64,000 nt of DNA from Bacillus mojavensis RO-H-1 = KCTC 3706. Lineage in GTDB: Bacteria > Bacillota > Bacilli > Bacillales > Bacillaceae. Shown piece after piece: positions 1 to 64,000 of this stretch (position 1 is its first letter; the number at the start of each line of letters is the position of its first letter). The stretch lies in NCBI RefSeq assembly GCF_000245335.1, contig NZ_JH600280.1, forward strand, positions 124,001 to 188,000, given 5' to 3'. The translations under genes were made by a program, and so were the position numbers. The notes under the pieces are model-generated. The model ran no database searches. It was given only the letters and a program-made list of their open reading frames with translations, and was not told the DNA's origin.

Positions 1-503
1 TTGCTTTCAAAAACGAACACATTCGCCGAACGGATAATGCCCTTCATCCGGTCGCTGACATATCCTGTGTCTGTCATTAACGCGAGCTTGCGCCCATTAC
101 AATGAAACACATAAAACATGGGCTCAGCCGCATCGTGAGAGACGCCAAACGATTCTACATCAAGTCCGCCAAACGACTTCACCGTCTCCATCGGAAACTC
201 AAACTTTTGATCGGTATCAATTTTGCCGATCTGGTTCTCCATCGCCTTCCACGTCTTCTCGTTCGCATAGATCGGAAGCTTGTACTTTCTGGCGATGACG
301 CCGAGGCCTTTAATATGGTCACTATGCTCATGCGTCACAAAAATGCCGTCCACATCATCCAGCTTACGTCCGATTTGCGCCATTAATCCGTCCATGGCTT
401 TCCCGCTCAAACCGGCGTCCACTAAAAACGCGTGATCCTCTGTTTCCAGGTAAAACGCATTTCCCGTACTCCCGCTCGCAAGTACGCTAAATTGCAAGCT
501 CAT
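1..503 (-). CDS. walJ: WalJ metallo-beta-lactamase-fold hydrolase (N-terminal part, cut by window edge)
   Basis: This is the first 167 codons of the WalJ (YycJ) MBL-fold protein, a nuclease-like hydrolase encoded last in the wal operon and linked in the family to cell-wall regulation and DNA metabolism. It begins [15 protein letters not shown] and carries the metal-binding motif THEHSDH near residue 55, followed by an MTDTGY stretch typical of the family. The C-terminal part lies outside the window. The ATG is 15 bases beyond the walI stop, and its GGAGTG ribosome site overlaps the end of walI, so it is cotranscribed with walRKHI. Confidence 0.93.
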
Positions 504-517
504 TTCAGTTCACTCCA

Positions 518-1363
518 TTATTTTGATTGGTCTGTATCTAAAATCGTACTCTCCAAAGCATTCACAGTAAAATACTCTTGCACTTTCTTTTTCTCGCCGT
601 TCACTTTTTTATCATACTCCACCGTAACTCTCCATACCGGCGCCAGCACCTGCGTACTTGTCAGCGGATATTGCGCCACATAGCCGAATTTCACACTCTT
701 TATGGTGCAGTATTCTTTTAACTGATTTTGATAGTACAATAATTCAACCGCATCAAGCTCAGTAATTAAGCTTTCTTTCTGAATCTGCTTAAAGGTCTCA
801 AGGGTCGACTGCTCGTATGACACAACCTCGTTTTTATCGTTTAAATGCAAAATCACTTGTCCGATCATATTAGAGGAGTTGTCAGTCTTCTGATAAATAT
901 AATGGCCTTCATACGTTTGGAAGTAAATGATTTCTTTTTTAGATTTATCCACCTTCCAAAGCTTATATTTTTCACCATCTTGAATTTTAGAAGACACAAG
1001 CGCCTGTGCATCGCCCTCTATGTTTTTCTTGGAAAGGCCAATCGGGCTCGTAAACTTCATCTTTAGGTTCGTTACTTTATGATCATCACTAGGCATATCC
1101 ATCATAGGCTTTTGATCCTTGAGTGATTCGATATCATCCTTCGTGAAGACCTTTTGATTCGCCGTGATCCGATAGCCTTCTATCGCTTCCTTATCCAGAC
1201 CTTCATACGTGATATGATCTGCCTTCATGTCATGCTCTACATCGTTTTTAATGACTTCATATTCTTTACTGATCGACCGCTTTTCAAAAAACTGATAGCC
1301 TAAGAAAATATCTAAAATGAGGAAGGCAACGATGAAGATTGTTTTTGTCTTATTCCACTCCAT
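518..1363 (-). CDS. walI: WalI (YycI), membrane-anchored regulator of WalK
   Basis: The 281-residue protein has one N-terminal transmembrane helix (about residues 8-27) and a large extracytoplasmic YycI domain. In B. subtilis WalI and WalH form a membrane complex with the WalK kinase and restrain its activity. The length matches the family, and no enzymatic motif is expected or seen. The start overlaps the end of walH by 14 bases, as is usual for translationally coupled members of this operon. Confidence 0.95.
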
Positions 1364-2717
1364 TGTCCGCCCCCTCCTTCTTCAATAATTCCTTCGTAAT
1401 CGGCACCATTTTTCCGTTTATTTTCATAGCCCAAACCGGTTCAAGCTCAACAAGAGGATCATCGTTGGTTGATGTTGACACCAACTGATACGCAGGGAAA
1501 ATCTGATCAATTTTGTCCGTATCATACGCCGTTTGTTTGGATAGAAGAGCCCTCACTTCACTGCCGCTCATCAGCTCTGTTTCACTTGTTTTAATCGGAT
1601 TCGTTCCAAGACTGTAGTTCGGCCGTTTATAGCTGAGAATATCGTCATTGGCCCATTGCACGGTGATCGCCGAAGTGCCGCCAAACGGTTTAGACATGCT
1701 GTTAATGACCGGGAGCTGGTCCATAAAGATATAGAAACTCAGCTGCTGGCTGTCATTGATATTAAAAAATTGATAGTGATCCGTCCAGCTTCCTGTATCC
1801 TCTAGGTATTTCTGACTCTTTTTGATTAACTCACCTGTTTGATACGAGGTGCTCTGCACTAAATTACGCTGCTGAAATTGAACCTGTCGCTGAGTCAAGC
1901 TGACATCTAAACGGCTGATGCCATCCGTCAGTACATTTCTGTTATTATAATTTGAATCTTCTCTTACGATGCTTGGATCGCTGAACAGTGCCTGTTTAAA
2001 AGTGTTTGTCTTAATTGATTCCGTGACAAATTCCTTTTTATCCATCGTAAGCGATTTGTTTGGAAGCAAGAACTCTTTCTTTGTTCCGATCGAAAACAAG
2101 CTGTACGCAGGCATGTTTGATTTTTTGTTTTGTAAATCATTCATGATATTCCGGTAGTTTGCTGATTCAACCGTCACTTCCAGAATAAGCTGCTTGCTGT
2201 AAGATACCAAATAAATCTTCTTATTCGTTTTTGTTTCTTCGAATGGGATCATAATATGATCAAACGAGCTGTATTCAAACGATTGATTGGACCATTTAAG
2301 CAGCGTTTGAATAATATCAATAGGTATCGTGTCACTGAATTGCAGATCAAGCTTGGCAGCAGAACCGCCTCTTCCATAAAACCAGCTCTTGAATCCGGCC
2401 TTATCATATTGATCCGATATATCTTTAATGCCTTTTACATCCCAATGCGGCAAATCTGACCAGACTTCATCATAAAGTGTTTCATCATCGACCTTATAAT
2501 GAGCACCGTCATCATGAATAAACATTTCCCGCGGTTTTACCGTTTCAGACAGCTTTTGGGTATTTTTCTCAATTTTATGTTTCTCACGCACCATAGACTC
2601 TGCTGATGATGAGCCTTCAGAAAAATTAGGCTGAAATGTCCATATGCTCCATGTAAAAACAAGACTGATGACGACAAGTACCGTAAGTAATATTGTTTTT
2701 ATATTTTCACGCTTCAT
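1350..2717 (-). CDS. walH: WalH (YycH), negative regulator of WalK
   Basis: This 455-residue protein has a short cytoplasmic tail, one transmembrane helix (about residues 8-28) and an extracytoplasmic YycH domain. It acts with WalI to repress WalK in Bacillus. I place the start at the second ATG (MKRENIK). The GAGG ribosome site abuts the upstream ATG, which would leave no spacing, but sits 9 bases from this one, and the resulting length equals that of the B. subtilis protein. The gene begins inside the last codons of walK. Confidence 0.94.
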
Positions 2718-4542
2718 CCCAATCATCCTCTTGTTCTTCTTTATATGGAAGAGTAAACGTTATCGTTGTGCCTTTTCCTTCTACACTGTCTGCCCAAATA
2801 TCTCCGCCGTGCGCCTGAACCATTTCCCTCGCAATGGCAAGTCCCAGACCGGTACCGCCGAGCTTTCTCGTTCTCGCTTTATCGACCCTGTAGAAGCGGT
2901 CAAAGACTTTTTCGACATCCTTTTTCGGAATCCCAATCCCTTCATCCTTAACACTGATATAGAGAAGTTCTTCCTCTTCATTTACGTCAATCGAGAAGGT
3001 GACATGTCCGCCTTCAGGAGAATATTTTAAAGCGTTGGAAATAATATTATCGAGTACCTGCGTAATTTTATCCTGGTCAATCTCTACATACAGGTTTCTG
3101 TCCGGCAGATTGCGGATAAATTCCACATGCTGTTCCTTCGTCATTTCAAAGCGATCAATAATGAGGGACATAAATCGGACGATTTGAATCCACTCACGAT
3201 TAAATTGATAATCCTTGCTGTCAAATTTAGAAAGCTGAAGCAAATCGTTTACAAGCCGAATCATCCGCTCTGTTTCATTCTGCGTCACCATTAAGAAACG
3301 CGGTGCAATGTCTTTGTTTTCCCATGCACCTTCAGCTAACGCCTCTAAATAACTGCGCATTGTCGTAAGCGGCGTCCGCAGCTCGTGTGATACATTCGCC
3401 ACAAACTCTCTGCGTTCCTGATCAATTTTCTCCTGCTCGGTTACATCGTAAATGACCGCAATTAAGCCATCGATTTTGCCATGCTCCCTTTGAATCACGG
3501 AGAAATTGACGCGAAGCACTGTCAGTTCGTCGTCCCGCTCAATTTCGAGCAGCATAGAGTCCTGCTGTTCAACTAAATCTTCAAATGTATAATTCTCTTG
3601 AATCCCCAGCAAGCTTGTAATCGGCATTTCCAAAGCTGTTTCACGTGAAACGTTCAGCAGCTCCAGCGCCGGGCTGTTCAAGAGGATAATCGCTCCGTTT
3701 CGGTTTGTGGCAATAACGCCGTCCGTCATATAGGCAATAACAGAGGAAAGCTTTCTGCGTTCACCCTCTGTCATGGCCTGTGCATCTTCAAGCTCTCTCG
3801 TTAAGTGATTAAACGTTGTGGCGAGCTGTCCAATTTCATCATGACCATACTTTCTAACCTTCCTGGAGAAATTCCCTTTCGCAAGCTCCATTGCCTGTTT
3901 CCTCATATCTGAAAGCGGGTGGGTAATGGTTCTGGCTAGAAAAATACCGAGAAGGGCTGTCAAAACGAGGGCCAAACCAGTGCCGGAGGCCAGTATTGTG
4001 TTGATGGTCTTCATTTGGCCAAAGACATCTTCCATGCTCGCTACCACATAAATCGCTCCGACAACCTCTTGGTTTTCAGTGGTAACGGGCTTTGCGGAAA
4101 TGAGGACTCTTATTTTGCTTTTCGGGTCATAATATTTTCTAGAATAAGACTGTTTAGTAGAAAAAATTCTTTTGAAAATGAGATCCGTCGTTTGTTTCCC
4201 TGCAACTTCTTCTCCATATGGCCTTGAAGAGCCAACCACTTCATAGCTTTTATCAACAAAAGTAATTTCCCGAATTTCATCACTCTTCGTGAAGTCATTC
4301 AAAATACGGCTGACATCATCCTTAATGACGGTGCTGTCATTATCACTCTTATATTCCTGCTCAATATAATAAGAAAGGTTGTCGATTCGCTGATTAAGCG
4401 ATTGTTCATAAGATGTAATCAGCGACTTCTCTACCTGATTGACAAAATACACACCAATGACTTGCATCGCGATGATAATCAAAAGCACATAAATCAAGGT
4501 AATCTTAAATTGGATCGACCGAAAAAAACCAACCTTATTCAT
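2707..4542 (-). CDS. walK: WalK essential sensor histidine kinase
   Basis: WalK senses the state of the cell wall and phosphorylates WalR; the system is essential in low-GC Gram-positives. The 611 residues show transmembrane helices at about 13-33 and 183-203 enclosing an extracellular sensor domain. A HAMP linker (about 204-256), a PAS domain (about 265-370), a HisKA domain with the motif VSHELRTPLT (His386 by my count) and an HATPase domain with DEGIGIP and GTGLGL boxes follow. It starts 6 bases after walR. A parS site for Spo0J/ParB lies inside the coding sequence, near codon 300. Confidence 0.97.
   Translation of the reverse strand: MNKVGFFRSIQFKITLIYVLLIIIAMQVIGVYFVNQVEKSLITSYEQSLNQRIDNLSYYIEQEYKSDNDSTVIKDDVSRILNDFTKSDEIREITFVDKSYEVVGSSRPYGEEVAGKQTTDLIFKRIFSTKQSYSRKYYDPKSKIRVLISAKPVTTENQEVVGAIYVVASMEDVFGQMKTINTILASGTGLALVLTALLGIFLARTITHPLSDMRKQAMELAKGNFSRKVRKYGHDEIGQLATTFNHLTRELEDAQAMTEGERRKLSSVIAYMTDGVIATNRNGAIILLNSPALELLNVSRETALEMPITSLLGIQENYTFEDLVEQQDSMLLEIERDDELTVLRVNFSVIQREHGKIDGLIAVIYDVTEQEKIDQERREFVANVSHELRTPLTTMRSYLEALAEGAWENKDIAPRFLMVTQNETERMIRLVNDLLQLSKFDSKDYQFNREWIQIVRFMSLIIDRFEMTKEQHVEFIRNLPDRNLYVEIDQDKITQVLDNIISNALKYSPEGGHVTFSIDVNEEEELLYISVKDEGIGIPKKDVEKVFDRFYRVDKARTRKLGGTGLGLAIAREMVQAHGGDIWADSVEGKGTTITFTLPYKEEQEDDWDEA
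3637..3652. other. parS site in walK (ParB/Spo0J nucleation site)
   Basis: The sequence TGTTTCACGTGAAACG differs only at its last base from the 16-bp parS consensus TGTTTCACGTGAAACA. Origin-proximal parS sites lie inside genes in B. subtilis. It is one of three in the window and would load Spo0J and SMC around oriC. Confidence 0.88.
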
Positions 4543-4548
4543 TGGGCA

Positions 4549-5256
4549 TTAGTCCTGTTCTGGGTTTCTCAAGTAATAACCGACGCCGCGGCGTGTGACA
4601 ATCCAATTTGGATGGCTTGGGTTGTCCTCAATTTTTTCGCGAAGGCGGCGCACTGTTACGTCAACCGTTCTGACATCCCCAAAGTAATCGTAGCCCCAGA
4701 CTGTTTGCAGCAAGTGCTCACGTGTCATGACTTGACCGATGTGTTTTGCCAGGTAATGCAGCAATTCGAACTCACGATGGGTCAATTCGATCGTTTCATC
4801 TCTTTTAGACACTACATACGCGTCAGGGAAGATCACGAGGGAGCCGATATGAATGTCGTTGGAAGATGATTCTTCCTCCGCTGGCGCTGTTGTCAGCTGG
4901 CGGCGCAGGTTCGCTTTCACACGGGCCAAAAGCTCACGTGTGCTGAATGGTTTCGTAACATAGTCATCAGCGCCAATTTCAAGCCCGATGACCTTATCAA
5001 TTTCTGAATCCTTAGCCGTCAGCATAATGATAGGCATATCGTATTTCTTTCTGACTTCACGGCATACTTCAACGCCGTCTTTATTTGGAAGCATAATATC
5101 TAAAAGAATTAAATCAGGCTGAAGCTCTTCCACCATTTCGACGGCTTCATTTCCGTCATAGGCGCAATGCACTTCATAGCCCTCTTTTCTTAAGTTGAAT
5201 TCTAATATATCTGCAATCGGTTTTTCATCATCTACTACAAGGATCTTTTTATCCAT
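4549..5256 (-). CDS. walR: WalR essential OmpR-family response regulator
   Basis: WalR controls autolysin and wall-metabolism genes. It has a receiver domain with the acidic pair after KKILVVDDE, the phosphoacceptor Asp53 in LLDIMLPN and a switch Lys in VTKPF. A winged-helix DNA-binding domain follows, with the segment [15 protein letters not shown]. Two adjacent ATGs are possible. The AGGAGG sits 10 bases from the first and 13 from the second; I give the second because it produces the usual 235 residues. This is the first gene of the wal operon. Confidence 0.96.
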
Positions 5257-5352
5257 CATTTTTGATTTTCCTCCTGCCGAATGGTCTTCATTTCATCTAT
5301 ATCACATTCGTTACATCACTTATGGCCCAAATAGAACAATGGGTCCTTGTCT

Positions 5353-5358
5353 ATTATA
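5353..5358 (-). promoter_or_regulatory. Possible -10 box of the wal operon promoter
   Basis: On the minus strand a TATAAT lies about 95 bases upstream of walR. The -35 region 17 bases further up (TTTATC) is weak, so the assignment rests mainly on the perfect -10 and its position. Confidence 0.45.
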
Positions 5359-5531
5359 ACGGTTTAAGGTCAAAAGATAAAAAAAATAAAGGTTTAGAAA
5401 AAAACACATTTTTCACCTTCATCCACCAGTTGTCTATCTTTTGTCATGTTTTTCAACTTTTCTTAAAAAAGATAATTTAAATGAAACCTCCCCTCACCTT
5501 CGTGCGTCTTTTCATTGACGTCTTCTTCTTT

Positions 5532-5553
5532 GAACCGGCCGCAGGGCCGGTTC
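5532..5553. other. GC-rich hairpin between walR leader and tRNA cluster
   Basis: GAACCGGCC and GGCCGGTTC form a 9-bp stem. A run of T follows on the plus strand only, where no gene is seen. Between the minus-strand tRNA terminator and the walR promoter it could be a backup block for antisense transcription. Confidence 0.5.
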
Positions 5554-5600
5554 TCCCTTTTTCTTCTATTATAACACTCCGCATGTCTATCTTTTCTTAA

Positions 5601-5632
5601 AAGAAAAAACGCACCTACGATTGCAGATGCGT
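5601..5632 (-). terminator. Rho-independent terminator of the tRNA operon
   Basis: On the minus strand a 10-bp stem (ACGCATCTGC paired with GTAGGTGCGT, loop AATC) is followed by TTTTTTC just after tRNA-Phe. Confidence 0.85.
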
Positions 5633-5640
5633 TTGGTAAG

Positions 5641-5713
<73 letters not shown>

Positions 5714-5748
5714 AAATGATTTATTTTTCTCTACTAAGTAAAGTAAAA

Positions 5749-5825
5749 TGGCGGTCCGGACGGGACTCGAACCCGCGACCTCCTGCGTGACAGGCAGGCA
5801 TTCTAACCAACTGAACTACCGGACC
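5749..5825 (-). tRNA. tRNA-Asp (GTC)
   Basis: The acceptor is GGTCCGG/CCGGACC, the anticodon loop CTGTCAC gives GTC, and the CCA end is encoded. It is third in the Lys-Glu-Asp-Phe cluster, the order of trnY in B. subtilis. Confidence 0.96.
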
Positions 5826-5906
5826 TTACAGTAATTTGTCTGGAGAGCTGTCGTGTCAGCTCTCCAGACAAATAAGGAATTTAGCAATAACGCTAAAGTA
5901 AATCAA

Positions 5907-5977
5907 TGACCCGTACGGGATTCGAACCCGTGTTACCGCCGTGAAAGGGCGGTGTCTTAACCGCTTGACCAACGGCC
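5907..5977 (-). tRNA. tRNA-Glu (TTC), one base short in the 5' acceptor strand
   Basis: The anticodon loop CTTTCAC gives TTC, and the D- and T-arms are intact. The 5' end reads GGCCGTTGG, whereas the 3' acceptor strand ACGGGTC calls for GGCCCGT. One C of a three-C run is therefore missing and the acceptor stem cannot form seven pairs. Either the copy is defective or the sequence has a homopolymer error. CCA is not encoded. Confidence 0.9.
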
Positions 5978-5987
5978 TTCACAAAAA

Positions 5988-6063
5988 TGGTGAGCCATGA
6001 AGGACTCGAACCTTCGACCCTCTGATTAAAAGTCAGATGCTCTACCAACTGAGCTAATGGCTC
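5988..6063 (-). tRNA. tRNA-Lys (TTT)
   Basis: The acceptor is GAGCCAT/ATGGCTC, the anticodon loop ACTTTTAA gives TTT, and the 3' CCA is encoded. It is the first tRNA of the operon. Confidence 0.96.
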
Positions 6064-6153
6064 CTAAGATGCCGGATTTTTCATAGAGCAAACGACTTGG
6101 ATCAAGTTCTTATCTTGTACTCTATTGAAGTAGTTTCCGTAACAACGAGATTT

Positions 6154-6182
6154 ATAATATCACGAACAAATAGAAGTGGCAA
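6154..6182 (-). promoter_or_regulatory. SigA promoter of the tRNA operon
   Basis: On the minus strand TTGCCA and TATTAT are separated by exactly 17 bases, about 90 bases upstream of tRNA-Lys. No other promoter is evident between purA and the tRNAs. Confidence 0.75.
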
Positions 6183-6240
6183 TAACTTTTTTGGTTTTTT
6201 TTCATATTTTTTTCTCAGACCAACTTATATGCAGTTTTCA

Positions 6241-6272
6241 AACAAAAAAAAAGCCCCTGAAATCAGGGGCTT
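6241..6272 (-). terminator. Terminator of purA
   Basis: The stem AGCCCCTG/CAGGGGCT with a 4-base loop is followed by nine T on the minus strand, just after the purA stop codon. Confidence 0.92.
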
Positions 6273-6285
6273 ACGGGTATTCTGC

Positions 6286-7593
<1,308 letters not shown>

Positions 7594-7629
7594 TTAACCT
7601 TTCAAAAACGATTCTATTCAAACAAATCA

Positions 7630-7658
7630 AGTTTATCAGTGAAGAAACAGAAAGTCAA
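7630..7658 (-). promoter_or_regulatory. SigA promoter of purA
   Basis: On the minus strand TTGACT and TAAACT are separated by 17 bases, ending about 50 bases upstream of the purA start. Confidence 0.78.
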
Positions 7659-7662
7659 TTGC

Positions 7663-7706
7663 AAATCCGAACATTAAATTCTTGTAAATCCTCATTCGTT
7701 CGCTTT
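7663..7706 (-). promoter_or_regulatory. Inverted pair of PurBoxes (PurR operator)
   Basis: AAATCCGAACATT on the plus strand and AAAGCGAACGAAT on the minus strand match the PurBox consensus around its CGAAC core. They face each other immediately upstream of the -35 of purA. PurR represses purA in B. subtilis, with relief by PRPP. Confidence 0.78.
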
Positions 7707-7784
7707 AATTGATATTAGAAGCGTTTTCTTAAAGCTTTTCCTCGAAAAGCTCATGAAACTTTCATCCTTTAGTGGAGGAAAGAA

Positions 7785-8204
7785 TCACTTGTCTGAAATC
7801 CCTTTTGTGTTCATGAACACGATTCGCCAGCCGTCTGGATCCTCTATTGTCACCCCTCCATGACTCCAGTACGGGTTCTCAGGTTCCGCTTCCTGATAGC
7901 CCATTCTTTTTAATTTTGCAGTGATGGCTTTGATTTCTTCTTCGTTCGGCACATAAAAGACGAGCAGGCTGTCTGGATGGGGCACGAGCGCTGTACTTTC
8001 CCCTTCATGCTGGGTGAATTCCAAGTGGTAATCGGTGTGGGGGAGGCCAAACATGACACCGTCATACCCATTATGCTGATGAAATTCACCAAGTCGTTTT
8101 AAGCCCAGCCCTTCTTCATAAAACCGAATGATCTGTTCAAGCTGGCCCGTGGGTCTCGCTATCCGAATTTGTGCGGCATGAAATTGTGAAAAACAATTCC
8201 TCAT
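7785..8204 (-). CDS. yycE: YycE, VOC/glyoxalase-fold protein
   Basis: A 139-residue protein of the vicinal-oxygen-chelate superfamily, probably a cytoplasmic metal-dependent enzyme whose substrate is unknown. The beta-alpha repeats appear as AQIRIARPTGQLEQIIRF and later VTIEDPDGWRIVFM, the usual C-terminal metal-ligand strand. AAGGAG lies at good distance from the ATG. It is separated from dnaC by a terminator and from purA by the purA promoter, so it is probably a single-gene unit. Confidence 0.88.
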   Translation of the reverse strand: MRNCFSQFHAAQIRIARPTGQLEQIIRFYEEGLGLKRLGEFHQHNGYDGVMFGLPHTDYHLEFTQHEGESTALVPHPDSLLVFYVPNEEEIKAITAKLKRMGYQEAEPENPYWSHGGVTIEDPDGWRIVFMNTKGISDK

Positions 8205-8290
8205 TGTTACCCTCTCCTTTTTGCCTCATTTTATTAAACCGCTTTCATTATTACATCCGCTAAGCGGCTGGTTTCTCTTCCATCTTTTGG

Positions 8291-8324
8291 ATGAAAAAAC
8301 CCCAAGAAAAAGCTCTTGGGGTTT
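8291..8324 (-). terminator. Terminator of dnaC
   Basis: AAACCCCAAGA pairs with TCTTGGGGTTT, followed by TTTT on the minus strand. The hairpin begins at the last base of dnaC. Confidence 0.88.
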
Positions 8325-9687
8325 ACGCACCGGGCGGAACACCTGCGTCGTCAAAACGCCGTTCCAGGTTGACGAATTTATTGTATTCTTTTACGAACGC
8401 AAGAGACACGGTTCCTACCGGGCCGTTACGCTGTTTGGCAATAATGATTTCGATAATGTTTTTGTTCTCAGTTTCTTTGTCATAGTAGTCATCACGATAA
8501 AGGAACGCAACAATATCTGCATCCTGCTCAATACTTCCTGATTCACGGATATCAGACATCATCGGACGTTTATCCTGACGCTGCTCAACACCACGCGAAA
8601 GCTGAGAAAGCGCAATAACAGGGACTTGAAGCTCTCTGGCGATCGATTTCAGTTCACGGGAAATTTCTGATACTTCCTGCTGACGGTTATCTTTTGAACG
8701 TCCGCTTCCCTGAATCAATTGAAGGTAATCGATCAAAATCATGCCAAGACCGCTTTCCTGCTTCAAACGGCGGCATTTGGCACGGATTTCACTGACACGG
8801 ATACCTGGTGTGTCATCGATATAAATTCCGCTGTTGGACAGGCTTCCCATCGCCATCGTCAGCTTGCCCCAATCCTCTTCTGTCAGATTTCCTGTACGAA
8901 GGTTTTGGGCATTGATATTTCCCTCGGCACAAAGCATACGCATAACGAGCTGCTCGGCACCCATCTCAAGACTGAAAATGGCTACACTCTCGTCGGTCTT
9001 TGTCGCTACGTTTTGCGCGATATTCAGGGCAAAGGCCGTTTTCCCTACTGACGGACGGGCAGCCACAATAATCAAGTCATTGCGCTGGAATCCGGCAGTC
9101 ATCCGGTCAAGCTCAGAAAAACCTGTTGGAATCCCGGTAATATCACCTTTTCTATTGTGAAGCTGTTCGATGTTGTCATACGTCTGAACAAGGACATCCT
9201 TGATATTTTGGAAGGCGCTTGTATTTTTGCGCTGCGCCACTTCCATAATCGTTTTTTCCGCTTCACTGAGTAAATCTTCAACCTCGTCCTCGCGGGTATA
9301 TCCGTCCTGAGCGATTGTTGTCGCTGTTCTGATTAACCGGCGAAGAATTGATTTTTCCTCTACGATTTTTGCGTAATATTCTATGTTAGCCGCTGTCGGC
9401 ACCGAGTTTGCGATATCAGTCAGATACGATATGCCTCCCACTTCTTCCAGCAGGTCCGTGTTGGCAAGCTCTGACGTCACCGTAACTAAATCAACCGGTT
9501 CACCGCGGTCTCCGAGCACCAGCATCGCATTATAAATTTTTTGGTGGGACATTCTATAGAAATCATCTGGAATCAATACCTCTGAAGCCAGTGTTAAAGC
9601 AGACGGCTGTAAAAAAATAGCGCCTAACACGGCTTGTTCGGCTTCTATATTTTGCGGCGGCAGCCGATCATTCAGAAGGTCTGTCAT
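8323..9687 (-). CDS. dnaC: Replicative DNA helicase DnaC (DnaB family)
   Basis: This hexameric 5'-3' helicase unwinds DNA at the replication fork and is loaded by DnaB/DnaD/DnaI in Bacillus. It has an N-terminal DnaB domain (about residues 8-110) and a RecA-like ATPase domain. Walker A is ARPSVGKTAF near residue 210, Walker B is MILIDYLQLI, and the arginine-rich ALSQLSRGVEQR segment is present. I start at ATG (MTDLLND). A GTG three codons upstream lies too close to the AGAGG site. The length of 454 residues equals the B. subtilis protein. Confidence 0.97.
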   Translation of the reverse strand: MTDLLNDRLPPQNIEAEQAVLGAIFLQPSALTLASEVLIPDDFYRMSHQKIYNAMLVLGDRGEPVDLVTVTSELANTDLLEEVGGISYLTDIANSVPTAANIEYYAKIVEEKSILRRLIRTATTIAQDGYTREDEVEDLLSEAEKTIMEVAQRKNTSAFQNIKDVLVQTYDNIEQLHNRKGDITGIPTGFSELDRMTAGFQRNDLIIVAARPSVGKTAFALNIAQNVATKTDESVAIFSLEMGAEQLVMRMLCAEGNINAQNLRTGNLTEEDWGKLTMAMGSLSNSGIYIDDTPGIRVSEIRAKCRRLKQESGLGMILIDYLQLIQGSGRSKDNRQQEVSEISRELKSIARELQVPVIALSQLSRGVEQRQDKRPMMSDIRESGSIEQDADIVAFLYRDDYYDKETENKNIIEIIIAKQRNGPVGTVSLAFVKEYNKFVNLERRFDDAGVPPGA

Positions 9688-9857
9688 GCTAAGCACCGTC
9701 CTCTCATTAAAAAATCTCCAAACTCCATTTTACCATTTATCCAGAAAAAAAATAGAAAAATTCTTTGTTTCCTATTTTTTTCAGTCAGCAGATTGGATAG
9801 TTTCGGACAGTGTCAGCCTGGGAAAAAAAACTGATAAAACTTGAGGGAGGAATAAAT

Positions 9858-10058
9858 ATGCTGAAAAAATACGCCGTAACACCCAACGTCGATGTGGACG
9901 GCTGGTTTATCACAGTGGATAATGTGGCGCCTACAGCTTTATACACCTCTAAAGACGCCGCAATTGAAAAAGCGAAGCAGGTAGCCAAAGAGAACAGCCC
10001 GGCAAAGCTTGTGATTTATGACCAGCATAAAAATGTGGAAGAGGAACTCTCTTTCTAA
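9858..10058 (+). CDS. yycD: YycD, small DUF2188-type protein
   Basis: A 66-residue protein beginning MLKKYAVTPN with the pattern WFITVDN...ALYTSKDAAIEKAKQVAKENSPAKLVIYD. This repeat-like unit is typical of DUF2188 and of unknown function. GGGAGG sits 7 bases from the ATG. A longer reading frame upstream lacks a ribosome site and is not used. It is divergent from dnaC and followed by its own terminator. Confidence 0.85.
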   Translation: MLKKYAVTPNVDVDGWFITVDNVAPTALYTSKDAAIEKAKQVAKENSPAKLVIYDQHKNVEEELSF

Positions 10059-10065
10059 CAAACTG

Positions 10066-10094
10066 AAAGCCTTCGCTGCCGCGGGGCTTTTTTT
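10066..10094 (+). terminator. Terminator of yycD
   Basis: AAAGCC pairs with GGGCTTT around a GC-rich loop, followed by seven T shortly after the yycD stop. Confidence 0.75.
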
Positions 10095-10109
10095 AACGGG
10101 TAAGACACG

Positions 10110-10313
10110 CTATTCCATCCATTTGAATCCGGTACGCATCATGATATCCGCCGCCTTTTGATACAGCTCCCACTCTTCAAATGAAGCAAATTTCCCCATT
10201 AGCTCCTGAAGCTTATGCCGCAAAGCGATATATTCTTCCAATGTGACAGCTCTCTCAGTGTCGATCTGATGCTCATACAGCATTTGTTTTAATAATGATA
10301 ACGGTTTATTCAT
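10110..10313 (-). CDS. yyzB: YyzB-like small hypothetical protein
   Basis: A 67-residue cytoplasmic protein of unknown function, predicted largely helical, with acidic and aromatic patches (ERAVTLEEYIALRHKLQEL, FEEWELYQKAADIMMR). GGAGGG lies 7 bases from the ATG. It converges on yycD and diverges from yycC. The symbol is given from gene order in B. subtilis (between yycD and yycC) and is less certain than the gene itself. Confidence 0.75.
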   Translation of the reverse strand: MNKPLSLLKQMLYEHQIDTERAVTLEEYIALRHKLQELMGKFASFEEWELYQKAADIMMRTGFKWME

Positions 10314-10433
10314 GATGAACCCTCCTTATCTCTTTTATAAGGGGCATTTTCGGAATGCACCATTCCTTTGTGATATCTTCTTACGTTTCACATCTGATTC
10401 TTGTACAATGGACAAAAGAGAGGAGGGATCTTT

Positions 10434-10574
10434 GTGAGACCTTTGCAAATTTCTGCTGAAACTGCACAAAAGCTTGCAGAGTCTTTGAATCTGCCGCTTG
10501 AACAGATCATGCATATGCCTCAGCATATCCTGCTTGCCAAAATGGCTGAATTGCAGAAAGAGGACAAATCATAA
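10434..10574 (+). CDS. yycC: YycC family protein, 46 residues
   Basis: A very short protein starting from GTG with GGAGGG at ideal distance. It reads MRPLQISAETAQKLAESL, then LPLEQIMHMPQHILLAKMAE. The Leu/Met-rich helix is typical of the YycC family found across Bacillaceae. Its function is unknown. It stands upstream of yycB on the same strand, 72 bases away. Confidence 0.8.
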   Translation: MRPLQISAETAQKLAESLNLPLEQIMHMPQHILLAKMAELQKEDKS

Positions 10575-10646
10575 CCCGCACTCGCATACTTGCTTACATG
10601 TATCGGAATGATATTAAGTATATGTTAGAAAAGAGGAGTAACTGCT

Positions 10647-11855
10647 TTGCCACATCCACAAAATAAAAAAATCCAATCGTTTTGGCTGATTGCCGGTATT
10701 ATCTTTATCGCGTTTAACTTAAGACCTGCAATCACTTCAGTCGGGCCGGTCATCAGCTCCATTAGGACAGAGCTGCACATGTCCAATGGGGCAGCCGGTT
10801 TTTTGACCGCTCTGCCGCTGCTTTCGTTTGCCGTTCTTTCTCCGCTCGCGCCTAAGCTAGGACGTCGTCTTGGAAATGAGCGAACCTTATGGCTTGGTCT
10901 CCTGATACTGTTTATCGGTGTTTTGATTCGCTCTGCCGGCTATACTGCCGCTTTGTTTTTCGGAACGGCACTCATCGGAATTGGAATTGCGATCGGAAAC
11001 GTACTTTTGCCAAGCTTAATCAAACATAAATACCCTGAAAAGCCAGGGCTCATGATCAGCCTGTATACGACATCAATGAATATATTCGCTGCTTTAGCAT
11101 CAGGTATCAGCGTACCTTTAGCGGCCCAGTTGGATGGCGGATGGAAACAGGGATTTCTCTTATGGGGAGGCTTGGCATGTCTAGCCTTGCTGATTTGGAT
11201 ACCCCAGCTTCGCCATCGGGATGTGTCCAACCAGACACCGCAGCTTCAAACAAGTCCGATTTGGGCTTCCAAAATGGCATGGTTCGTCACCATCTTCATG
11301 GGTCTGCAATCCTTTTTATTTTACAGCAGTATCGCCTGGTTTCCTGAGATTCTCCGTTCACACGGGATTGATACGTCAACCGCCGGATGGCTGGTATCAC
11401 TCATGCAATTTGCGAGTCTGCCTTCCACTTTTCTGACACCGGTTTTAGCTGACCGCATGAAACATCAGCGCGGGATCGTTGCAGCGCTGACCGCAGTCTA
11501 TCTGATCGGTCTATGCGGATTATTAACGGGGGGCAGCCATGCTATGCTTGCCATCTGGATGGTGATTATCGGTATCGGACAAGGCTCCAGCATTAGTCTG
11601 GCACTTACTCTCATTGGGCTCCGAAGTGAAAATGCGTATCAGGCTGCAGCGCTGTCGGCCATGTCCCAGTCATTTGGCTACCTTCTTGCTGCTGTCGGGC
11701 CGATCTTTGTCGGGTTTCTCTTTGACCAGACACATTCATGGACAATGCCGATTGTGCTTCTTATTGCTGCTCTAATCGTCATGGGAACAGCAGGACTCGG
11801 GGCAGGACGCGATCGATACGTCCTTCAGACAGAGAGAAAGCGAAATTCAGCATAG
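10647..11855 (+). CDS. yycB: YycB, MFS transporter of the CynX/NimT family
   Basis: A 402-residue membrane protein with 12 predicted helices. The first helix starts FWLIAGIIFIAFNLRPAITS, the hallmark of the CynX/NimT subfamily (cyanate or nitroimidazole-type transport); the true substrate is unknown. Translation starts at TTG with AGAGGAG upstream. A paralogue with the same motif lies in the accessory region (39554-40804). It ends with its own terminator. Confidence 0.9.
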   Translation: MPHPQNKKIQSFWLIAGIIFIAFNLRPAITSVGPVISSIRTELHMSNGAAGFLTALPLLSFAVLSPLAPKLGRRLGNERTLWLGLLILFIGVLIRSAGYTAALFFGTALIGIGIAIGNVLLPSLIKHKYPEKPGLMISLYTTSMNIFAALASGISVPLAAQLDGGWKQGFLLWGGLACLALLIWIPQLRHRDVSNQTPQLQTSPIWASKMAWFVTIFMGLQSFLFYSSIAWFPEILRSHGIDTSTAGWLVSLMQFASLPSTFLTPVLADRMKHQRGIVAALTAVYLIGLCGLLTGGSHAMLAIWMVIIGIGQGSSISLALTLIGLRSENAYQAAALSAMSQSFGYLLAAVGPIFVGFLFDQTHSWTMPIVLLIAALIVMGTAGLGAGRDRYVLQTERKRNSA

Positions 11856-11860
11856 AAAAT

Positions 11861-11890
11861 GGGCGGTGAACTTGTCTCCGCCTCTTTTTT
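11861..11890 (+). terminator. Terminator of yycB
   Basis: GGCGG pairs with CCGCC around an 11-base loop, followed by CTCTTTTTT. Confidence 0.72.
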
Positions 11891-11990
11891 ATGAAAAAAA
11901 CTGCAAGACATTCTTTGAATCTTTATGGTTTATTCATAAGTTTTTCATATTTGTTTTTTACAATAAGACATCATAAAGAGGTGAAAAACG

Positions 11991-14090
11991 ATGAGAACCA
12001 AACGTTTCGACACAGTCCTTATTTTTATTTTGCTTGCAGCGGCTTTTCTCAACATATATCACATTTGGCAGGATGACGCTGCGAACCAATATTATCTGGC
12101 AGCGGTGAAAAGCATGACGCAAAGCTTCCACAATTTCTTCTATGCGTCATTTGACCCTTCCGGATTTGTAACAGTTGATAAACCGCCTGTTGTTTTATGG
12201 ATTCAAACCCTCTTCGCGCTGATCTTTGGTGTTCATACGTGGAGTGTCATCATTCCTCAGGCTCTCGCTGGGGTTGGTTCGGTAATCCTCCTGCACAGAA
12301 TGATCAAACCGACTTTCGGCATTGGAGCGGCCCGCATCGCCGCGCTTGTCATGGCGCTGACACCGATCGCAGTCGCCGTCAGCCGGACAAACAACATTGA
12401 CAGCATGCTTGTCTTTACCTTATTGCTCGGTTCATCATGCCTGCTTCGGGCGGTCAAACAAGGCAAGCTGGTTTGGCTCCTGATGGCATTTGGCCTAATC
12501 GGCCTTGCATTTAATATGAAAATGATGCAAGCCTTTATGGTATTGCCTGCATTTATGTTATTCTATCTGGTTGCTTCTCGGTTTTCGCTAAAGAAGAAAA
12601 TAGGATCGCTGCTTCTGTCTCTTATCCTCCTAACTGGTATATCACTCTCATGGGCGGTTATTGTGGATTCAACCTCCTCCTCCAGCCGGCCGTATATCGG
12701 AAGCAGCCAGACAAACTCTGTGTTAGAACTCGCCTTCGGATATAACGGCACAGAGCGGCTGCTTGGGCAAACCACCGGCCTTGCACGCGGTGATATGAAT
12801 GCCGCAGGCGGCGATAATATGCAGAATAATGGCAAAAGGCAAGCACCAAATCACAATGAATTTTCTGATGGAACCTCTTCATCTGAGAACGGAAACAGCA
12901 AGGCAGATGAAAATCAAAACAGCAACGGTTCCATCAGGGACAATGCACAGGCTCCTCAGCCGCCTTCTGGCCAAATCGGCACTTCCAATGGAAGGGGAGG
13001 CGCACCTCCAACAGGCGGACCAAACGGCGGAAATGGAGGACCCGGCGGTGGGGGCGGAAAAAGCATGAACATGTTCGGCACAGGTGATGCAGGACCGCTT
13101 CGTCTCTTCCAATCGGCTCTTTCCGGCCAAATCAGCTGGATGCTTCCATTCGCATTGATCGGATTACTTGGTGTAATTGTCAGCTGGTGCCGTGATCGCC
13201 GCGGTCAGGCGGCAGAATTGAAAGAAACGATATTCTGGACAGCATGGCTCGTGCCTGTGGCAGGTTTCTTCAGCATCGCAGGATTCTTCCACCAGTATTA
13301 CTTGATTATGCTGGCTCCGCCGATTGCCGCCCTTTCCGGTATCGGATGGTATACACTGTATCGCTTATACAAAAACAATAAAGATTGGGCCAGCTACCTG
13401 CTGCCGGCAGCCGTTCTGATCACAGCCGCGTTCCAGGTGTATATGCTGAGTGCTTATACAAGCCAAATCGGCAATGTATGGATGTACGTCCTGGGACTCT
13501 TGGGAATCAGCAGCACCCTTGCGCTTCTGTTGCTTAAACGCAGTCATCCCTTCAGCAAGCAGCTGACCATCATCAGCTTGTGCGTTCTGTTGCTTACACC
13601 AATCTACTGGTCAGCAACGCCGCTTCTATACGGAGGCAACAGCGTGCTTCCTGAATCCGGGCCGCAGCTCAAAAGCTCAGCAAACGGCGGGAACATGTTC
13701 TCCTCAGAGGTTGATACCGGACTCTTGTCCTATCTGAGAAAGCATAATACCGGCGAAGAGTATCTATTTGCTGCTTTGACAACCGTAACGGCTGCGCCAT
13801 ATATCATCAATACAGATGAATCTGTCATGGCACTCGGCGGCTTCAACGGCACAGATCCGATCCTGACTGTCTCTGATCTGAAAAAACTAGTCAAAGAGGG
13901 CAAAGTGAAATACTTCCTGCTGACAGAAAAGAACTCAGGCAATACTGAACTCGTTTCTTGGATCAAGAAAAACGGCCAAGAAATATCTTCTGACAAGTAC
14001 AGCAGTTCCTCGAGCAGCACAAGCAGCCAGCAAAGCATGAAAGGTGGACCTGGCGGAGAAAGCCAGCAAACCCTTTATCTCGTAGAATAA
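11991..14090 (+). CDS. yycA: YycA, membrane glycosyltransferase of the PMT/ArnT type
   Basis: This 699-residue protein belongs to the dolichyl-phosphate-mannose mannosyltransferase-like superfamily (YkcB relative), thought to move a lipid-linked sugar to an envelope acceptor. The N-terminal half has many hydrophobic helices and the loop motif DDAANQYYLAAVKSM, whose acidic pair is typical of GT-C catalytic sites, plus FVTVDKPPVVLWIQ. Residues about 260-355 form a Gly/Asn/Ser-rich low-complexity loop, followed by more helices and a soluble C-terminal domain. GAGGTG precedes the ATG. Confidence 0.88.
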   Translation: MRTKRFDTVLIFILLAAAFLNIYHIWQDDAANQYYLAAVKSMTQSFHNFFYASFDPSGFVTVDKPPVVLWIQTLFALIFGVHTWSVIIPQALAGVGSVILLHRMIKPTFGIGAARIAALVMALTPIAVAVSRTNNIDSMLVFTLLLGSSCLLRAVKQGKLVWLLMAFGLIGLAFNMKMMQAFMVLPAFMLFYLVASRFSLKKKIGSLLLSLILLTGISLSWAVIVDSTSSSSRPYIGSSQTNSVLELAFGYNGTERLLGQTTGLARGDMNAAGGDNMQNNGKRQAPNHNEFSDGTSSSENGNSKADENQNSNGSIRDNAQAPQPPSGQIGTSNGRGGAPPTGGPNGGNGGPGGGGGKSMNMFGTGDAGPLRLFQSALSGQISWMLPFALIGLLGVIVSWCRDRRGQAAELKETIFWTAWLVPVAGFFSIAGFFHQYYLIMLAPPIAALSGIGWYTLYRLYKNNKDWASYLLPAAVLITAAFQVYMLSAYTSQIGNVWMYVLGLLGISSTLALLLLKRSHPFSKQLTIISLCVLLLTPIYWSATPLLYGGNSVLPESGPQLKSSANGGNMFSSEVDTGLLSYLRKHNTGEEYLFAALTTVTAAPYIINTDESVMALGGFNGTDPILTVSDLKKLVKEGKVKYFLLTEKNSGNTELVSWIKKNGQEISSDKYSSSSSSTSSQQSMKGGPGGESQQTLYLVE

Positions 14091-14125
14091 AAAAAGAGGC
14101 TTGGATCAATCCAAGCCTCTTTTCT
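14086..14125. terminator. Bidirectional terminator between yycA and rplI
   Basis: AGAGGCTTGGA pairs with TCCAAGCCTCT (loop TCAA), flanked by A-run and T-run, so it works for both convergent genes. Confidence 0.93.
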
Positions 14126-14126
14126 A

Positions 14127-14576
14127 TTAAGCTTCTTCTTTCACATGTACCTTTAACACAGCCTGCACCTCAGGATGCAATTTCACAGGAACGTTTGTAT
14201 AACCTAACGCACGAATGCCGTCCGGCAGTTCCAGCTTCCGCTTATCCACTTTAATGTTATGGTCTTTTTGAAGCTGTTCAGTAATTTGCTTGCTTGTGAC
14301 AGAGCCGAATAAACGGCCGCCTTCACCTGATTTCGCGCTGAGCTCAACAGTCAGTTTTTCTAATGTCTCTTTTAAGCTCTTTGCCTGCTCAAGCTCTGCG
14401 ATGGCTTCTTTTTTCTCTTTCTGCTTTTGACCGTTTAGTACACTGATGTTTGACGCGTTCGCTTCAACCGCGAGGCCTTTTTTAATCAGAAAGTTATGCG
14501 CATAACCATCTGCTACGTTTTTCACTTCGCCTTTTTTTCCTTTTCCTTTTACATCTTGTAAGAAAATAACCTTCAT
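14127..14576 (-). CDS. rplI: 50S ribosomal protein L9
   Basis: L9 binds 23S rRNA at the base of the L1 stalk and helps keep the reading frame. The 149 residues begin with [19 protein letters not shown], followed by the L9 signature [13 protein letters not shown]; a long central helix and a C-terminal globular domain follow. The ATG overlaps the gdpP stop (ATGA), so it is translationally coupled to gdpP. Confidence 0.98.
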
Positions 14577-16552
14577 CTTTGTACGCCTCCCTCAAAATAC
14601 TCATCTATGGCGCCCTTCAGCCGCTCCAGTGCTTCTGTTACTGAAATGCCGGATAACTGAGTCGCCGCATTTGTTAAATGTCCTCCGCCTTCCAGCGCCT
14701 CCATGATGATCTGAACATTCACATCGCCAAGAGACCGCGCACTGATACAAACAGTTTGTTCATCACGTCTTGCTACCGCAAATGAAGCCTCAACCTCGCT
14801 CATCGACAGCAGAGAATCCGCAGCCTGCGCAATCAGCACTTGATCGAAATATTCATCCTCATTCTCAGGCAGTGATGCAATCGCGATGTTCTCTTTATAG
14901 AGGGCCGTATGCTGGATTAGCTTCGCTCGTTTAATATAGGAATCAACGGTTTCTTTGAGGAACTTCTGCACAAGCACCGTATCGGCGCCTTTTGCTCTTA
15001 AATATGAAGCCGCATCAAAGGTCCGCGAGCCAGTGCGGAGTGAAAAGCTCTTTGTATCCACTATTATACCAGCTAATAGGGCCGTTGCTTCAATCATATT
15101 GATTTTTAAGCGCTTCGGCTGATACTCAAGCAGCTCTGTCACCAATTCCGCTGTTGATGAAGCGTACGGCTCCATATAGACGAGCAGCGGGTCTCTGATA
15201 AATTCTTCGCCTCTGCGGTGATGGTCGATGACCACAATATGCTCAATTTTGTTTACCAGCCGTTCTTCTATAACAAGCGACGGCTTATGCGTATCCACGA
15301 TGACAAGCAGCGTGTCGTCATTGGCAATTTCCATTGCTTCTTCGGGCGTGATGAACCTTGACCACAGCTCTTCATATTTTTTAATTTCCTCAATCAAGCG
15401 CTGCACACTTGAACCGATTTGGTTCGGATCAATCACAATAAAACCATCTTTGTTATTTGCCTGTGACACCTTTAATATCCCGATCGCCGCACCGATAGAA
15501 TCCATGTCGGGGAATTTGTGTCCCATGATAATCACATTGCTGCTTTCAGAAACAATTTCCTTTAAAGCATGAGAAATCACGCGGGCGCGCACCCTTGTTC
15601 GCTTCTCCATCGGGTTCGTTTTACCTCCGTAAAACTTTACTTTTCCGTTTGGCAGCTTAATGGCTACCTGGTCTCCGCCGCGGCCCAGCGCTAAGTCCAG
15701 ACTGGATTGCGCCAAATCGCCAAGCTCCTTCAGCGATGAGACCGAAGCTCCGACACCAACGCTTAAGGTCAGCGCAACGCCGTCAAATGAAGTTTTTTCC
15801 CGTACCTCATCCAGAATCGAAAACTTGGAATTTTCAAGTTCGGTTAAAATGTTCTCATTAAGCACAGCGATAAAACGTTCTGACGATGTCCTTTTTAGGA
15901 ATATTCCATACTCCTGCGCCCAAGCGTTGAGCAAAGAGGTCACTTGGCTGTTCATCGTGCTTCTCGTCTGATCGTCTAATCCTTGCGTCACATCATCGTA
16001 GTTATCAAGGAAAATATAGGCCAGCACAGTTCTTTCATTTTCATATTGCTTTTCAATCTGTATCTGTTCCGTCACATCGAAGAAATAAAGCAGACGCTCA
16101 TCCCGTTTGATGACAACTTTAAATTTTCGGTCATTCAATGTAACCGTTTCCGATTCTACCTCTTGTTTGATGAGCGGCACAACGGATTCACAAGTATCAT
16201 AAAGTGATCTCCCCACTAATGTACTTTCATTAAAGCAAGAAGAGAGAAACGGATTTGCCCATTCTATATAGTATTGATCATTAAAAAGCATGATGCCGAT
16301 CGGCATTTCCATCAATGCCTCTTCCCCGACTTTTTTCAACCTGTAGGATAACGTAGAAATATAAGCGTCAATCTCTTTTCGAATAAGAGAATCCGCGCGT
16401 TTTATAAAAAACAGTATAACTGCCAGCAGCAACACTTCAACGGTTCCTATGATCCAGTTAAAATAAAAGCTGATGAGGATTGTAATGATTGACAAAGCAA
16501 TCAATGCATAGATGGGATACCGAAACAACGGTTTTTCATAAAAGCTTGGCAT
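14573..16552 (-). CDS. gdpP: GdpP, cyclic-di-AMP phosphodiesterase
   Basis: GdpP (YybT) hydrolyses c-di-AMP at the membrane and so affects potassium balance, cell-wall stress and beta-lactam tolerance. Two transmembrane helices (about 10-50) are followed by a PAS domain, a degenerate GGDEF domain and a DHH-DHHA1 catalytic module. The DHH motifs are visible as [23 protein letters not shown] and VVIDHHRRG, and GGGHLTNAA occurs in DHHA1. The ATG (MPSFYEK) has GGGGAG 8 bases upstream, and the length of 659 residues matches the family. It forms an operon with yybS and rplI. Confidence 0.97.
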
Positions 16553-16588
16553 TTCTATCACTCCCCACCATGTGAGTAAAACTCATTT

Positions 16589-17518
16589 TCACTTCACCTT
16601 ATTCCTTATGTTAAAGCCCATGTCTATAACGCCTAAAATGCGAATGGCTGCCATAAAAATCGGTTGCAGCAGACCAAGAATGACTGCAATGACGGCCACT
16701 GCCTTTGGATATTTTTTCTTATGGCAATAGAAAAAGATAAATGATAAACCTTGGATAAAAATAAGAAACCCGAGTATAAACTCCCCATTTAAAGCGATAG
16801 AGTACAGCATTTGGCCTTTTTCTAAAGGCAGAAATGACAGCATGACAATCAACAAATACAGTACTACAACACTTTGCGGAAACTTCAACTCTCTAAAAGG
16901 CTTTAGACTAGGAATATCGGGGGAGAATCGCCTTAAGAGCGGCTTAGCGATAAGGTAACTGAGGAAAGAAAAAATGGCTCCTACCATCACGATAGCTGTT
17001 GGAAAAAGATATTGAACCGTACTCAATTGTTCTTCCATCAGTTTCATTTGTTTCTCAAGTTCTTCAGCATTACCCGATTGTTTCAAAACGGATTCAACGA
17101 TATCGAGTGATTGCCGATATTGTGTCATTGCTTCATCAATGATATTGATACCCAAAAACTGAATGCTTATCACAAAATAGAACACGATACAAAGCATATA
17201 AATAAGGGCACCCGAAATAATAGCATGGCCGGGTTCTCTTTTTTTGAAAAAATGCCCCATGGCTATGCCCGCACAAGCTGACATAAAAGCTACAATCAGT
17301 CCGTTAAAGGACCCGACAATAAAGACAACAGGAAGACTGACAGCGCCCATCCATAATCCTAATTTCAATCCGTGTCTGATCGTATAAAGGATCATAGGCA
17401 GCGGCAGTGCAAATAACAGAATGGTTCCAATCAATGGAACATAAACGACCAGCAGTGTGATGATCGCAAACAAACTGATTAAAATAGCACCTTCCATTAA
17501 TGCTCTTGTTTGTTTCAC
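16589..17518 (-). CDS. yybS: YybS, DUF2232 integral membrane protein
   Basis: A 309-residue protein with about eight hydrophobic helices and a charged middle loop (residues about 155-180, LEKQMKLMEEQLSTV). It belongs to the DUF2232 family, found next to gdpP and rplI in many Firmicutes, but has no proven function. Translation starts at GTG after GAGGTGA. It is first in the yybS-gdpP-rplI unit. Confidence 0.9.
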   Translation of the reverse strand: MKQTRALMEGAILISLFAIITLLVVYVPLIGTILLFALPLPMILYTIRHGLKLGLWMGAVSLPVVFIVGSFNGLIVAFMSACAGIAMGHFFKKREPGHAIISGALIYMLCIVFYFVISIQFLGINIIDEAMTQYRQSLDIVESVLKQSGNAEELEKQMKLMEEQLSTVQYLFPTAIVMVGAIFSFLSYLIAKPLLRRFSPDIPSLKPFRELKFPQSVVVLYLLIVMLSFLPLEKGQMLYSIALNGEFILGFLIFIQGLSFIFFYCHKKKYPKAVAVIAVILGLLQPIFMAAIRILGVIDMGFNIRNKVK

Positions 17519-17554
17519 TTAGTCACCTCGTATCATACTGAACATACGAATAGA

Positions 17555-17586
17555 AAAGAGCAGCATAAACGACTGCTCTTTTTTTC
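17555..17586. terminator. Hairpin terminator upstream of yybS
   Basis: AAAGAGCAG pairs with CTGCTCTTT around a 9-base loop, with T-runs on both strands. On the minus strand it would shield yybS from upstream transcription. Confidence 0.72.
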
Positions 17587-17683
17587 ATCGCCGCAACATG
17601 TTTTGCACCAATGTTTTCATATCATCTCTAAAATTACTTTTATATTTTAACATAAGTCCAAATCGCAAGTAAAATGACGCCAA

Positions 17684-17699
17684 TGTTTCATGTGAAACA
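17684..17699. other. parS site upstream of yybS
   Basis: TGTTTCATGTGAAACA matches the parS consensus at 15 of 16 positions (C to T at position 8). It is intergenic, between two hairpins. Confidence 0.85.
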
Positions 17700-17705
17700 T
17701 TGCAA

Positions 17706-17733
17706 ACGAAAAGACATTCTTTAAAAGAATGCC
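17706..17733 (-). terminator. Terminator after the 49-residue membrane protein gene
   Basis: CATTCTTT and AAAGAATG form a tight hairpin followed by TCTTTTCG on the minus strand. Confidence 0.65.
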
Positions 17734-17742
17734 CATCACTTC

Positions 17743-17892
17743 TTATTCTTTATCATCCATAAAACCAGAAGATTCTTTGTTTTTCTTCTTCGTTTTTCTG
17801 ACATATACAAATATTAAAATCACAAGTAAAAGGGTTGTTGCTTGCAGAACGCCGCTGCTAAACAAGAAAAAGTTCTTTATCATGTCCCACAT
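17743..17892 (-). CDS. Small single-span membrane protein, 49 residues
   Basis: The gene is short but well formed: GAGGTG lies 8 bases before ATG, and a terminator follows. The product starts MWDMIKNFFLFSSG, has one hydrophobic helix (about residues 13-31) and a basic and then acidic tail (RKTKKKNKES ... FMDDKE). I do not recognise a family. Its position beside cotF suggests a possible sporulation role, but the sequence does not show it. Confidence 0.72.
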   Translation of the reverse strand: MWDMIKNFFLFSSGVLQATTLLLVILIFVYVRKTKKKNKESSGFMDDKE

Positions 17893-18036
17893 CGTGTTTC
17901 ACCTCTTTTTGGATGTTCTCAACCCGTATCCTATATAAGGTGGATTCCCTTTTTAAAAACTTCAAAACATCATGAACAACATTGAACGTTGGGCATATGC
18001 TGATACAGAATCTGATTGATAAAGGAGATTTGTTAC

Positions 18037-18522
18037 ATGGATGAACGCAGAACGTTGGCTTGGCATGAAACATTAGAGATGCATGAGCTGGTTGCTTTTC
18101 AGTCAAACGGGCTCATTAAACTGAAGAAAATGATTAGAGAAGTTAGAGACCCTCAGCTCAGACAGCTTTATAGCGTTTCCATTCAGGCCGTTGAGCAGAA
18201 TTTAAGAGAGCTTCTCCCATTCTTCCCTCAGGCGCCGATGCCTCGCGATGATGAAGAAGAAGAGCGTGCGGATAACCCATTTTTCAGCGGTGACCTGCTC
18301 GGCTTTGCCAAAACATCTGTCCGCAACTATGCCATCGCAATTACAGAAACAGCAACACCTCAATTAAGAACCGTACTTGTCAAACAGCTGAACGCTGCCA
18401 TTAAGTTGCATGCGCAAGTTTATCAATACATGTATCAGCACGGATACTACCCATCTTACAATCTTTCTGACCTGTTAAAAAATGATGTCCGAAACGCCAA
18501 TAAAGCCATTTCGATGAAATAA
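18037..18522 (+). CDS. cotF: Spore coat protein CotF
   Basis: CotF is made in the mother cell as a precursor and processed into small coat polypeptides. The 161-residue product begins [22 protein letters not shown], followed by a ferritin-like helical pattern ([13 protein letters not shown]) and an acidic linker [12 protein letters not shown] before the C-terminal coat domain. AAAGGAG precedes this ATG; an in-frame upstream TTG is ignored. CATATGC some 40 bases upstream resembles a SigK -10 element, but the match is partial. Confidence 0.94.
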
Positions 18523-18556
18523 AAGAAGCAGCAAAGGCTTCCCTTTGCTGCTACTT
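18522..18556. terminator. Hairpin between cotF and yybR
   Basis: AGCAGCAAAGG pairs with CCTTTGCTGCT with a 4-base loop. It overlaps the last codons of yybR. The T-tract is poor, so efficiency is uncertain. Confidence 0.6.
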
Positions 18557-18928
18557 CTGCTGTTCTTTTAATAAACTGTTTGAACGACGCGCCTCCAGTG
18601 CTTCTCGGTTGGCGTCGCCCCATTCTTTCATTTGCAATACAATCGGCTCAAGCGTTCGTCCGAATTCTGTCAGAGAATATTCAACCTTGGGCGGCACCTG
18701 GTGATAAACTTCGCGATGAACAATGCCATCCGCTTCAAGCTCTCGAAGCTGCAGGGTCAGCATTCTTTGGGTAATACTCGGGCATATTTTGCGAAACTCA
18801 TTAAACCGTTTCTTGCCATCTATCATGTGATAAAAAAGGATTCCTTTCCACTTTCCGCCAATGACATCTAGTGTAAATTCAACCGGACAGCCTTCTTTGT
18901 TCGGATAAATATTATTTTTTCGGCTCAT
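18551..18928 (-). CDS. yybR: YybR, HxlR-type winged-helix regulator
   Basis: A 125-residue DNA-binding protein of the HxlR (MarR-like) family, many of which sense electrophiles or disulfide stress through a conserved Cys. Here that Cys is in NKEGCPVEFTLDVIGGKWK near residue 14. The HTH segment is FNEFRKICPSITQRMLTLQL. GGAGGG precedes this ATG, and the length equals the B. subtilis protein. An inverted repeat, TAGTA-N10-TACTA, just upstream may be its own operator. Confidence 0.9.
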   Translation of the reverse strand: MSRKNNIYPNKEGCPVEFTLDVIGGKWKGILFYHMIDGKKRFNEFRKICPSITQRMLTLQLRELEADGIVHREVYHQVPPKVEYSLTEFGRTLEPIVLQMKEWGDANREALEARRSNSLLKEQQK

Positions 18929-18942
18929 GTTCGACCCTCCAA

Positions 18943-18962
18943 TAGTACCTTTTTTGATACTA
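18943..18962. promoter_or_regulatory. Candidate YybR operator
   Basis: TAGTA and TACTA are inverted around 10 bases, 14 bases upstream of the yybR start. The form resembles the YodB/HxlR-type operators of Bacillus. The assignment is by position and form only. Confidence 0.45.
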
Positions 18963-19137
18963 CAGATCATTTTGTAACTGACCTACCCAGCATTTTACAC
19001 ACCTTTCCTCTTTCACTCAAAAAAAATGCTTTATATTCACATCAATTTTTAAGGGTTTGCATGATTACACCCGCAGCAAGACGTGTTAAACTATAAAAAG
19101 AATGTTTACACTACTTAAAAAAGGATAAGGAGTTATC

Positions 19138-20067
19138 ATGGAAAAAATACTTATTTTCGGACACCAAAATCCAGACACAGATACGATCTGCTCTGCTATT
19201 GCTTACGCTGATTTAAAAAACAAACTCGGTTTCAACGCTGAGCCTGTCAGACTTGGACAAGTCAACGGCGAAACACAATATGCACTTGATTACTTCAAAC
19301 AAGAAAGCCCTCGTCTTGTAGAAACAGCTGCAAACGAAGTGAACGGCGTTATCCTTGTTGACCACAACGAACGCCAGCAAAGCATCAAGGATATTGAAGA
19401 CGTTCAGGTTCTGGAAGTCATCGACCACCACCGAATCGCAAACTTCGAAACAGCTGAGCCGCTTTACTATCGTGCTGAGCCTGTCGGCTGTACTGCTACA
19501 ATCTTAAACAAAATGTACAAAGAAAATAACGTAACAATCGAGAAAGAAATTGCCGGCCTTATGCTGTCTGCTATCATTTCTGACTCTCTGTTATTCAAAT
19601 CTCCAACTTGCACGGACCAAGACGTAGCGGCAGCAAAAGAACTTGCTGAAATCGCTGGCGTAGATGCTGAAGAATACGGCTTAAACATGCTGAAAGCAGG
19701 CGCTGACCTAAGCAAAAAAACAGTTGAAGAGCTAATTTCTCTTGATGCAAAAGAATTCACACTCGGCAGCAAAAAAGTCGAAATTGCACAAGTCAACACA
19801 GTGGATATTGAAGATGTGAGAAAACGCCAAGCTGAGTTAGAAGCAGTGATTTCTAAAGTTGTGGCTGAGAAGAACCTTGATCTGTTCCTTCTTGTCATCA
19901 CAGACATCTTAGAAAACGATTCACTTGCACTTGCAATCGGTAACGAAGCGGACAAAGTGGAAAAAGCATTCAACGTCACATTAGAAAACAACACAGCCCT
20001 TCTTAAAGGCGTTGTTTCTCGTAAAAAACAAGTCGTTCCTGTGTTAACAGACGCGATTGCAGAATAA
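19138..20067 (+). CDS. ppaC: Manganese-dependent inorganic pyrophosphatase
   Basis: PpaC is a family II (DHH) enzyme that hydrolyses pyrophosphate to phosphate in the cytoplasm. The metal ligands are visible in [10 protein letters not shown] (His9, Asp13, Asp15), LVDHNER and VIDHHR, with the DHHA2 domain C-terminal, including the SRKKQVVP substrate segment. The 309 residues match the family length. AAGGAG precedes ATG. A strong terminator follows. Confidence 0.97.
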
Positions 20068-20069
20068 TA

Positions 20070-20099
20070 AAAAAGCATCCCGCTCACGGGATGCTTTTT
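20070..20099. terminator. Bidirectional terminator between ppaC and yybP
   Basis: AAAAAGCATCCCG pairs with CGGGATGCTTTTT (loop CTCA). Confidence 0.93.
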
Positions 20100-20100
20100 C

Positions 20101-20550
20101 TTATTCGCCAAGCTTTTCAATTTGCCCCATCACATCAGTAATTTGCTTAGCGTTTTGGACCAACTCGGATTGCTCCAATTCCTCAAGCGATACCTTTCCT
20201 TCTTCCACTTGCTGCAAGACGTCTTCCGCACTTTTTTGCAATGTGTCGTTATGCTCCTGTAGGGTGCTGTGAAGCTCCGCTGCGGCATCAGGCGGTGTTA
20301 ATTCATTAAAATCAGCTGCTGCCTTTTGAATAGACTCAAGCTGTGTCTCTAGTTTTTCTTTTGCCTCAGTGTCATTTACAGCTTCCTCAGCCAATGCAGG
20401 CGCTTCCTCTGCAAACGTCTTCACCTTTTCCACATAAGCTGACGCTTCATTTGTATAATCCAGCCCGTCATTCACCTGATCCAGTATTCCACATCCGCCT
20501 GCCCCTAAAAGACCCACGCCGGCCAAAACCGTCAGAACCATTTTCTTCAT
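20101..20550 (-). CDS. yybP: YybP lipoprotein
   Basis: A 149-residue lipoprotein. It has a charged start (MKKMVLTVL), a hydrophobic segment and a lipobox ending GGC at Cys20. The rest is an acidic, helical, probably coiled-coil domain rich in Glu, Ala and Gln. No enzymatic motif is visible and the role is unknown. Its leader carries the manganese riboswitch that is named after this gene, so it is probably induced by excess Mn(II). AAGGGGG overlaps the end of the upstream 36-codon gene, which suggests coupling. Confidence 0.88.
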   Translation of the reverse strand: MKKMVLTVLAGVGLLGAGGCGILDQVNDGLDYTNEASAYVEKVKTFAEEAPALAEEAVNDTEAKEKLETQLESIQKAAADFNELTPPDAAAELHSTLQEHNDTLQKSAEDVLQQVEEGKVSLEELEQSELVQNAKQITDVMGQIEKLGE

Positions 20551-20561
20551 TGTTTGCCCCC

Positions 20562-20672
20562 TTATCGTTTCTTCTTCATTTTTTCTTTCAAGATCGGGAT
20601 CAATTTCTCTTTCGCTAATGGCAGCCCCTTCTTCACCAATTCACGTTTCAGCCATTTCTTCAGCTTAGACAT
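20562..20672 (-). CDS. Unrecognised 36-residue cationic peptide
   Basis: GAGAGGAG precedes ATG at proper spacing. The product, MSKLKKWLKRELVKK followed by GLPLAKEKLIPILKEKMKKKR, is highly basic and amphipathic, without a signal peptide. It sits between the Mn riboswitch terminators and yybP, 11 bases from the yybP start, so it should be induced together with YybP. It could be a membrane-surface peptide; I cannot name a family. Confidence 0.68.
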   Translation of the reverse strand: MSKLKKWLKRELVKKGLPLAKEKLIPILKEKMKKKR

Positions 20673-20703
20673 AGTGAATCTCCTCTCCCTTTTTTGATAA
20701 AAA

Positions 20704-20732
20704 TGAAAAAACTCCACCGATTTGGTGAAGTT
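20704..20732 (-). terminator. Second hairpin terminator in the yybP leader
   Basis: AACTTCACC pairs with GGTGGAGTT and is followed by TTTTCATTTTT on the minus strand. It lies just downstream of the riboswitch terminator, so the leader has tandem terminators. Confidence 0.7.
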
Positions 20733-20739
20733 CAGAAAC

Positions 20740-20775
20740 AAAAAGACCTTCACCAAATCAGATTTGGCAAAGGTC
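20740..20775 (-). terminator. Riboswitch-linked terminator
   Basis: GACCTT-TG-CCAAAT pairs with ATTTGG-TG-AAGGTC, followed by TTTTTG. Its 5' arm is the 3' end of the aptamer, so ligand binding can compete with terminator formation. Confidence 0.8.
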
Positions 20776-20860
20776 TCGCTAACAATCAAATTGCCAGCAA
20801 AGCCGAGGACACCTAGTCCCGTAATGACGACTTTACTGTGAAAGCTACTCCCCTTTGGAG
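20766..20860 (-). ncRNA. yybP-ykoY manganese riboswitch
   Basis: The RNA on the minus strand contains the class hallmarks: AAAGGGGAGTAG at the 5' end, GTCCTCGGCTTTGC in the middle, and the closing GCGAGACCTTTGCC at the 3' end. In this class Mn(II) binding at the docked loops switches the downstream terminator off. A good SigA promoter lies directly upstream. The regulated genes are the 36-residue peptide and yybP. Confidence 0.93.
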
Positions 20861-20880
20861 TGTTCATTTTTATTACTTTC

Positions 20881-20909
20881 ATTCTAAAGCAATAGGCTTT
20901 TCCAGTCAA
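20881..20909 (-). promoter_or_regulatory. SigA promoter of the yybP riboswitch transcript
   Basis: On the minus strand TTGACT and TAGAAT are separated by 17 bases, about 20 bases before the aptamer. Confidence 0.85.
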
Positions 20910-21007
20910 ATTCCTGCTGTTCGTTTACATAAAAGATAGGTGTGGTATTTAAAATTTGAATGGTATTTACATCCGGAGATCATGCTATAACAGAGGAGGT
21001 TTTCATC

Positions 21008-22297
21008 ATGAGTCAAGAGCGCGTGAAACGGCCCGGGCATACCAGGTGGTACATATCTTCGTTACTGAGCGGCATTATCATTCTTAATTATTTTGATCGA
21101 GTGGCCATTTCTGTAGCTGCCCCGGCGATACAAGATTCGTTTCACCTCACAGCAACTGAACTCGGCATTGTGTTTTCGATTTACACCTATTCGTATACAC
21201 TGATGCAGCTGCCCGTCGGAAGTTTATTGGACAGGTTTGGCGTGGCCTGGGTCACTAGAATCGGAATGACGGTTTGGAGCTTTTTAACGATCATTCTCGC
21301 TTTTTTACAAGGAAAACTGCTCTTATATGTGTTCCGATTTCTCATTGGGCTGACGAGCGCATCGGCGTTCCCCGCCGCTTCCAAAGCAACCGCTCTATGG
21401 TTTCCCCCAAGCGAACGGGGTCTGGCGAACTCGCTGTTTGATTCTGCCGCCAAATTTTCAAACGTGATCGGTGCGCCGCTGGTCGCCTTTCTCGTCACAA
21501 CATTTGACTGGCGGGTCGCCTTTTTAACGATCGGATGCATCAATGTGCTGTTTACCATCTTTTTCTGGCAATACTATGAGCAGCCCGAACGGCACAAACG
21601 CATTTCCAAAAGCGAATTAAACTATATTCAGAAACACAATACAATCACAACAGAACAAATCCCTTACAAAACGGGTCCGCTTTTAAAAAAGCTTTTCACT
21701 AATCGTAAAGTATGGGGCTTAATGATCGGATTTACAGGGTACGGCTATACATTCAACCTGCTGCTTACATGGCTTCCGACTTTCTTTAAGCATACATACG
21801 GAATGGATCTCATGTCATCCGGTTTATTCACCGCCGTGCCGTGGCTGATCTCTACCATTTCCGGCATTGTGGTCGGCGGCTGGCTCGTCGATTATCTTAT
21901 CAAGAAAGGCTATTCCAACACCAAGGTGTATCGAACCGTAATTATTGTAGGGATGAGCTTCGGCTTTTTCTTTTTAGGCTCCATTCTGACGAATAATATC
22001 ACCGTTGCGATTATCTGCATTTCAATCGGCCTCGCCGGCGTTTCTGCAACGGCTCCGGTCGGCTGGTCCATCTCCGCAGAACTGGCCCCGATTGGCTCCG
22101 TTTCCATGCTGAGTTCCATGGTAAACCTGGCAAATAACCTATTCGGAGGCATAATCGCCGCTTCACTCACGGGATATTTGTTTGATGTGACAGGTTCCTT
22201 TACGGTCAGCTTTCTGGTTGCCGGTTTTGTATTGCTGCTCGGACTGATTTTTTACGTGTTTGTGCTAGGGGATGTGAAAAGAATTAAGTTGGAGTAA
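21008..22297 (+). CDS. yybO: YybO, MFS transporter (anion/sugar-acid type)
   Basis: A 429-residue, 12-helix transporter. The first helix ends with NYFDRVAISVAAPAIQ and the MFS loop reads GSLLDRFGVAW, as in the anion:cation symporter family that moves hexuronates, galactonate or similar acids. The substrate is unknown. GAGGAGG lies 8 bases from the ATG (MSQERVK); the longer upstream frame has no ribosome site. It is divergent from the yybP unit, with a terminator behind. Confidence 0.9.
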   Translation: MSQERVKRPGHTRWYISSLLSGIIILNYFDRVAISVAAPAIQDSFHLTATELGIVFSIYTYSYTLMQLPVGSLLDRFGVAWVTRIGMTVWSFLTIILAFLQGKLLLYVFRFLIGLTSASAFPAASKATALWFPPSERGLANSLFDSAAKFSNVIGAPLVAFLVTTFDWRVAFLTIGCINVLFTIFFWQYYEQPERHKRISKSELNYIQKHNTITTEQIPYKTGPLLKKLFTNRKVWGLMIGFTGYGYTFNLLLTWLPTFFKHTYGMDLMSSGLFTAVPWLISTISGIVVGGWLVDYLIKKGYSNTKVYRTVIIVGMSFGFFFLGSILTNNITVAIICISIGLAGVSATAPVGWSISAELAPIGSVSMLSSMVNLANNLFGGIIAASLTGYLFDVTGSFTVSFLVAGFVLLLGLIFYVFVLGDVKRIKLE

Positions 22298-22298
22298 A

Positions 22299-22326
22299 GA
22301 GTGCTTGTGTGAAAGCACTCTTTTCT
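22299..22326 (+). terminator. Terminator of yybO
   Basis: GAGTGCTT pairs with AAAGCACTC, followed by TTTTC. Confidence 0.78.
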
Positions 22327-22375
22327 TTGATCATAAAAAAAGAGCCGCCAGCCTGATTTTTTAAGAAGCGGTGTG

Positions 22376-22571
22376 ACGTATCATGACCCTGCCGGACAAG
22401 AGCATGTCATGAACCATATTACGTTCCTGAATCAAAACAGACATCCGACCAGCAAAGAAGATTACGTAAAGCAAACGCGATTTTATGCAGGATGATTTTC
22501 ATCGAGAAATGTTAGAAGAGCAGCAAACCGGTTTATCTTATTATCTGACCGTCGTTGCAGAACACCTATAG
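22376..22571 (+). pseudogene. Decayed gene fragment between yybO and yybI
   Basis: A coding-like stretch reads YHDPAGQEHVMNHITFLNQN, then HPTSKEDYVKQTRFYAG, and meets TGA. In the next frame it continues DDFHREMLEEQQTGLSYYL, then TVVAEHL and a stop. No start codon with a ribosome site is present. It appears to be the C-terminal remnant of a gene with one frameshift. I do not recognise the family. In B. subtilis 168 the genes yybN to yybJ lie at this place and are absent here. Confidence 0.5.
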
Positions 22572-22604
22572 CGTGAGTCTTTGCCACTAACACATTCTCT
22601 CTGC

Positions 22605-23399
22605 TCAAGTTGCGGCACCGCCAACAATCGATACATTCTGCCGGTCAACATCAAAATTTCGCCCGTTCCACTTCAAAACGGTTTGAACATATCCCAACGA
22701 GTCGGCGTTATACCTTCCGGCGATCCGCTGATACGCCAGCAATTCGTATACGCCGTCTCTGTTGAAATCAACCGGATACAAGCCGGATAAAGGATTCACC
22801 CAGCCTTCTATCGGCGCTTTTAAAACACCCTGATTCGTATAAATCTCATTCAAATAGTCTCTGCCTTTGTAAGTAAGATCCAGTATATATTGGTCATGCT
22901 GGCGTTGACTGATCACGCTCGCTTTATATTGATTTTGATAGCTCACACTGTACTTGAATTCATCATTAAACGAATCAGAATTGAAAATCTGCCTGAACTG
23001 CCGGTTCATATAAGAAAACACATACGCATATATAGAGCCTCCGCTTCCCCCGGTATCAATTACAACAGCCACATCTTCAGTCTTATCGCCTGTCACATCA
23101 GCCAGAAATAGTGAAGGATTGTACCCGATATTGTTATGAAGCTGAATTTGCCGTTCCTGATGTGTCTTGCCGTCACGTATCACCAAAGTGATATTTCTCC
23201 ATAGCGGACTGCCTGACGTTTGATTGCCAGTAAGGAAGATTTCATCAGCGACTCCATCTCCCGTCACATCACCCCGCGCTGAAGTAATAATAGCGCGCGA
23301 GAAAACGGGCTGCCTATATCCATATGGATACTGGTAAAGCGTTGATTCTCCACCATGATAAATCCAATAAGGTGCCATTCTGCTGTTGTATGGATTCAA
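22605..23399 (-). CDS. yybI: YybI, spore coat-associated protein with VCBS/FG-GAP-like repeats
   Basis: A 264-residue protein with beta-propeller-like calcium-binding repeats: ARGDVTGDGVADEIFLTG, FLADVTGDKTEDVAVVID and YPVDFNRDGVYELLAY. Each has the D-x-[TN]-x-D-G spacing of FG-GAP/VCBS units. YybI is an inner-coat protein in B. subtilis. The N-terminus MNPYNSRMAPYWIYHGGES has no signal peptide, fitting mother-cell coat assembly. GAAAGGGTG lies upstream of the ATG. Confidence 0.88.
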   Translation of the reverse strand: MNPYNSRMAPYWIYHGGESTLYQYPYGYRQPVFSRAIITSARGDVTGDGVADEIFLTGNQTSGSPLWRNITLVIRDGKTHQERQIQLHNNIGYNPSLFLADVTGDKTEDVAVVIDTGGSGGSIYAYVFSYMNRQFRQIFNSDSFNDEFKYSVSYQNQYKASVISQRQHDQYILDLTYKGRDYLNEIYTNQGVLKAPIEGWVNPLSGLYPVDFNRDGVYELLAYQRIAGRYNADSLGYVQTVLKWNGRNFDVDRQNVSIVGGAAT

Positions 23400-23504
23400 T
23401 TGAATTCACCCTTTCCTATTCACCTTCATGAATCATGATATGCAGGAAAAGAACACAGCAGATCACATGCAGCCCGTCTTGTTTCAGAATGTCTAAGCAC
23501 TATA

Positions 23505-23644
23505 AGCTACATTAATACGTGTTTATTTTCAAAAAGACATCGAAACGATCACGCTTATGAAATGCTTAAGAATAACTGGACTATCAATAGAGGAAATGAC
23601 AGAATATATTCAAGGCAGAAGTTTGGCCCTTGCTCATATATGAA
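23505..23644 (+). pseudogene. MerR-family regulator remnant
   Basis: One open stretch reads VYFQKDIETITLMKCLRITG, then LSIEEMTEYIQGRSLALAHI and a stop. It resembles the wing and dimerisation start of MerR regulators (ID..I.FIKCLR..GLSLEEI). The N-terminal helix-turn-helix is missing, no start is available, and a hairpin follows as a relic terminator. Confidence 0.5.
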
Positions 23645-23685
23645 GAATACCTATCTTCAGTCCAGAAAAAGATAGGCATTCTTTC
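23643..23685 (+). terminator. Hairpin after the MerR remnant
   Basis: AAGAATACCTATCTT pairs with AAGATAGGCATTCTT with one mismatch, followed by TCG. It probably ended transcription of the lost gene. Confidence 0.55.
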
Positions 23686-23732
23686 GTGTCACAAAAAATA
23701 AAAACAATTCATATCAGGACATTTAAAATCAG

Positions 23733-24932
23733 TCATAGCGCGCTGCCCGACACCTTTTCACTCCTTGCCAGAAATACCGACAGCACGAAAGCAAACAGCA
23801 GCATGAACGTGATCATTCCGACGACACCCAGCCATTGAAAAGCAGACCAAAACACGCCGCCGACTGTTCCGCAGATACTTGAACCTGCGTAATAAAAGAA
23901 CAAATAAAGCGATGAGGCCTGCGCTTTGTTGTGCAGGGCCCTCCGCCCAACCCAGCTGCTGGCGACTGAATGCCCTCCAAAGAATCCAAAGGTAAAAAGG
24001 GCAATCCCGAAAATTTTTACTGCTAATACGCCGTTTAACGTTAATAATGCACCTGCAGTAACGATAAAAATATTCATCATCAGTATTCTATGATACCCGT
24101 ATTGATCGACCATTCTTCCAATAAAAGACGAGCTGAAAATCCCGACAATCATCACAATAAATATCCAGCTGACAATCGCTTTGTTAAAGGAATACGGCGG
24201 CGCTAACAGCACATACGCAATGTAGTTGAACAATGCAACATTGCTTCCGAGAAGCAAAAAACCAATGAGGAACAAGCTTAACAGTTTCCGGTCCTTCAAG
24301 TGACTGATTAAAGACATTCCCAACTGCCCGATCTCAAGTTTTCTCGGCGTAAAATGCGTCGATTGAGGCAAATTCACAAAAAATATCATACTCGCTATCA
24401 AACTAATCACACCAATTGACCCCATCGCTATATGCCAAGTAAAGTACTCACTCAAGAGCCCTGAAACAATCCTTCCAAAAACGGCGCCGATCGCGTTTCC
24501 GCTGATATACAGCCCCATCGCCGACCCAAGGCTCCCAGGTTCAATTTCTTCTCCAAGATAAGCCATCGCAATCGATGGGAGACCAGCGAGCGCAATCCCT
24601 TGAATGGTTCTCAATACGAGCAGCGTATGAAAATTCGGGCTGAAGGCCGATGCCAGACAGAGAACGGATGCGGCCAGCATGGATACAGCCATAATCGGCT
24701 TACGTCCCCATACCTCTGACAACGAACCGAAAACAAGCATGCTGACAGCTAAGAGCATCGTTGTAACAGATAAAGAGAGACTCGCTGTTGTAGGTGTCAC
24801 ATGAAATTCCCGCGTGAACTCCTCCATGAGCGGCTGTACACAATACAGAATGGCAAATGTATTAAAACCTGCGGCAAAGAAAGCAAACGTAATTTTCCGA
24901 AAAACCGGTGTGCCTTTTTGAATGTATGTCAT
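23733..24932 (-). CDS. yybF: YybF, MFS transporter
   Basis: A 399-residue, 12-helix major-facilitator transporter, similar in form to YnfM/arabinose-efflux permeases. It has LVFGSLSEVWGRKPIM in the loop between helices 2 and 3 and the motif RTIQGIALAGLPSIAMAYLG in helix 4. Its role as an exporter is inferred from the subfamily; the substrate is unknown. The divergent neighbour yybE encodes a LysR regulator that may control it. The ribosome site before the ATG is weak (GAGGGG at a distance). Confidence 0.9.
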   Translation of the reverse strand: MTYIQKGTPVFRKITFAFFAAGFNTFAILYCVQPLMEEFTREFHVTPTTASLSLSVTTMLLAVSMLVFGSLSEVWGRKPIMAVSMLAASVLCLASAFSPNFHTLLVLRTIQGIALAGLPSIAMAYLGEEIEPGSLGSAMGLYISGNAIGAVFGRIVSGLLSEYFTWHIAMGSIGVISLIASMIFFVNLPQSTHFTPRKLEIGQLGMSLISHLKDRKLLSLFLIGFLLLGSNVALFNYIAYVLLAPPYSFNKAIVSWIFIVMIVGIFSSSFIGRMVDQYGYHRILMMNIFIVTAGALLTLNGVLAVKIFGIALFTFGFFGGHSVASSWVGRRALHNKAQASSLYLFFYYAGSSICGTVGGVFWSAFQWLGVVGMITFMLLFAFVLSVFLARSEKVSGSAL

Positions 24933-25120
24933 GGGGACTTTATCTGCCCCTCACCATTTTGTTGAATACTGCACTCCATAAACATCCATCCTTTATTTTT
25001 TGCGATTTCAAACATCCTCGAGTCTGTTTATACATTTATCTTAGCACTGTGAATATATGTTGTATAATGCATAATAAATATCCATTTCATGCTTATATGT
25101 AATATGTGAGGTGATGACGA

Positions 25121-26017
25121 TTGGAATGGGAACAACTTGAATATTTTCAAACACTGGCCCGGATGCAGCACGTCACGAAGGCGGCACATAGCCTGTCGAT
25201 CACACAGCCTGCGCTTTCACGCTCAATCGCCAGACTCGAAAACCATGTAGGCGTCCCGCTATTCGACAGGCAAGGACGTTCGATTAAACTAAACAAATAC
25301 GGAGAAATATTTTTAAGACACGTCCATGCCATGATGAAGGAATATACCGAAGGGAAAGAAGAAATCCAGGCTTTGTTGCAGCCTGACCAAGGTGAAGTGT
25401 CTCTCGGTTTTTTACATACATTAGGAACTACGCTGGTTCCCGATTTAATCGGCAGCTTTCAGCAGAAATATCCCGACATTACCTTCCAGCTGAAGCAAAA
25501 CCATTCATATTGGCTGCTTGAACGATTAAAATCCGGAGATCTGGATCTCTGTCTCCTTGCCTCCATCAAGCCTGAAAAGCTGATCCGATGGATACAATTA
25601 TGGAGCGAAGAACTGTTTGTATTTGTGCCAAACAACCATCCGTTATCTCATCGCGAAAGCATTTCACTGACTGAAGTTGCGGATGAGCGTTTCATTTTAT
25701 TGAAAAAAGGATATGCGCTGCGCATGACGGTTGATGAATTGTTTGAGAAAGCGGACATTCAACCGAACATTATGTTTGAGGGTGAAGAAGCAGCCACCGC
25801 AGCAGGTTTTGTGGCAGCCGGTCTTGGCATATCCATTCTGCCCGATCTGAAAGGGTTAGACCAAAGCAAAATCAAAAAAATTCGTGTCAGCTGGCCGGAA
25901 TGTCAGCGCGTCATAGGAATCGCCTGGATAGAAGGCAGATTTTTATCCCCGGTGGCAGAGACCTTTAAACAGTATGTCATCAGCCATTTTTCTGATAAAG
26001 AGGAGGATCAATCATGA
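25121..26017 (+). CDS. yybE: YybE, LysR-family regulator
   Basis: This 298-residue protein has an N-terminal winged HTH (residues about 3-62: LEYFQTLARMQHVTKAAHSL and the recognition helix after SITQPALSRSIARLE). A periplasmic-binding-like effector domain follows. Translation starts at TTG with GAGGTG 7 bases upstream. It diverges from yybF and overlaps yybD by four bases. The likely effector and targets are unknown; the yybF promoter is the obvious candidate. Confidence 0.9.
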   Translation: MEWEQLEYFQTLARMQHVTKAAHSLSITQPALSRSIARLENHVGVPLFDRQGRSIKLNKYGEIFLRHVHAMMKEYTEGKEEIQALLQPDQGEVSLGFLHTLGTTLVPDLIGSFQQKYPDITFQLKQNHSYWLLERLKSGDLDLCLLASIKPEKLIRWIQLWSEELFVFVPNNHPLSHRESISLTEVADERFILLKKGYALRMTVDELFEKADIQPNIMFEGEEAATAAGFVAAGLGISILPDLKGLDQSKIKKIRVSWPECQRVIGIAWIEGRFLSPVAETFKQYVISHFSDKEEDQS

Positions 26018-26457
26018 ATGTGAAGAGAATAACGACAGAACATGATTTACATACAGCGTTTGCCATCAGAAAGACAGTATTTGTTGAGGAACAAGGCTGT
26101 CCAGTTTCCGACGAGTTCGATGAGTTCGATACACTCCATGGAGATTGCCAGCATATTCTGGTTTACCATGAACAGCAGCCGGTTGGCACAGCGCGTGTGC
26201 GTATCGTTGATCACGCGGGGAAACTGGAAAGAATCTGTATTCTGAAGCCCTATCGCAAATTCGGCTTGGGGAAAGTGATTGTCGATGAGTTAGAGCGTAT
26301 TGTGAAAGAAAAAAGGATTGTTACATGTAAACTTTACGGTCAGACACAGGCAGCAGGCTTTTATGAAAAGCTCGGCTATCAGACAGCATCAGAAGAATTT
26401 ATATTGGATGGCATTCCGCATGTGCTGATGACAAAAGGAGACGTTTCCGGACAATAA
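26014..26457 (+). CDS. yybD: YybD, GNAT N-acetyltransferase
   Basis: A 147-residue acetyltransferase with the acetyl-CoA-binding motif ICILKPYRKFGLGKVIVDEL (R-x-x-G-x-G/A variant) and the C-terminal AAGFYEKLGYQ. The acceptor substrate is unknown. It is translationally coupled to yybE by an ATGA overlap, with AGGAGG upstream. Confidence 0.9.
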   Translation: MNVKRITTEHDLHTAFAIRKTVFVEEQGCPVSDEFDEFDTLHGDCQHILVYHEQQPVGTARVRIVDHAGKLERICILKPYRKFGLGKVIVDELERIVKEKRIVTCKLYGQTQAAGFYEKLGYQTASEEFILDGIPHVLMTKGDVSGQ

Positions 26458-26539
26458 ATTGTTCACAAATTTGTCACTTATGAGCATGTGTGATTCATTG
26501 GTATACTAATCACCGATTATGGAGAGAAGGATTGATTGT

Positions 26540-27019
26540 ATGCCAGCAAATAAAAAAGAAGGCCTTATCTTCGGCGTGATGATGTGCTTTGGGATGGTCT
26601 GCGTCATGTCGATTTACAATGCAGTGATCAACGGAGCCATACATGATTTTTCATGGGTTACAGCTTTTGAGATGATCATAGGATTCATTGTAGCGTTACT
26701 GTTAGATTTACTGTTAGTCGGACCGCTCGCAAGAAAAATGACATTCAAAATGCCGTTCGACAAGTCTAAGAAATTATATGTCATCCTTGCCATGTCGACT
26801 TGTATGGTGGTTGGTATGGTACTTTGTATGTCTGTTTTCGGATTAATCACGGCAACTTTATCGAATGGACTTAACGAGAACAGCCTATTCAGTGCGTACC
26901 TTATGATCGTTCTGAAAAACTTTATTTTAGCCTACCCCTTGCAATTGCTGATTATGGGTCCATTAGTCAGAGGGATTTTTATGAAATTTGTAAAACCAAA
27001 GCTCGCAGCTGCTGTTTAA
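26540..27019 (+). CDS. yybC: YybC, DUF2798 membrane protein
   Basis: A 159-residue protein with four hydrophobic helices arranged as two similar halves. Each half contains a helix pair ending in L(LV)(IV)GP-L-(A/V)R (VGPLARKMTF; MGPLVRGIFM), the DUF2798 repeat. Function is unknown. GAAGG precedes the ATG chosen; the longer frame upstream starts before the ribosome site. A terminator follows. Confidence 0.88.
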   Translation: MPANKKEGLIFGVMMCFGMVCVMSIYNAVINGAIHDFSWVTAFEMIIGFIVALLLDLLLVGPLARKMTFKMPFDKSKKLYVILAMSTCMVVGMVLCMSVFGLITATLSNGLNENSLFSAYLMIVLKNFILAYPLQLLIMGPLVRGIFMKFVKPKLAAAV

Positions 27020-27025
27020 ATAAAA

Positions 27026-27054
27026 AAGGAGTGAGTGTAACGCTCACTCCTTTT
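27026..27054. terminator. Terminator after yybC
   Basis: AAGGAGTGAG pairs with CTCACTCCTT, with T4 on the plus strand and A-run on the other. It serves yybC and probably the convergent LysR gene. Confidence 0.88.
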
Positions 27055-27064
27055 GTCATTGATT

Positions 27065-27952
27065 TCAGCACTCCGCCTCACGAATCGAATGTAAAACAAG
27101 CTTCGCAAACGCCTCTGCGGCGGGCAGCTGCCATTTTTTCTTTTTGATTAGCATATGAGAGTAAAGCGGCTCAAAGCTTTCAGCATGATGAAGGATTTTC
27201 AGCTTACCCGCCTCCACTTCTTCTTTCACTGTCACATAAGGCAGTACAGAAAATCCAAGTCCGCTTATAACCGTTTGTTTAATCGCCTCGATACTCCACA
27301 GCTCCATTGTTTGAAAGCTGCGAATGCCATGCTTCACTAGATATGTTTCAAACATGGTCCGATAACTGCAACCCTCTTCATTAGTGATAAAGAAATGACT
27401 GCTATTTTCTTGTTTATAGTCATCAAAATGGTCCGGTCCGTCATGACTGCCCACAAGGACAATCTTCTCCTCGGTTAACGTGTGATGAATGCATTTTTCA
27501 ATATTAATTTCCGGATAGACCATTAACGCGATATCGACCCGTCCGCTCAATAAATCTACCTGGTTTTCCCCGCATGTCCCGTTGCTTAAGATGATTTTCA
27601 CATGAGGATATGTCAGTGAAAATTCCCTTATGATCGGCCCTAGTCTGGAAATGGTTAAAGACTCAGGTGCGGCTACCTTTAATACTCCCTTGATTTCATG
27701 GACACTCTTCATATTCTTGATCTGGTCGTGGGCAGAAAGTAAATCTTCTGCCAAAGGGATTAACTCTCTGCCTAAATGAGTCAGCTTTAGATTTCTTTTT
27801 TCATACGAAAATAAAGCCCCGCCGATTTCCTGCTCAAGCGCTTGGATATGAGTGGTGATCGTGGATTGCGTATAACCCAGCTTAGCAGCAGCTCCCGTGT
27901 AACTTCCCATTTCTACAATGGCCTGGAACGTGACAAGATGTCTGATCTCCAT
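27065..27952 (-). CDS. LysR-family regulator divergent from a LysE-type exporter
   Basis: This 295-residue protein starts MEIRHLVTFQAIVEMGSYTG. Its HTH (TQSTITTHIQALEQEIGGALF) occupies residues about 18-60, and a CysB-like effector domain follows. It faces the LysE/RhtB exporter gene across about 120 bases, the usual arrangement for a LysR activator of an amino-acid exporter. It is not part of the B. subtilis 168 order here and marks the left side of the accessory region. Confidence 0.88.
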   Translation of the reverse strand: MEIRHLVTFQAIVEMGSYTGAAAKLGYTQSTITTHIQALEQEIGGALFSYEKRNLKLTHLGRELIPLAEDLLSAHDQIKNMKSVHEIKGVLKVAAPESLTISRLGPIIREFSLTYPHVKIILSNGTCGENQVDLLSGRVDIALMVYPEINIEKCIHHTLTEEKIVLVGSHDGPDHFDDYKQENSSHFFITNEEGCSYRTMFETYLVKHGIRSFQTMELWSIEAIKQTVISGLGFSVLPYVTVKEEVEAGKLKILHHAESFEPLYSHMLIKKKKWQLPAAEAFAKLVLHSIREAEC

Positions 27953-28072
27953 ACGTTTTCCCCCTCTATCGAAAAAAATGATAATACTTTTTTATATTTC
28001 AATTTTATTTATAGATATCACTATCATACAATAAAAACTGCCCAATATGACTTAGCAAATGAAGGTGATTCA

Positions 28073-28651
28073 ATGAGTATCATAGCTTTTCTTTCGTATG
28101 TGATTTTGACATCCATTACGCCCGGCCCAAGTAACATTTTAATGATGAATGAAGCGCGAAGGTTTGGCTTTATAGGTTCGTGGCGTTTCAATAGCGGCAT
28201 CTTATCGGGTTTTGCAGCGCTCGGGATTCTCAGCGGTATATTTACAATAGGTTTGTACAATTGGATTCCTCTTGTTGAGCCCTACTTCAAAATAGCTGGT
28301 GCAGTCTATTTGCTCTATTTGGCCTGGCAGATCGGTTTCGCCAAAGGCTCAAAGAAGGATTCCGAGGATACGCACTCTTCTTTTTTATCCGGTTTCATCT
28401 TCCAGATCATCAATATGAAAAGCATTTTGTTCTTCTTAACATTAATGAGTGCTTTTATACTGCCGTTTCAGCATTCAATGACATCAATTATTTTTTATCT
28501 CTCATTGGCCATTTTTCTGGGCTGGTTCGCCCTGCTGCTTTGGTCAGGGTTCGGCTTTGTTTTTAAAAAGCTTTTTGAAAAACATGATAAGGCATTTCGA
28601 GTCATCATGTGTTTGCTGCTTATTTATTCTGCCGTTAGTATCTTCCTTTAG
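28073..28651 (+). CDS. LysE/RhtB-family amino-acid exporter
   Basis: A 192-residue protein with six hydrophobic helices. The family signature TSITPGPSNILMMNEARRFG in helix 1 and its loop, and YLLYLAWQIGF in helix 3, are clear. LysE proteins export basic amino acids, homoserine or threonine and analogues; the substrate here is unknown. GAAGGTG precedes the ATG. The divergent LysR gene probably regulates it. Confidence 0.88.
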   Translation: MSIIAFLSYVILTSITPGPSNILMMNEARRFGFIGSWRFNSGILSGFAALGILSGIFTIGLYNWIPLVEPYFKIAGAVYLLYLAWQIGFAKGSKKDSEDTHSSFLSGFIFQIINMKSILFFLTLMSAFILPFQHSMTSIIFYLSLAIFLGWFALLLWSGFGFVFKKLFEKHDKAFRVIMCLLLIYSAVSIFL

Positions 28652-28731
28652 TTGGTCTCATCTGATACGAAAGCAGCTAGGCGGATTAATAATCGTTTAG
28701 TGGGATGTTTACTTTGCAGGAGGGATCATGA

Positions 28732-28930
28732 ATGATAAAACGACTTGATCATTTGGTTTTAACGGTGAAAAGCATTCAGGAGACAATCCGCTTCTACACA
28801 TTTGTTTTGGGAATGCAGGAAGAAACGTTTGGCTCAGGGAGAAAAGCATTTATTAGACATATGTAAAATTGATTTGCATGGGAAAAGCAGGTTTCAAACC
28901 CTGCTTTTTATTTGTCTGCAAAAAAATAAG
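28732..28930 (+). pseudogene. Truncated, frameshifted VOC (glyoxalase-like) gene
   Basis: After a good AGGAGGG the frame reads MIKRLDHLVLTVKSIQETIR, then FYTFVLGMQEETFGSGRKAF, and stops after 44 codons. The sequence continues recognisably in a shifted frame (LLDICKIDLHGKSRFQ), where intact relatives have a strand of the form LLFG.QKINLH. This is a broken vicinal-oxygen-chelate protein lacking its second half. Confidence 0.6.
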
Positions 28931-28988
28931 TGGGTTGCTCATGTTTTTATTGTTTGACCCTTCAGCGGTGACATTTTCTATTCAAATC

Positions 28989-29669
28989 TTAGATACTCAA
29001 CTTAAAGTATTTCTCAAATGCAGCTTTTCCGCTTTGTGTAACCTTAATAGCTCTAGTTTTAGGCATACGCACAATCCATTGTTGTTCTAGCATCCTGTCT
29101 AATAATGCATGTCCCAAAGCTCCCGCTAAGTGATGCTGCCGCTCGCTCCAATCTAAACAGCAAGGCGCAAAAGCTCTCCTCTTATTTCTTTGTTTTTCTT
29201 CGTCGACTCCAAAATCTTTTAAAAATAAAGAGCCTTCTGAAGTCACCTCATATTGTAAATCCACTTTTCGTAAGAAGCCTTGCTCGACTAATGAATATGT
29301 CACTTGCACGCCGATATAACCGGCCAGATGATCATAACAGGTACGGGCAAAGTGTAAATCACTTTTTTCTTTTGAATCATTGAAAGACTTCACTTTTGAA
29401 ACAGGCGAAATACTAAGCAATTGTTCTATCACTTTTGCAGCATCGGCGTTTGCCAATTTATAATATCGATGTCTTCCATGCTTCTCTACACTGATGAGCT
29501 GTGCTTCAAGTAATTTATGCAGGTGAAAGCTGGCAGTTTGAGGCTTGATTTTAGCGAAATATGCAAGCTCTCCAGCAGGGTGTATTCTTCCATCCATAAG
29601 GCTCAAAAGAATAGAAGAACGCGTGGGGTCAGATAGTAACAAAGCAACCTTTGCAATATTAGGATTCAT
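28989..29669 (-). CDS. ArsR-type regulator homologous to YdfF
   Basis: A 226-residue protein with an ArsR-like winged helix (residues about 2-90: SDPTRSSILLSLMDGRIHPAGELA, PQTASFHLHKLLEAQLISV) and a C-terminal domain containing CCLDWSERQHHLAGALGHALL. It closely resembles B. subtilis YdfF, whose gene lies elsewhere beside ydfE. Here too it is divergent from a ydfE homologue, so the pair moved or was acquired together. AGGAGG is best spaced from the second of two adjacent ATGs. Confidence 0.85.
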   Translation of the reverse strand: MNPNIAKVALLLSDPTRSSILLSLMDGRIHPAGELAYFAKIKPQTASFHLHKLLEAQLISVEKHGRHRYYKLANADAAKVIEQLLSISPVSKVKSFNDSKEKSDLHFARTCYDHLAGYIGVQVTYSLVEQGFLRKVDLQYEVTSEGSLFLKDFGVDEEKQRNKRRAFAPCCLDWSERQHHLAGALGHALLDRMLEQQWIVRMPKTRAIKVTQSGKAAFEKYFKLSI

Positions 29670-29757
29670 CATTCTCCTCCTTACATTCATATTTCGATGA
29701 TAGTTGAAATGTTAAACCTTTACAATATGAATAAATAATGATTAGGAGGCATAATCG

Positions 29758-30381
29758 TTGAACAGTGAAAAACAAGACACTCTTCATTTTAAAGAAATCA
29801 AACCAAACATTATGTACTATGGCACGTCCACATTCCTTCTTTCCACTTTGAATGAAGATGGAACCACCAATATCAGTCCGATGTCTTCCTCATGGGCGCT
29901 TGGAAACTATATTGTTCTGGGAGTAGGCTTAGGAGGAAAAGCGATTGAAAATTTAAGTAGTCACAAAGAATGTGTCATTAACTTGCCCAGCCCGGATTTA
30001 TGGAGAAACGTTGAAAAAATATCGTCTTTTAGCGGAAAAAAGAATATCCCGCCTTTGAAGAAACAGCTAGGGTTTAGGTACAAAAAAGAGAAATACGAAG
30101 CGGCAGGGTTAACACCTTTACCATCAATGACAGTAGCACCAACACGAATTAAAGAATGCCCTATCCAAATAGAAGCAGAAGTGAAGCATATTCGGATACC
30201 AGATTACGAACCATCATTTGCGATTGTGGAAACACAAGCTTTACATTTCCATGCCGAGGAAAAGATCATATTGAACGACAACCACATTGACCCTTCAAAA
30301 TGGAGTCCACTTATTTATAATTTCAGACACTATTTTGGTTTAGGAAAAGAAATAGGAAAGACCTTTCGTTCGGAAACATGA
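29758..30381 (+). CDS. Flavin reductase-like protein homologous to YdfE
   Basis: This 207-residue protein of the flavin-reductase/FMN-binding split-barrel family has the segment TTNISPMSSSWALGNYIVLG near the N-terminus, typical of the FMN-binding strand, and ECVINLPSPDLW later. It probably binds FMN; substrate unknown. Translation starts at TTG with AGGAGG upstream. It is paired with the YdfF-like regulator. Confidence 0.83.
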   Translation: MNSEKQDTLHFKEIKPNIMYYGTSTFLLSTLNEDGTTNISPMSSSWALGNYIVLGVGLGGKAIENLSSHKECVINLPSPDLWRNVEKISSFSGKKNIPPLKKQLGFRYKKEKYEAAGLTPLPSMTVAPTRIKECPIQIEAEVKHIRIPDYEPSFAIVETQALHFHAEEKIILNDNHIDPSKWSPLIYNFRHYFGLGKEIGKTFRSET

Positions 30382-30483
30382 CTCAAAATAAAGCTTTTAA
30401 TGGGAAATTGCGTATTATACCCCTTCTATGTTTCAATGGAAACCGTTAGTAACAGCTTAAAAATAAAAACGGAGATATTGAAA

Positions 30484-30894
30484 ATGAGAACTTTACATAC
30501 GAGATTTAAACGTTTATTGAGATTAAGAGATTTTGAATTCTTTCAGGTAGAATGAAACGATGATGAGAGATGTGCTTTTTTATTATACGTTGATGAAAGA
30601 TTGCCAGACTCTGAAGAAGGTAACAAAATTAATGTTTATTTGATTTCTCACTTTGAGCTACCTGATTCATCATATCAAGATGTGCTACGTTTTAATGATG
30701 ATCTATTGGGTATGAAACATAATTGTTCATATGTAATGGACACTTTAGCTGTTACAGAGGAATTTGATTTCGATTTCCCATTTGATATGCTCGCTATACG
30801 TGAATATGTTCAAGAGTTATTGTTCACCTTAAAAATTGACAAAGAACTCCCTGAATGTAAAGAAACGGATTTCAATTATTTATCTCAAGAGTAG
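30484..30894 (+). pseudogene. Hypothetical gene interrupted by one in-frame TGA
   Basis: From ATG with a weak upstream site the frame reads MRTLHTRFKRLLRLRDFEFF, then QVE, then TGA. It continues in the same frame with NDDERCAFLLYVDERLPDSE and runs 110 more codons to a normal stop. TGG to TGA at a Trp codon would explain it. The product (about 136 residues, acidic, IFDFDFPFD-like patches) is not a family I know. The downstream part could also start from TTG at 30601, but no ribosome site is there. Confidence 0.5.
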
Positions 30895-31128
30895 TAACGG
30901 TTACGTTAAATGAAAATACCGTGTAAGTTTGGTTTTGATCTGTCTTTTTCTAATAGTTGTTTGTCGGGTGATAGTTTCAAATTTTAATGGTTCTGAGCCT
31001 AATAACAACTTTTCTCATTGTTGCAATTTAGATAAGATCTACCACTTATTCAAATACTAGATAACATTTTCAGTGAAAGCATGTGCTTACCATTAAATTT
31101 GGATATATTGTAGAAAGTGTTGATTGAT

Positions 31129-31308
31129 TTGAACAGAGAAACATTAAAATTCATACTGATTTTATTTACAGTTTATGCTACCATCCAGGTTACAAATGAA
31201 ATTGACTTTACTAACTATTGGTTTCTAAATAGACTTATTCAGTTTTTAATTTGTATAGTTGTTTTTTTGGTCATTACTTTAATGGTTCCCGAAAAAAAGA
31301 AAAAGTGA
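31129..31308 (+). CDS. Small two-helix membrane protein (copy 1 of a duplicated gene)
   Basis: A 59-residue protein with two hydrophobic helices (about 8-25 and 35-54), a central motif QVTNEIDFTNYWF and a Lys-rich tail. Start at TTG with a GAAAGTG site is inferred by comparison with the near-identical gene at 46801-46980. Upstream, only a short scrap (GGATATATTG) remains of the peptide gene that precedes copy 2. It may be an immunity-type protein left without its toxin. A terminator follows. Confidence 0.62.
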   Translation: MNRETLKFILILFTVYATIQVTNEIDFTNYWFLNRLIQFLICIVVFLVITLMVPEKKKK

Positions 31309-31318
31309 ATTTCGTTTT

Positions 31319-31350
31319 AAAAAAAGAGCTCTCATTGAGCTCTTTTTTTA
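31319..31350. terminator. Bidirectional terminator
   Basis: AAAAGAGCTC pairs with GAGCTCTTTT around TCATT, with A- and T-runs on both sides. Confidence 0.88.
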
Positions 31351-31406
31351 AAAATAACACGCTAACCTTTCCACATGCAGTCAATTTACTTTACTACATC
31401 CCATAG

Positions 31407-31961
31407 TTAAGTGAGATAAGCTATTATTGTTTCTATAGTTTCATTAAAATTTAAAGAGCTTTCGAAGTATTGAAGATTATATTTTTGGCATTCCTCTTTT
31501 ATTCGAATACTATCTGTTTTGATCCTCTCTAATTCTGATTTGATCTGAAAATGATCTAGATTTCTCAATCCGTCATTTTCTGTCATACTGGAGTGAAATT
31601 TCATTTTATCTATGTTATTTTCTATGTTTATTTCTGCTATTCCTATAAAACAGGTCTTAACATTCCCTAAATAGTATTGCTCAAACTGTGAAACGTGACT
31701 AGGGATTAATTGTACACCTTCTATTATGTAATCTATTTTGTTCTCAACCATAGCCGTCATCAAAGGATTAATTATTTTCCAGAGTCGTTGTCCATTTTTA
31801 AAATCACCATCAGTCGGATTAATGTCCATTTCTGGTACTCCATTCGCAATTCCCATCATTAAGTAGTCTAACGAGAAATAAGGAATTTTTGTTTCTGCTA
31901 ACATTCTCTTTGCTGTAGTTGTCTTCCCACTCCTTGAAGAACCACCAATTAGATATAACAT
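31407..31961 (-). CDS. P-loop kinase-like protein
   Basis: A 184-residue nucleotide-binding protein with Walker A GGSSRSGKTTTAKRML at residues 5-20, a putative base/lid region and IDYIIEGVQLIPSHVSQFEQ in the place of Walker B. It resembles small-molecule kinases of the AAA/zeta-toxin or 2-phosphoglycerate-kinase-like group. The substrate cannot be told from the sequence. GAGGAG precedes the ATG. Codon use is AT-rich like the rest of the accessory region. Confidence 0.75.
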   Translation of the reverse strand: MLYLIGGSSRSGKTTTAKRMLAETKIPYFSLDYLMMGIANGVPEMDINPTDGDFKNGQRLWKIINPLMTAMVENKIDYIIEGVQLIPSHVSQFEQYYLGNVKTCFIGIAEINIENNIDKMKFHSSMTENDGLRNLDHFQIKSELERIKTDSIRIKEECQKYNLQYFESSLNFNETIETIIAYLT

Positions 31962-32280
31962 ACTTCATCTCTCCTCATGAAAATAACTTCAAAAAGCGAC
32001 CTCTGAAATAACCTGTATTTAATGCCAAGTTCGTATAGCTATACATTTATCCTTACGCTCATATCGTACTACATTACATTTAAGGAAGAATAGGGTAATT
32101 GGCTGTGGAGTTAAAAAACAAGACCAAGCAAGTAGCAGATTTATATAAGAAAAATCAAGACAATAAAGCTTAAAAAGCCGACGAGTTTTTTCAAATTCAG
32201 TTCTTTAAACCCTCAGATAAATAGGTTAAAGAGACAAATTCATTTCACTACACGTGTTGCATTAATGAATAAGAAACTTA
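31962..32280. other. Non-coding or decayed stretch before the first yyaL fragment
   Basis: No gene with a ribosome site is seen. A 22-codon frame from GTG at 32105 (MELKNKTKQVADLYKKNQDN) may be the tail of a lost gene. The rest is AT-rich, with nothing recognisable. Confidence 0.4.
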
Positions 32281-32478
32281 GAAAGAAGGTGATCCCATAT
32301 CCACTAACAATAAACCCAACAGATTAGTCTCCATACTTACTCCAGTACGCCCACAACCCTGTAGACTGGTACCCCTGATGAGAAGAAGCCTTCAAAAAAG
32401 CAAAACGTGAAAACAAGCCGGTTCTTGTCAGCATCGGCTATTCAACATGTCATTGGTGCCATGTTTGATTGAATAACC
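32281..32478 (+). pseudogene. yyaL 5' fragment A, decayed
   Basis: The segment starts with the yyaL ribosome site GAAAGAAGGTGATCCCAT, but the start codon is ATA and about 16 bases are missing in the region for LIAEKSPY. The rest follows yyaL through [21 protein letters not shown]. It ends exactly after the CHWCH codons and continues TTTGATTGAATAACC, which is not yyaL. The stretch from here to 32682 contains no gene apart from a possible terminator (AGTGGACTGAAAGGTC region). Confidence 0.85.
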
Positions 32479-32682
32479 ATTTCTTCATTCAGATGACGGA
32501 ATGAAAAAAGAGTAGACCTTTCAGTCCACTCTTAAATAAATTTTATTTCTCTCGTTCTATATATTCTTCTTTTGTTGTTTATTGCCCATAAAATTTAACC
32601 TCTAATACTTTGCCATTAGTTGTATTCCCTTTAAAAAAAGAGGAGCTACATCCTTACATGTTATTAGAGCGAGCCTATATTG

Positions 32683-34857
32683 CTACATACTGATTCGGTG
32701 TTTTTGTTCATTCTCTATCTCGGGCTGTATCTCCTTTGTTAGTTGATGACCCTCTATATCTACATTCGGAATGATTTTGTCTAACCACTTTGGTAAATAC
32801 CAAGCTGCATTCCCCATCAACTTCATAATACTTGGAATGAGTGTCATTCTTACAATAAATGCGTCAAATAATACACCAAAGGAAAGAGCTAATCCATTTG
32901 CTTTGATAGAAGCTTCACCAGCAAAGATAAACCCTGCAAAGACGAATATCATGATTAGTCCGGCTGCGGTGACAACAGGTCCACTGTGTTTTAATCCAGC
33001 TTGAATCGCTTGTACTGGATTCTTTGTTTTTACATATTCTTCACGCATTCTGCTTACAAGGAATACTTGATAATCCATCGCTAAGCCAAAAAGAATACCA
33101 ATCGTTAAAATAGGCAAAAACGCGAGTATCGGCCCTTTTTCAGGTATATTGAACAAGTCAATTAAGTTTCCATCCTGTAACACAAATACACAAATCCCAA
33201 GAGTTGCTGTCATTGTTAATATGAAACCTGCTACAGCAACAAGAGGTACTAGCAGCGAACGGAATACGATTGTCAGTAATATAAACGCAAAACCAACAAT
33301 GAGTAAAGCAAATACTGGTATTGCATCATTAAGGCGATCTGAAATATCTATATTCACTGCCGTGGATCCAGTTACGAGCAAATCTACCCCGTTTTGATCT
33401 GCTAAGCTGCGCACATCTTGTACCAAATCCTTAGTAGCTTTATCGTTTGGACCTGTTGTAGGAACAACCGTAATAATAGCAAAATTGCCTTTTGCATTAG
33501 GCATTGCAGGAGTAACACTTGCTACATGGTCTAAATCCTTAATTTCTTTTACTGCATCTGCGAATGCATCAGTCTTATTTTCTGTAACACTTGTGGCATC
33601 CGCCACTATCGTTAATTTGCCATTAAATCCTTCTCCAAACCCTTCGGCAAGCAAGTCATAAGCTCGGCGCTCGGGATTATCCTTAGCTTTCATTCCTGCA
33701 TCAGGTAAACCTAGCTCCAAATGCATAGATGGGATACTAATGACTAGCAAGATGAGAATACTAAATACACTTAGAAGAATAGGGTACTTTGTGACAAAGC
33801 GTCCCCAGAAATTTGTTTCAGCGCTTTGTATTTCTTTTTTCTTGTTTGCTTTCGGAATCATGCGTTTCCCTGCTATTGATAAAACGGCAGGCACTAATGT
33901 AATTGAAGCTAATACAGCCATGAGCACACTGAGCCCTGCTGTTAGCCCCATTGCAGACATAAAAGGAATATTAACGACAGTCAATCCGCAAAGTGCGACA
34001 ATAACTGTGAGCCCGGCAAAAACGACAGCACTCCCAGCTGTTCCCGTAGCTCTCGCAATTGATTCATTTTTTTGTATACCTTCACCTAAAAACTGGCGGT
34101 GTTTCGAAAAAATAAACAAGGCATAATCAATACCAACTGCGAGGCCAATCATTCCGGCTAATGAAAGACTGACGGAGGCAATATCAAACACTTGTGTTCC
34201 AATCAAAGTCAGCCCAATGCTTACACCTAAACCAATAAGTGCAGTTAAAATCGGTAAGCCTGCTATTAATAAAGATCCAAATGTAATAGCTAGAACAACA
34301 AAAGCCAAGACAATACCGACTATCTCTGATACACCGCCTATCTCCATCTCGGCTCCTGGTATATCTCCACTTAACTCCGTTTGTAATCCTTCATCATCAG
34401 CAATGGACAAACTATCTTTCACATGTTTAATAGAGTAATCTTTTATATCATCTGCTGATGATTTGTATTTGATATCAGCATAAGCTACTGTCCCATCTTT
34501 TGCGATCGTTCCTGCATGAAAAGGACTTGCAATCGAATCAATGGAATCGTCTTTATTCATTTCCTTTAATGTATTCTCTATTGCTTTTTTTGCTGATTTT
34601 GCAGTAAGTTTCTCCCCATCGTTAGCACCGAATATGACCCGTATGCTCCCTTTATCAGGACCATGAGGAAATTCTTTATTGATCACCTTCATTGCTTTTT
34701 CCGAAGGCGTGTCTGGTATTGACATATCCTCAGAAAAACTGGGTTTTAATATGCCGGCTGCCCCTATCGCTGCAATCAACACAACGATCCACGCACATAG
34801 TACTTTAATGCGATGGCGAGCGACCCACCCGCCTAATTTATATAACATTCTTGACAT
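32683..34857 (-). CDS. MMPL/RND-type exporter homologous to YdfJ
   Basis: A 724-residue membrane protein with the MMPL layout twice over: one helix, a large extracytoplasmic domain, then five to six helices. Marker motifs are GLAVGIDYALFIFSKHRQ and GLAMDYQVFLVSRMREEY, the conserved Asp-Tyr in the proton-relay helix. It resembles YdfJ of B. subtilis, probably a drug or lipid exporter. The downstream-facing YdfHI-like two-component genes lie immediately upstream and probably control it. Start chosen at the second ATG (MSRMLYK), six bases from AGGAG. Confidence 0.88.
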   Translation of the reverse strand: MSRMLYKLGGWVARHRIKVLCAWIVVLIAAIGAAGILKPSFSEDMSIPDTPSEKAMKVINKEFPHGPDKGSIRVIFGANDGEKLTAKSAKKAIENTLKEMNKDDSIDSIASPFHAGTIAKDGTVAYADIKYKSSADDIKDYSIKHVKDSLSIADDEGLQTELSGDIPGAEMEIGGVSEIVGIVLAFVVLAITFGSLLIAGLPILTALIGLGVSIGLTLIGTQVFDIASVSLSLAGMIGLAVGIDYALFIFSKHRQFLGEGIQKNESIARATGTAGSAVVFAGLTVIVALCGLTVVNIPFMSAMGLTAGLSVLMAVLASITLVPAVLSIAGKRMIPKANKKKEIQSAETNFWGRFVTKYPILLSVFSILILLVISIPSMHLELGLPDAGMKAKDNPERRAYDLLAEGFGEGFNGKLTIVADATSVTENKTDAFADAVKEIKDLDHVASVTPAMPNAKGNFAIITVVPTTGPNDKATKDLVQDVRSLADQNGVDLLVTGSTAVNIDISDRLNDAIPVFALLIVGFAFILLTIVFRSLLVPLVAVAGFILTMTATLGICVFVLQDGNLIDLFNIPEKGPILAFLPILTIGILFGLAMDYQVFLVSRMREEYVKTKNPVQAIQAGLKHSGPVVTAAGLIMIFVFAGFIFAGEASIKANGLALSFGVLFDAFIVRMTLIPSIMKLMGNAAWYLPKWLDKIIPNVDIEGHQLTKEIQPEIENEQKHRISM

Positions 34858-34920
34858 CATAATCTCCTTTCAACACATTGCTTGATAACATTCCCCCTAA
34901 TTGTAGTTCATAAGGAAATG

Positions 34921-34950
34921 AAAAAAACGTACATGCGGGCATGTACGTTT
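34921..34950 (-). terminator. Terminator of the two-component operon
   Basis: AAACGTACATGC pairs with GCATGTACGTTT and is followed by TTTTTTC on the minus strand. The exporter gene downstream must therefore have its own promoter. Confidence 0.9.
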
Positions 34951-34973
34951 GGGCAACTTTTAAATAACCTGTG

Positions 34974-35615
34974 TTATAAATCTAAAGTTAAAATACCTCT
35001 CTGCATGGCAATTGTAACTGCTTCCGTTCTAGAATCCGCTCCCAATTTATTATAAATGGACGTTAGTCTTGACTTCACAGTTCTCTCTGAGATTCCTAAA
35101 TCAAAGGCTATCGCTTTGCTTTTGAGACCTTTTGCAATCGCCTTTAGAACAACTATTTCCTTTTCCGTTAACTGAGTATCGCTGCTTGGTTTCTTCATTC
35201 TTTCAAATTGAATTTCTTGAAAACGTTTAAGAATATCAGGCTGCAGCAGCACTTCTCCTCTTAATGCTGCATCCATTGTATGAAATAGGGTTTCTGAGCT
35301 CGTATCCTTCAACAGATATCCTTTCGCCCCTAATTCAATTCCCTCAATCATCAAGTGATCTTCATTATAAGTAGTCAAAATAATAATGGGTATGTTGTGT
35401 TTTTCTTTTATCTGTTTAATCGCTTCTAACCCACTCATTTTTGGCATGTATAAATCCATAAGAATGATATCTGGCTTTAATTCATCTGTAAGATGGACCG
35501 CCTTTTTTCCATTTTCCGCCTCTCCGATTATTGTGTAATTATCATTCGTCTCAATTAACAGCTTGAGACCTTCTCTCACAACCAGATGATCATCAACGAT
35601 TAAAACCTTATTCAT
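34974..35615 (-). CDS. NarL-family response regulator homologous to YdfI
   Basis: A 213-residue regulator. The receiver domain begins MNKVLIVDDHLVVREGLKLL, with phosphoacceptor Asp in PDIILMDLYMPKMSG (about residue 54) and the switch Lys in KGYLLKDTS. A LuxR-type HTH follows (TEKEIVVLKAIAKGLKSKAI, SERTVKSRL). It matches B. subtilis YdfI closely. The ATG overlaps the kinase gene by eight bases and has GGGAGAG 7 bases upstream. The target is probably the adjacent MMPL exporter, as YdfHI controls ydfJ in B. subtilis. Confidence 0.9.
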   Translation of the reverse strand: MNKVLIVDDHLVVREGLKLLIETNDNYTIIGEAENGKKAVHLTDELKPDIILMDLYMPKMSGLEAIKQIKEKHNIPIIILTTYNEDHLMIEGIELGAKGYLLKDTSSETLFHTMDAALRGEVLLQPDILKRFQEIQFERMKKPSSDTQLTEKEIVVLKAIAKGLKSKAIAFDLGISERTVKSRLTSIYNKLGADSRTEAVTIAMQRGILTLDL

Positions 35616-36828
35616 CTTCAATCTCTCCCTGATTTGACAAAATTATCTCGATTTGTGTGCCTATTGTTTTTGTACTCTTTATATCGAATTGGCCTTTCAT
35701 TGCTCTGACGCGTTCTTGTATACCAAGAAGTCCATAATGACCTCTCTTTTTCCTGCCTCTTTCAACATCAAATCCTTTTCCATTGTCTCTGACGGTTAAA
35801 TGGATGTTTTCTTTCTCATCCCAAACTGATACCCATATGGATTCTGCTTCAGCATGTTTTGCTGCATTTGTAAGACATTCTCCTATGATGTAATAACAAT
35901 TTTCAGCAGTACGAACATCAGGCAATTGAGTTAATCTGTAGTCTAAAAAACAAGACAGACCTGTTGCATCTTTAAAATGATCCATTTGTAAGGTAATTCT
36001 TTCTTTTAAAGAATCGATTTCTTCTGATTTGCTGCGAAGATTGTCAATAGCTGAACGTGCATCAGCTAATGTGCTTTTCACTCTATTCATAGATTGTTGA
36101 ATGATTTCTTTTGCCCTATCTGTGTTACCTTTCGATATATGAACATTAATAGCATCCAACTGCATATTTAAACTAACCAATCCTTGTGCAAGGGTGTCAT
36201 GTAAATCCCGAGCCATACGCTGTCTTTCGTTTTGCAACGTCAGCTGTTCTACTTGTTGATGAGCAAGCTCCAGCCTTTCAAGAGTCAGCTGCGCTTTTAT
36301 TTTTTCATCAACTTGCGCAAAAAATGTGGCAGCATAAGTGATAATGACAACCATGATAGGTACAGCGATAACAAGAAAATGCAAAAACTCGCCTTTGTGA
36401 ATCTGATATATCGCATTGGCTGATATCAGAAGTAATAGATATACAATGAGGAACGCTCTTCTTCTATCTGCCATTCCTATAATCTGCCCAATCAAAAATG
36501 CATAAAGGCCAATGATGACCAGCATTAAGAAGCCCGTCATGACATTAGCAAGTGCATAAGTAATCAAACCTTGCAGTACAAAATATAGAATGACCTTATT
36601 CTTAACCCATCGATATGAGTGCCAATGCAGCAGAGTAAAAATAGCGATTAATATTGTAAACACATGAAGCAATAAAATAGACCAGCTCCCAGAAACAAAC
36701 TGCAGCACGATAGAGGCTATATAGATCATGAGAATAAAAGCTAAGCCTGGTACTCTGAGAGCAAGCATATTTAATGCCCGCCTATCTCGTGAAAAGTAGT
36801 TTTTATCAAAAGGTTTTCTTCGAAACAT
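35608..36828 (-). CDS. Sensor histidine kinase homologous to YdfH
   Basis: A 406-residue HisKA_3-type kinase. Six hydrophobic helices (about residues 25-170) form the sensor part, with hardly any extracellular domain, as in intramembrane-sensing kinases. The dimerisation segment carries ERQRMARDLHDTLAQGLVSL (phosphorylated His near 208). The ATPase part ends with ENIHLTVRDNGKGFD and GHYGLLGIQER. It is transcribed with the response regulator. Confidence 0.9.
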   Translation of the reverse strand: MFRRKPFDKNYFSRDRRALNMLALRVPGLAFILMIYIASIVLQFVSGSWSILLLHVFTILIAIFTLLHWHSYRWVKNKVILYFVLQGLITYALANVMTGFLMLVIIGLYAFLIGQIIGMADRRRAFLIVYLLLLISANAIYQIHKGEFLHFLVIAVPIMVVIITYAATFFAQVDEKIKAQLTLERLELAHQQVEQLTLQNERQRMARDLHDTLAQGLVSLNMQLDAINVHISKGNTDRAKEIIQQSMNRVKSTLADARSAIDNLRSKSEEIDSLKERITLQMDHFKDATGLSCFLDYRLTQLPDVRTAENCYYIIGECLTNAAKHAEAESIWVSVWDEKENIHLTVRDNGKGFDVERGRKKRGHYGLLGIQERVRAMKGQFDIKSTKTIGTQIEIILSNQGEIEDE

Positions 36829-37008
36829 ATTGCATCACTTCCTTTCCTTTGACAGTATAATCACAAAGGATTCACAATAAAAATAGGGACAATCCGGTCA
36901 TATTTGTCATCTTATCATAAGAGCCGTCAGGCATTTCATTTATCACCCAGCAAGGCAAGAAGGAAAACCCAACAAGATGCGGACTTATCTAGTATGCAAG
37001 ATGTGCCT

Positions 37009-37048
37009 CAACGTACATAAGGATATGCCCTTATGTACGTTTTCTATA
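37009..37048. terminator. Hairpin upstream of the two-component operon
   Basis: AACGTACATAAGG pairs with CCTTATGTACGTT, followed by TTC. It resembles the terminator at the other end of the operon in its AACGTACAT arm. The rest of 36829-37195 holds nothing else recognisable. Confidence 0.6.
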
Positions 37049-37195
37049 TTCAATTTTAAAATTAAAATATATGAATCAGAGCTGAAAAAACATTTGAAAA
37101 ACGGTCCAAAATCCTCAAAGAAGTAAAGCAGAAGGGCTCTACAAAATGACCCATTAAAGAATAAAGAAACCTTATAGAGAAAAGAGGAACAAGGT

Positions 37196-37366
37196 ATGTA
37201 TTGGTTTTTTGGTGTTTTATTGTACCTTCTCATCGGTACTTGTATATTCATAGGAGTCATCAAAGACACTCAATCAGGTTCTTGGTTACTACTTGCATTA
37301 GCAGCTCCACTCATCATCTTTGGCTATCCTTACTTTTGTTCAAAGCAGCTTCTTTCCAAAAGATAA
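37196..37366 (+). CDS. Small two-helix membrane protein, 56 residues
   Basis: ATG is preceded by AGAGGAACAAGGT. The product MYWFFGVLLYLLIGTCIFIG ... LLLALAAPLIIFGYPYFCSK has two hydrophobic helices joined by a short VIKDTQSGS loop. I do not recognise it. It stands alone on the plus strand between the two-component genes and yyaL fragment B. Confidence 0.6.
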   Translation: MYWFFGVLLYLLIGTCIFIGVIKDTQSGSWLLLALAAPLIIFGYPYFCSKQLLSKR

Positions 37367-37527
37367 AGATATATATTGTGATTACAGAGTTATTGAAAAC
37401 GATTAAAAGGTTTGAACATAATGTTAAAATAACATTTCAAACTCAAACACATTTACCTTCAAGAGTGCCATTTTCGTTAGAATAACCAAACAAGTAATTT
37501 TGCAGTCCGCACTTTATGAAATAATTA

Positions 37528-37648
37528 TTGATTGGTTCCCTTGGTGAAGAAAGAAAGCATTTGAAAAAGCAAAACGTGAAAACAAGCTGGTTCTGGTCAG
37601 CATCAGCTATTCGACTTGTCATTGGTGCCATGTCTATTAAAGTAACCA
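37528..37648 (+). pseudogene. yyaL 5' fragment B, decayed
   Basis: The readable part corresponds to [19 protein letters not shown] and [15 protein letters not shown], with the first 20 or so codons lost and TGG to TGA or indel damage. It ends after the CHWCH codons and continues TCTATTAAAGTAACC, the same type of flank as fragments A and F. Confidence 0.82.
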
Positions 37649-37751
37649 AATAGACAAGCCAAGAATCGTAGACTACAAATCCCGTGATTTTTTCAAAAGT
37701 GACATTAGAGAGAAGAAATTAACCGTAAGTAGTTGGAGGGATGATTGAAGT

Positions 37752-38108
37752 ATGTTAACAAGAGAAGATATCTTTAAACACGTCAAAGAAAAGTACGGTT
37801 CATCGCCTGATTATCCGTGGGAGGAATACCCAAACTATGCTTCTTTGAGACATACATCAAACAAAAAATGGTATGGTCTTATCATGAATGTTCTCCCAGA
37901 AAAATTAGGCTTGGAAGGACATGGCGAAATAGATATTCTGAATTTAAAATGCCCCCCTGACATAAGTGATGGCTTAAGAAATGGGGAAAATATCTTACCT
38001 GGATATCATATGGATAAGGAACATTGGATTTCAATTGTTTTAGAACGGACAGATCCAGAAAGCGAAATCTATAACTTAATCGAACAGAGCTTTCATTTAA
38101 CCAAGTGA
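37752..38108 (+). CDS. yyaQ: YyaQ, MmcQ/YjbR-family protein
   Basis: A 118-residue cytoplasmic protein of the MmcQ/YjbR fold (a CyaY-like DNA-binding-type domain). It has PWEEYPNYASLRHTSNKKWY and the C-terminal GYHMDKEHWISIVLE, the conserved 'NK.HW..V' family mark. Function unknown. In B. subtilis 168 yyaQ is also followed by yyaP, so this cassette keeps the local gene order. GGAGGG lies upstream. Confidence 0.85.
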   Translation: MLTREDIFKHVKEKYGSSPDYPWEEYPNYASLRHTSNKKWYGLIMNVLPEKLGLEGHGEIDILNLKCPPDISDGLRNGENILPGYHMDKEHWISIVLERTDPESEIYNLIEQSFHLTK

Positions 38109-38267
38109 AGATAAAGAGTGTTCCTGCTAATCGAGCTGCAAAGAGTAGTGGGCACTTTCATTTTAGGATATTGTTCTTCACTCTGTCCACAAACGCAACT
38201 TAATCCATCTGGTGTGTGAATAGAAGAAGAATTTCTACCAACTTCTTATGTAAAAGGATGAATAGTT

Positions 38268-38834
38268 ATGACAAATAACTTAAAACAGAGAAGAATAATT
38301 TTAGATTTAGCAGTTACTCTAGATGGTTTTATTGAAGGGAAAAATGGAGAAGTTGATTGGTGTATTATGGACCCTGATATGGGGTTTACTGGTTTCTTAA
38401 ATCAAATTGATACTATTTTATATGGTAGAAAAAGCTACGATTTATGGGGACAGTATATCCCCAAAAAAGAAGACCCTGATATGGAAAAGGAAATTTGGAA
38501 ATTGGTTCATAGTAAAAAGAAATATGTTTTTTCCAGAACACAACATGAGATTGATAATCAAGCAATATTTATAAATGATAATATTCTTGAAGAAGTAAAT
38601 AAATTAAAGAAAAAGCCTGGTAAAGACATCTGGCTATATGGTGGAGCGAGTCTCATTACAACTTTTATAAATTTGGGGCTTGTTGATGAATTTAGATTAT
38701 CTATTCACCCTGTTGTTTTGGGAGAAGGAAAACCGTTGTTTATTGATTTAAAACAGAGGATAAATTTAAAAATGCTAAATACAAGAACATTTTCCTCTGG
38801 CGTTGTGCAAATCGTTTATCATTGGAATGGCTAA
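38268..38834 (+). CDS. yyaP: YyaP, dihydrofolate-reductase-fold (RibD C-terminal type) protein
   Basis: This 188-residue oxidoreductase-like protein has RRIILDLAVTLDGFIEGKNG at the N-terminus and the NADPH-loop motif DIWLYGGASLITTFINLG, then LVDEFRLSIHPVVLGEGKPL. The physiological substrate is unknown; the family resembles the riboflavin biosynthesis reductase domain. AAAAGGATG precedes the ATG. It follows yyaQ by 160 bases. AT-rich codon use. Confidence 0.88.
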   Translation: MTNNLKQRRIILDLAVTLDGFIEGKNGEVDWCIMDPDMGFTGFLNQIDTILYGRKSYDLWGQYIPKKEDPDMEKEIWKLVHSKKKYVFSRTQHEIDNQAIFINDNILEEVNKLKKKPGKDIWLYGGASLITTFINLGLVDEFRLSIHPVVLGEGKPLFIDLKQRINLKMLNTRTFSSGVVQIVYHWNG

Positions 38835-38972
38835 AAACCTTTCAGTCCAAAGTATATATTGTTAGGTAACACTCGACAGTAATTTTTCTTATTGAACTAA
38901 AGAGGCGTCCATAAATAATGGGTTCCCCTTAATACTATGGAATGATCAACATCAAATTTAACAGAGCTAAAA

Positions 38973-39353
38973 GTATCCATTCTCCTGTAATAAAAGAAAA
39001 GAAAACTGAAAAGGACGGTGTCTTCCTTCATTAACATAATTAAACATTATATTATTTTCCTTCTCCCTCTTTTAAGTAAATCGGCTAAGCTTTATATTTA
39101 TTTATAATTATTGTGGTAGCCTAAATGTAATTAAAACAAAAGAAAGAAGGTGATCCCATGCCCACTAACAGTAAACCCAATAGATTAATCGCTGAGAAGT
39201 CACCATATCTCCTTCAACATGCTCACAACCCCGTAGACTGGTACCCTTGGGGAGAAGAAGCCTTCGAAAAAGCAAAACGCGAAAACAAGCCGGTTCTGGT
39301 CAGCATCGGTTATTCGACTTGCCATTGGTGGCATGTCTCTTAGATTACCCATT
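38973..39353 (+). pseudogene. yyaL 5' fragment C with its upstream region
   Basis: This is the best-preserved extra copy. About 185 bases before the start codon resemble the region before the complete yyaL (48511 onward). The frame then runs 61 codons from [20 protein letters not shown] to STCHWWHVS and a stop. The second Cys of the CxxC motif is Trp. The flank after the motif is TCTCTTAGATTACCC. It has a ribosome site and could be translated, but the peptide is only the first part of the thioredoxin-like domain. Confidence 0.88.
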
Positions 39354-39472
39354 AAAACTCTGTATACTTTTACGAACTCATTATTAGAAATTATTGCAAA
39401 GTGTTAAAGGAATTGACTGTATATATATATTCCTTCCGAAAGTGGTGATTATTTAAATAAGGAGTGAATAAA

Positions 39473-39506
39473 GAAAAGCCTCCTTTTAAATAAAGAAGGC
39501 TTTTAA
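39473..39506. terminator. Terminator of the MFS gene
   Basis: AAAAGCCT pairs with AGGCTTTT with an inner CTTT/AAAG, with T-rich flanks on both strands. Confidence 0.75.
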
Positions 39507-39553
39507 GTTTAATCCTCTGGTTATAAAAATATCTAACGTTCTTTTATCCCCAG

Positions 39554-40804
39554 TTATATGTTTTGTGAGTTAGTAGAGCCTATATATCGATCTTTAGCTG
39601 CACTAAGACCAAATATAAAGAGTAAGACTGATGCACCGACTAATATTAAAAGAGGAATAGTCCAACTATTAGTGGCATCATGTATAAATCCAAAAAGGGT
39701 TGGACCAATTGCTGCAAGCAAGTACCCAACCGATTGTGCCATGCCAGATAATTCTGCAGCCTGCTGCGCATTCCTTGTACGTAAGCCGAAAAACATCATG
39801 GATAGGCTGAATGCGAAGCCTCCTCCTATACCTAAAGCAATGATCCAAAAAATAATTAAATTTGAACTACCGTATAGTAACCCAACCGTCCCGATGAAAA
39901 ATAAAATCGCTGTAATAGTCACTAACGAACGTTGACCGGACATGCGTCCTGCTATGACTGGGACAATAAAAGTAAAAGGAAGAAGAGCCAATAGCATAAC
40001 GGAAAGCATAAAGCCGGATTGACTTGAATTTAATCCCTGTTGCTTAAGGATTTCTGGCAGCCAAGCAACTAGGACATAAAAGAACATGGATTGCAGTCCC
40101 ATAAATAAGGTTACCTGCCACGCTAGTGCCGAACTCCACAAGTTTACATGACTGTCAGCCTTCTCTTTATGAACGGTATCTCTTCTCACGTTACTATGTT
40201 TCATCTGTAATAACCAAAAAAAGATAGATATAAAGCTTAAAACACCCCAAATTCCTAATGCACCCTTCCAGCCAAATCTCCATCCAAGTGCAATGGGAAC
40301 ACTTACACCGGAAGCTATTGCTCCAAATAAGTTCATAGAAATAGAATACACGCCAGTCATTAGACCTATACGTTTTGGAAATTCACGTTTAATTAGTCCA
40401 GGTAACAATACATTCCCAACGGATATAGCCAAACCAAGGATTGCAGTACCTATATATAAAGAAACAACTCCAGATAAGGAACGTATAGCAATACCAACTG
40501 TCAAAAAGACGATAGAGCCAAGAATAATTAGTTCTACCCCATATTTCTGCCCTAACTTGGGAACAATAGGTGAAAATAACGCAAAGCTTAATAACGGCAG
40601 TGTGGTAATCATTCCTGCCATTGTATTTGAGATATTTATATCATCCTTAATAAAACCAACCACTGGCCCTACTGAGGTCAAAGGGGCTCGTAAGTTAGCT
40701 GCTATAAATACAATACCAACAATCATTATCAAAACGGAATATTTTCCAACTGTTGATGTACGCCCCTTATTCTCCTTTTTAATTACTTGACCCATTGAAC
40801 TCAT
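39554..40804 (-). CDS. CynX/NimT-family MFS transporter (YycB paralogue)
   Basis: A 416-residue, 12-helix transporter. IVFIAANLRAPLTSVGPVVG in the first helix and LPLLSFALFSPIVPKLGQK match YycB (10647-11855) position for position, so the two are paralogues or xenologues of the cyanate/nitroimidazole-type permease family. The substrate is unknown. The ATG chosen (MSSMGQV) has AGGAGG 7 bases upstream. A cupin-type XRE regulator gene is just upstream on the same strand, separated by a strong hairpin. Confidence 0.88.
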   Translation of the reverse strand: MSSMGQVIKKENKGRTSTVGKYSVLIMIVGIVFIAANLRAPLTSVGPVVGFIKDDINISNTMAGMITTLPLLSFALFSPIVPKLGQKYGVELIILGSIVFLTVGIAIRSLSGVVSLYIGTAILGLAISVGNVLLPGLIKREFPKRIGLMTGVYSISMNLFGAIASGVSVPIALGWRFGWKGALGIWGVLSFISIFFWLLQMKHSNVRRDTVHKEKADSHVNLWSSALAWQVTLFMGLQSMFFYVLVAWLPEILKQQGLNSSQSGFMLSVMLLALLPFTFIVPVIAGRMSGQRSLVTITAILFFIGTVGLLYGSSNLIIFWIIALGIGGGFAFSLSMMFFGLRTRNAQQAAELSGMAQSVGYLLAAIGPTLFGFIHDATNSWTIPLLILVGASVLLFIFGLSAAKDRYIGSTNSQNI

Positions 40805-41003
40805 TCTGTTTCCTCCTAGAATTTGAAAAATCATGTAATGTAGTTTATTCATTATAAATTACTGTAAAGATGAATAATGAATAAAGAAAACATTTGCAGT
40901 TGAACAATCTTTATATATTATAATATATTTAATGCTCAATAATGTATAATATAGTATAACAACTGGATTTTGTCTATCCTCAAATAAAGAACTATTTTAA
41001 ATA

Positions 41004-41056
41004 AATACAAGGAATGCCCCAATCCACCTAATGGATCGGAGCATTCCTTGTATTTG
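41004..41056 (-). terminator. Long hairpin terminator after the XRE-cupin gene
   Basis: ATACAAGGAATGC pairs with GCATTCCTTGTAT, and inside it ATCCA pairs with TGGAT. A T-rich stretch follows on the minus strand. Confidence 0.82.
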
Positions 41057-41075
41057 GATAAGCAAAGAAAAAAAT

Positions 41076-41645
41076 TCAGATTGCGTATTTCAATATAATA
41101 TGAAGAACAACAACATCGTTAGTATGATTGGTGTACGAATGTGTACCATTTGTAGAAAAACTAATTGAATCATATTGATTTAGGCTATATGATTCATTGT
41201 TAACTTTAATTGTGATAGTTCCAGACATGACAGTTGCAAATTCTGTTGTGTTATGATGATGTTTTTCCGGATAATAGGAGCTATTTGGCTGTAAATAAGC
41301 ACGGTACATTTCCATATTATTATTTACATTTTGAAAAATTGGTTCGATTGCCCAATTAGATTCTTCTCCAACAATACGTAATCCTTCCCCAGCTCGAAAT
41401 AGATTTACATCACTTTCAGTTGAGAATAGAGCCATGAGTGGTATAGATAAACTTTTTGAAATTTTCCATAACACTCCTATTGTGGGGTTTGTTTCTCCTC
41501 GTTCTATATTTCCCAGCGTTAACTTGCTTACACCTGATAATTCTGATAGTTCTTCAAGATTTAAATTTTTTTCTTTACGAAGTTTTCTTAGTACTCCCCC
41601 AACTTGTAAAACAACTTGCTTTGGATTATCAGATTCTAAATGCAT
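41076..41645 (-). CDS. XRE-cupin transcriptional regulator
   Basis: This 189-residue protein has an N-terminal HTH_3 domain (residues about 15-70: LRKLRKEKNLNLEELSELSG, SKLTLGNIERGETNP) and a C-terminal cupin with YYPEKHHHNTTEFATVMSG, whose His cluster would bind a metal or small ligand. Such regulators often control a neighbouring exporter or catabolic gene. Here the divergent MFS gene at 42007 and the codirectional one at 39554 are candidates. GGGTGG precedes the internal ATG chosen. Confidence 0.87.
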   Translation of the reverse strand: MHLESDNPKQVVLQVGGVLRKLRKEKNLNLEELSELSGVSKLTLGNIERGETNPTIGVLWKISKSLSIPLMALFSTESDVNLFRAGEGLRIVGEESNWAIEPIFQNVNNNMEMYRAYLQPNSSYYPEKHHHNTTEFATVMSGTITIKVNNESYSLNQYDSISFSTNGTHSYTNHTNDVVVLHIILKYAI

Positions 41646-42006
41646 TTTAGCCACCCTTTGCAATATCATGAGAAAACATATATTAAAATAATCATTAATG
41701 TTTTAATTATTATAATGAATAAAATACTAATAAACAAACATTTGTATAATATATTATACAATAAAGCTGATTATATGTAGTAAAATATATTTCAATGGCT
41801 CAAAAGTTGCGTTGTGTGCATAAAATCCACGTTTCTTAATGTTATTTTTGATATCGTGCATAAACGATTAATTTTGATATATCTAGAACCCTTGGTATAT
41901 ATGGACACTCCTCTCTTGATGGTTCCTATCATGGTTATGTTAACTAAATTTGTATAGAGGATACTTAGAGAATATACATGAAATATAACATTATAGGGGG
42001 AATGTG

Positions 42007-43173
42007 ATGAAGATACAAGGAAGATTAAGTTTAAGTGTCGGATGGATTACCTTATTCTTAATGGGAACTGATTTATTTGTTGTATCTCCATTATTACCAT
42101 TCATTTCACAAGCATATAAAATTAGTTCAGCTACGGCTGGATGGATAGTAACGGTCTTTGCAATTACGTATGCTATTTCAGCTCCATTCTTTGGATGGCT
42201 CTCAGATAAGAAAGGCAGAAGATCTTTTATTACATGGGGGTTATTACTGTTTGCTGCTTCTAATATCCTAACGGCCTGTGCCCCATCCTTCTTGTGGTTG
42301 ATTGTTAGTCGTATTTTAGCTGGGTTCTCAGTAGCTTCCATTACCCCTTTAATTTACGCTATTATTGGAGATATCGCACCACCAAGCCGAAGGGGAACAT
42401 GGCTTTCAATCGTTGTTTCTGGTCACTTAACAGCCCTTTGGGCTGGAACACCACTCGGTACATTGTTGGAACATTTTCTCGGTTGGCGTTCTGTATTTAT
42501 TGTAATGGCCATACTAGGAGTTCTATTGATGTTTGTAAATTTTATAGCATGGAAGTCTGTTCCTAGTAATGAATTAACAACAAATTTACTAAAAGGAAAT
42601 CTAATAAGAATACTCGGTTCCGTAAGTGTTACTGCCATTTGGGCCATTTCAATGTACACCCTGTATGTTTATTTAGGTGCAGCTCTACACTTTAATAATG
42701 GATTTTCACCGGCAGAAATTGCATTATCTGTAACTTTTTACGGTATTGGTGCGGTTTTAGGAAGCCTTTCAAGTGGACAATTAACTGATAAGTTCGGGGA
42801 AAGAAAAATTTCTATAAATACATTGATTGTATTGGCCCTAATACTCCTTTGTCTAGGCGTATTTTTCTCATCCGGTGATTGGTTGTATTTCTTTATGTTT
42901 ATATGGGCTTTAGTTGGATATGCAGGGTTCACATCTTATCAAGCTCGATTAGCTGTTGAATATCCTTTAGAACGGGGAATTGTAATGGCATGGAATAATA
43001 CGGCTCTGTATATTGGTATTACCCTCGGGTCAATGCTTGGCGGTTACGTGATATCGAATTGGGGATATTCTACTCTTCCATATGCTTGTAGTATTGCTGC
43101 CGTTCTAAGTTTTATAATCAGCACCCAAAAAAGACAGGTGTTAAAGGAAAAATCAACTTTTATTAGTAGATAA
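42007..43173 (+). CDS. MFS drug-type efflux transporter
   Basis: A 388-residue, 12-helix exporter of the DHA1 group. Marker sequences are GTDLFVVSPLLPFISQAYKI, the loop GWLSDKKGRRSFITWG (motif A) and IVSRILAGFSVASITPLIYA. Substrate unknown; small drugs or metabolites are typical. The AGGGGG site favours the second start (ATG after GTG). It is divergent from the XRE-cupin regulator, with a 360-base AT-rich gap between them that should hold both promoters. A terminator follows. Confidence 0.88.
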   Translation: MKIQGRLSLSVGWITLFLMGTDLFVVSPLLPFISQAYKISSATAGWIVTVFAITYAISAPFFGWLSDKKGRRSFITWGLLLFAASNILTACAPSFLWLIVSRILAGFSVASITPLIYAIIGDIAPPSRRGTWLSIVVSGHLTALWAGTPLGTLLEHFLGWRSVFIVMAILGVLLMFVNFIAWKSVPSNELTTNLLKGNLIRILGSVSVTAIWAISMYTLYVYLGAALHFNNGFSPAEIALSVTFYGIGAVLGSLSSGQLTDKFGERKISINTLIVLALILLCLGVFFSSGDWLYFFMFIWALVGYAGFTSYQARLAVEYPLERGIVMAWNNTALYIGITLGSMLGGYVISNWGYSTLPYACSIAAVLSFIISTQKRQVLKEKSTFISR

Positions 43174-43199
43174 AAGATCTCCTTATGAGGTCTTTTTAA
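43172..43199 (+). terminator. Terminator of the MFS exporter
   Basis: AAAGATCTC pairs with GAGGTCTTT around CTTAT, followed by TTT. Confidence 0.75.
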
Positions 43200-43274
43200 T
43201 TTATTATCAAACACTGTTATTAAGTAGAAAGACCAAGATGTCCTACATAGGTTTGAAAGAGAGTCTACTTCACA

Positions 43275-43764
43275 TTGGTCTCTCGTAAAAACATGAGGTT
43301 GTGGCTATCTTCTAATGAAAGGAACGGACTGTTATATATACCTCTAATAGGAGCGTTGCCACACATTTCACTTACCATTACGATGGTTATCGGTGCTATT
43401 AGTTTAATAGTAGTTTCCTTATTTACATCCAAACCTGTTTCTTTATCGAACATCCCGATTGGAGTTTGGGGGGGCAATTGCCTTTATGGCTTTCTTTACA
43501 AGTGTTTTGGGTTACCTATGGTGGAATCAGGGGATTAAGGAGATTGGGGCAGGAAAAACATCTTTATTTTTCAACCTTGTTCCCGTTGTAACGATGATTA
43601 TTTCATTTGCCGTTGGAACACCGATAAAGGTATTTCAAGTTATTGGGGCTGTGTTGGTTATATTAGGGGTTTTAACTGCTTCGGGGGTAATACGTATTCC
43701 TAAGACAATACTAAAGAACAGTCAGCTATATAAAATAGGGATTATTTTTGAAAAAATGTGTTAA
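43275..43764 (+). pseudogene. EamA/DMT-type transporter remnant (C-terminal half, frameshifted)
   Basis: Two overlapping frames together read as the second half of an EamA-family permease: LTITMVIGAISLIVVSLFTS, then IPIGVWG, and after a shift AIAFMAFFTSVLGYLWWNQG, IKEIGAGKTSLFFNLVPVV. The shift falls in a run of seven G where six would keep the frame. The N-terminal half is missing. In B. subtilis 168 yyaM, an EamA protein, lies near yyaL, so this may be its remnant or that of a relative. Confidence 0.72.
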
Positions 43765-43784
43765 GTTAAATATACACTAATTAT

Positions 43785-44000
43785 AGGAAGAAGGTGATCC
43801 CATGCCAAACAAAAGTGAACCCAATAGATTAATCGCTGAGAAGTCTCCTTATTTACTTCAACATGCTCATAACCCTGTGGACTGGTTCCCTTGGGGAGAA
43901 GAAGCATTTGAAAAAGCGAAACGCGAAAACAAGCCTGTTCTCGTATCTATTGGGTATAGCTAACCTTGGCTAATCTAAAGAACATGCCATTGGTGGCATA
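43785..44000 (+). pseudogene. yyaL 5' fragment D (divergent copy)
   Basis: After GGAAGAAGGTGATCCC an ATG opens 53 codons, [20 protein letters not shown] to PVLVSIGYS and a stop. Several synonymous and non-synonymous differences from the complete gene (Tyr to Phe in DWFPWG, AAAGCGAAACGC spellings) suggest another donor species. Between the codons for Tyr-Ser and the TGCCATTGGTGGCAT motif there are about 21 extra bases (TAACCTTGGCTAATCTAAAG). These recur in repeat E. The stretch from 44001 to 44145 contains an ACAACAACT/AGTTGTTGT hairpin and no gene. Confidence 0.83.
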
Positions 44001-44142
44001 GGATCTTTTTTATATTAAATGTACACAACAACTTCACCCAAATACAAAAACGAATGGGAACTATATCCCAGTTGTTGTTGTTTTATTTACAGTCTAAACA
44101 AAGTAAAGAAAGTATTACTTGAATAACTTCTACTCTCCAAAC

Positions 44143-44190
44143 GATAGCTAACCTTGGCTATTCAAAAGAACATTGTCATTTATGCACATC
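44143..44190 (+). repeat. yyaL-site repeat E (second copy of the fragment D end)
   Basis: GATAGCTAACCTTGGCTA, then TTCAAAAGAACATTGTCATT and TATGCACATC, repeat the end of fragment D (43955-44000) with about ten differences. Only the motif region is present, without the rest of the yyaL 5' end. Together the two form direct repeats about 190 bases apart. Confidence 0.7.
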
Positions 44191-44205
44191 AGTAATTTAT
44201 CATAG

Positions 44206-45042
44206 CTAGCCTTCAATTAAACGTTTTAACTTAAGCTCAGTTTCAGTATCCTCAACTGGGGTATAGACGCTGCATCTTAAATCAGTATCCCCATGCACTT
44301 GTAATGAAGTAAGATTAAACAACATTTTACCTACCTTAGCATGACGAAACTCAATTAATACTTCAGGAGCAGAGCTTATCTCATTTTCATTCCAAATTTT
44401 ACGAAACTCAGGATATGCCTGTTCCATTTCTTGTATAAATTGCTCATACCAGTCATCAGCCACATACTGTCCATAATACGTTCTAAATATTGCGATATAT
44501 CCTCTAACAAAATGCTCCCAATTCACAGCTAAACTTTTAAATTCCTTTCTTGCGAATAGTAAGCGTATTATATTCCTTTCTGCCGGGTTGATTTGTTCAA
44601 AATCCAAAAATACATTAGCTGCTGCTTGATTCCACCCAACAATCTGACTTCTTCTATCTGATATAATCGTTGGGCAATAACGAAGTTCCTGCAACATTTT
44701 TACTAAAGCTGGACTGATTTCCTTCTCCTTCTCATTTATAAAGGGTTGTTTCACTCCTTCCTCTAACGCTAGAGCATACAAATATCTCCTTTCATCGTTA
44801 TTTAATTGTAATGCTCGAGAAATAGCATCTAATACCGAAGTAGATACTTTTATATCTCTGCCTTGTTCTAACCATGTATACCAAGTAAGACTTACACCGG
44901 CTAGTTGAGCCACTTCTTCTCTTCTTAGTCCTGGTGTTCTTCTGCGGGTTCCTACAGGTAAACCAACCATTTGGGGAGTAATTTTTGAACGTTGGTTCTT
45001 TAGAAATTCTGATAAAGCTTGAAGTCTTGTTTCAGGTTTCAT
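44206..45042 (-). CDS. XRE regulator with MmyB-like ligand-binding domain
   Basis: This 278-residue protein has an HTH_31 domain (GTRRRTPGLRREEVAQLAGV and SLTWYTWLEQGRDI, residues about 30-65), followed by a PAS-like MmyB domain. Its marks are PTIISDRRSQIVGWNQAAAN, ERNIIRLLFARKEF and FRHAKVGKMLFNL. Proteins of this kind bind fatty-acyl or similar ligands in the crystallised members and usually regulate an adjacent gene. Here that gene is the divergent FabF, a plausible lipid link. GGGAGATCTTA precedes ATG. Confidence 0.88.
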   Translation of the reverse strand: MKPETRLQALSEFLKNQRSKITPQMVGLPVGTRRRTPGLRREEVAQLAGVSLTWYTWLEQGRDIKVSTSVLDAISRALQLNNDERRYLYALALEEGVKQPFINEKEKEISPALVKMLQELRYCPTIISDRRSQIVGWNQAAANVFLDFEQINPAERNIIRLLFARKEFKSLAVNWEHFVRGYIAIFRTYYGQYVADDWYEQFIQEMEQAYPEFRKIWNENEISSAPEVLIEFRHAKVGKMLFNLTSLQVHGDTDLRCSVYTPVEDTETELKLKRLIEG

Positions 45043-45145
45043 TAAGATCTCCCTTTAAAATAGTATTAATTATACTAGGATAAACAACAACTTGTAATAG
45101 GATAACACAATAGCTAAAGTTAATAAAAACGAGGAGGGAATGATC

Positions 45146-46378
45146 ATGAAAAGAGTTGTCATTACTGGAATGGGAGTTATTTCTCCACTAGGAAATGATG
45201 TAAACAGCTTTTGGAATCAACTAGTTAAAGGACACTCGGGAATATCTCTCATTGATTCTTTTGATACTGCTGATTATAAAACAAAGATAGCTGGAATCGT
45301 TCGTGATTTCGATGCAGATGAAATATTGGGGAGAAAAGAAGCAAAACGATTAGATCGTTTTAGTCAGTTTGCCTTAGCAGCAGCCGAACAAGCATTAGAA
45401 CATTCACAATTACAGTTAGATCATGTTGATCTCGAACGTTTAGGGGTATATGTTGGTTCAGGAATCGGAGGCATACAATCACTTGTTGATAATGTGAATG
45501 TATTAAATAAACGAGGTCCCGCGAGAGTAAGCCCCAGCCTTGTACCAATGATGATTTCTAATGCAGCTGCGGCCCAAATAAGCATAAGATTAGGAGCACA
45601 AGGACCATCATTATCACCAGTCACAGCCTGTTCAATCGGGAACACCTCTATTGGTGAAGCTTTCAATGCTATCCGAAATGATGAAGCAGATATTATATTT
45701 GCCGGTGGAGCAGAAGCTGCAATCACACAGATATCTTTGGCTAGTTTTGGAAACGCCCATGCACTATCTACAAGAAACCAAGATCCAAGTCGAGCCAGCC
45801 GTCCATTCGATACAGATAGAGATGGCTTTGTTATGAGTGAAGGCGCAGGTATCTTAGTTTTAGAATCATTAGAAAACGCTATTCTTAGAGATGCGCCGAT
45901 ATTATGTGAAGTAGTGGGGTACGGAGCTAGTTCAGATGCTCATCATATGGTAGCATCACACCCAGAAGGTAAGGGTGCCTACTTAGCCATGAAAAAAGCA
46001 TTGAGAAATGCAAATATATCAACAGGTGAAATTGATGTTATTAGTGCTCATGCAACAAGTACACAAGTAGGTGATCGTTCAGAAGTTCTAGCTATTAAGA
46101 AATTATTTGGGGAACATTCACATGAAATTCCAACAACTGCAAACAAGTCAATGACTGGGCACATGCTTGGTGCTGCTGGCGGAGTAGAAGCAATTGCTTT
46201 AGTGGAAAGTTTGAGACGAGGAATTATTCCACCAACTATTAATGTAGAGAATCAAGATCCAGATTGCGACTTAGATGTTGTATCAGAAGCGAGACACCTT
46301 CCATTGAAATATGGGCTATCAAATTCTTTTGGTTTCGGAGGACATAATTCAGCAATTGTGTTAAAGCATTACGATTGA
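45146..46378 (+). CDS. Accessory beta-ketoacyl-ACP synthase II (FabF-like)
   Basis: A 410-residue KAS II enzyme for chain-elongating Claisen condensation in fatty-acid synthesis. The Cys-His-His triad is present: Cys in PVTACSIGNTSIGEA (near 162), His in ISAHATSTQVGD (near 300), His in NKSMTGHMLGAAGG (near 337). The context around the Cys (CSIGNTS rather than CATGTN) and HATST (instead of HGTST) are unusual. AT-rich codon use separates it from housekeeping FabF genes. GGAGGG is 8 bases from the second ATG, which I use. Divergent from the MmyB-type regulator. Confidence 0.9.
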   Translation: MKRVVITGMGVISPLGNDVNSFWNQLVKGHSGISLIDSFDTADYKTKIAGIVRDFDADEILGRKEAKRLDRFSQFALAAAEQALEHSQLQLDHVDLERLGVYVGSGIGGIQSLVDNVNVLNKRGPARVSPSLVPMMISNAAAAQISIRLGAQGPSLSPVTACSIGNTSIGEAFNAIRNDEADIIFAGGAEAAITQISLASFGNAHALSTRNQDPSRASRPFDTDRDGFVMSEGAGILVLESLENAILRDAPILCEVVGYGASSDAHHMVASHPEGKGAYLAMKKALRNANISTGEIDVISAHATSTQVGDRSEVLAIKKLFGEHSHEIPTTANKSMTGHMLGAAGGVEAIALVESLRRGIIPPTINVENQDPDCDLDVVSEARHLPLKYGLSNSFGFGGHNSAIVLKHYD

Positions 46379-46416
46379 AGACCCATCTTTATAGGTCAAA
46401 GGTTAAATAATGAATC

Positions 46417-46446
46417 TATCAAGGGTTTATAACCCTTGATTTTCAT
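46417..46446 (+). terminator. Terminator of the fabF-like gene
   Basis: ATCAAGGGTT pairs with AACCCTTGAT around TAT, followed by TTTC. Confidence 0.85.
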
Positions 46447-46514
46447 TATGAAATACCTCACAGACAAATGATGACGGGCCTCAGCTATCTGGTATATTAA
46501 ATAGAGGAAAGAGA

Positions 46515-46783
46515 ATACTTAAAAAAACGATATCATTGGGAGTTGTAGCACCTTTTGCCAGCGCTTTAACTACAAACAAACTAGAGAAATAATCAAAGTT
46601 TTGAAGTTAAAGGGACTGTTTTTTCTCAAATGAAAAATGACGCAGGTACAGGCTTAGAGGAAAATGGGTCCATTAGATGAAGTACATGATACAGTAACAG
46701 ACTATCTTGATAAGTATGTTTGGCATGCAGTTGCTAGTTCTTGTGGATATATTGCACAAGGTGTTGTATATGCAATTCTCTAA
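46515..46783 (+). pseudogene. Decayed secreted peptide gene (bacteriocin-like precursor)
   Basis: A GAGGAAAGAG site is followed by ATA instead of ATG, then LKKTISLGVVAPFASAL, a signal-peptide-like start. Two further pieces follow in shifted frames: VKGTVFSQMKNDAGTGLEEN, and then PLDEVHDTVTDYLDKYVWH with AVASSCGYIAQGVVYAIL and a stop. The C-terminal piece is hydrophobic and Gly/Ala-rich with one Cys, as in membrane-active peptides. It lies 18 bases before the small membrane protein gene, suggesting a toxin-immunity pair. The family is not recognised. Confidence 0.5.
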
Positions 46784-46800
46784 AGAAAGTGTTGATTAAT

Positions 46801-46980
46801 TTGAACAAAGAGTCATTTAAATTCATACTAATTTTATTTGCAGTTTTTGCTGTCATTCAGGTGACAAATGAAATTAACTTTACTAACTATTGGTTTATAG
46901 ACAGAGTTATTCAATTTATAATTTGTATTATTGTTTTTTTAGTTTTGACTTATATATTCCCAGTTAAAAAAAACAAGTGA
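46801..46980 (+). CDS. Small two-helix membrane protein (copy 2 of a duplicated gene)
   Basis: A 59-residue protein with helices at about 8-25 and 35-54 and the motif QVTNEINFTNYWF. It is alike over its whole length to the gene at 31129-31308, including the TTG start and the GAAAGTGTTGATT leader. The preceding decayed secreted-peptide gene suggests an immunity role. This is inferred from the arrangement only. Confidence 0.62.
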   Translation: MNKESFKFILILFAVFAVIQVTNEINFTNYWFIDRVIQFIICIIVFLVLTYIFPVKKNK

Positions 46981-47037
46981 ACTTAGGATAGAGCTCTATT
47001 TTTTATTTTGTAATACTTGTATTTAAAGTGAGATTAT

Positions 47038-47085
47038 AGGCTATTCAACTCGGCATTGGTGGCAGGTTTATTAAAATAACCAATA
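47038..47085 (+). repeat. yyaL-site repeat F
   Basis: GGCTATTCAACTCGGCATTGG with GGCAGGTT resembles the yyaL codons for [10 protein letters not shown], here degraded (GYSTRHWWQV). The flank TATTAAAATAACCAATAC matches those of fragments A and B. None of the earlier yyaL codons are present. Confidence 0.72.
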
Positions 47086-47162
47086 CATCATTCAGAGATT
47101 CAACTTATTTACTTTCACAAACCAATTCTATAAAATGGGTTTTTAGGGATATTATCTAAGCA

Positions 47163-47190
47163 AAAAAAGACAACGTATCGTTGTCTTTAC
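47163..47190 (-). terminator. Hairpin terminator
   Basis: AAAGACAACG pairs with CGTTGTCTTT around a 3-base loop, followed by seven T on the minus strand. It fits the end of the decayed gene to its right. Confidence 0.78.
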
Positions 47191-47224
47191 TCATTATAAT
47201 TATTTTTTTATAATATTATCTATA

Positions 47225-47403
47225 TTACCAGTCTAGGTTATCCTTTGATAATATACCTTGTAGTCTAAATATGAGATTGATCGCTAAATCTATATCTAAA
47301 TTGTCGTCTTTAAATTATATGAGAGTCTATTTATATCAGTTACTGTATTTATGTCTAGTATGTTAATTTCCACCAAATCCTCTAACTTGTGAGTCTTTTT
47401 CAT
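47225..47403 (-). pseudogene. Small hypothetical gene with a frameshift
   Basis: On the minus strand ATG opens MKKTHKLEDLVEINILDINT and VTDINRLSYNLK, then meets a stop. In the next frame the text continues DDNLDIDLAINLIFRLQGIL, SKDNLDW and a stop, 35 bases before a strong terminator. The two pieces probably formed one protein of about 58 residues. Not recognised; size and acidity would suit an antitoxin or immunity protein. No clear ribosome site is seen. Confidence 0.42.
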
Positions 47404-47547
47404 GTTCTGACATGCAGATGGGAGAAGAACTTGCCACTTACGTCTTGTTTTCCCCTCAATCGGCCGTAGCGAAACCCATGCTGCAAAGCTGCACTTTTGT
47501 CGAGATGTTCTCTCAGCCTGAGGGGCTAAAAGCCCCCGTTGTCTTAT
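47404..47547. other. GC-richer insert of unknown origin
   Basis: This stretch is visibly richer in G and C than the AT-rich DNA on both sides and contains a GGGGCTAAAAGCCCC hairpin. No start codon with a ribosome site is seen on either strand. It ends at the stop codon of the LCI-like gene, so it may have truncated that gene. Confidence 0.4.
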
Positions 47548-47829
47548 CTACCTTGCGCTTTCATAATATGCATAATTTCCAGCTTTGCCTTTAAAGAAAA
47601 ATGTAGTACCAAACCGATCAAAACTATTTGCAAAAACGCCATTATCTGAATACATACATAATCTATTACTTGCGCCTTTAAATGGAGTTATAGAACAATC
47701 TACAATTGAAGTAGCCTTCGTACGCATATCCCCATCCGTTGAATCATTTGAAGCAAGAGCTTGTCCAGAAACAGGTAAAAGCAATCCTAAAGATAAAGCA
47801 ACTCCAGTAATTGTCCTTCTCAATTTCAT
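47548..47829 (-). CDS. Secreted LCI-like antimicrobial peptide precursor (possibly truncated)
   Basis: A 93-residue product with a typical signal peptide (MKLRRTITGVALSLGLLLPV ... ALA, about 27 residues), a propeptide-like DSTDGDMRTKATS region and a C-terminal part, YSDNGVFANSFDRFGTTFFF then KGKAGNYAYYESAR. The order NG-FA-SF-G-T-FFK resembles the Bacillus LCI peptide (SPNGNFAASF...). That peptide continues about ten residues beyond the end seen here. GGAG lies 9 bases from the ATG. I rank the family assignment as tentative. Confidence 0.55.
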   Translation of the reverse strand: MKLRRTITGVALSLGLLLPVSGQALASNDSTDGDMRTKATSIVDCSITPFKGASNRLCMYSDNGVFANSFDRFGTTFFFKGKAGNYAYYESAR

Positions 47830-48159
47830 GTGAATCATCTCCATTCCCAAATTTTGTAATACATCTTAATTATAAGAGGAATAACTCTCCATTAAAAGGG
47901 TCTTGGATACTGTATTTGTAATAAAAAGGAATTTAAGTAAATCAATACTCACCGTTTCACTTATTGATTCTATCATTTATAAAATAATTTACAGGATTTA
48001 GTTTGGTTTGAACGTAAAATCAAATTGTCACGATTCTGAAATGAAGTGATACGAAGGAGTCAGAAGTGTTTTCTCTCATAGTATATATGTTTCTAACAAG
48101 CTAATTTAGTTTTGAAGAATCTCAATTATTATGACATAAAAAAAGGGAGAGTGAGAAGG

Positions 48160-48432
48160 ATGAAAAAGCTTTTTTCTAGCTTAATTGTATTGTTGGTCTT
48201 TTCTGTAGTGGTAACCTCGGCAACCACAAGTGTATATGCTGTATCAGCTAATAATGTTAGAAAAAATGCGCTAGGTGATAACGTATCGGGAAGCCGAAAA
48301 GTCAACGGACATATTTATGGTGACAAATTTTATACAGTCTCCGGTAAAAGCAAGACATTTAAAGGTGCACAGTTAAGATTTACGCCTCATGGAAGTGCTA
48401 CTTATTCAGGAAACGGCGGGTTAGATTGGTAA
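48160..48432 (+). CDS. Small secreted protein of unknown family
   Basis: A 90-residue protein with a clear signal peptide (MKKLFSSLIVLLVFSVVVTS through VYA, about 28 residues) and a mature part rich in Gly, Ser and Lys: KNALGDNVSGSRKVNGHIYG, then RFTPHGSATYSGNGGLDW. No Cys is present. GGGAGAGTGAGAAGG precedes the ATG, and a strong terminator follows. In this cassette of secreted peptides a bacteriocin-like role is possible but not shown. Confidence 0.65.
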   Translation: MKKLFSSLIVLLVFSVVVTSATTSVYAVSANNVRKNALGDNVSGSRKVNGHIYGDKFYTVSGKSKTFKGAQLRFTPHGSATYSGNGGLDW

Positions 48433-48472
48433 AAGAATTATTTAAAAGGCTCAATCATAGAGAGAGCCTCAG

Positions 48473-48500
48473 GCTGCCGAGAAAATCTCGGCAGCTTTTA
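48473..48500 (+). terminator. Terminator of the secreted-protein gene
   Basis: GCTGCCGAG pairs with CTCGGCAGC, followed by TTTTATT. Confidence 0.92.
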
Positions 48501-48698
48501 TTCCTTAAAATATCTATTCTCCTGTAATAAAATAAAAAAAAGACTTAACAGGACGGCGTCTCCATCCATTAACATAATTAAACACTATACTATATTTCTA
48601 TCTCACTCCTTTAAGTAAATCGGCTAATCTTTGTATTTATTCATAATTATTGTGGTAACCTAAAGGCAAATAAATAAAAAAAGAAAGAAGGTGATCCC

Positions 48699-50768
48699 AT
48701 GCCCACTAACAATAAACCCAATAGATTAATCGCTGAGAAATCACCATACTTACTTCAACACGCCCACAACCCAGTTGACTGGTACCCCTGGGGAGAAGAA
48801 GCCTTCGAAAAAGCAAAACGCGAAAACAAGCCGGTTCTGGTCAGCATCGGCTATTCGACTTGCCATTGGTGCCACGTCATGGCTCATGAAAGCTTTGAGG
48901 ACGAGGAAATTGCCAGCCTTCTTAACGAACGTTTTGTTGCGATTAAAGTGGATCGGGAAGAGCGCCCTGATGTTGATTCTGTTTATATGAGAATCTGCCA
49001 GCTGATGACCGGACAGGGCGGCTGGCCGCTGAATGTGTTTATCACGCCTGATCAGAAGCCGTTTTATGCGGGTACATATTTTCCGAAGACGAGTAAATAT
49101 AATCGTCCGGGTTTTGTGGATGTGCTTGAGCATCTTTCAGAAACGTTTGCAAACGATCGTGAGCATGTCGAGGATATTGCAGAAAACGCCGCTAACCATT
49201 TACAGACCAAAACAGCGGCTAAAACAAGTGAGGGGTTGAGCGAATCAGCGATCCACCGGACATTCCAGCAGCTTGCCAATGGTTTCGATACAATCTACGG
49301 CGGCTTCGGACAGGCGCCGAAATTTCCTATGCCTCATATGCTCATGTATTTGCTCCGTTATTATCACACGACGGGGCAGGAAAACGCTTTGTACAACGTC
49401 ACGAAAACACTGGACAGCATGGCAAATGGAGGCATCTATGACCATATCGGCTATGGGTTTGCCCGCTATTCGACCGATGATGAGTGGCTCGTCCCTCACT
49501 TTGAAAAAATGCTGTATGACAATGCGCTGCTGCTGACAGCTTATACCGAAGCTTATCAAGTCACGCAAAACAGCCGGTACAAAGACATTTGTGAGCAGAT
49601 TATTACGTTCATTCAACGGGAAATGACCCATGAAGACGGGAGCTTTTTCTCGGCTTTAGACGCGGATACAGAAGGCGAAGAAGGAAAGTACTACGTGTGG
49701 TCAAAAGAAGAGATCTTGAAGACGCTCGGAGAGGATCTCGGTACGCTGTATTGCAGCGTGTATGACATCACAGAAAAAGGCAACTTTGAGGGCAAAAACA
49801 TTCCCAACCTCATTCATACCAAGCGGGAACAAATCAAAGCAGATGGCGGATTAACCGAAGAAGAGCTCAGCCGCAAGCTTGAAGATGCAAGACTAAAGCT
49901 GTTAAAGACACGTGAAGAAAGAACGTATCCGCATGTCGATGATAAGGTGCTGACGTCATGGAACGCCCTGATGATTGCGGGTCTTGCTAAAGCGGCAAAG
50001 GTATTCCAGGAACCCCAATACCTCAGCTTGGCTGAAGACGCTATCACCTTTATTGAAAACAATGTAATCATCGACGGCCGGGTGATGGTTCGGTATCGTG
50101 ACGGCGAAGTGAAAAACAAAGGATTTATCGACGATTATGCCTTTCTCTTATGGGCTTATCTCGACCTCTATGAAGCCTCGTTTGATCTATCATATTTAGA
50201 AAAAGCGAAGAAGCTGTCAGAAGATATGATCGATTTGTTTTGGGACGAGGAGCATGGGGGGTTCTACTTTACCGGACACGACGCAGAAGCGTTAATTGTC
50301 AGAGAAAAAGAAGTGTACGATGGCGCCGTGCCTTCAGGAAACAGCGTGGCAGCCGTTCAGCTTCTGCGCCTCGGGCAAGTCACAGGTGATTTGTCGCTGA
50401 TTGAAAAAGCCGAAACGATGTTTTCCGTGTTCAAGCCTGAAATTGAGGCATACCCGAGCGGCCACTCTTTCTTTATGCAAAGTGTGTTAAAACATATGAC
50501 GCCTAAAAAGGAAATTGTGATTTTTGGGCGCCCGGACGATCCAGACAGAAAACAAATCACAAGCGCGCTTCAACAGGCCTTTATTCCAAACGATTCCATC
50601 CTGGTGGCAGAGCATCCCGACCAGTGCAAAGACATTGCGCCATTCGCGGCTGACTATCGCATCATAGACGATCAAACAACCGTGTATATTTGTGAAAATT
50701 TCGCCTGCCAGCAGCCGACAACAGACATCGAAGAAGCCTTACAAACATTAAAAAGCAGCAGGGATTAA
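48699..50768 (+). CDS. yyaL: YyaL, thioredoxin-domain DUF255 protein
   Basis: A 689-residue cytoplasmic protein with an N-terminal thioredoxin-like domain (DUF255, SPATA20 family) and a C-terminal six-hairpin glycosidase-like domain. The N-terminal part contains [20 protein letters not shown] and the redox-type motif [15 protein letters not shown] at about residues 52-66. [20 protein letters not shown] follows, and later [17 protein letters not shown]. The biochemical role is unknown. GAAGGTG precedes the ATG. The first 57 codons and the upstream region recur as fragments across the island to the left, so the codons for CHWCH appear to be an insertion site. Confidence 0.95.
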
Positions 50769-50788
50769 ACACCTTGCTGCTTTCTTTT
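50753..50788. terminator. Hairpin between yyaL and yyaK
   Basis: AAAGCAGCA pairs with TTGCTGCTTT and is followed by CTTTTTG. It overlaps the ends of both convergent genes. Confidence 0.7.
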
Positions 50789-51664
50789 TGATCTCTTATG
50801 GTATTGTACAACGATAAATGCAAATAAAAGATTAATGACAACCGTAAAGAAAGTCTCCCACATCGGATTTCCCCGTGTGATGGCAAATAATGAAGGAATA
50901 TCTCCATATACACTGTTTTTTTCAGTAATAAAAAGACATAAAAACATATTATTCGCGGCATGCACACCAAGCGAAATTTCAAGGCTGCCTGTTTTAACCG
51001 TATAATACGTTAAAAGAATCCCAATTGTTACATACTCAATGCCTGCCCAAAAAGCGCCATTATTCATTTCAGGATTGCCAAAGTGTACAGCCCCAAATAG
51101 ACCGCCGACAATCAGCGTCAATATAAAAGGGTTCTTTATCACTTTTCCAAAAGCCTGCAATAGAAATCCCCTGAAAAACAGTTCTTCCGCAGAAGTCTGG
51201 AGCGGCACCAATAACAGAGATGCCACAAGCAGCCACAGAAAACGAGAGGCGTCAAAATCCTGAAAAGTGTATTTCGCCGGATGAATCGCATAATCAATCC
51301 CTTGAACCACAGCCATCAGCAAGAAATAAGCGATAAAGCCAAAGAAAATGCTGCGCCAGCTGATTTTTGCATGCGGTGTAATGACTGACCGAAACGGACG
51401 TTTCAGGATAAATCGAACAGCCAGCCAAACCCCAGGGATTGCAAATACATAAACGATATGAGTTAAAAACAGATCAGCCAAAGAATCGGTTAACATACCT
51501 GTATCCACATCAAACGCAATATTTGGACTTAAAAGTGCCGTCAATAACATCATAAAGACATAAACAATGCTTCCAAAAAAGAATAAGCCAACCATCACCA
51601 AAAAGGAGAAAAAATATCTCCACAATGTATTGTTTCCTTCTAGAGGACGGATAAATGAATTCAT
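50765..51664 (-). CDS. yyaK: YyaK, CPBP-family intramembrane protease-like protein
   Basis: A 299-residue membrane protein with about eight helices and the CPBP (Abi) motifs [23 protein letters not shown] and GVHAANNM. The Glu-Glu, His and Asn residues are the presumed metal-site residues of this Rce1-like family. The target is unknown; relatives act in bacteriocin immunity or membrane-protein processing. The ATG for MNSFIRP is chosen for family length; its ribosome site is not ideal. Confidence 0.88.
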
Positions 51665-51892
51665 TCCTTCTATGACTCTTCCTTTCAATGAGAATATTAC
51701 TATATATTTGCATAATTTGGTCTATTAATCTACTGTTTTGGAAATCTTTTAAGCAAAATTAAGGCGAAAAGTGTGAATTTAGTTCTTCCATCTAGTGATT
51801 TGAACACTGTTCCCAATGATTCCAGGTACTTATAATAATGCCAAGAGGAGAATGTTCAGTCTTTCTCCCTCTATTAATAAAGGGGGTATTTT

Positions 51893-53245
51893 ATGAATAC
51901 GGGCGTCAAACCGAAACATGCACATCCTTTTTCAAACGCGGCAAACCGTTTAGACCGCCTCCCGATTTCACGTGTCCACTTCCAAGTATTAACCGCTCTC
52001 GGCATTGTTTACTTCTTTGATCTTGCGGATTTATTTACCCTCAGCAATGTAGCGCCGGCGCTGATCGAGCATTGGGGCATCCAGCTTTCAACCATTGCCA
52101 ATGTAACGGCTGCTTCGTTTCTAGGCATGTTTTTGGGAGCATCACTTGGGGGACGGCTTTCAGATCGAATTGGCCGAAAAAAAGCCTTGAATTTATTTGT
52201 CTTCGTTTTTTCAATCGCATCGCTATGTAACGCCGCGGCTTGGGACATCCCATCCTTAATGGCGTTTCGTTTCCTCACTGGATTTGGCGTCGCAGCTGCC
52301 ATGGTCATCACCAATAGCTATTTAGCAGAATTTTTCCCTTCAAGTGTTCGCGGAAAATATATTTCTTTCTGTGCCATGATCGGATTGATCGGCGTTCCGA
52401 TCACCAATATCGTATCAGCCTTTGTCATTCCGCTCGGCTCTTGGGGATGGAGACTTGTCTTTGTATGGGGCGCTGTTGGTCTTATTTATTTCTTCTTTAT
52501 TCGGCGGCTGGAGGAATCACCCCGCTGGCATGAAAATCGCGGTGAATATGAAAAAGCCGATGCCATCCTGAAAAGGATTGAAGCAAGCGTTGAAAAAGAA
52601 AAAGGCCCGCTTCCTGCTCCGGCGCCGCAAACCGCAAGCGGACAAGTACAACATGCGGGTTACGCAGGATTATTAAAGGGGAGAAACCTGAAAATAACCA
52701 TTGTGTTATCCGCGGTATGGATTTTTGAAACCTTTGGATTCTATGGCTTTGCCTCTTGGGTCCCCAGCCTGCTAAAAAGCAACGGGGTCACAATGGAAAA
52801 TACATTATGGTATAACGTATTGCACTCGGTCGGCGCTCCGCTCGGCGCGTTGCTGGGTTCAATGATTTCTGAAAAATTCCAGAGAAAATGGATATTGGCC
52901 GCCAGTGCGTTTCTGACTGCCATCGCAGGTCTTTTATATGGCATGACCTTCATTCCCATCATGATTATCGTGTTTGGTTTCATCGTTAATATTACGGAGC
53001 GGGTTTTCACATCAAACTTATATGCGTACACATCTGAGCCTTTCCCAACAGAGTATCGCTCGTCAGGCAGCGGTTTAGCCTATGGTCTCGGCCGCTTTTC
53101 GAACATCTTCGGATCATTGCTCGTCGGTTTTATCGCCGTTCAGCTCGGCTATGTCAGTGTCTTTTTCTTTATAGGCGGCTGCTGGCTCGCATGCTCCATT
53201 TTGTTAATCTGCTTTGGTCCCAATACGAATGCCAAGCAGATATAA
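51893..53245 (+). CDS. yyaJ: YyaJ, MFS metabolite transporter
   Basis: A 450-residue, 12-helix transporter of the sugar/aromatic-acid type. GGRLSDRIGRKKALNLFVFV is motif A, and RFLTGFGVAAAMVITNSYLA with the signature RRLEESPRWHENRGEYEKAD in the central loop follow the metabolite:H+ symporter pattern. The substrate is unknown. AAGGGGG lies 6 bases from ATG. Convergent with maa over a shared hairpin. Confidence 0.9.
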   Translation: MNTGVKPKHAHPFSNAANRLDRLPISRVHFQVLTALGIVYFFDLADLFTLSNVAPALIEHWGIQLSTIANVTAASFLGMFLGASLGGRLSDRIGRKKALNLFVFVFSIASLCNAAAWDIPSLMAFRFLTGFGVAAAMVITNSYLAEFFPSSVRGKYISFCAMIGLIGVPITNIVSAFVIPLGSWGWRLVFVWGAVGLIYFFFIRRLEESPRWHENRGEYEKADAILKRIEASVEKEKGPLPAPAPQTASGQVQHAGYAGLLKGRNLKITIVLSAVWIFETFGFYGFASWVPSLLKSNGVTMENTLWYNVLHSVGAPLGALLGSMISEKFQRKWILAASAFLTAIAGLLYGMTFIPIMIIVFGFIVNITERVFTSNLYAYTSEPFPTEYRSSGSGLAYGLGRFSNIFGSLLVGFIAVQLGYVSVFFFIGGCWLACSILLICFGPNTNAKQI

Positions 53246-53248
53246 AAA

Positions 53249-53277
53249 GTCAGTGCGGCGTTTAACCGCACTGATTT
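53249..53277. terminator. Bidirectional terminator between yyaJ and maa
   Basis: TCAGTGCGG pairs with CCGCACTGA around CGTTTAA, T-rich on both sides. Confidence 0.85.
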
Positions 53278-53829
53278 CAATTCAATTCCTTCAGCTTTCT
53301 CGCAGGGTTTCCTCCTACAACCGTATTCGCAGGCACATCCTTTGTCACTACGGAACCCGAAGCAATCACCGCGTTATCGCCGATCGTCACTCCCGGGTTT
53401 ATCACTGCCCGCCCGCCAATCCAAACATTATCCCCAATTGTAACAGGCTTACCGAATTCCTTCCCCGACTTCCTAACAAGCGGGTCGAGAGGGTGACCAG
53501 CCGTGTAGATATGCACCCCTGGAGCAATCAAACAATCACCCTATACGAACTTCACAAACATCAAGAATGACACAGTCAAAATTAACAAATGTACGATCCC
53601 CCATATGAATGTGATAGCCGTAATCACAGCGGAATGTCGGCAAAATGGTGACTTGATCACCGATCGAACCAAGCAGATTTTTCAAAAGCTCCGTTCGCAC
53701 TGACTCGTCTTCTGGTGATTCGTTATATTGTTTGATCAGATTTCTCGCATGTTTACGCTCTAGTGATAATTCACGGTCTTCCGAGTTGTATAATTCTCCG
53801 GCTGCCATTTTTTCTTTTTCTGTCAGCAT
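53277..53829 (-). pseudogene. maa: maa, maltose O-acetyltransferase, disrupted by a frameshift
   Basis: Maa is a left-handed beta-helix (hexapeptide) acetyltransferase that transfers acetyl from acetyl-CoA to maltose and glucose. The first 97 codons (MLTEKEKMAAGELYNSED to [12 protein letters not shown]) run into TGA. The remaining part ([20 protein letters not shown] to [10 protein letters not shown]) follows in another frame. Joining them needs two added bases, or one removed, near 53536. The catalytic-region sequence is otherwise whole, so a recent mutation or a sequence error are both possible. An intact gene would be about 184 codons. Confidence 0.88.
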
Positions 53830-53847
53830 TCAATTCACTCCAAGATG

Positions 53848-54228
53848 TTAAATTGTAATCTCTATTAGATTTCCTTCCTCATCTTCAATTACACTTTCAT
53901 AGTAGCCGTCCCCTGTCGTCCTTGGACCGCTTACTACAGCGAATCCGTCCTGCTTTAACCTTTCTGTCAGTTCATCAACATTCTCTTTGCTTCCAGTGGA
54001 AAAAGCGATATGCGCCCAGCCTGTCATCGTTTGTGACGGCTGATCAGTCACATCTCCTTTTTTCATGATTTCCAGCCTTGCTCCGGAATCAAACGTCATA
54101 AAATACGACTTAAAATCTTTCTTCTCATTATGATAAAGAGAATTGGCTTTGCCATTAAAATACGTTTCATAAAAAGCCTTCATTCGCTCTAAATCTCTGA
54201 CCCAGATGGCCGTGTGCTCAATATGCAT
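53848..54228 (-). CDS. yyaH: YyaH, VOC/glyoxalase-fold protein
   Basis: A 126-residue protein with the glyoxalase I-like pattern [46 protein letters not shown] and [16 protein letters not shown]. The His and Glu positions of a metal site appear present, but the substrate is unknown. It lies 18 bases upstream of maa on the same strand and could share a transcript with it. GGAGG precedes ATG. Confidence 0.9.
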
Positions 54229-54279
54229 GTCTTCCTCCTCCTTTGTCTTTCAATGAAGTTATAAGGGATGAAATGCATT

Positions 54280-55221
54280 TCAGTTCAAGCTTTTTTTCAT
54301 GAATTGATGCTGAATTTTTATATCTATGGGATGTTCCTGCAAAAATAACGAAAATGCTGCGGTGCCCAGCTGCTCAAGATTCAGGTCAAGCGATGGGAAA
54401 CAGAGGGCACGGCTGATAGAGGAATGTCCTTCTCCAAGGATCTCAACATCCCAGTCTTTCTTTTTGGCAAATACATAAATTCCCGCTGCCACTTCATCAC
54501 TGTTTGCATAAATAGCTGTTGGAGCCCGGCCGCTTGTATAGAAATACGCACCCGCCTGCTCTCCGTCGTCCATATGATTACAGCCGGTCAGCATATGGCG
54601 GTCCTCCAGGCTGCCATAGACGGCCTGATAAGCTGCTGCTTTATCCGCCGTACTCGGACTCTTGTCGGCGCTTCTCACGCAAGTAAAAGCGATATTCTCA
54701 TGTCCGCGATTCTTTAGATATCGAAAGCTTTCTATGTAGGCTGCTTTTCTGTCATTGTAAGCGCAAGGAATATCCATGTCTCCAGTATCTTCACAAGCGA
54801 TAATCGGTCCATATTCTTGATAGGCTATTATACTGTCCCAGTGATTGGCTCGTGATGTAATAATGAGGCCATCTATTTTTTTCATTCTTAACAGCTCTAA
54901 ATATTTGATTTCAATGTCGGGGTTATAGTTGGTAGGGAGGAGGGTTGTTGCATATTCATGTCTAAATGCCGTCTTTGTGATGCCGTTTACGATTTTATCA
55001 AAGCAAGGGTGATCGCTGTAAGGCAGGATTACACCGATGGTTTGAGTCTTGCCGCGAATGACATCGATCGCAGTTCGATTCGGTGTGTAGTCTAATTCCT
55101 CCATGACTTGATGCACCAGCTTCCTTTTTTCTTCAGACACATACGGATGATGATTCAGTACGCGTGACACAGTCGAAACAGATACATTCGCCAGCCTTGC
55201 AATCTCTTTTATGTTTGCCAT
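54280..55221 (-). CDS. ccpB: CcpB, LacI-family catabolite control protein
   Basis: A 313-residue LacI/GalR regulator, paralogue of CcpA. In B. subtilis it takes part in catabolite repression of some sugar operons under certain growth conditions. The HTH is at residues 1-25 (MANIKEIARLANVSVSTVSR), followed by the hinge LNHHPYVSEEKR and a periplasmic-binding-like core. AAGGAG precedes this ATG; a longer frame extends into exoA without a ribosome site. The exoA terminator separates the two genes. Confidence 0.93.
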   Translation of the reverse strand: MANIKEIARLANVSVSTVSRVLNHHPYVSEEKRKLVHQVMEELDYTPNRTAIDVIRGKTQTIGVILPYSDHPCFDKIVNGITKTAFRHEYATTLLPTNYNPDIEIKYLELLRMKKIDGLIITSRANHWDSIIAYQEYGPIIACEDTGDMDIPCAYNDRKAAYIESFRYLKNRGHENIAFTCVRSADKSPSTADKAAAYQAVYGSLEDRHMLTGCNHMDDGEQAGAYFYTSGRAPTAIYANSDEVAAGIYVFAKKKDWDVEILGEGHSSISRALCFPSLDLNLEQLGTAAFSLFLQEHPIDIKIQHQFMKKSLN

Positions 55222-55245
55222 CTCTTTCTCCTTTTTCATCATAAA

Positions 55246-55274
55246 AAAGCAGTAAGGATCAATCCTTACTGCTA
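55246..55274 (-). terminator. Terminator of exoA
   Basis: AGCAGTAAGGAT pairs with ATCCTTACTGCT and is followed by TTTTTTA on the minus strand. Confidence 0.9.
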
Positions 55275-55279
55275 TCACA

Positions 55280-56038
55280 TCATATATTGATCGTAAGTTC
55301 AACAGGACAATGGTCGGAGCCCAAGACTTGTGCTGATATCTTGGCATCTTCAATCTGCCCCTTAAGCCGCTCAGAAACAACAAAGTAATCCAGACGCCAA
55401 CCAATATTTCTGTCCCGGGCCCCCGCACGATACGACCACCAGGAATATGCACCTTCCAGATCAGGGTATAAATAACGGAATGAGTCGATAAAGCCGGCTT
55501 CCAAGAAACGAGTGAATGCTCCTCTTTCTTGATCAGAAAAACCCGCGTTATTCCGGTTTGCTTTTGGATTCTTCAAATCAATTTCCTGATGAGCCACATT
55601 TAAATCACCGCACAGGATAACGGGTTTTTTCTTGTCCAATTCGAGAATAAACGCTAATAAAGCCTCTTCCCACTGCAAACGGTAATCGATGCGTTCCAGT
55701 CCTCTTTTTGCATTAGGCGTGTAAACGGTCATCACATACATGTTTTCAAATTCCAGCGTAATCACTCTGCCCTCTTGATCATGCTCTTCTATTCCAATGC
55801 CATACATGACGTTCAGCGGCTTTTGTTTTGAAAAAACAGCCGTGCCGGAATATCCTTTTTTCTCTGCATAGTTCCAATATACGTGGTAGCCTTCTGGCTC
55901 AAGATCCACTTGGCCGTCCTGAATCTTTGTCTCCTGCAGACATACAATATCGGCATCCTCGTCTTTCAAGTAAGAGAGGAAATCCATTTTTCTCATGACA
56001 GCCCGCAGGCCATTCACATTCCAAGAAATGAGCTTCAT
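55280..56038 (-). CDS. exoA: ExoA, apurinic/apyrimidinic endonuclease
   Basis: A 252-residue exonuclease III-family enzyme that cleaves DNA at abasic sites for base excision repair, and acts in spore germination repair. Catalytic motifs are [10 protein letters not shown] (Asn), CLQETKI (Glu), CGDLNVAH (Asp-Asn) and [10 protein letters not shown] (Asp-His). GGGGGAT precedes the ATG. It has its own terminator and follows the rpsR terminator. Confidence 0.97.
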
Positions 56039-56052
56039 TTTTTATCCCCCTA

Positions 56053-56090
56053 TAAAAAAGAGCAAGAACCCGAAGGTCCTTGCTCTTTAC
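56053..56090 (-). terminator. Terminator of the rpsF-ssbA-rpsR operon
   Basis: AAAGAGCAAGGACC pairs with GGTTCTTGCTCTTT around a TTCG loop and is followed by TTTTATA. Confidence 0.93.
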
Positions 56091-56098
56091 GTATCAGC

Positions 56099-56365
<267 letters not shown>

Positions 56366-56380
56366 TTAGCGATATTCTCA

Positions 56381-56899
56381 TTAGAATGGAAGATCATCAT
56401 CCGAGATGTCAATCGGCTTGCCGTCGTTGGCAAATGGGTCATCATTAAAGCTGTTCCCCTGATTGCGTCTCTGGTTGTTTTGATTTCCCCCGAATGGATT
56501 ATCATTTTGGCCTCCGCCAAAGTACTGGCCTCCGCCGCTGTTTCCTTCGTTGTATCCACCTGAACCAGAACCGCCGCCGCTTTTCGGCTCAAGAAATTGA
56601 ACACTTTCAGCTTGGACCTCGGTCACGAAGACACGCTGCCCTTGCTGGTTTTCATAGTTTCTTGTTTGTAAACGGCCATCTACGCCTGCAAGGCTTCCTT
56701 TTTTCAGGAAGTTTGCAACGTTTTCGGCTTGTCTTCTCCAAGTGACACAATTAATGAAATCGGCCTCACGTTCTCCAGACTGGTTCGTAAATGTACGATT
56801 CACAGCAAGAGTAAACGTGGCAACAGCCGCACCGTTTGGCGTATAACGAAGCTCTGGGTCTTTTGTCAGTCTTCCGACTAATACAACTCGGTTAAGCAT
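56381..56899 (-). CDS. ssbA: Single-stranded DNA-binding protein SsbA
   Basis: SsbA coats single-stranded DNA at forks and recruits partner proteins. The 172 residues have an OB-fold (residues 1-105, [20 protein letters not shown]) and a Gly/Asn/Gln-rich linker. The acidic tip DISDDDLPF binds RecG, PriA, DnaE and others. AAAGGTGG precedes this ATG. Middle gene of the rpsF operon. Confidence 0.97.
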
Positions 56900-56939
56900 A
56901 AGAAAGACCACCTTTTACCATTATATATTTCAAAATTGC

Positions 56940-57277
<338 letters not shown>

Positions 57278-57301
57278 TAATTCTATTACTCACAATTTTA
57301 T

Positions 57302-57330
57302 ATTATACCAAAGCTCTTGTCCCTTTACAA
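57302..57330 (-). promoter_or_regulatory. SigA promoter of the rpsF operon
   Basis: TTGTAA and TATAAT are separated by 17 bases on the minus strand, about 20 bases before the leader hairpin. Confidence 0.82.
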
Positions 57331-57337
57331 CTGCATC

Positions 57338-58438
57338 CTATACATTAAATCGGAAATGAATTACATCTCCGTCTTTTACCACGTAATCTTTACCTTCAAG
57401 ACGGACTTTTCCGGCTTCCTTCGCTCCTGCCATGCCGCCGCCCGCAAGAAGATCCTCATAAGCAACCGTTTCAGCGCGAATGAAGCCGCGCTCAAAGTCA
57501 CTATGAATAATTCCAGCGCATTCAGGGGCCTTCATGCCTTTTTTGAATGTCCAAGCTCTGACTTCCTGTTCACCAGCTGTGAAATATGTTGCCAGCCCAA
57601 GCAGGGAGTAAGATGCTTTAATCAGCTGATCAAGACCTGATTCTTCAATACCCAGCTCTTCAAGGAACATTTGCTTTTCATCGCCTTCAAGCTCAGCGAT
57701 TTCGGATTCAATCTTCGCACAAACGACGATGACTTCTGCGTTTTCGCCGGCAGCGTATTCACGAATCTTCGCTACATATTCATTGCCAGACGGATCAGCC
57801 ACTTCATCTTCACTTACGTTCGCAACATACAAAATAGGCTTTGACGTCAGCAAATGAAGCTGCTTTACAAGCTTTTGCTGCTCTTCAGTAAACTCAACAG
57901 AACGAGCAGGCTTTTCATTCTCAAACGCTTCTTTCAGTTTAGACAAAATGTCAAACTCAAACACAGCCTCTTTATCTTTTTGCTTTGCAAGCTTGCTGAC
58001 ACGTGTAATCCGCTTCTCGACTGTTTCCATATCAGCGAGAATCAGCTCAAGATTGATCGTTTCGATATCATCAATCGGATCAACTTTACCGGAAACGTGT
58101 GTAATATTATCATCAGAAAAAGCACGGACAACGTGGCAGATTGCGTCAACTTGGCGAATATGAGAAAGGAATTTGTTACCGAGACCTTCTCCTTTTGACG
58201 CACCTTTTACGATTCCTGCAATATCAGTGAATTCAAAAGCAGTCGGCACAGTCTTCTTTGGTTGGACAAGCTCAGTCAGCTTTTGCAGACGATCGTCCGG
58301 TACTTCTACAATTCCCACGTTCGGATCAATTGTACAGAACGGGTAGTTGGCTGATTCGGCACCGGCCTGTGTAATTGCGTTAAATAATGTTGATTTCCCG
58401 ACGTTCGGCAAACCGACAATTCCAGCTGTTAAAGCCAT
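57338..58438 (-). CDS. ychF: YchF/EngD-type GTPase/ATPase
   Basis: A 366-residue Obg-family P-loop protein, known in B. subtilis as yyaF/engD, which binds ribosomes and hydrolyses ATP in studied members. G1 is GLPNVGKST (residues 8-16) and the G3-like switch includes FTDIAGIVKGASKGEGLGN. The place of the G4 box reads LYVANVSEDE (NxxE rather than NKxD), as in ATP-preferring YchF proteins. A TGS domain ends the chain. AGGAGATGAAAGA precedes the ATG. The rpsF promoter follows directly downstream. Confidence 0.96.
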   Translation of the reverse strand: MALTAGIVGLPNVGKSTLFNAITQAGAESANYPFCTIDPNVGIVEVPDDRLQKLTELVQPKKTVPTAFEFTDIAGIVKGASKGEGLGNKFLSHIRQVDAICHVVRAFSDDNITHVSGKVDPIDDIETINLELILADMETVEKRITRVSKLAKQKDKEAVFEFDILSKLKEAFENEKPARSVEFTEEQQKLVKQLHLLTSKPILYVANVSEDEVADPSGNEYVAKIREYAAGENAEVIVVCAKIESEIAELEGDEKQMFLEELGIEESGLDQLIKASYSLLGLATYFTAGEQEVRAWTFKKGMKAPECAGIIHSDFERGFIRAETVAYEDLLAGGGMAGAKEAGKVRLEGKDYVVKDGDVIHFRFNV

Positions 58439-58531
58439 TCTTTCATCTCCTCTATATAAAACCGTCATTGCATTAACGTATTTTGAACCTAGAGCAATTA
58501 TAAGGAGGTTCACTGGAAAAGACAAGCTGAC

Positions 58532-58576
58532 AAAAAAGCATCTTCAGCCTGCTGAACCCTCTCATTATGCTTTTTT
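58532..58576 (-). terminator. Terminator at the end of yyaE
   Basis: AAAAAAGCAT pairs with ATGCTTTTTT with an inner TTCAGC-AGG-CTGAA hairpin. It overlaps the last codons of yyaE. Confidence 0.78.
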
Positions 58577-60568
58577 CAAGCCCACTAAACAGTCAAAAAG
58601 CGTACTTCCCATTCCATTATCAGAATTTGTATCTTTTGTCAGCGTATTGACGGAGCCGCCAAAAGCCGCCCACATGCCTTCATCTATATTTATCGTCTTC
58701 GGATGAGCCTGTTTCATCACTTTAACTTTGCCATTCAAACGGCCCCGATCATTGAAAATGACAACCTCGTCTCCATCCTGAAGATTCTGCTCAGCCGCTA
58801 TGTCTGAAGAAATATCGACGTGTATGTGCTGAAGCTTCTCGATGAACGGAATATGCTGTGAATGATTAGAGCGCTGCGGATGAATAGACAAAAGCGTGTA
58901 TGGGTATTTTTCGGCAAGTTCTTCGTTATGGTAAACAGACTCCTCAGGCACTTCCAATTGAAGTGCACCGCTAAATCCTTTTTCTTCAGCTAAAGACGAG
59001 GTAAACTCAAATTTTCCGCTTGGCGTCAGAAACGTAAAGTCATCCCACGGCACCTGTTTAACCGGAAGCGGGAGATGGCCTTTTTCTTTTAGACGCTCAA
59101 GCGTTACACCGTCTGCCTCCAATGAAGAAAGCCCCATCTCCAGAAGTTCTTCAGTACTGTGTTCAAAAAGCTCTCCAAACCCAAGGCGTTTTGCAAGCTC
59201 TGCCCATATCCATCTGTCCGGCTTCGCTTCGCCCTGCGGTTCCACCAGCTTCTTCCCATACTGAACATAATGATGGTACATACTAGAATAGTAAATATCC
59301 TCTTCTTCAAAAACAGTGGCAGTCGGCAAAACATAGTCGCACAGCTGTGCCGTATCGGTCATGATGGAATCAATCGCTACGGTCACCGGAACCTTTTCAA
59401 ATGCTTTTCTTACTTTATTTGTGTTTGGCACCTGAGTCAGCGGGTTCCCGCATGTCACGATAATCATCTCGATCGCAGGATCAGCAGCGGTTAATACCTC
59501 TTCAGCCTGTGTCATCATTGAAAAAGAACGTGATGTCGTTTTTAATTCCGGCAGTGTCAGCTTGGTTTTTGCAAAGCTTTCACCAACCTGGACATTGCCA
59601 AAATTTGCGCCGCCGCCTTTAATACCAACGTTTCCGCTTGCCGCAACAAGCGCATCAATCCAGCGAATCGTCCCGCCGCCATTTTTGTACCGCTGCATAC
59701 CAAGCCCCATAAAAGTAGACACAGGGCCATCGGCATACAGACCAGCAAGAAACTCCAGCTCTTCCATCGTTGTCTCTGTTTTCTCAGCAAATTCTTCTAA
59801 AGAAACAGTACTCAAAAGCTCTTTTACATCATCAAACCCGACAGAATGCTGAGAAATAAAATCCTCATCCGTTCTTCCCGTCTCGATCAGAACCTTCAAA
59901 ACAGCCGCAGCAAGCCAGCCGTCCATTCCCGGCTTTACAGAAATATAACGGTCAGCCAGTTTTGCAGTCGGATTAAAAATCGGATCAATCACCGTCAGTG
60001 TTGCGCCCTTTTTCTTTACCTGCTGCAAATGGTGATAAAGATGCATATTTGTCCTTGATACATTTCTGCCCCACACAACGACGTGTTTGCTGTTGTAAAT
60101 ATCAAGCGGCCCGTGCCCATACGACCGGCCGAAATCCCAGCTTTGCGCCTCTATACCAGAGCCCCAGCAAATGCTTCCGACAATCTCTGTCACACCGCCA
60201 TACGCATTAAAAAAACGCTGATCTAGCGCTTTTAACAAACCGTTATTGGCGTAATCATGGCTGTGCAAAACTGCTGTTGTTTCTGACGTCTCCTTAATGT
60301 CCCGAAGTTTATCGGCAATTTCATCAAGAGCCTGCTTCCAGGAAATCCGCACAAACTCGCCATTTTGTTTCTTCATCGGATAGCGAAGCCGATCAGGCGA
60401 GTTTGTTTTCGTCTCTAGCATTCTGCCGCGGCCGCAGATTTTACCTTCTGTAATCGGATGGGTTTGATCTCCGTCCACTTTTGTTACCTTTCCGTCATCA
60501 ACAGTCACCACAAAACCGCAGCTGTCCCAGCAATTCAGAGGGCATGCTGACTGATGCACTTTGCTCAT
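58565..60568 (-). CDS. yyaE: YyaE, molybdopterin oxidoreductase
   Basis: A 667-residue protein of the DMSO reductase/formate dehydrogenase superfamily. The N-terminal Cys cluster CPLNCWDSCGF (residues 8-18), with a fourth Cys in EGKICGRGR, would hold a 4Fe-4S centre. The bis-MGD segments GSICWGSGIEA and VVWGRNVSRTNMHLYHHLQQ and the C-terminal MopB domain (LSIHPQRSNHSQH, then GDEVVIFNDRG) are intact. No signal peptide is present, so it is cytoplasmic; the substrate is unknown. GGAG lies 9 bases from the ATG. Confidence 0.92.
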   Translation of the reverse strand: MSKVHQSACPLNCWDSCGFVVTVDDGKVTKVDGDQTHPITEGKICGRGRMLETKTNSPDRLRYPMKKQNGEFVRISWKQALDEIADKLRDIKETSETTAVLHSHDYANNGLLKALDQRFFNAYGGVTEIVGSICWGSGIEAQSWDFGRSYGHGPLDIYNSKHVVVWGRNVSRTNMHLYHHLQQVKKKGATLTVIDPIFNPTAKLADRYISVKPGMDGWLAAAVLKVLIETGRTDEDFISQHSVGFDDVKELLSTVSLEEFAEKTETTMEELEFLAGLYADGPVSTFMGLGMQRYKNGGGTIRWIDALVAASGNVGIKGGGANFGNVQVGESFAKTKLTLPELKTTSRSFSMMTQAEEVLTAADPAIEMIIVTCGNPLTQVPNTNKVRKAFEKVPVTVAIDSIMTDTAQLCDYVLPTATVFEEEDIYYSSMYHHYVQYGKKLVEPQGEAKPDRWIWAELAKRLGFGELFEHSTEELLEMGLSSLEADGVTLERLKEKGHLPLPVKQVPWDDFTFLTPSGKFEFTSSLAEEKGFSGALQLEVPEESVYHNEELAEKYPYTLLSIHPQRSNHSQHIPFIEKLQHIHVDISSDIAAEQNLQDGDEVVIFNDRGRLNGKVKVMKQAHPKTINIDEGMWAAFGGSVNTLTKDTNSDNGMGSTLFDCLVGLKKA

Positions 60569-60618
60569 CGCCGTCTTCTCCTTACCTTCTATATGAAAAA
60601 GCATGAGTGTCAGCCTTT

Positions 60619-60825
60619 TTATGAAGTAGGCTCCTCATGCTTGACCAGTACTTTTTTTACTTTTCTTTCAAATTCTTTTCTCGGAATCATCACACTGTGA
60701 GAGCAACCCTCACACTTAATCCGAATATCCATTCCCATACGTATGATTTTCCATCTGTTTGCTCCGCATGGGTGCGGTTTCTTCATTTCTACAATATCTT
60801 TCAGGCCAAAGTCTTTATCCGCCAA
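60619..60825 (-). CDS. yyzM: YyzM, DUF951 protein
   Basis: A 68-residue protein with the DUF951 pattern LKDIVEMKKPHPCGANRWKI, then RIKCEGCSHSVMIPR. The C-x-G and CxxC spacing suggests zinc or nucleic-acid binding; function unknown. GAGAGGTG precedes ATG. It sits 50 bases ahead of yyaE on the same strand. Confidence 0.88.
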   Translation of the reverse strand: MADKDFGLKDIVEMKKPHPCGANRWKIIRMGMDIRIKCEGCSHSVMIPRKEFERKVKKVLVKHEEPTS

Positions 60826-60918
60826 GACCCTTCACCTCTCTTCATAAACTGCTGAATCTATTGTACAAAAAAACTGATCACTAGAGCAATCATCATACCC
60901 AAAAAGAAGAACATCCTC

Positions 60919-61935
60919 TTATTTCCATTTACTTAAAATAGGATATAACAGCAAACAAACTAATAGATAAAGATTCAGCATTCCATAAATGGGATACAGA
61001 AAAGCGATTAAATCGGAAAAACCGAAAGAAGTAAAAGGCACCATCAACACTAACAGAATCAATACAATCATCCATCTCGGCATGTGAAGAAATGCCATGA
61101 GCCGACTGGACAATCCGAATAAACCAGCCACTGTCGTCGTATATATCGCAAGGCACAGCACCGCAGTCATACATAAAAAAAGAAAATAAGGGGCGCCTTC
61201 CAGAACGGCAAACAGCGGAATTTCAAATTGAGAAAGGGAGCCCGCCAGCTCCACTAATGTTTCATTATAAACAAAAGAGATCACGCCAAAAATAAGACCG
61301 CTGGCCACACTGGCGATTTTAGCTTCTCCCAGCCCTTTCATTTCTTTCCCGACAGATGATAGTATCGCGACCACCGAAAGAATATTTAAAGAAGTAAACG
61401 TAATGCTGGCAGGCCAGTTATACTGCCGGCTCAAATCTATCGTCCACGTATGGTGATGAGTGCTCTGAAATGAAAATAACGCGTACAGCAGACCCGCTAC
61501 TAAAATAGGAATTAAAATGGCATTCACAGATAAAATCCCATTCACATCCCAAAAAAACAAACAAACCGTCACGATGCAAAGCAGCGCAATCCCCCACCAA
61601 AAAGGGAGCTTGTACATCTGCAGTGTCACTCCGCCTCCTGCGATCATCACCATGGTTGTAGAAAATAAATAAAAGACAATCAGAATATCATAAATTTTCG
61701 CCAGCCACGGTCCCATTAAATGTTCAAGAACCGGCAGAAAGTGAGTGGATTGAACCTTAAAACTGATTTTCATCACAATATAAGACGAGAAAATGAACAT
61801 TACTGTAAACAGCACAATAGCCAGTCCGCTTTCTGCGCCAAAAAACTGCCATATCTCCTGACCGCTTGCATATCCGGCGCCGATCAGACTGCCCAATATA
61901 AGGAGCATCCACCTCATTCCGGCTCTCCACAACAT
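60919..61935 (-). CDS. yyaD: YyaD, integral membrane protein (YkvI-like)
   Basis: A 338-residue protein with about ten hydrophobic helices. The start MRWMLLILGSLIGAGYASGQ EIWQFF resembles amino-acid/nucleobase-type transporters of the APC fold (GAGYASGQE as the unwound-helix motif), as in YkvI. The substrate is unknown. GAGGTGAT precedes the ATG. It is not clearly in an operon with yyzM, as about 90 bases separate them. Confidence 0.85.
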   Translation of the reverse strand: MLWRAGMRWMLLILGSLIGAGYASGQEIWQFFGAESGLAIVLFTVMFIFSSYIVMKISFKVQSTHFLPVLEHLMGPWLAKIYDILIVFYLFSTTMVMIAGGGVTLQMYKLPFWWGIALLCIVTVCLFFWDVNGILSVNAILIPILVAGLLYALFSFQSTHHHTWTIDLSRQYNWPASITFTSLNILSVVAILSSVGKEMKGLGEAKIASVASGLIFGVISFVYNETLVELAGSLSQFEIPLFAVLEGAPYFLFLCMTAVLCLAIYTTTVAGLFGLSSRLMAFLHMPRWMIVLILLVLMVPFTSFGFSDLIAFLYPIYGMLNLYLLVCLLLYPILSKWK

Positions 61936-61941
61936 TATCAC

Positions 61942-62494
61942 CTCATAGGTAAAGAGTTCAGCTTGTTTCCGTTATTGTTACTATATAAAACGCTAATAAC
62001 AAAAATGCCTATTTTCATAGAAAAACAAAAAATAATGACTGGAGTGAAATTATCATACAAAATACACATAAAAAAAGACCGTCTAAACAGACAGTCAAAA
62101 CACAGAATTCCATCCTCTACTTCCTTCCAATCTAACCTGATACTTCCTAAAATAAATGTTCGACAGGCTCAATGCCAAAAATTCAAAAATTCCGGTATTA
62201 GAAGTCAATTTCAATCCTTCGATCATTGTAAACTTCATTAGGCGTTCCGTATTCACATGATTGCTTCATTACCAGAATCATAAACAAATTAGACAGCAGA
62301 CCAAATCTTGCGTCATCTGAAGCACTGCGACACAATATTTGTAAACAACCTCTATCTTCTCCTCTCTGTATTCATAAATCCGTAAACAGACACAAAGCAT
62401 AAAAAACCTAACTGCTGGATATAATGTAAACAACCTTACATACCAAAAAAACACATCCCTAGCAATTCCGATACCTAACAAGGAAGTGAAACCT
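61942..62494. other. Gap between yyaD and yyaC with decayed coding traces
   Basis: A minus-strand hairpin with T-run lies at about 62071-62098 (GACTGTCT/AGACGGTC), like a gene terminator. To its right, on the minus strand, a few broken frames such as MKQSCEYGTPNEVYNDRRIE and FGIEPVEHLF occur without starts. In B. subtilis 168 the small gene yyaB lies in this neighbourhood, and these may be its traces. The yyaC promoter must be near the right end. Confidence 0.4.
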
Positions 62495-63112
62495 ATGAAT
62501 CGAAAAGGCGGGCTTTTTTCTTCTCAGGAACGAGTAAAGCAATATGTTTCACATACAGATACAGCTGCAGCAAAACAAATACAAACGATTCTTTCTTCAT
62601 CCTTACGTAAAGCTGCCGGCAGGCCAATTGTTGTGGTTTGTATCGGAACAGACCGTTCAACTGGTGACTCATTAGGCCCGCTCGTAGGAATGAAACTCAA
62701 ACAGATGCAGCTCACCAGATTCCACGTCTACGGCACCCTGTCTGATCCCGTGCATGCTGTAAATATGAAGGACAAATTAATGGAAATTCACAAATTACAT
62801 AAAAACCCATTTATTATAGCGGTGGATGCATGCTTAGGGCGTGTGAAAAGCGTAGGTTCATTCCAAATCGGAGAGGGTCCTTTAAAGCCTGGGGCCGGTG
62901 TACAGAAGGATCTTCCTGAGGTAGGAGATCTCCATGTGAACGGAATTGTAAATGTGAGCGGTTTCATGGAGTACTTTGTTTTACAAAATACAAGGCTTCA
63001 CTTGGTCATGAGTATGGCAAATGTTCTTGCTGAGGGACTGAGTTTAACAGATCGAACAGAGTGGAGGCAGGAACGGCTTAGTCCGCTGCAAAGACTCACA
63101 GGACGATTATAA
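62495..63112 (+). CDS. yyaC: YyaC, spore protease-like DUF1256 protein
   Basis: A 205-residue protein of the DUF1256 family, related in fold to the germination protease GPR and made during sporulation. Motifs are RPIVVVCIGTDRSTGDSLGP, the likely active-site region with Asp and Ser, and FIIAVDACLGRVKSVGSF. AAGGAAG precedes the ATG. Convergent with spo0J across a shared terminator. Confidence 0.9.
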   Translation: MNRKGGLFSSQERVKQYVSHTDTAAAKQIQTILSSSLRKAAGRPIVVVCIGTDRSTGDSLGPLVGMKLKQMQLTRFHVYGTLSDPVHAVNMKDKLMEIHKLHKNPFIIAVDACLGRVKSVGSFQIGEGPLKPGAGVQKDLPEVGDLHVNGIVNVSGFMEYFVLQNTRLHLVMSMANVLAEGLSLTDRTEWRQERLSPLQRLTGRL

Positions 63113-63113
63113 A

Positions 63114-63144
63114 ACAAAAAACCATCTTCAATAGAGATGGTTTT
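63114..63144. terminator. Bidirectional terminator between yyaC and spo0J
   Basis: AAAACCATCT pairs with AGATGGTTTT around CAATAG, with A- and T-runs on both sides. Confidence 0.9.
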
Positions 63145-63150
63145 CTTTCA

Positions 63151-63999
63151 TTACGACTCTCGTTCTGATAAAAGCTCTAAGATCCGTTCAAGATCCTCGT
63201 TGGAGAAAAACTCAATTTCGATTTTACCTTTTTTCTTTTGTCTCTTAATATTTACTGTTGTACCAAAATAATTTTGGAGATACGATTCCCGTTCTTTGAT
63301 AACCGCATCCTTCACAGGTTCTTTTTTCTTTGTTTCACGTGGAACATTCTCATTTAATTGCTGAATCAGCTGCTCAAGCTGACGAACGTTAAGCTGTTCT
63401 GCAATCACTTTTTGCACAAGCGGTTCAAGCTTGTTTTTATTTTTCAAACCAAGAAGTGTGCGGCCATGCCCCATAGAGAGCGTGCCTTCCGCAATCAGCT
63501 GCTGAATGTTCTCAGGCAGTGTCAGCAATCTTAAATGGTTGGCAATATGCGGCCTGCTTTTTCCTAGACGTTTTGCAAGCTGCTCTTGCGTAACATCTAA
63601 GTGCTTAAGCAAAGAGTCATAAGCCTGAGCCTCTTCCAGCGGTGATAAATCCTCACGCTGAAGGTTTTCCAGTAAAGCAATTTCTCTCATTAACGCCTCT
63701 GATAATTCACGGACAATCGCTGGAACAGTTTCTAATCCTGCAAGCTTTGCCGCCCGAAAGCGCCGTTCACCCGCAACGATATCATAGCCTTTTAAAGATT
63801 TTCTGACGATAAGCGGCTGGAGAATGCCATGCTGCAGCACAGATTCCTTTAGCTCAGCTAGCGCTTCGTTGTCAAAGTGTTTTCTTGGCTGATAAGGATT
63901 AGGGCGTAAATCGGTAACTTTGATTTCCTCAACTGTCTCTTCAGACAAATCAACCTGATTAAACAACGCATTAATCCCTTTTCCAAGGCCTTTAGCCAT
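63151..63999 (-). CDS. spo0J: Spo0J, ParB-family chromosome segregation protein
   Basis: A 282-residue CTP-dependent DNA clamp that loads at parS and recruits SMC; with Soj it regulates DnaA and sporulation. The N-terminal MAKGLGKGINALF is the Soj-activating peptide. The ParB CTPase motifs are TDLRPNPYQPRKHF and VAGERRFRAA. The HTH is LAKRLGKSRPHIANHLRLL, and the C-terminal dimerisation domain ends DLERILELLSERES. The whole gene fits, starting one base from the window end. It carries its own parS. Confidence 0.98.
   Translation of the reverse strand: MAKGLGKGINALFNQVDLSEETVEEIKVTDLRPNPYQPRKHFDNEALAELKESVLQHGILQPLIVRKSLKGYDIVAGERRFRAAKLAGLETVPAIVRELSEALMREIALLENLQREDLSPLEEAQAYDSLLKHLDVTQEQLAKRLGKSRPHIANHLRLLTLPENIQQLIAEGTLSMGHGRTLLGLKNKNKLEPLVQKVIAEQLNVRQLEQLIQQLNENVPRETKKKEPVKDAVIKERESYLQNYFGTTVNIKRQKKKGKIEIEFFSNEDLERILELLSERES
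63331..63346. other. parS site inside spo0J
   Basis: TGTTTCACGTGGAACA (complement TGTTCCACGTGAAACA) is the known intragenic parS of B. subtilis spo0J, differing at one position from the full palindrome. Confidence 0.95.
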
Positions 64000-64000
64000 T

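Follow-up and report, generated by a model that had tools for sequence, protein, structure and literature searches.

The window, a 64-kb stretch of the Bacillus mojavensis genome, carries one complete yyaL gene and, to its left, a row of displaced pieces of the 5' end of the same gene with cassettes of other genes between them (Table 1). Sites A to D were obtained by self-comparison of the window, with identities measured against the complete gene, and site F, which scores below the profile search, was identified by eye. In the copy at site A, the start ATG has been changed to ATA and 11 bases have been deleted. The copy at site C includes 195 bp upstream of the yyaL ATG, consistent with the first-pass annotation, which had seen the region before yyaL in it. 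Site D appeared to end early because its last ~50 bases are a different arm ahead of the same core, and site F has kept its complete left arm and ~30 bases of the 5' copy (47036-47067, 81%), the remainder being absent.

Table 1. The yyaL-derived sites and the cassettes of the window, from left to right
Feature	Position	Strand	Core TG	Description
Site A	32264-32464, with arm to 32481	+	32454-32455	Displaced yyaL 5' end, 83% identity to gene; outer arm TGTTTGATTGAATAACCA; attL-type, B-P'
Cassette 0	32456-37624			MMPL exporter (32683-34860, -); response regulator (34974-35621, -); histidine kinase (35608-36828, -)
Site B	37528-37634, with arm to 37650	+	37623-37624	5' end, second half only, 86%; arm TCTATTAAAGTAACCA; B-P'
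Cassette 1	37625-39327			YjbR-family protein (37752-38108, +); RibD_C reductase (38268-38834, +)
Site C	38967-39337, with arm to 39352	+	39326-39327	5' end, 89%; arm TCTCTTAGATTACCCA; B-P'
Cassette 2, composite	39328-43992			MFS transporter (39554-40852, -); second MFS transporter (42004-43173, +)
Cassette 2 regulator	41076-41669	-		HTH/cupin-type, judged by eye
Site D	43785-43944 at 86% (about 43742-43957 in a laxer alignment); site to 43997	+	43991-43992	Stop-class 5' end (53 codons, then TAA); P-type left arm GGCTAATCTAAAGAACATG
Cassette 3	43993-47058			MmyB-like regulator (44206-45042, -); FabF-type ketoacyl synthase (45140-46378, +)
Piece E	44144-44190	+		Lone P-arm remnant with degenerate core; GATAGCTAACCTTGGCTATTC...; resembles the arm ending D
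Site F	47036-47096	+	47057-47058	Left arm GGCTATTCAACTCGGCAT; outer arm GGTTTATTAAAATAACCA
Cassette 4	47059-48868			LCI-fold protein (47548-47850, -); small protein with signal-like start (48112-48432, +)
Complete yyaL	48699-50768	+	48867-48868	DUF255 / Thioredox_DsbH; attB intact, crossover at codons His56/Trp57

The first-pass annotation had counted six displaced 5' ends, the readable ones ending at the codons for CHWCH or a few bases from them. Five of them stand (A, B, C, D and F), while the piece at 44.15 kb (E) was rejected as a yyaL 5' copy, being an isolated arm remnant only. A, B and C do end at these codons, and D has the same core behind its different arm. As had been stated for integrases in general, neither a large serine recombinase (LSR) nor a tyrosine recombinase was matched within the window, and no LSR was matched anywhere in the window's own genome. 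Several window cassettes have counterparts elsewhere in the genus: cassette 1 is also present in G036 and G035, and cassette 3 in G036, G004 and G011, while cassette 2 holds a ~380-bp remnant common to the second gene-pair cassette of G035. In the comparison of shared cassettes, 3 and 4 were counted as one because site F had been read by eye.

One break point across the genus

The yyaL 5' end was matched in 41 of 44 same-genus genomes, and for most displaced 5' ends in these 41 the break is the TG of CAT-TG-G, at codons 56/57 within CHWCH. When the fetched loci were scanned with a profile of the 5' end, 115 sites were recognized, of which 41 are the genes and 74 are displaced, either as copies or as fragments; all of them lie on the yyaL strand in a search of both strands; for loci away from yyaL, orientation was set by the match itself. 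The core, at model position 187-195 of 195, is reached by 59 of the 74 displaced matches, and by 51 of 56 when at least 40 bits are required. At least one displaced match is found in 28 of the 41 yyaL loci (22 at 40 bits or more), counts in which G007 and G010 score zero with their copies on a neighbouring fetched locus and G023 with only 3 kb taken at a contig end. TG is present in all 47 displaced cores, a count partly built in because the core finder penalised cores without TTG or CTG; weak exceptions are the TA of a G005 core and the TT of window piece E. The displaced yyaL 5' ends are attachment sites, not random debris.

Had the yyaL 5' end been duplicated once in tandem, with deletions and insertions then striking at random, truncated copies would remain, and such copies exist (B and F in the window, and the 15 of 74 displaced matches that stop before model position 187). 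This origin is nonetheless highly improbable, given a single break point that dominates in the 41 genomes, cassettes that recur, element arms that continue past the break and LSR elements at the site. The first-pass annotation had named this origin, with breaks unrelated to the CHWCH codons, as the outcome that would overturn its reading; the break point proved to be shared.

A large serine recombinase on a conjugative element

An LSR of 504 amino acids is encoded in B. changyiensis, B. haynesii and B. glycinifermentans (G006, G007 and G010), with Resolvase, Recombinase and Zn ribbon domains recognized in the G006 protein, and its gene begins 67-69 bp past the crossover. The element bearing it is 18-22 kb long and has an ICEBs1-type conjugation module, its genes comprising NlpC/P60, AAA_10, TcpC, relaxase, DUF961, HTH_3 and M78. 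In three licheniformis-group genomes, the left junction consists of an older yyaL 5' end and an element arm, and the right junction of another yyaL 5' end with an element arm and the rest of yyaL; the element lies between the two, and the exchange is at the central TG of CAT-TG-G. The search proposed at first pass, for a recombinase on an element bounded by a yyaL 5' copy, is thus answered in three relatives, and it is probably their ICEBs1-type conjugative element that does the cutting.

In all three LSR elements, the recombinase gene lies next to an att site, and attP is a dyad of ~50 bp around a dinucleotide. The element ends agree as a dyad at 19, 20 and 21 of 24 positions in the three loci, compared with a control maximum of 15, and in each locus 0 of 2840 control positions reach the element score. 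When the left B arm is set against the P arms, the inner motif matches at shift 0 and the outer motif only at +5 (3.7 bits; next -3.5), so that the outer motif of the gene-side left arm sits 5 bp nearer the centre. This shift fits a rule described in PMC3783163, by which attB half-sites of LSRs carry the outer motif 5 bp closer to the centre than those of attP. The right B' arm shows no such shift against a P profile that omitted 20 of the 44 right arms, the canonical displaced right arms being 24 of 44. In cassettes starting GTGCCATAGGATC, GCCTGGGATAATC or ATAACAGACACC, a P' arm is not clearly recognizable, and in their present form these may be no substrates for the LSR. Moreover, B-type left arms are common among the cassette units, and a circularised cassette with a B-type end would form no attP.

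On these sequence grounds, the yyaL 5' end is likely (a probability of roughly 0.8) to be the chromosomal attB of an LSR family, with the arrays built by serial insertion. The proposal of yyaL as a target of serial insertion by integrating elements at one break point is upheld.

Whole LSRs close to this one occur in only 3 of the 44 genomes, with remnants within the arrays of G003 and G036. Two peptide patterns run against GTDB contigs returned the close LSR in the three named genomes and nowhere else, and a family-wide search added one further relative, G064, at 33%. Among phages the best identity is 29% (best 20 of 465 matches), all 465 being below 60%; plasmid relatives are all below 60%, with 21-25% among the matches listed, and six IMG/VR loci give 23-29%. 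Close relatives on phage, plasmid or IMG/VR records were therefore rejected. Phages were likewise rejected as carriers of the yyaL 5' copy, no match being found among them, and so were plasmids, with five matches, in Paenibacillus, Thiothrix and Nonomuraea, four of which lie under features annotated as thioredoxin domain-containing protein. A recombinase and site pair native to Bacillus is indicated.

The element resembles ICEBs1 of B. subtilis, in that its VirB4-like protein and relaxase, the two proteins compared, are 86% and 82% identical to G035 proteins at 535-541 kb, and in its pair of HTH_3 and peptidase M78 genes, which we take to resemble ImmR/ImmA. ICEBs1 has a tyrosine integrase and uses a tRNA-Leu gene as its site, whereas the yyaL element integrates at yyaL with an LSR. 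In G006, the one genome examined for this domain, there are eight PF00589 matches, none on the element's contig (C7). Because the LSR is at yyaL and PF00589 is absent from that contig, the element is regarded as a sibling of ICEBs1 with another integration module, an ICEBs1-type conjugation module being joined here to a different integrase. The nearest phage LSR among the matches listed is the serine integrase of SPbeta and phi3T, at the 29% given above, and we know of no array formed by either. Unlike the yyaL element, these are phages with another target, SPbeta integrating within the gene spsM (PMC4191935).

Whole and split yyaL

In the 41 genomes, the front end of yyaL is of the ordinary B type in 28, foreign and in frame in two (one of which, G019, is broken further on) and closed by a stop after 53 codons in 11, B. 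haynesii NRRL B-41327 among them. The regeneration of the gene proposed at first pass is thus borne out only in part, since in the third class yyaL is split. For the stop class, the unbiased reading is the 11 of 11 genes, as 16 stop-class copies came from a pattern containing the stop. In each split gene the 5' ORF spans exactly 53 codons and the 3' ORF is full, at 629-633 codons, a regularity that would suit a harmless stop, with yyaL kept working by a product made in two parts, by re-initiation or by translational skipping. The substitution ratios point the same way: the median dN/dS of the 3' ORF is 0.10 in split genes (55 pairs) against 0.08 in 10 whole genes (45 pairs), and pN/pS over the 53 codons is 0.18 in 10 split genes against 0.15 in 15 filed as whole, among which G004 is in fact split. 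For the pN/pS comparison 57 of the 115 copies were classed, the others lacking the 5' part or the start motif used. However, displaced copies that are still open (16 of 24), which are expected to be free of selection, have a pN/pS that is likewise low (0.23), and the ratio may therefore be inherited. In addition, the 3' frame, read from the stop before it up to Trp57, contains no ATG, GTG or TTG in any of the 11 split genes, the spacer is inconstant in length (11, 20 or 21 nt), and the DNA adjoining the gene differs among the close relatives G010, G012 and G016, by which the splits may be recent. A working split gene is thus unlikely, and the question is raised whether the 11 of 41 species genomes in which yyaL is interrupted after codon 53 still make use of the gene.

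Programmed skipping over the P arm, which from the stop to ACA would give back ...GY(S/G)TCHWC, was rejected because the length varies and no take-off codon was seen to match a landing codon.

As a general rule, repair of yyaL out of the array beside it was also rejected. A displaced copy of the gene's own array is closest in only 3 of 22 genes, with a tie in one (3 of 200 shuffles score as high), and the signal is absent from all nine stop-class genes tested. Of the 11 B-type genes tested, 8 have their closest match outside their own array.

Entry into the 5' end of a protein gene is known from SXT/R391 ICEs, which use a tyrosine integrase at prfC and supply a new 5' end. The yyaL system is alike in entering such a 5' end and bringing another, and unlike in its serine recombinase, its one stop-carrying 5' class and its arrays.

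Shared cassettes and the growth of arrays

Cassettes without a recombinase, those of the window included, are mostly 1-6 kb long and bounded by the same kind of site; as att-bounded segments lacking a recombinase, they share their site with a related integrative element. When chained at 350 or more shared bases, 34 of 56 fall into nine groups common to several genomes, the largest with 14 members, and part of them recur in other species and in other orders. Fifty cassette pairs share sequence beyond the 5' copy: the alignment comes to within 10 bp of the crossover at both ends in 16 and to within 45 bp in 21, the remaining pairs having inner parts alone in common.

These patterns bear on natural transformation, by which whole cassettes would be gained through homologous recombination between displaced 5' copies and the yyaL body, the LSR having made the first arrays only. 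Spread after DNA uptake had been raised at first pass, and it draws support from the rarity of whole LSRs, the 20 of 44 noncanonical right arms, the many cassettes sharing inner parts alone and the B-type genes not nearest to their own arrays. In particular, that only 16 of the 50 pairs start at the crossover slightly lowers confidence in the LSR account and slightly raises it in transformation. Against the LSR account, identity across 25 site pairs with a common cassette left end is 0.45-0.61 from -60 to -10, 0.72-0.77 from -10 to 0 and 0.71-0.87 rightward, with no clean step base by base. On the other hand, crossovers by homologous exchange would be expected at any point of the ~190-bp 5' copy, with the TG-adjacent arm staying beside its cassette, whereas in 10 of these 25 pairs the arm left of TG differs in class. 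Arm classes, with B as the default, vary for a few copies between two classifications. Transformation would also leave the dyad and the 5-bp shift unexplained. It is a serious possibility, at slightly less than even odds.

The gene itself is mosaic at the crossover: identities of the 5' and 3' sides correlate at 0.44 over 820 gene pairs, compared with 0.89 for two parts of the 3' side, as exemplified by G004/G016 (96% 5', 70% 3') and G004/G024 (74% 5', 97% 3'). Furthermore, one cassette has a P end in G005 and a B end in G035, G036 and G016.

Under serial insertion by the LSR, every insertion would move the old 5' end outward and bring in another. The cassettes may have been inserted in trans by the LSR of an element now or formerly present; alternatively, they may be leftovers of elements that lost their own recombinase genes. 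A P-type arm would split yyaL after codon 53, and an in-frame or B-type arm would leave it whole. Since the same cassette carries a P-type or a B-type end in different genomes, we infer that P ends become B ends via homologous recombination, which would restore yyaL and offer a fresh attB for the next insertion. In its fullest form, which we advance tentatively and with the odds somewhat against it, yyaL would be a genus-wide platform for small cassettes that lack a recombinase but bring an att core and a yyaL start of their own, inserted in trans by the LSR of the ICEBs1 sibling; splitting by the P arm and B repair remaking attB would together act as a ratchet. If true, such a ratchet would build integron-like arrays in Bacillus without an integron, and the element-borne yyaL start, which in the circular form would directly adjoin the LSR gene from upstream, could express the recombinase.

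Integrons also line up small shared cassettes at one place, with a recombinase possibly acting in trans; by contrast, the yyaL recombinase is of the serine type and the array grows at a gene start. SCC elements of staphylococci have the 3' end of rlmH as target, use Ccr enzymes and are not known to carry conjugation genes. They resemble the present system in their serine recombinases and in composite arrays with recombinase-less units (in part from PMC3146451). Dehalococcoides islands are described in tandem at ssrA, with a CcrB-like serine recombinase next to attL and with neighbours lacking one, for which the status of cis-mobilizable elements, with accretion, is discussed (PMC3146451). The likeness lies in tandem units at one gene, a serine recombinase at att and neighbours without one; the target there is the ssrA 3' end, with a repeat of 20 bp (PMC3146451), whereas here the ~190-bp 5' end of a protein gene moves along, start codon included.

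No account of yyaL as an integration site was found in the open-access literature searched, nor, judged by title and abstract start, of a cassette or integration role for it in B. subtilis; yyaO was absent among the matches listed for yyaO/tetB/Bacillus. In the yyaT-yyaL region of B. subtilis 168, yyaO is presumably a cast-off yyaL start, and tetB(L) and yyaP/yyaQ presumably lie inside cassettes. The ratchet, if true, would explain both yyaO and where tetB(L) lies, and this variable region of one of the best-studied bacteria gains a mechanism, the cassette array.

Break point across the genus

Displaced 5' ends of yyaL are real and occur genus-wide. The gene and up to ~18 kb upstream, less at contig ends, were fetched from 41 of the 44 same-genus genomes that match, and a profile of the 5' end found 115 sites in these loci, of which 41 belong to the genes themselves and the other 74 are displaced, as copies or fragments. 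Aligned at the break, most displaced copies pass through CAYTGRTG before new DNA begins, and 59 of the 74 extend to the core (CAT-TG-G at codons 56/57 within CHWCH, crossover at TG), which bears out the shared break point proposed in the first-pass annotation. A second class of break, at 48841, is only apparent: here an alternative 5' end reaches the same core through a different arm. The empty yyaL locus that the first-pass annotation proposed to look for across Bacillus, i.e., a whole gene start with no displaced match in the fetched locus, was found in 10 genomes, including G032, with a copy on a separate contig, and G042, covered by 9 kb upstream only.

In the window (G000:C4:124001-188000), which belongs to a genome of 3.96 Mb, self-comparison and comparison with yyaL uphold A, B, C, D and the short F among the six displaced ends claimed, whereas E is an arm remnant only. 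The array has a G+C content of 0.36, against 0.44-0.47 in the neighbouring stretches compared.

Features of the window array and related loci (G, genome; C, contig; L, fetched locus; unprefixed positions refer to the window)
Feature	Position	Remarks
Complete yyaL	48699-50768	PF03190
201-bp repeat	31112-31312	82% between copies; encodes ~60-aa membrane-type protein; left of site A
201-bp repeat, other copy	46784-46984	just left of site F
MmyB-like regulator	44206-45042	divergent from FabF; same cassette, common to four genomes read
FabF-type synthase	45140-46378	
Small protein (LCI fold)	47548-47850	between site F and yyaL; possible antimicrobial peptide
Small protein	48112-48432	between site F and yyaL; possible antimicrobial peptide
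Empty-site genomes		G017, G018, G020-G022, G024, G028, G032, G033, G042
Displaced 5' ends off the yyaL contig		L073, L074 (G003 C3, C20), L077 (G016 C28), L078 (G032 C12), L080 (G023 C7)
Gene like the HTH regulator of the LSR element (by eye) and stop-class yyaL start	L075 (G015:C3:30001-50000), oriented ~5900-10260	on another contig than yyaL; possibly related element or remnant at second site
Two adjoining LSR-family matches	G012:C1:4173143-4174997	near chromosome-record end, away from yyaL; possibly ccrAB-like pair
Two adjoining LSR-family matches	G027:C1:4372939-4374792	as above

Attachment sites, recombinase and carrier element

Right of the core, many displaced copies carry, as judged by eye, one of two related arms, approximately TGTCTNTTARARTAACCA or YGTTYRTATAGCTACCC, and in the alternative 5' ends such an arm stands in reverse complement on the other side, left of the core (e.g., GGGTAGCTATACGCACATG). 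There are therefore four half-sites: B, the yyaL codons; B', the remainder of yyaL; and the arms P and P'. Most displaced copies have the form B-P' (attL); split genes are P-B' (attR) and whole genes B-B' (attB).

A family search for large serine recombinases (LSR) supplied the enzyme that had been sought beside yyaL 5' copies, with matches adjoining yyaL in B. changyiensis CLL-3-40 (G006), B. glycinifermentans GO-13 (G007) and B. haynesii NRRL B-41327 (G010). These proteins, of 504 aa and 76-87% identity to that of G006, are encoded by ORFs starting 67-69 bp right of the crossover, and remnants lie inside the arrays of G003 and G036. The window itself has no match in the LSR and tyrosine recombinase searches, in agreement with the earlier statement that it holds no integrase. 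When joined, the ends of the three LSR elements form a dyad with 19, 20 and 21 matches of 24, a level reached by 0 of 2840 control positions per locus (maxima 15, 14 and 14). Against the P profile, the inner 9 bases of the B left arms fit at shift 0 and the outer 9 at shift +5 (3.7 bits vs -3.5 for the next shift); a shift looked for in the B' arms was not shown. In the published model for serine integrases, the zinc-domain motif lies 5 bp further inward in attB (PMC3783163). At the sequence level, it is well supported that the break point is made by serine-integrase attachment sites.

Between crossovers, the elements measure 18.2 kb (G006), 20.2 kb (G007) and 21.7 kb (G010) and are 73-86% identical across most of their length. 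Proteins of the G006 element match NlpC/P60 with a lysozyme-like domain, AAA_10, TcpC, a rolling-circle-type relaxase, HerA/FtsK-like, DUF961, HTH_3 and peptidase M78, and 2 of the 10 scanned have no domain match. At 535-541 kb, G035 encodes proteins 86% identical to the VirB4-like protein and 82% identical to the relaxase; we take this genome to be B. subtilis 168, the region presumably being the place of ICEBs1. In G007, both proteins occur once more on the same contig (429-436 kb). Because of these identities, and because none of the 8 tyrosine-recombinase matches of G006 lies on the contig bearing the LSR element, the yyaL element is a sibling of ICEBs1, alike in its conjugation proteins but differing in its integration module.

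Fate of yyaL

Among the 41 genomes, the yyaL start is of the ordinary B type in 28, foreign but in frame (SCCHWC) in 2 (G043 and G019), and an ORF ending after exactly 53 codons in 11; the claimed regeneration of the gene is only partly borne out. The starts of G043 and G019, nearest each other (94%) and far from their own displaced copies (75% and 79%), look like clean 5'-end replacement. Since 0 of 9 testable split genes are closest to their own array, the element probably brought their start along; and since the DNA beside the gene differs among close relatives with split genes, these are separate insertions, perhaps recent. All 11 keep the full 3' ORF of 629-633 codons, and none has a start codon in the 3' frame before Trp57. 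The 53-codon stretch is conserved as protein, with a pN/pS of 0.18 in 10 split genes and 0.15 in 15 classed as whole; this conservation is no proof of use, because displaced copies still open also score low (0.23). Two of the 12 non-split genes fetched for comparison are broken further on, the frame closing 249 (L109, G002) and 111 (L110, G019) codons from Trp57 though the 5' end is open, and yyaL may be dispensable in these two genomes.

Cassettes and array growth

Cutting 28 loci, the window included, at the cores gave 56 segments. Of these, 51 measure 1.0-6.1 kb and 34 fall into 9 groups (at least 350 bases in common beyond the 5' copy). In 50 cassette pairs, the alignment starts on both sides within 10 bp of the crossover in 16 and within 45 bp in 21; the remainder have only inner parts in common, a pattern that degraded or composite cassettes would leave, but so would other exchange. 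In 25 site pairs with the same cassette left end, the arm left of TG differs in class in 10, and identity around TG changes gradually base by base, with no sharp step.

For the YjbR/RibD cassette, the end is P-type in G035 and G036 and B-type in the window. For the second gene pair of G035, it is B-type in three genomes (G035, G036 and G016) and P-type in G005. Because one cassette thus bears P in one genome and B in another, we infer that cassettes insert with P ends, which would then be converted to B, restoring yyaL and attB. The donor of the conversion generally lies outside the gene's own array, which is the closest source in 3 of 22 genes, one of them tied. Many cassettes show no P' arm that can be recognised (20 of 44 right arms), so that for these, spread by transformation is a serious rival to recombinase-mediated insertion. 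Among known integrative-element arrays, the combination of an ICEBs1-type element, the 5' end of a protein gene, recombinase-less cassettes and a split or restored target is a new variant.

Several cassettes recur in other genomes. The second gene pair of G035, presumably yyaN/yyaM from its position, is found in G036, G005, G009 and G016 at 93-96%, and the G035 cassette with an exporter that we take to be tetL-like is found in G011 at 88%. In 168, the gene annotated yyaO should correspond to the displaced 5' end of G035 at L040 16389. One cassette is 100% identical (rounded) across 2.5 kb between G016 and G007. The FabF cassette of the window occurs in G036 (94%), G011 (97%) and G004 (91%); at a guess, the extra FabF could give protection from a natural inhibitor.
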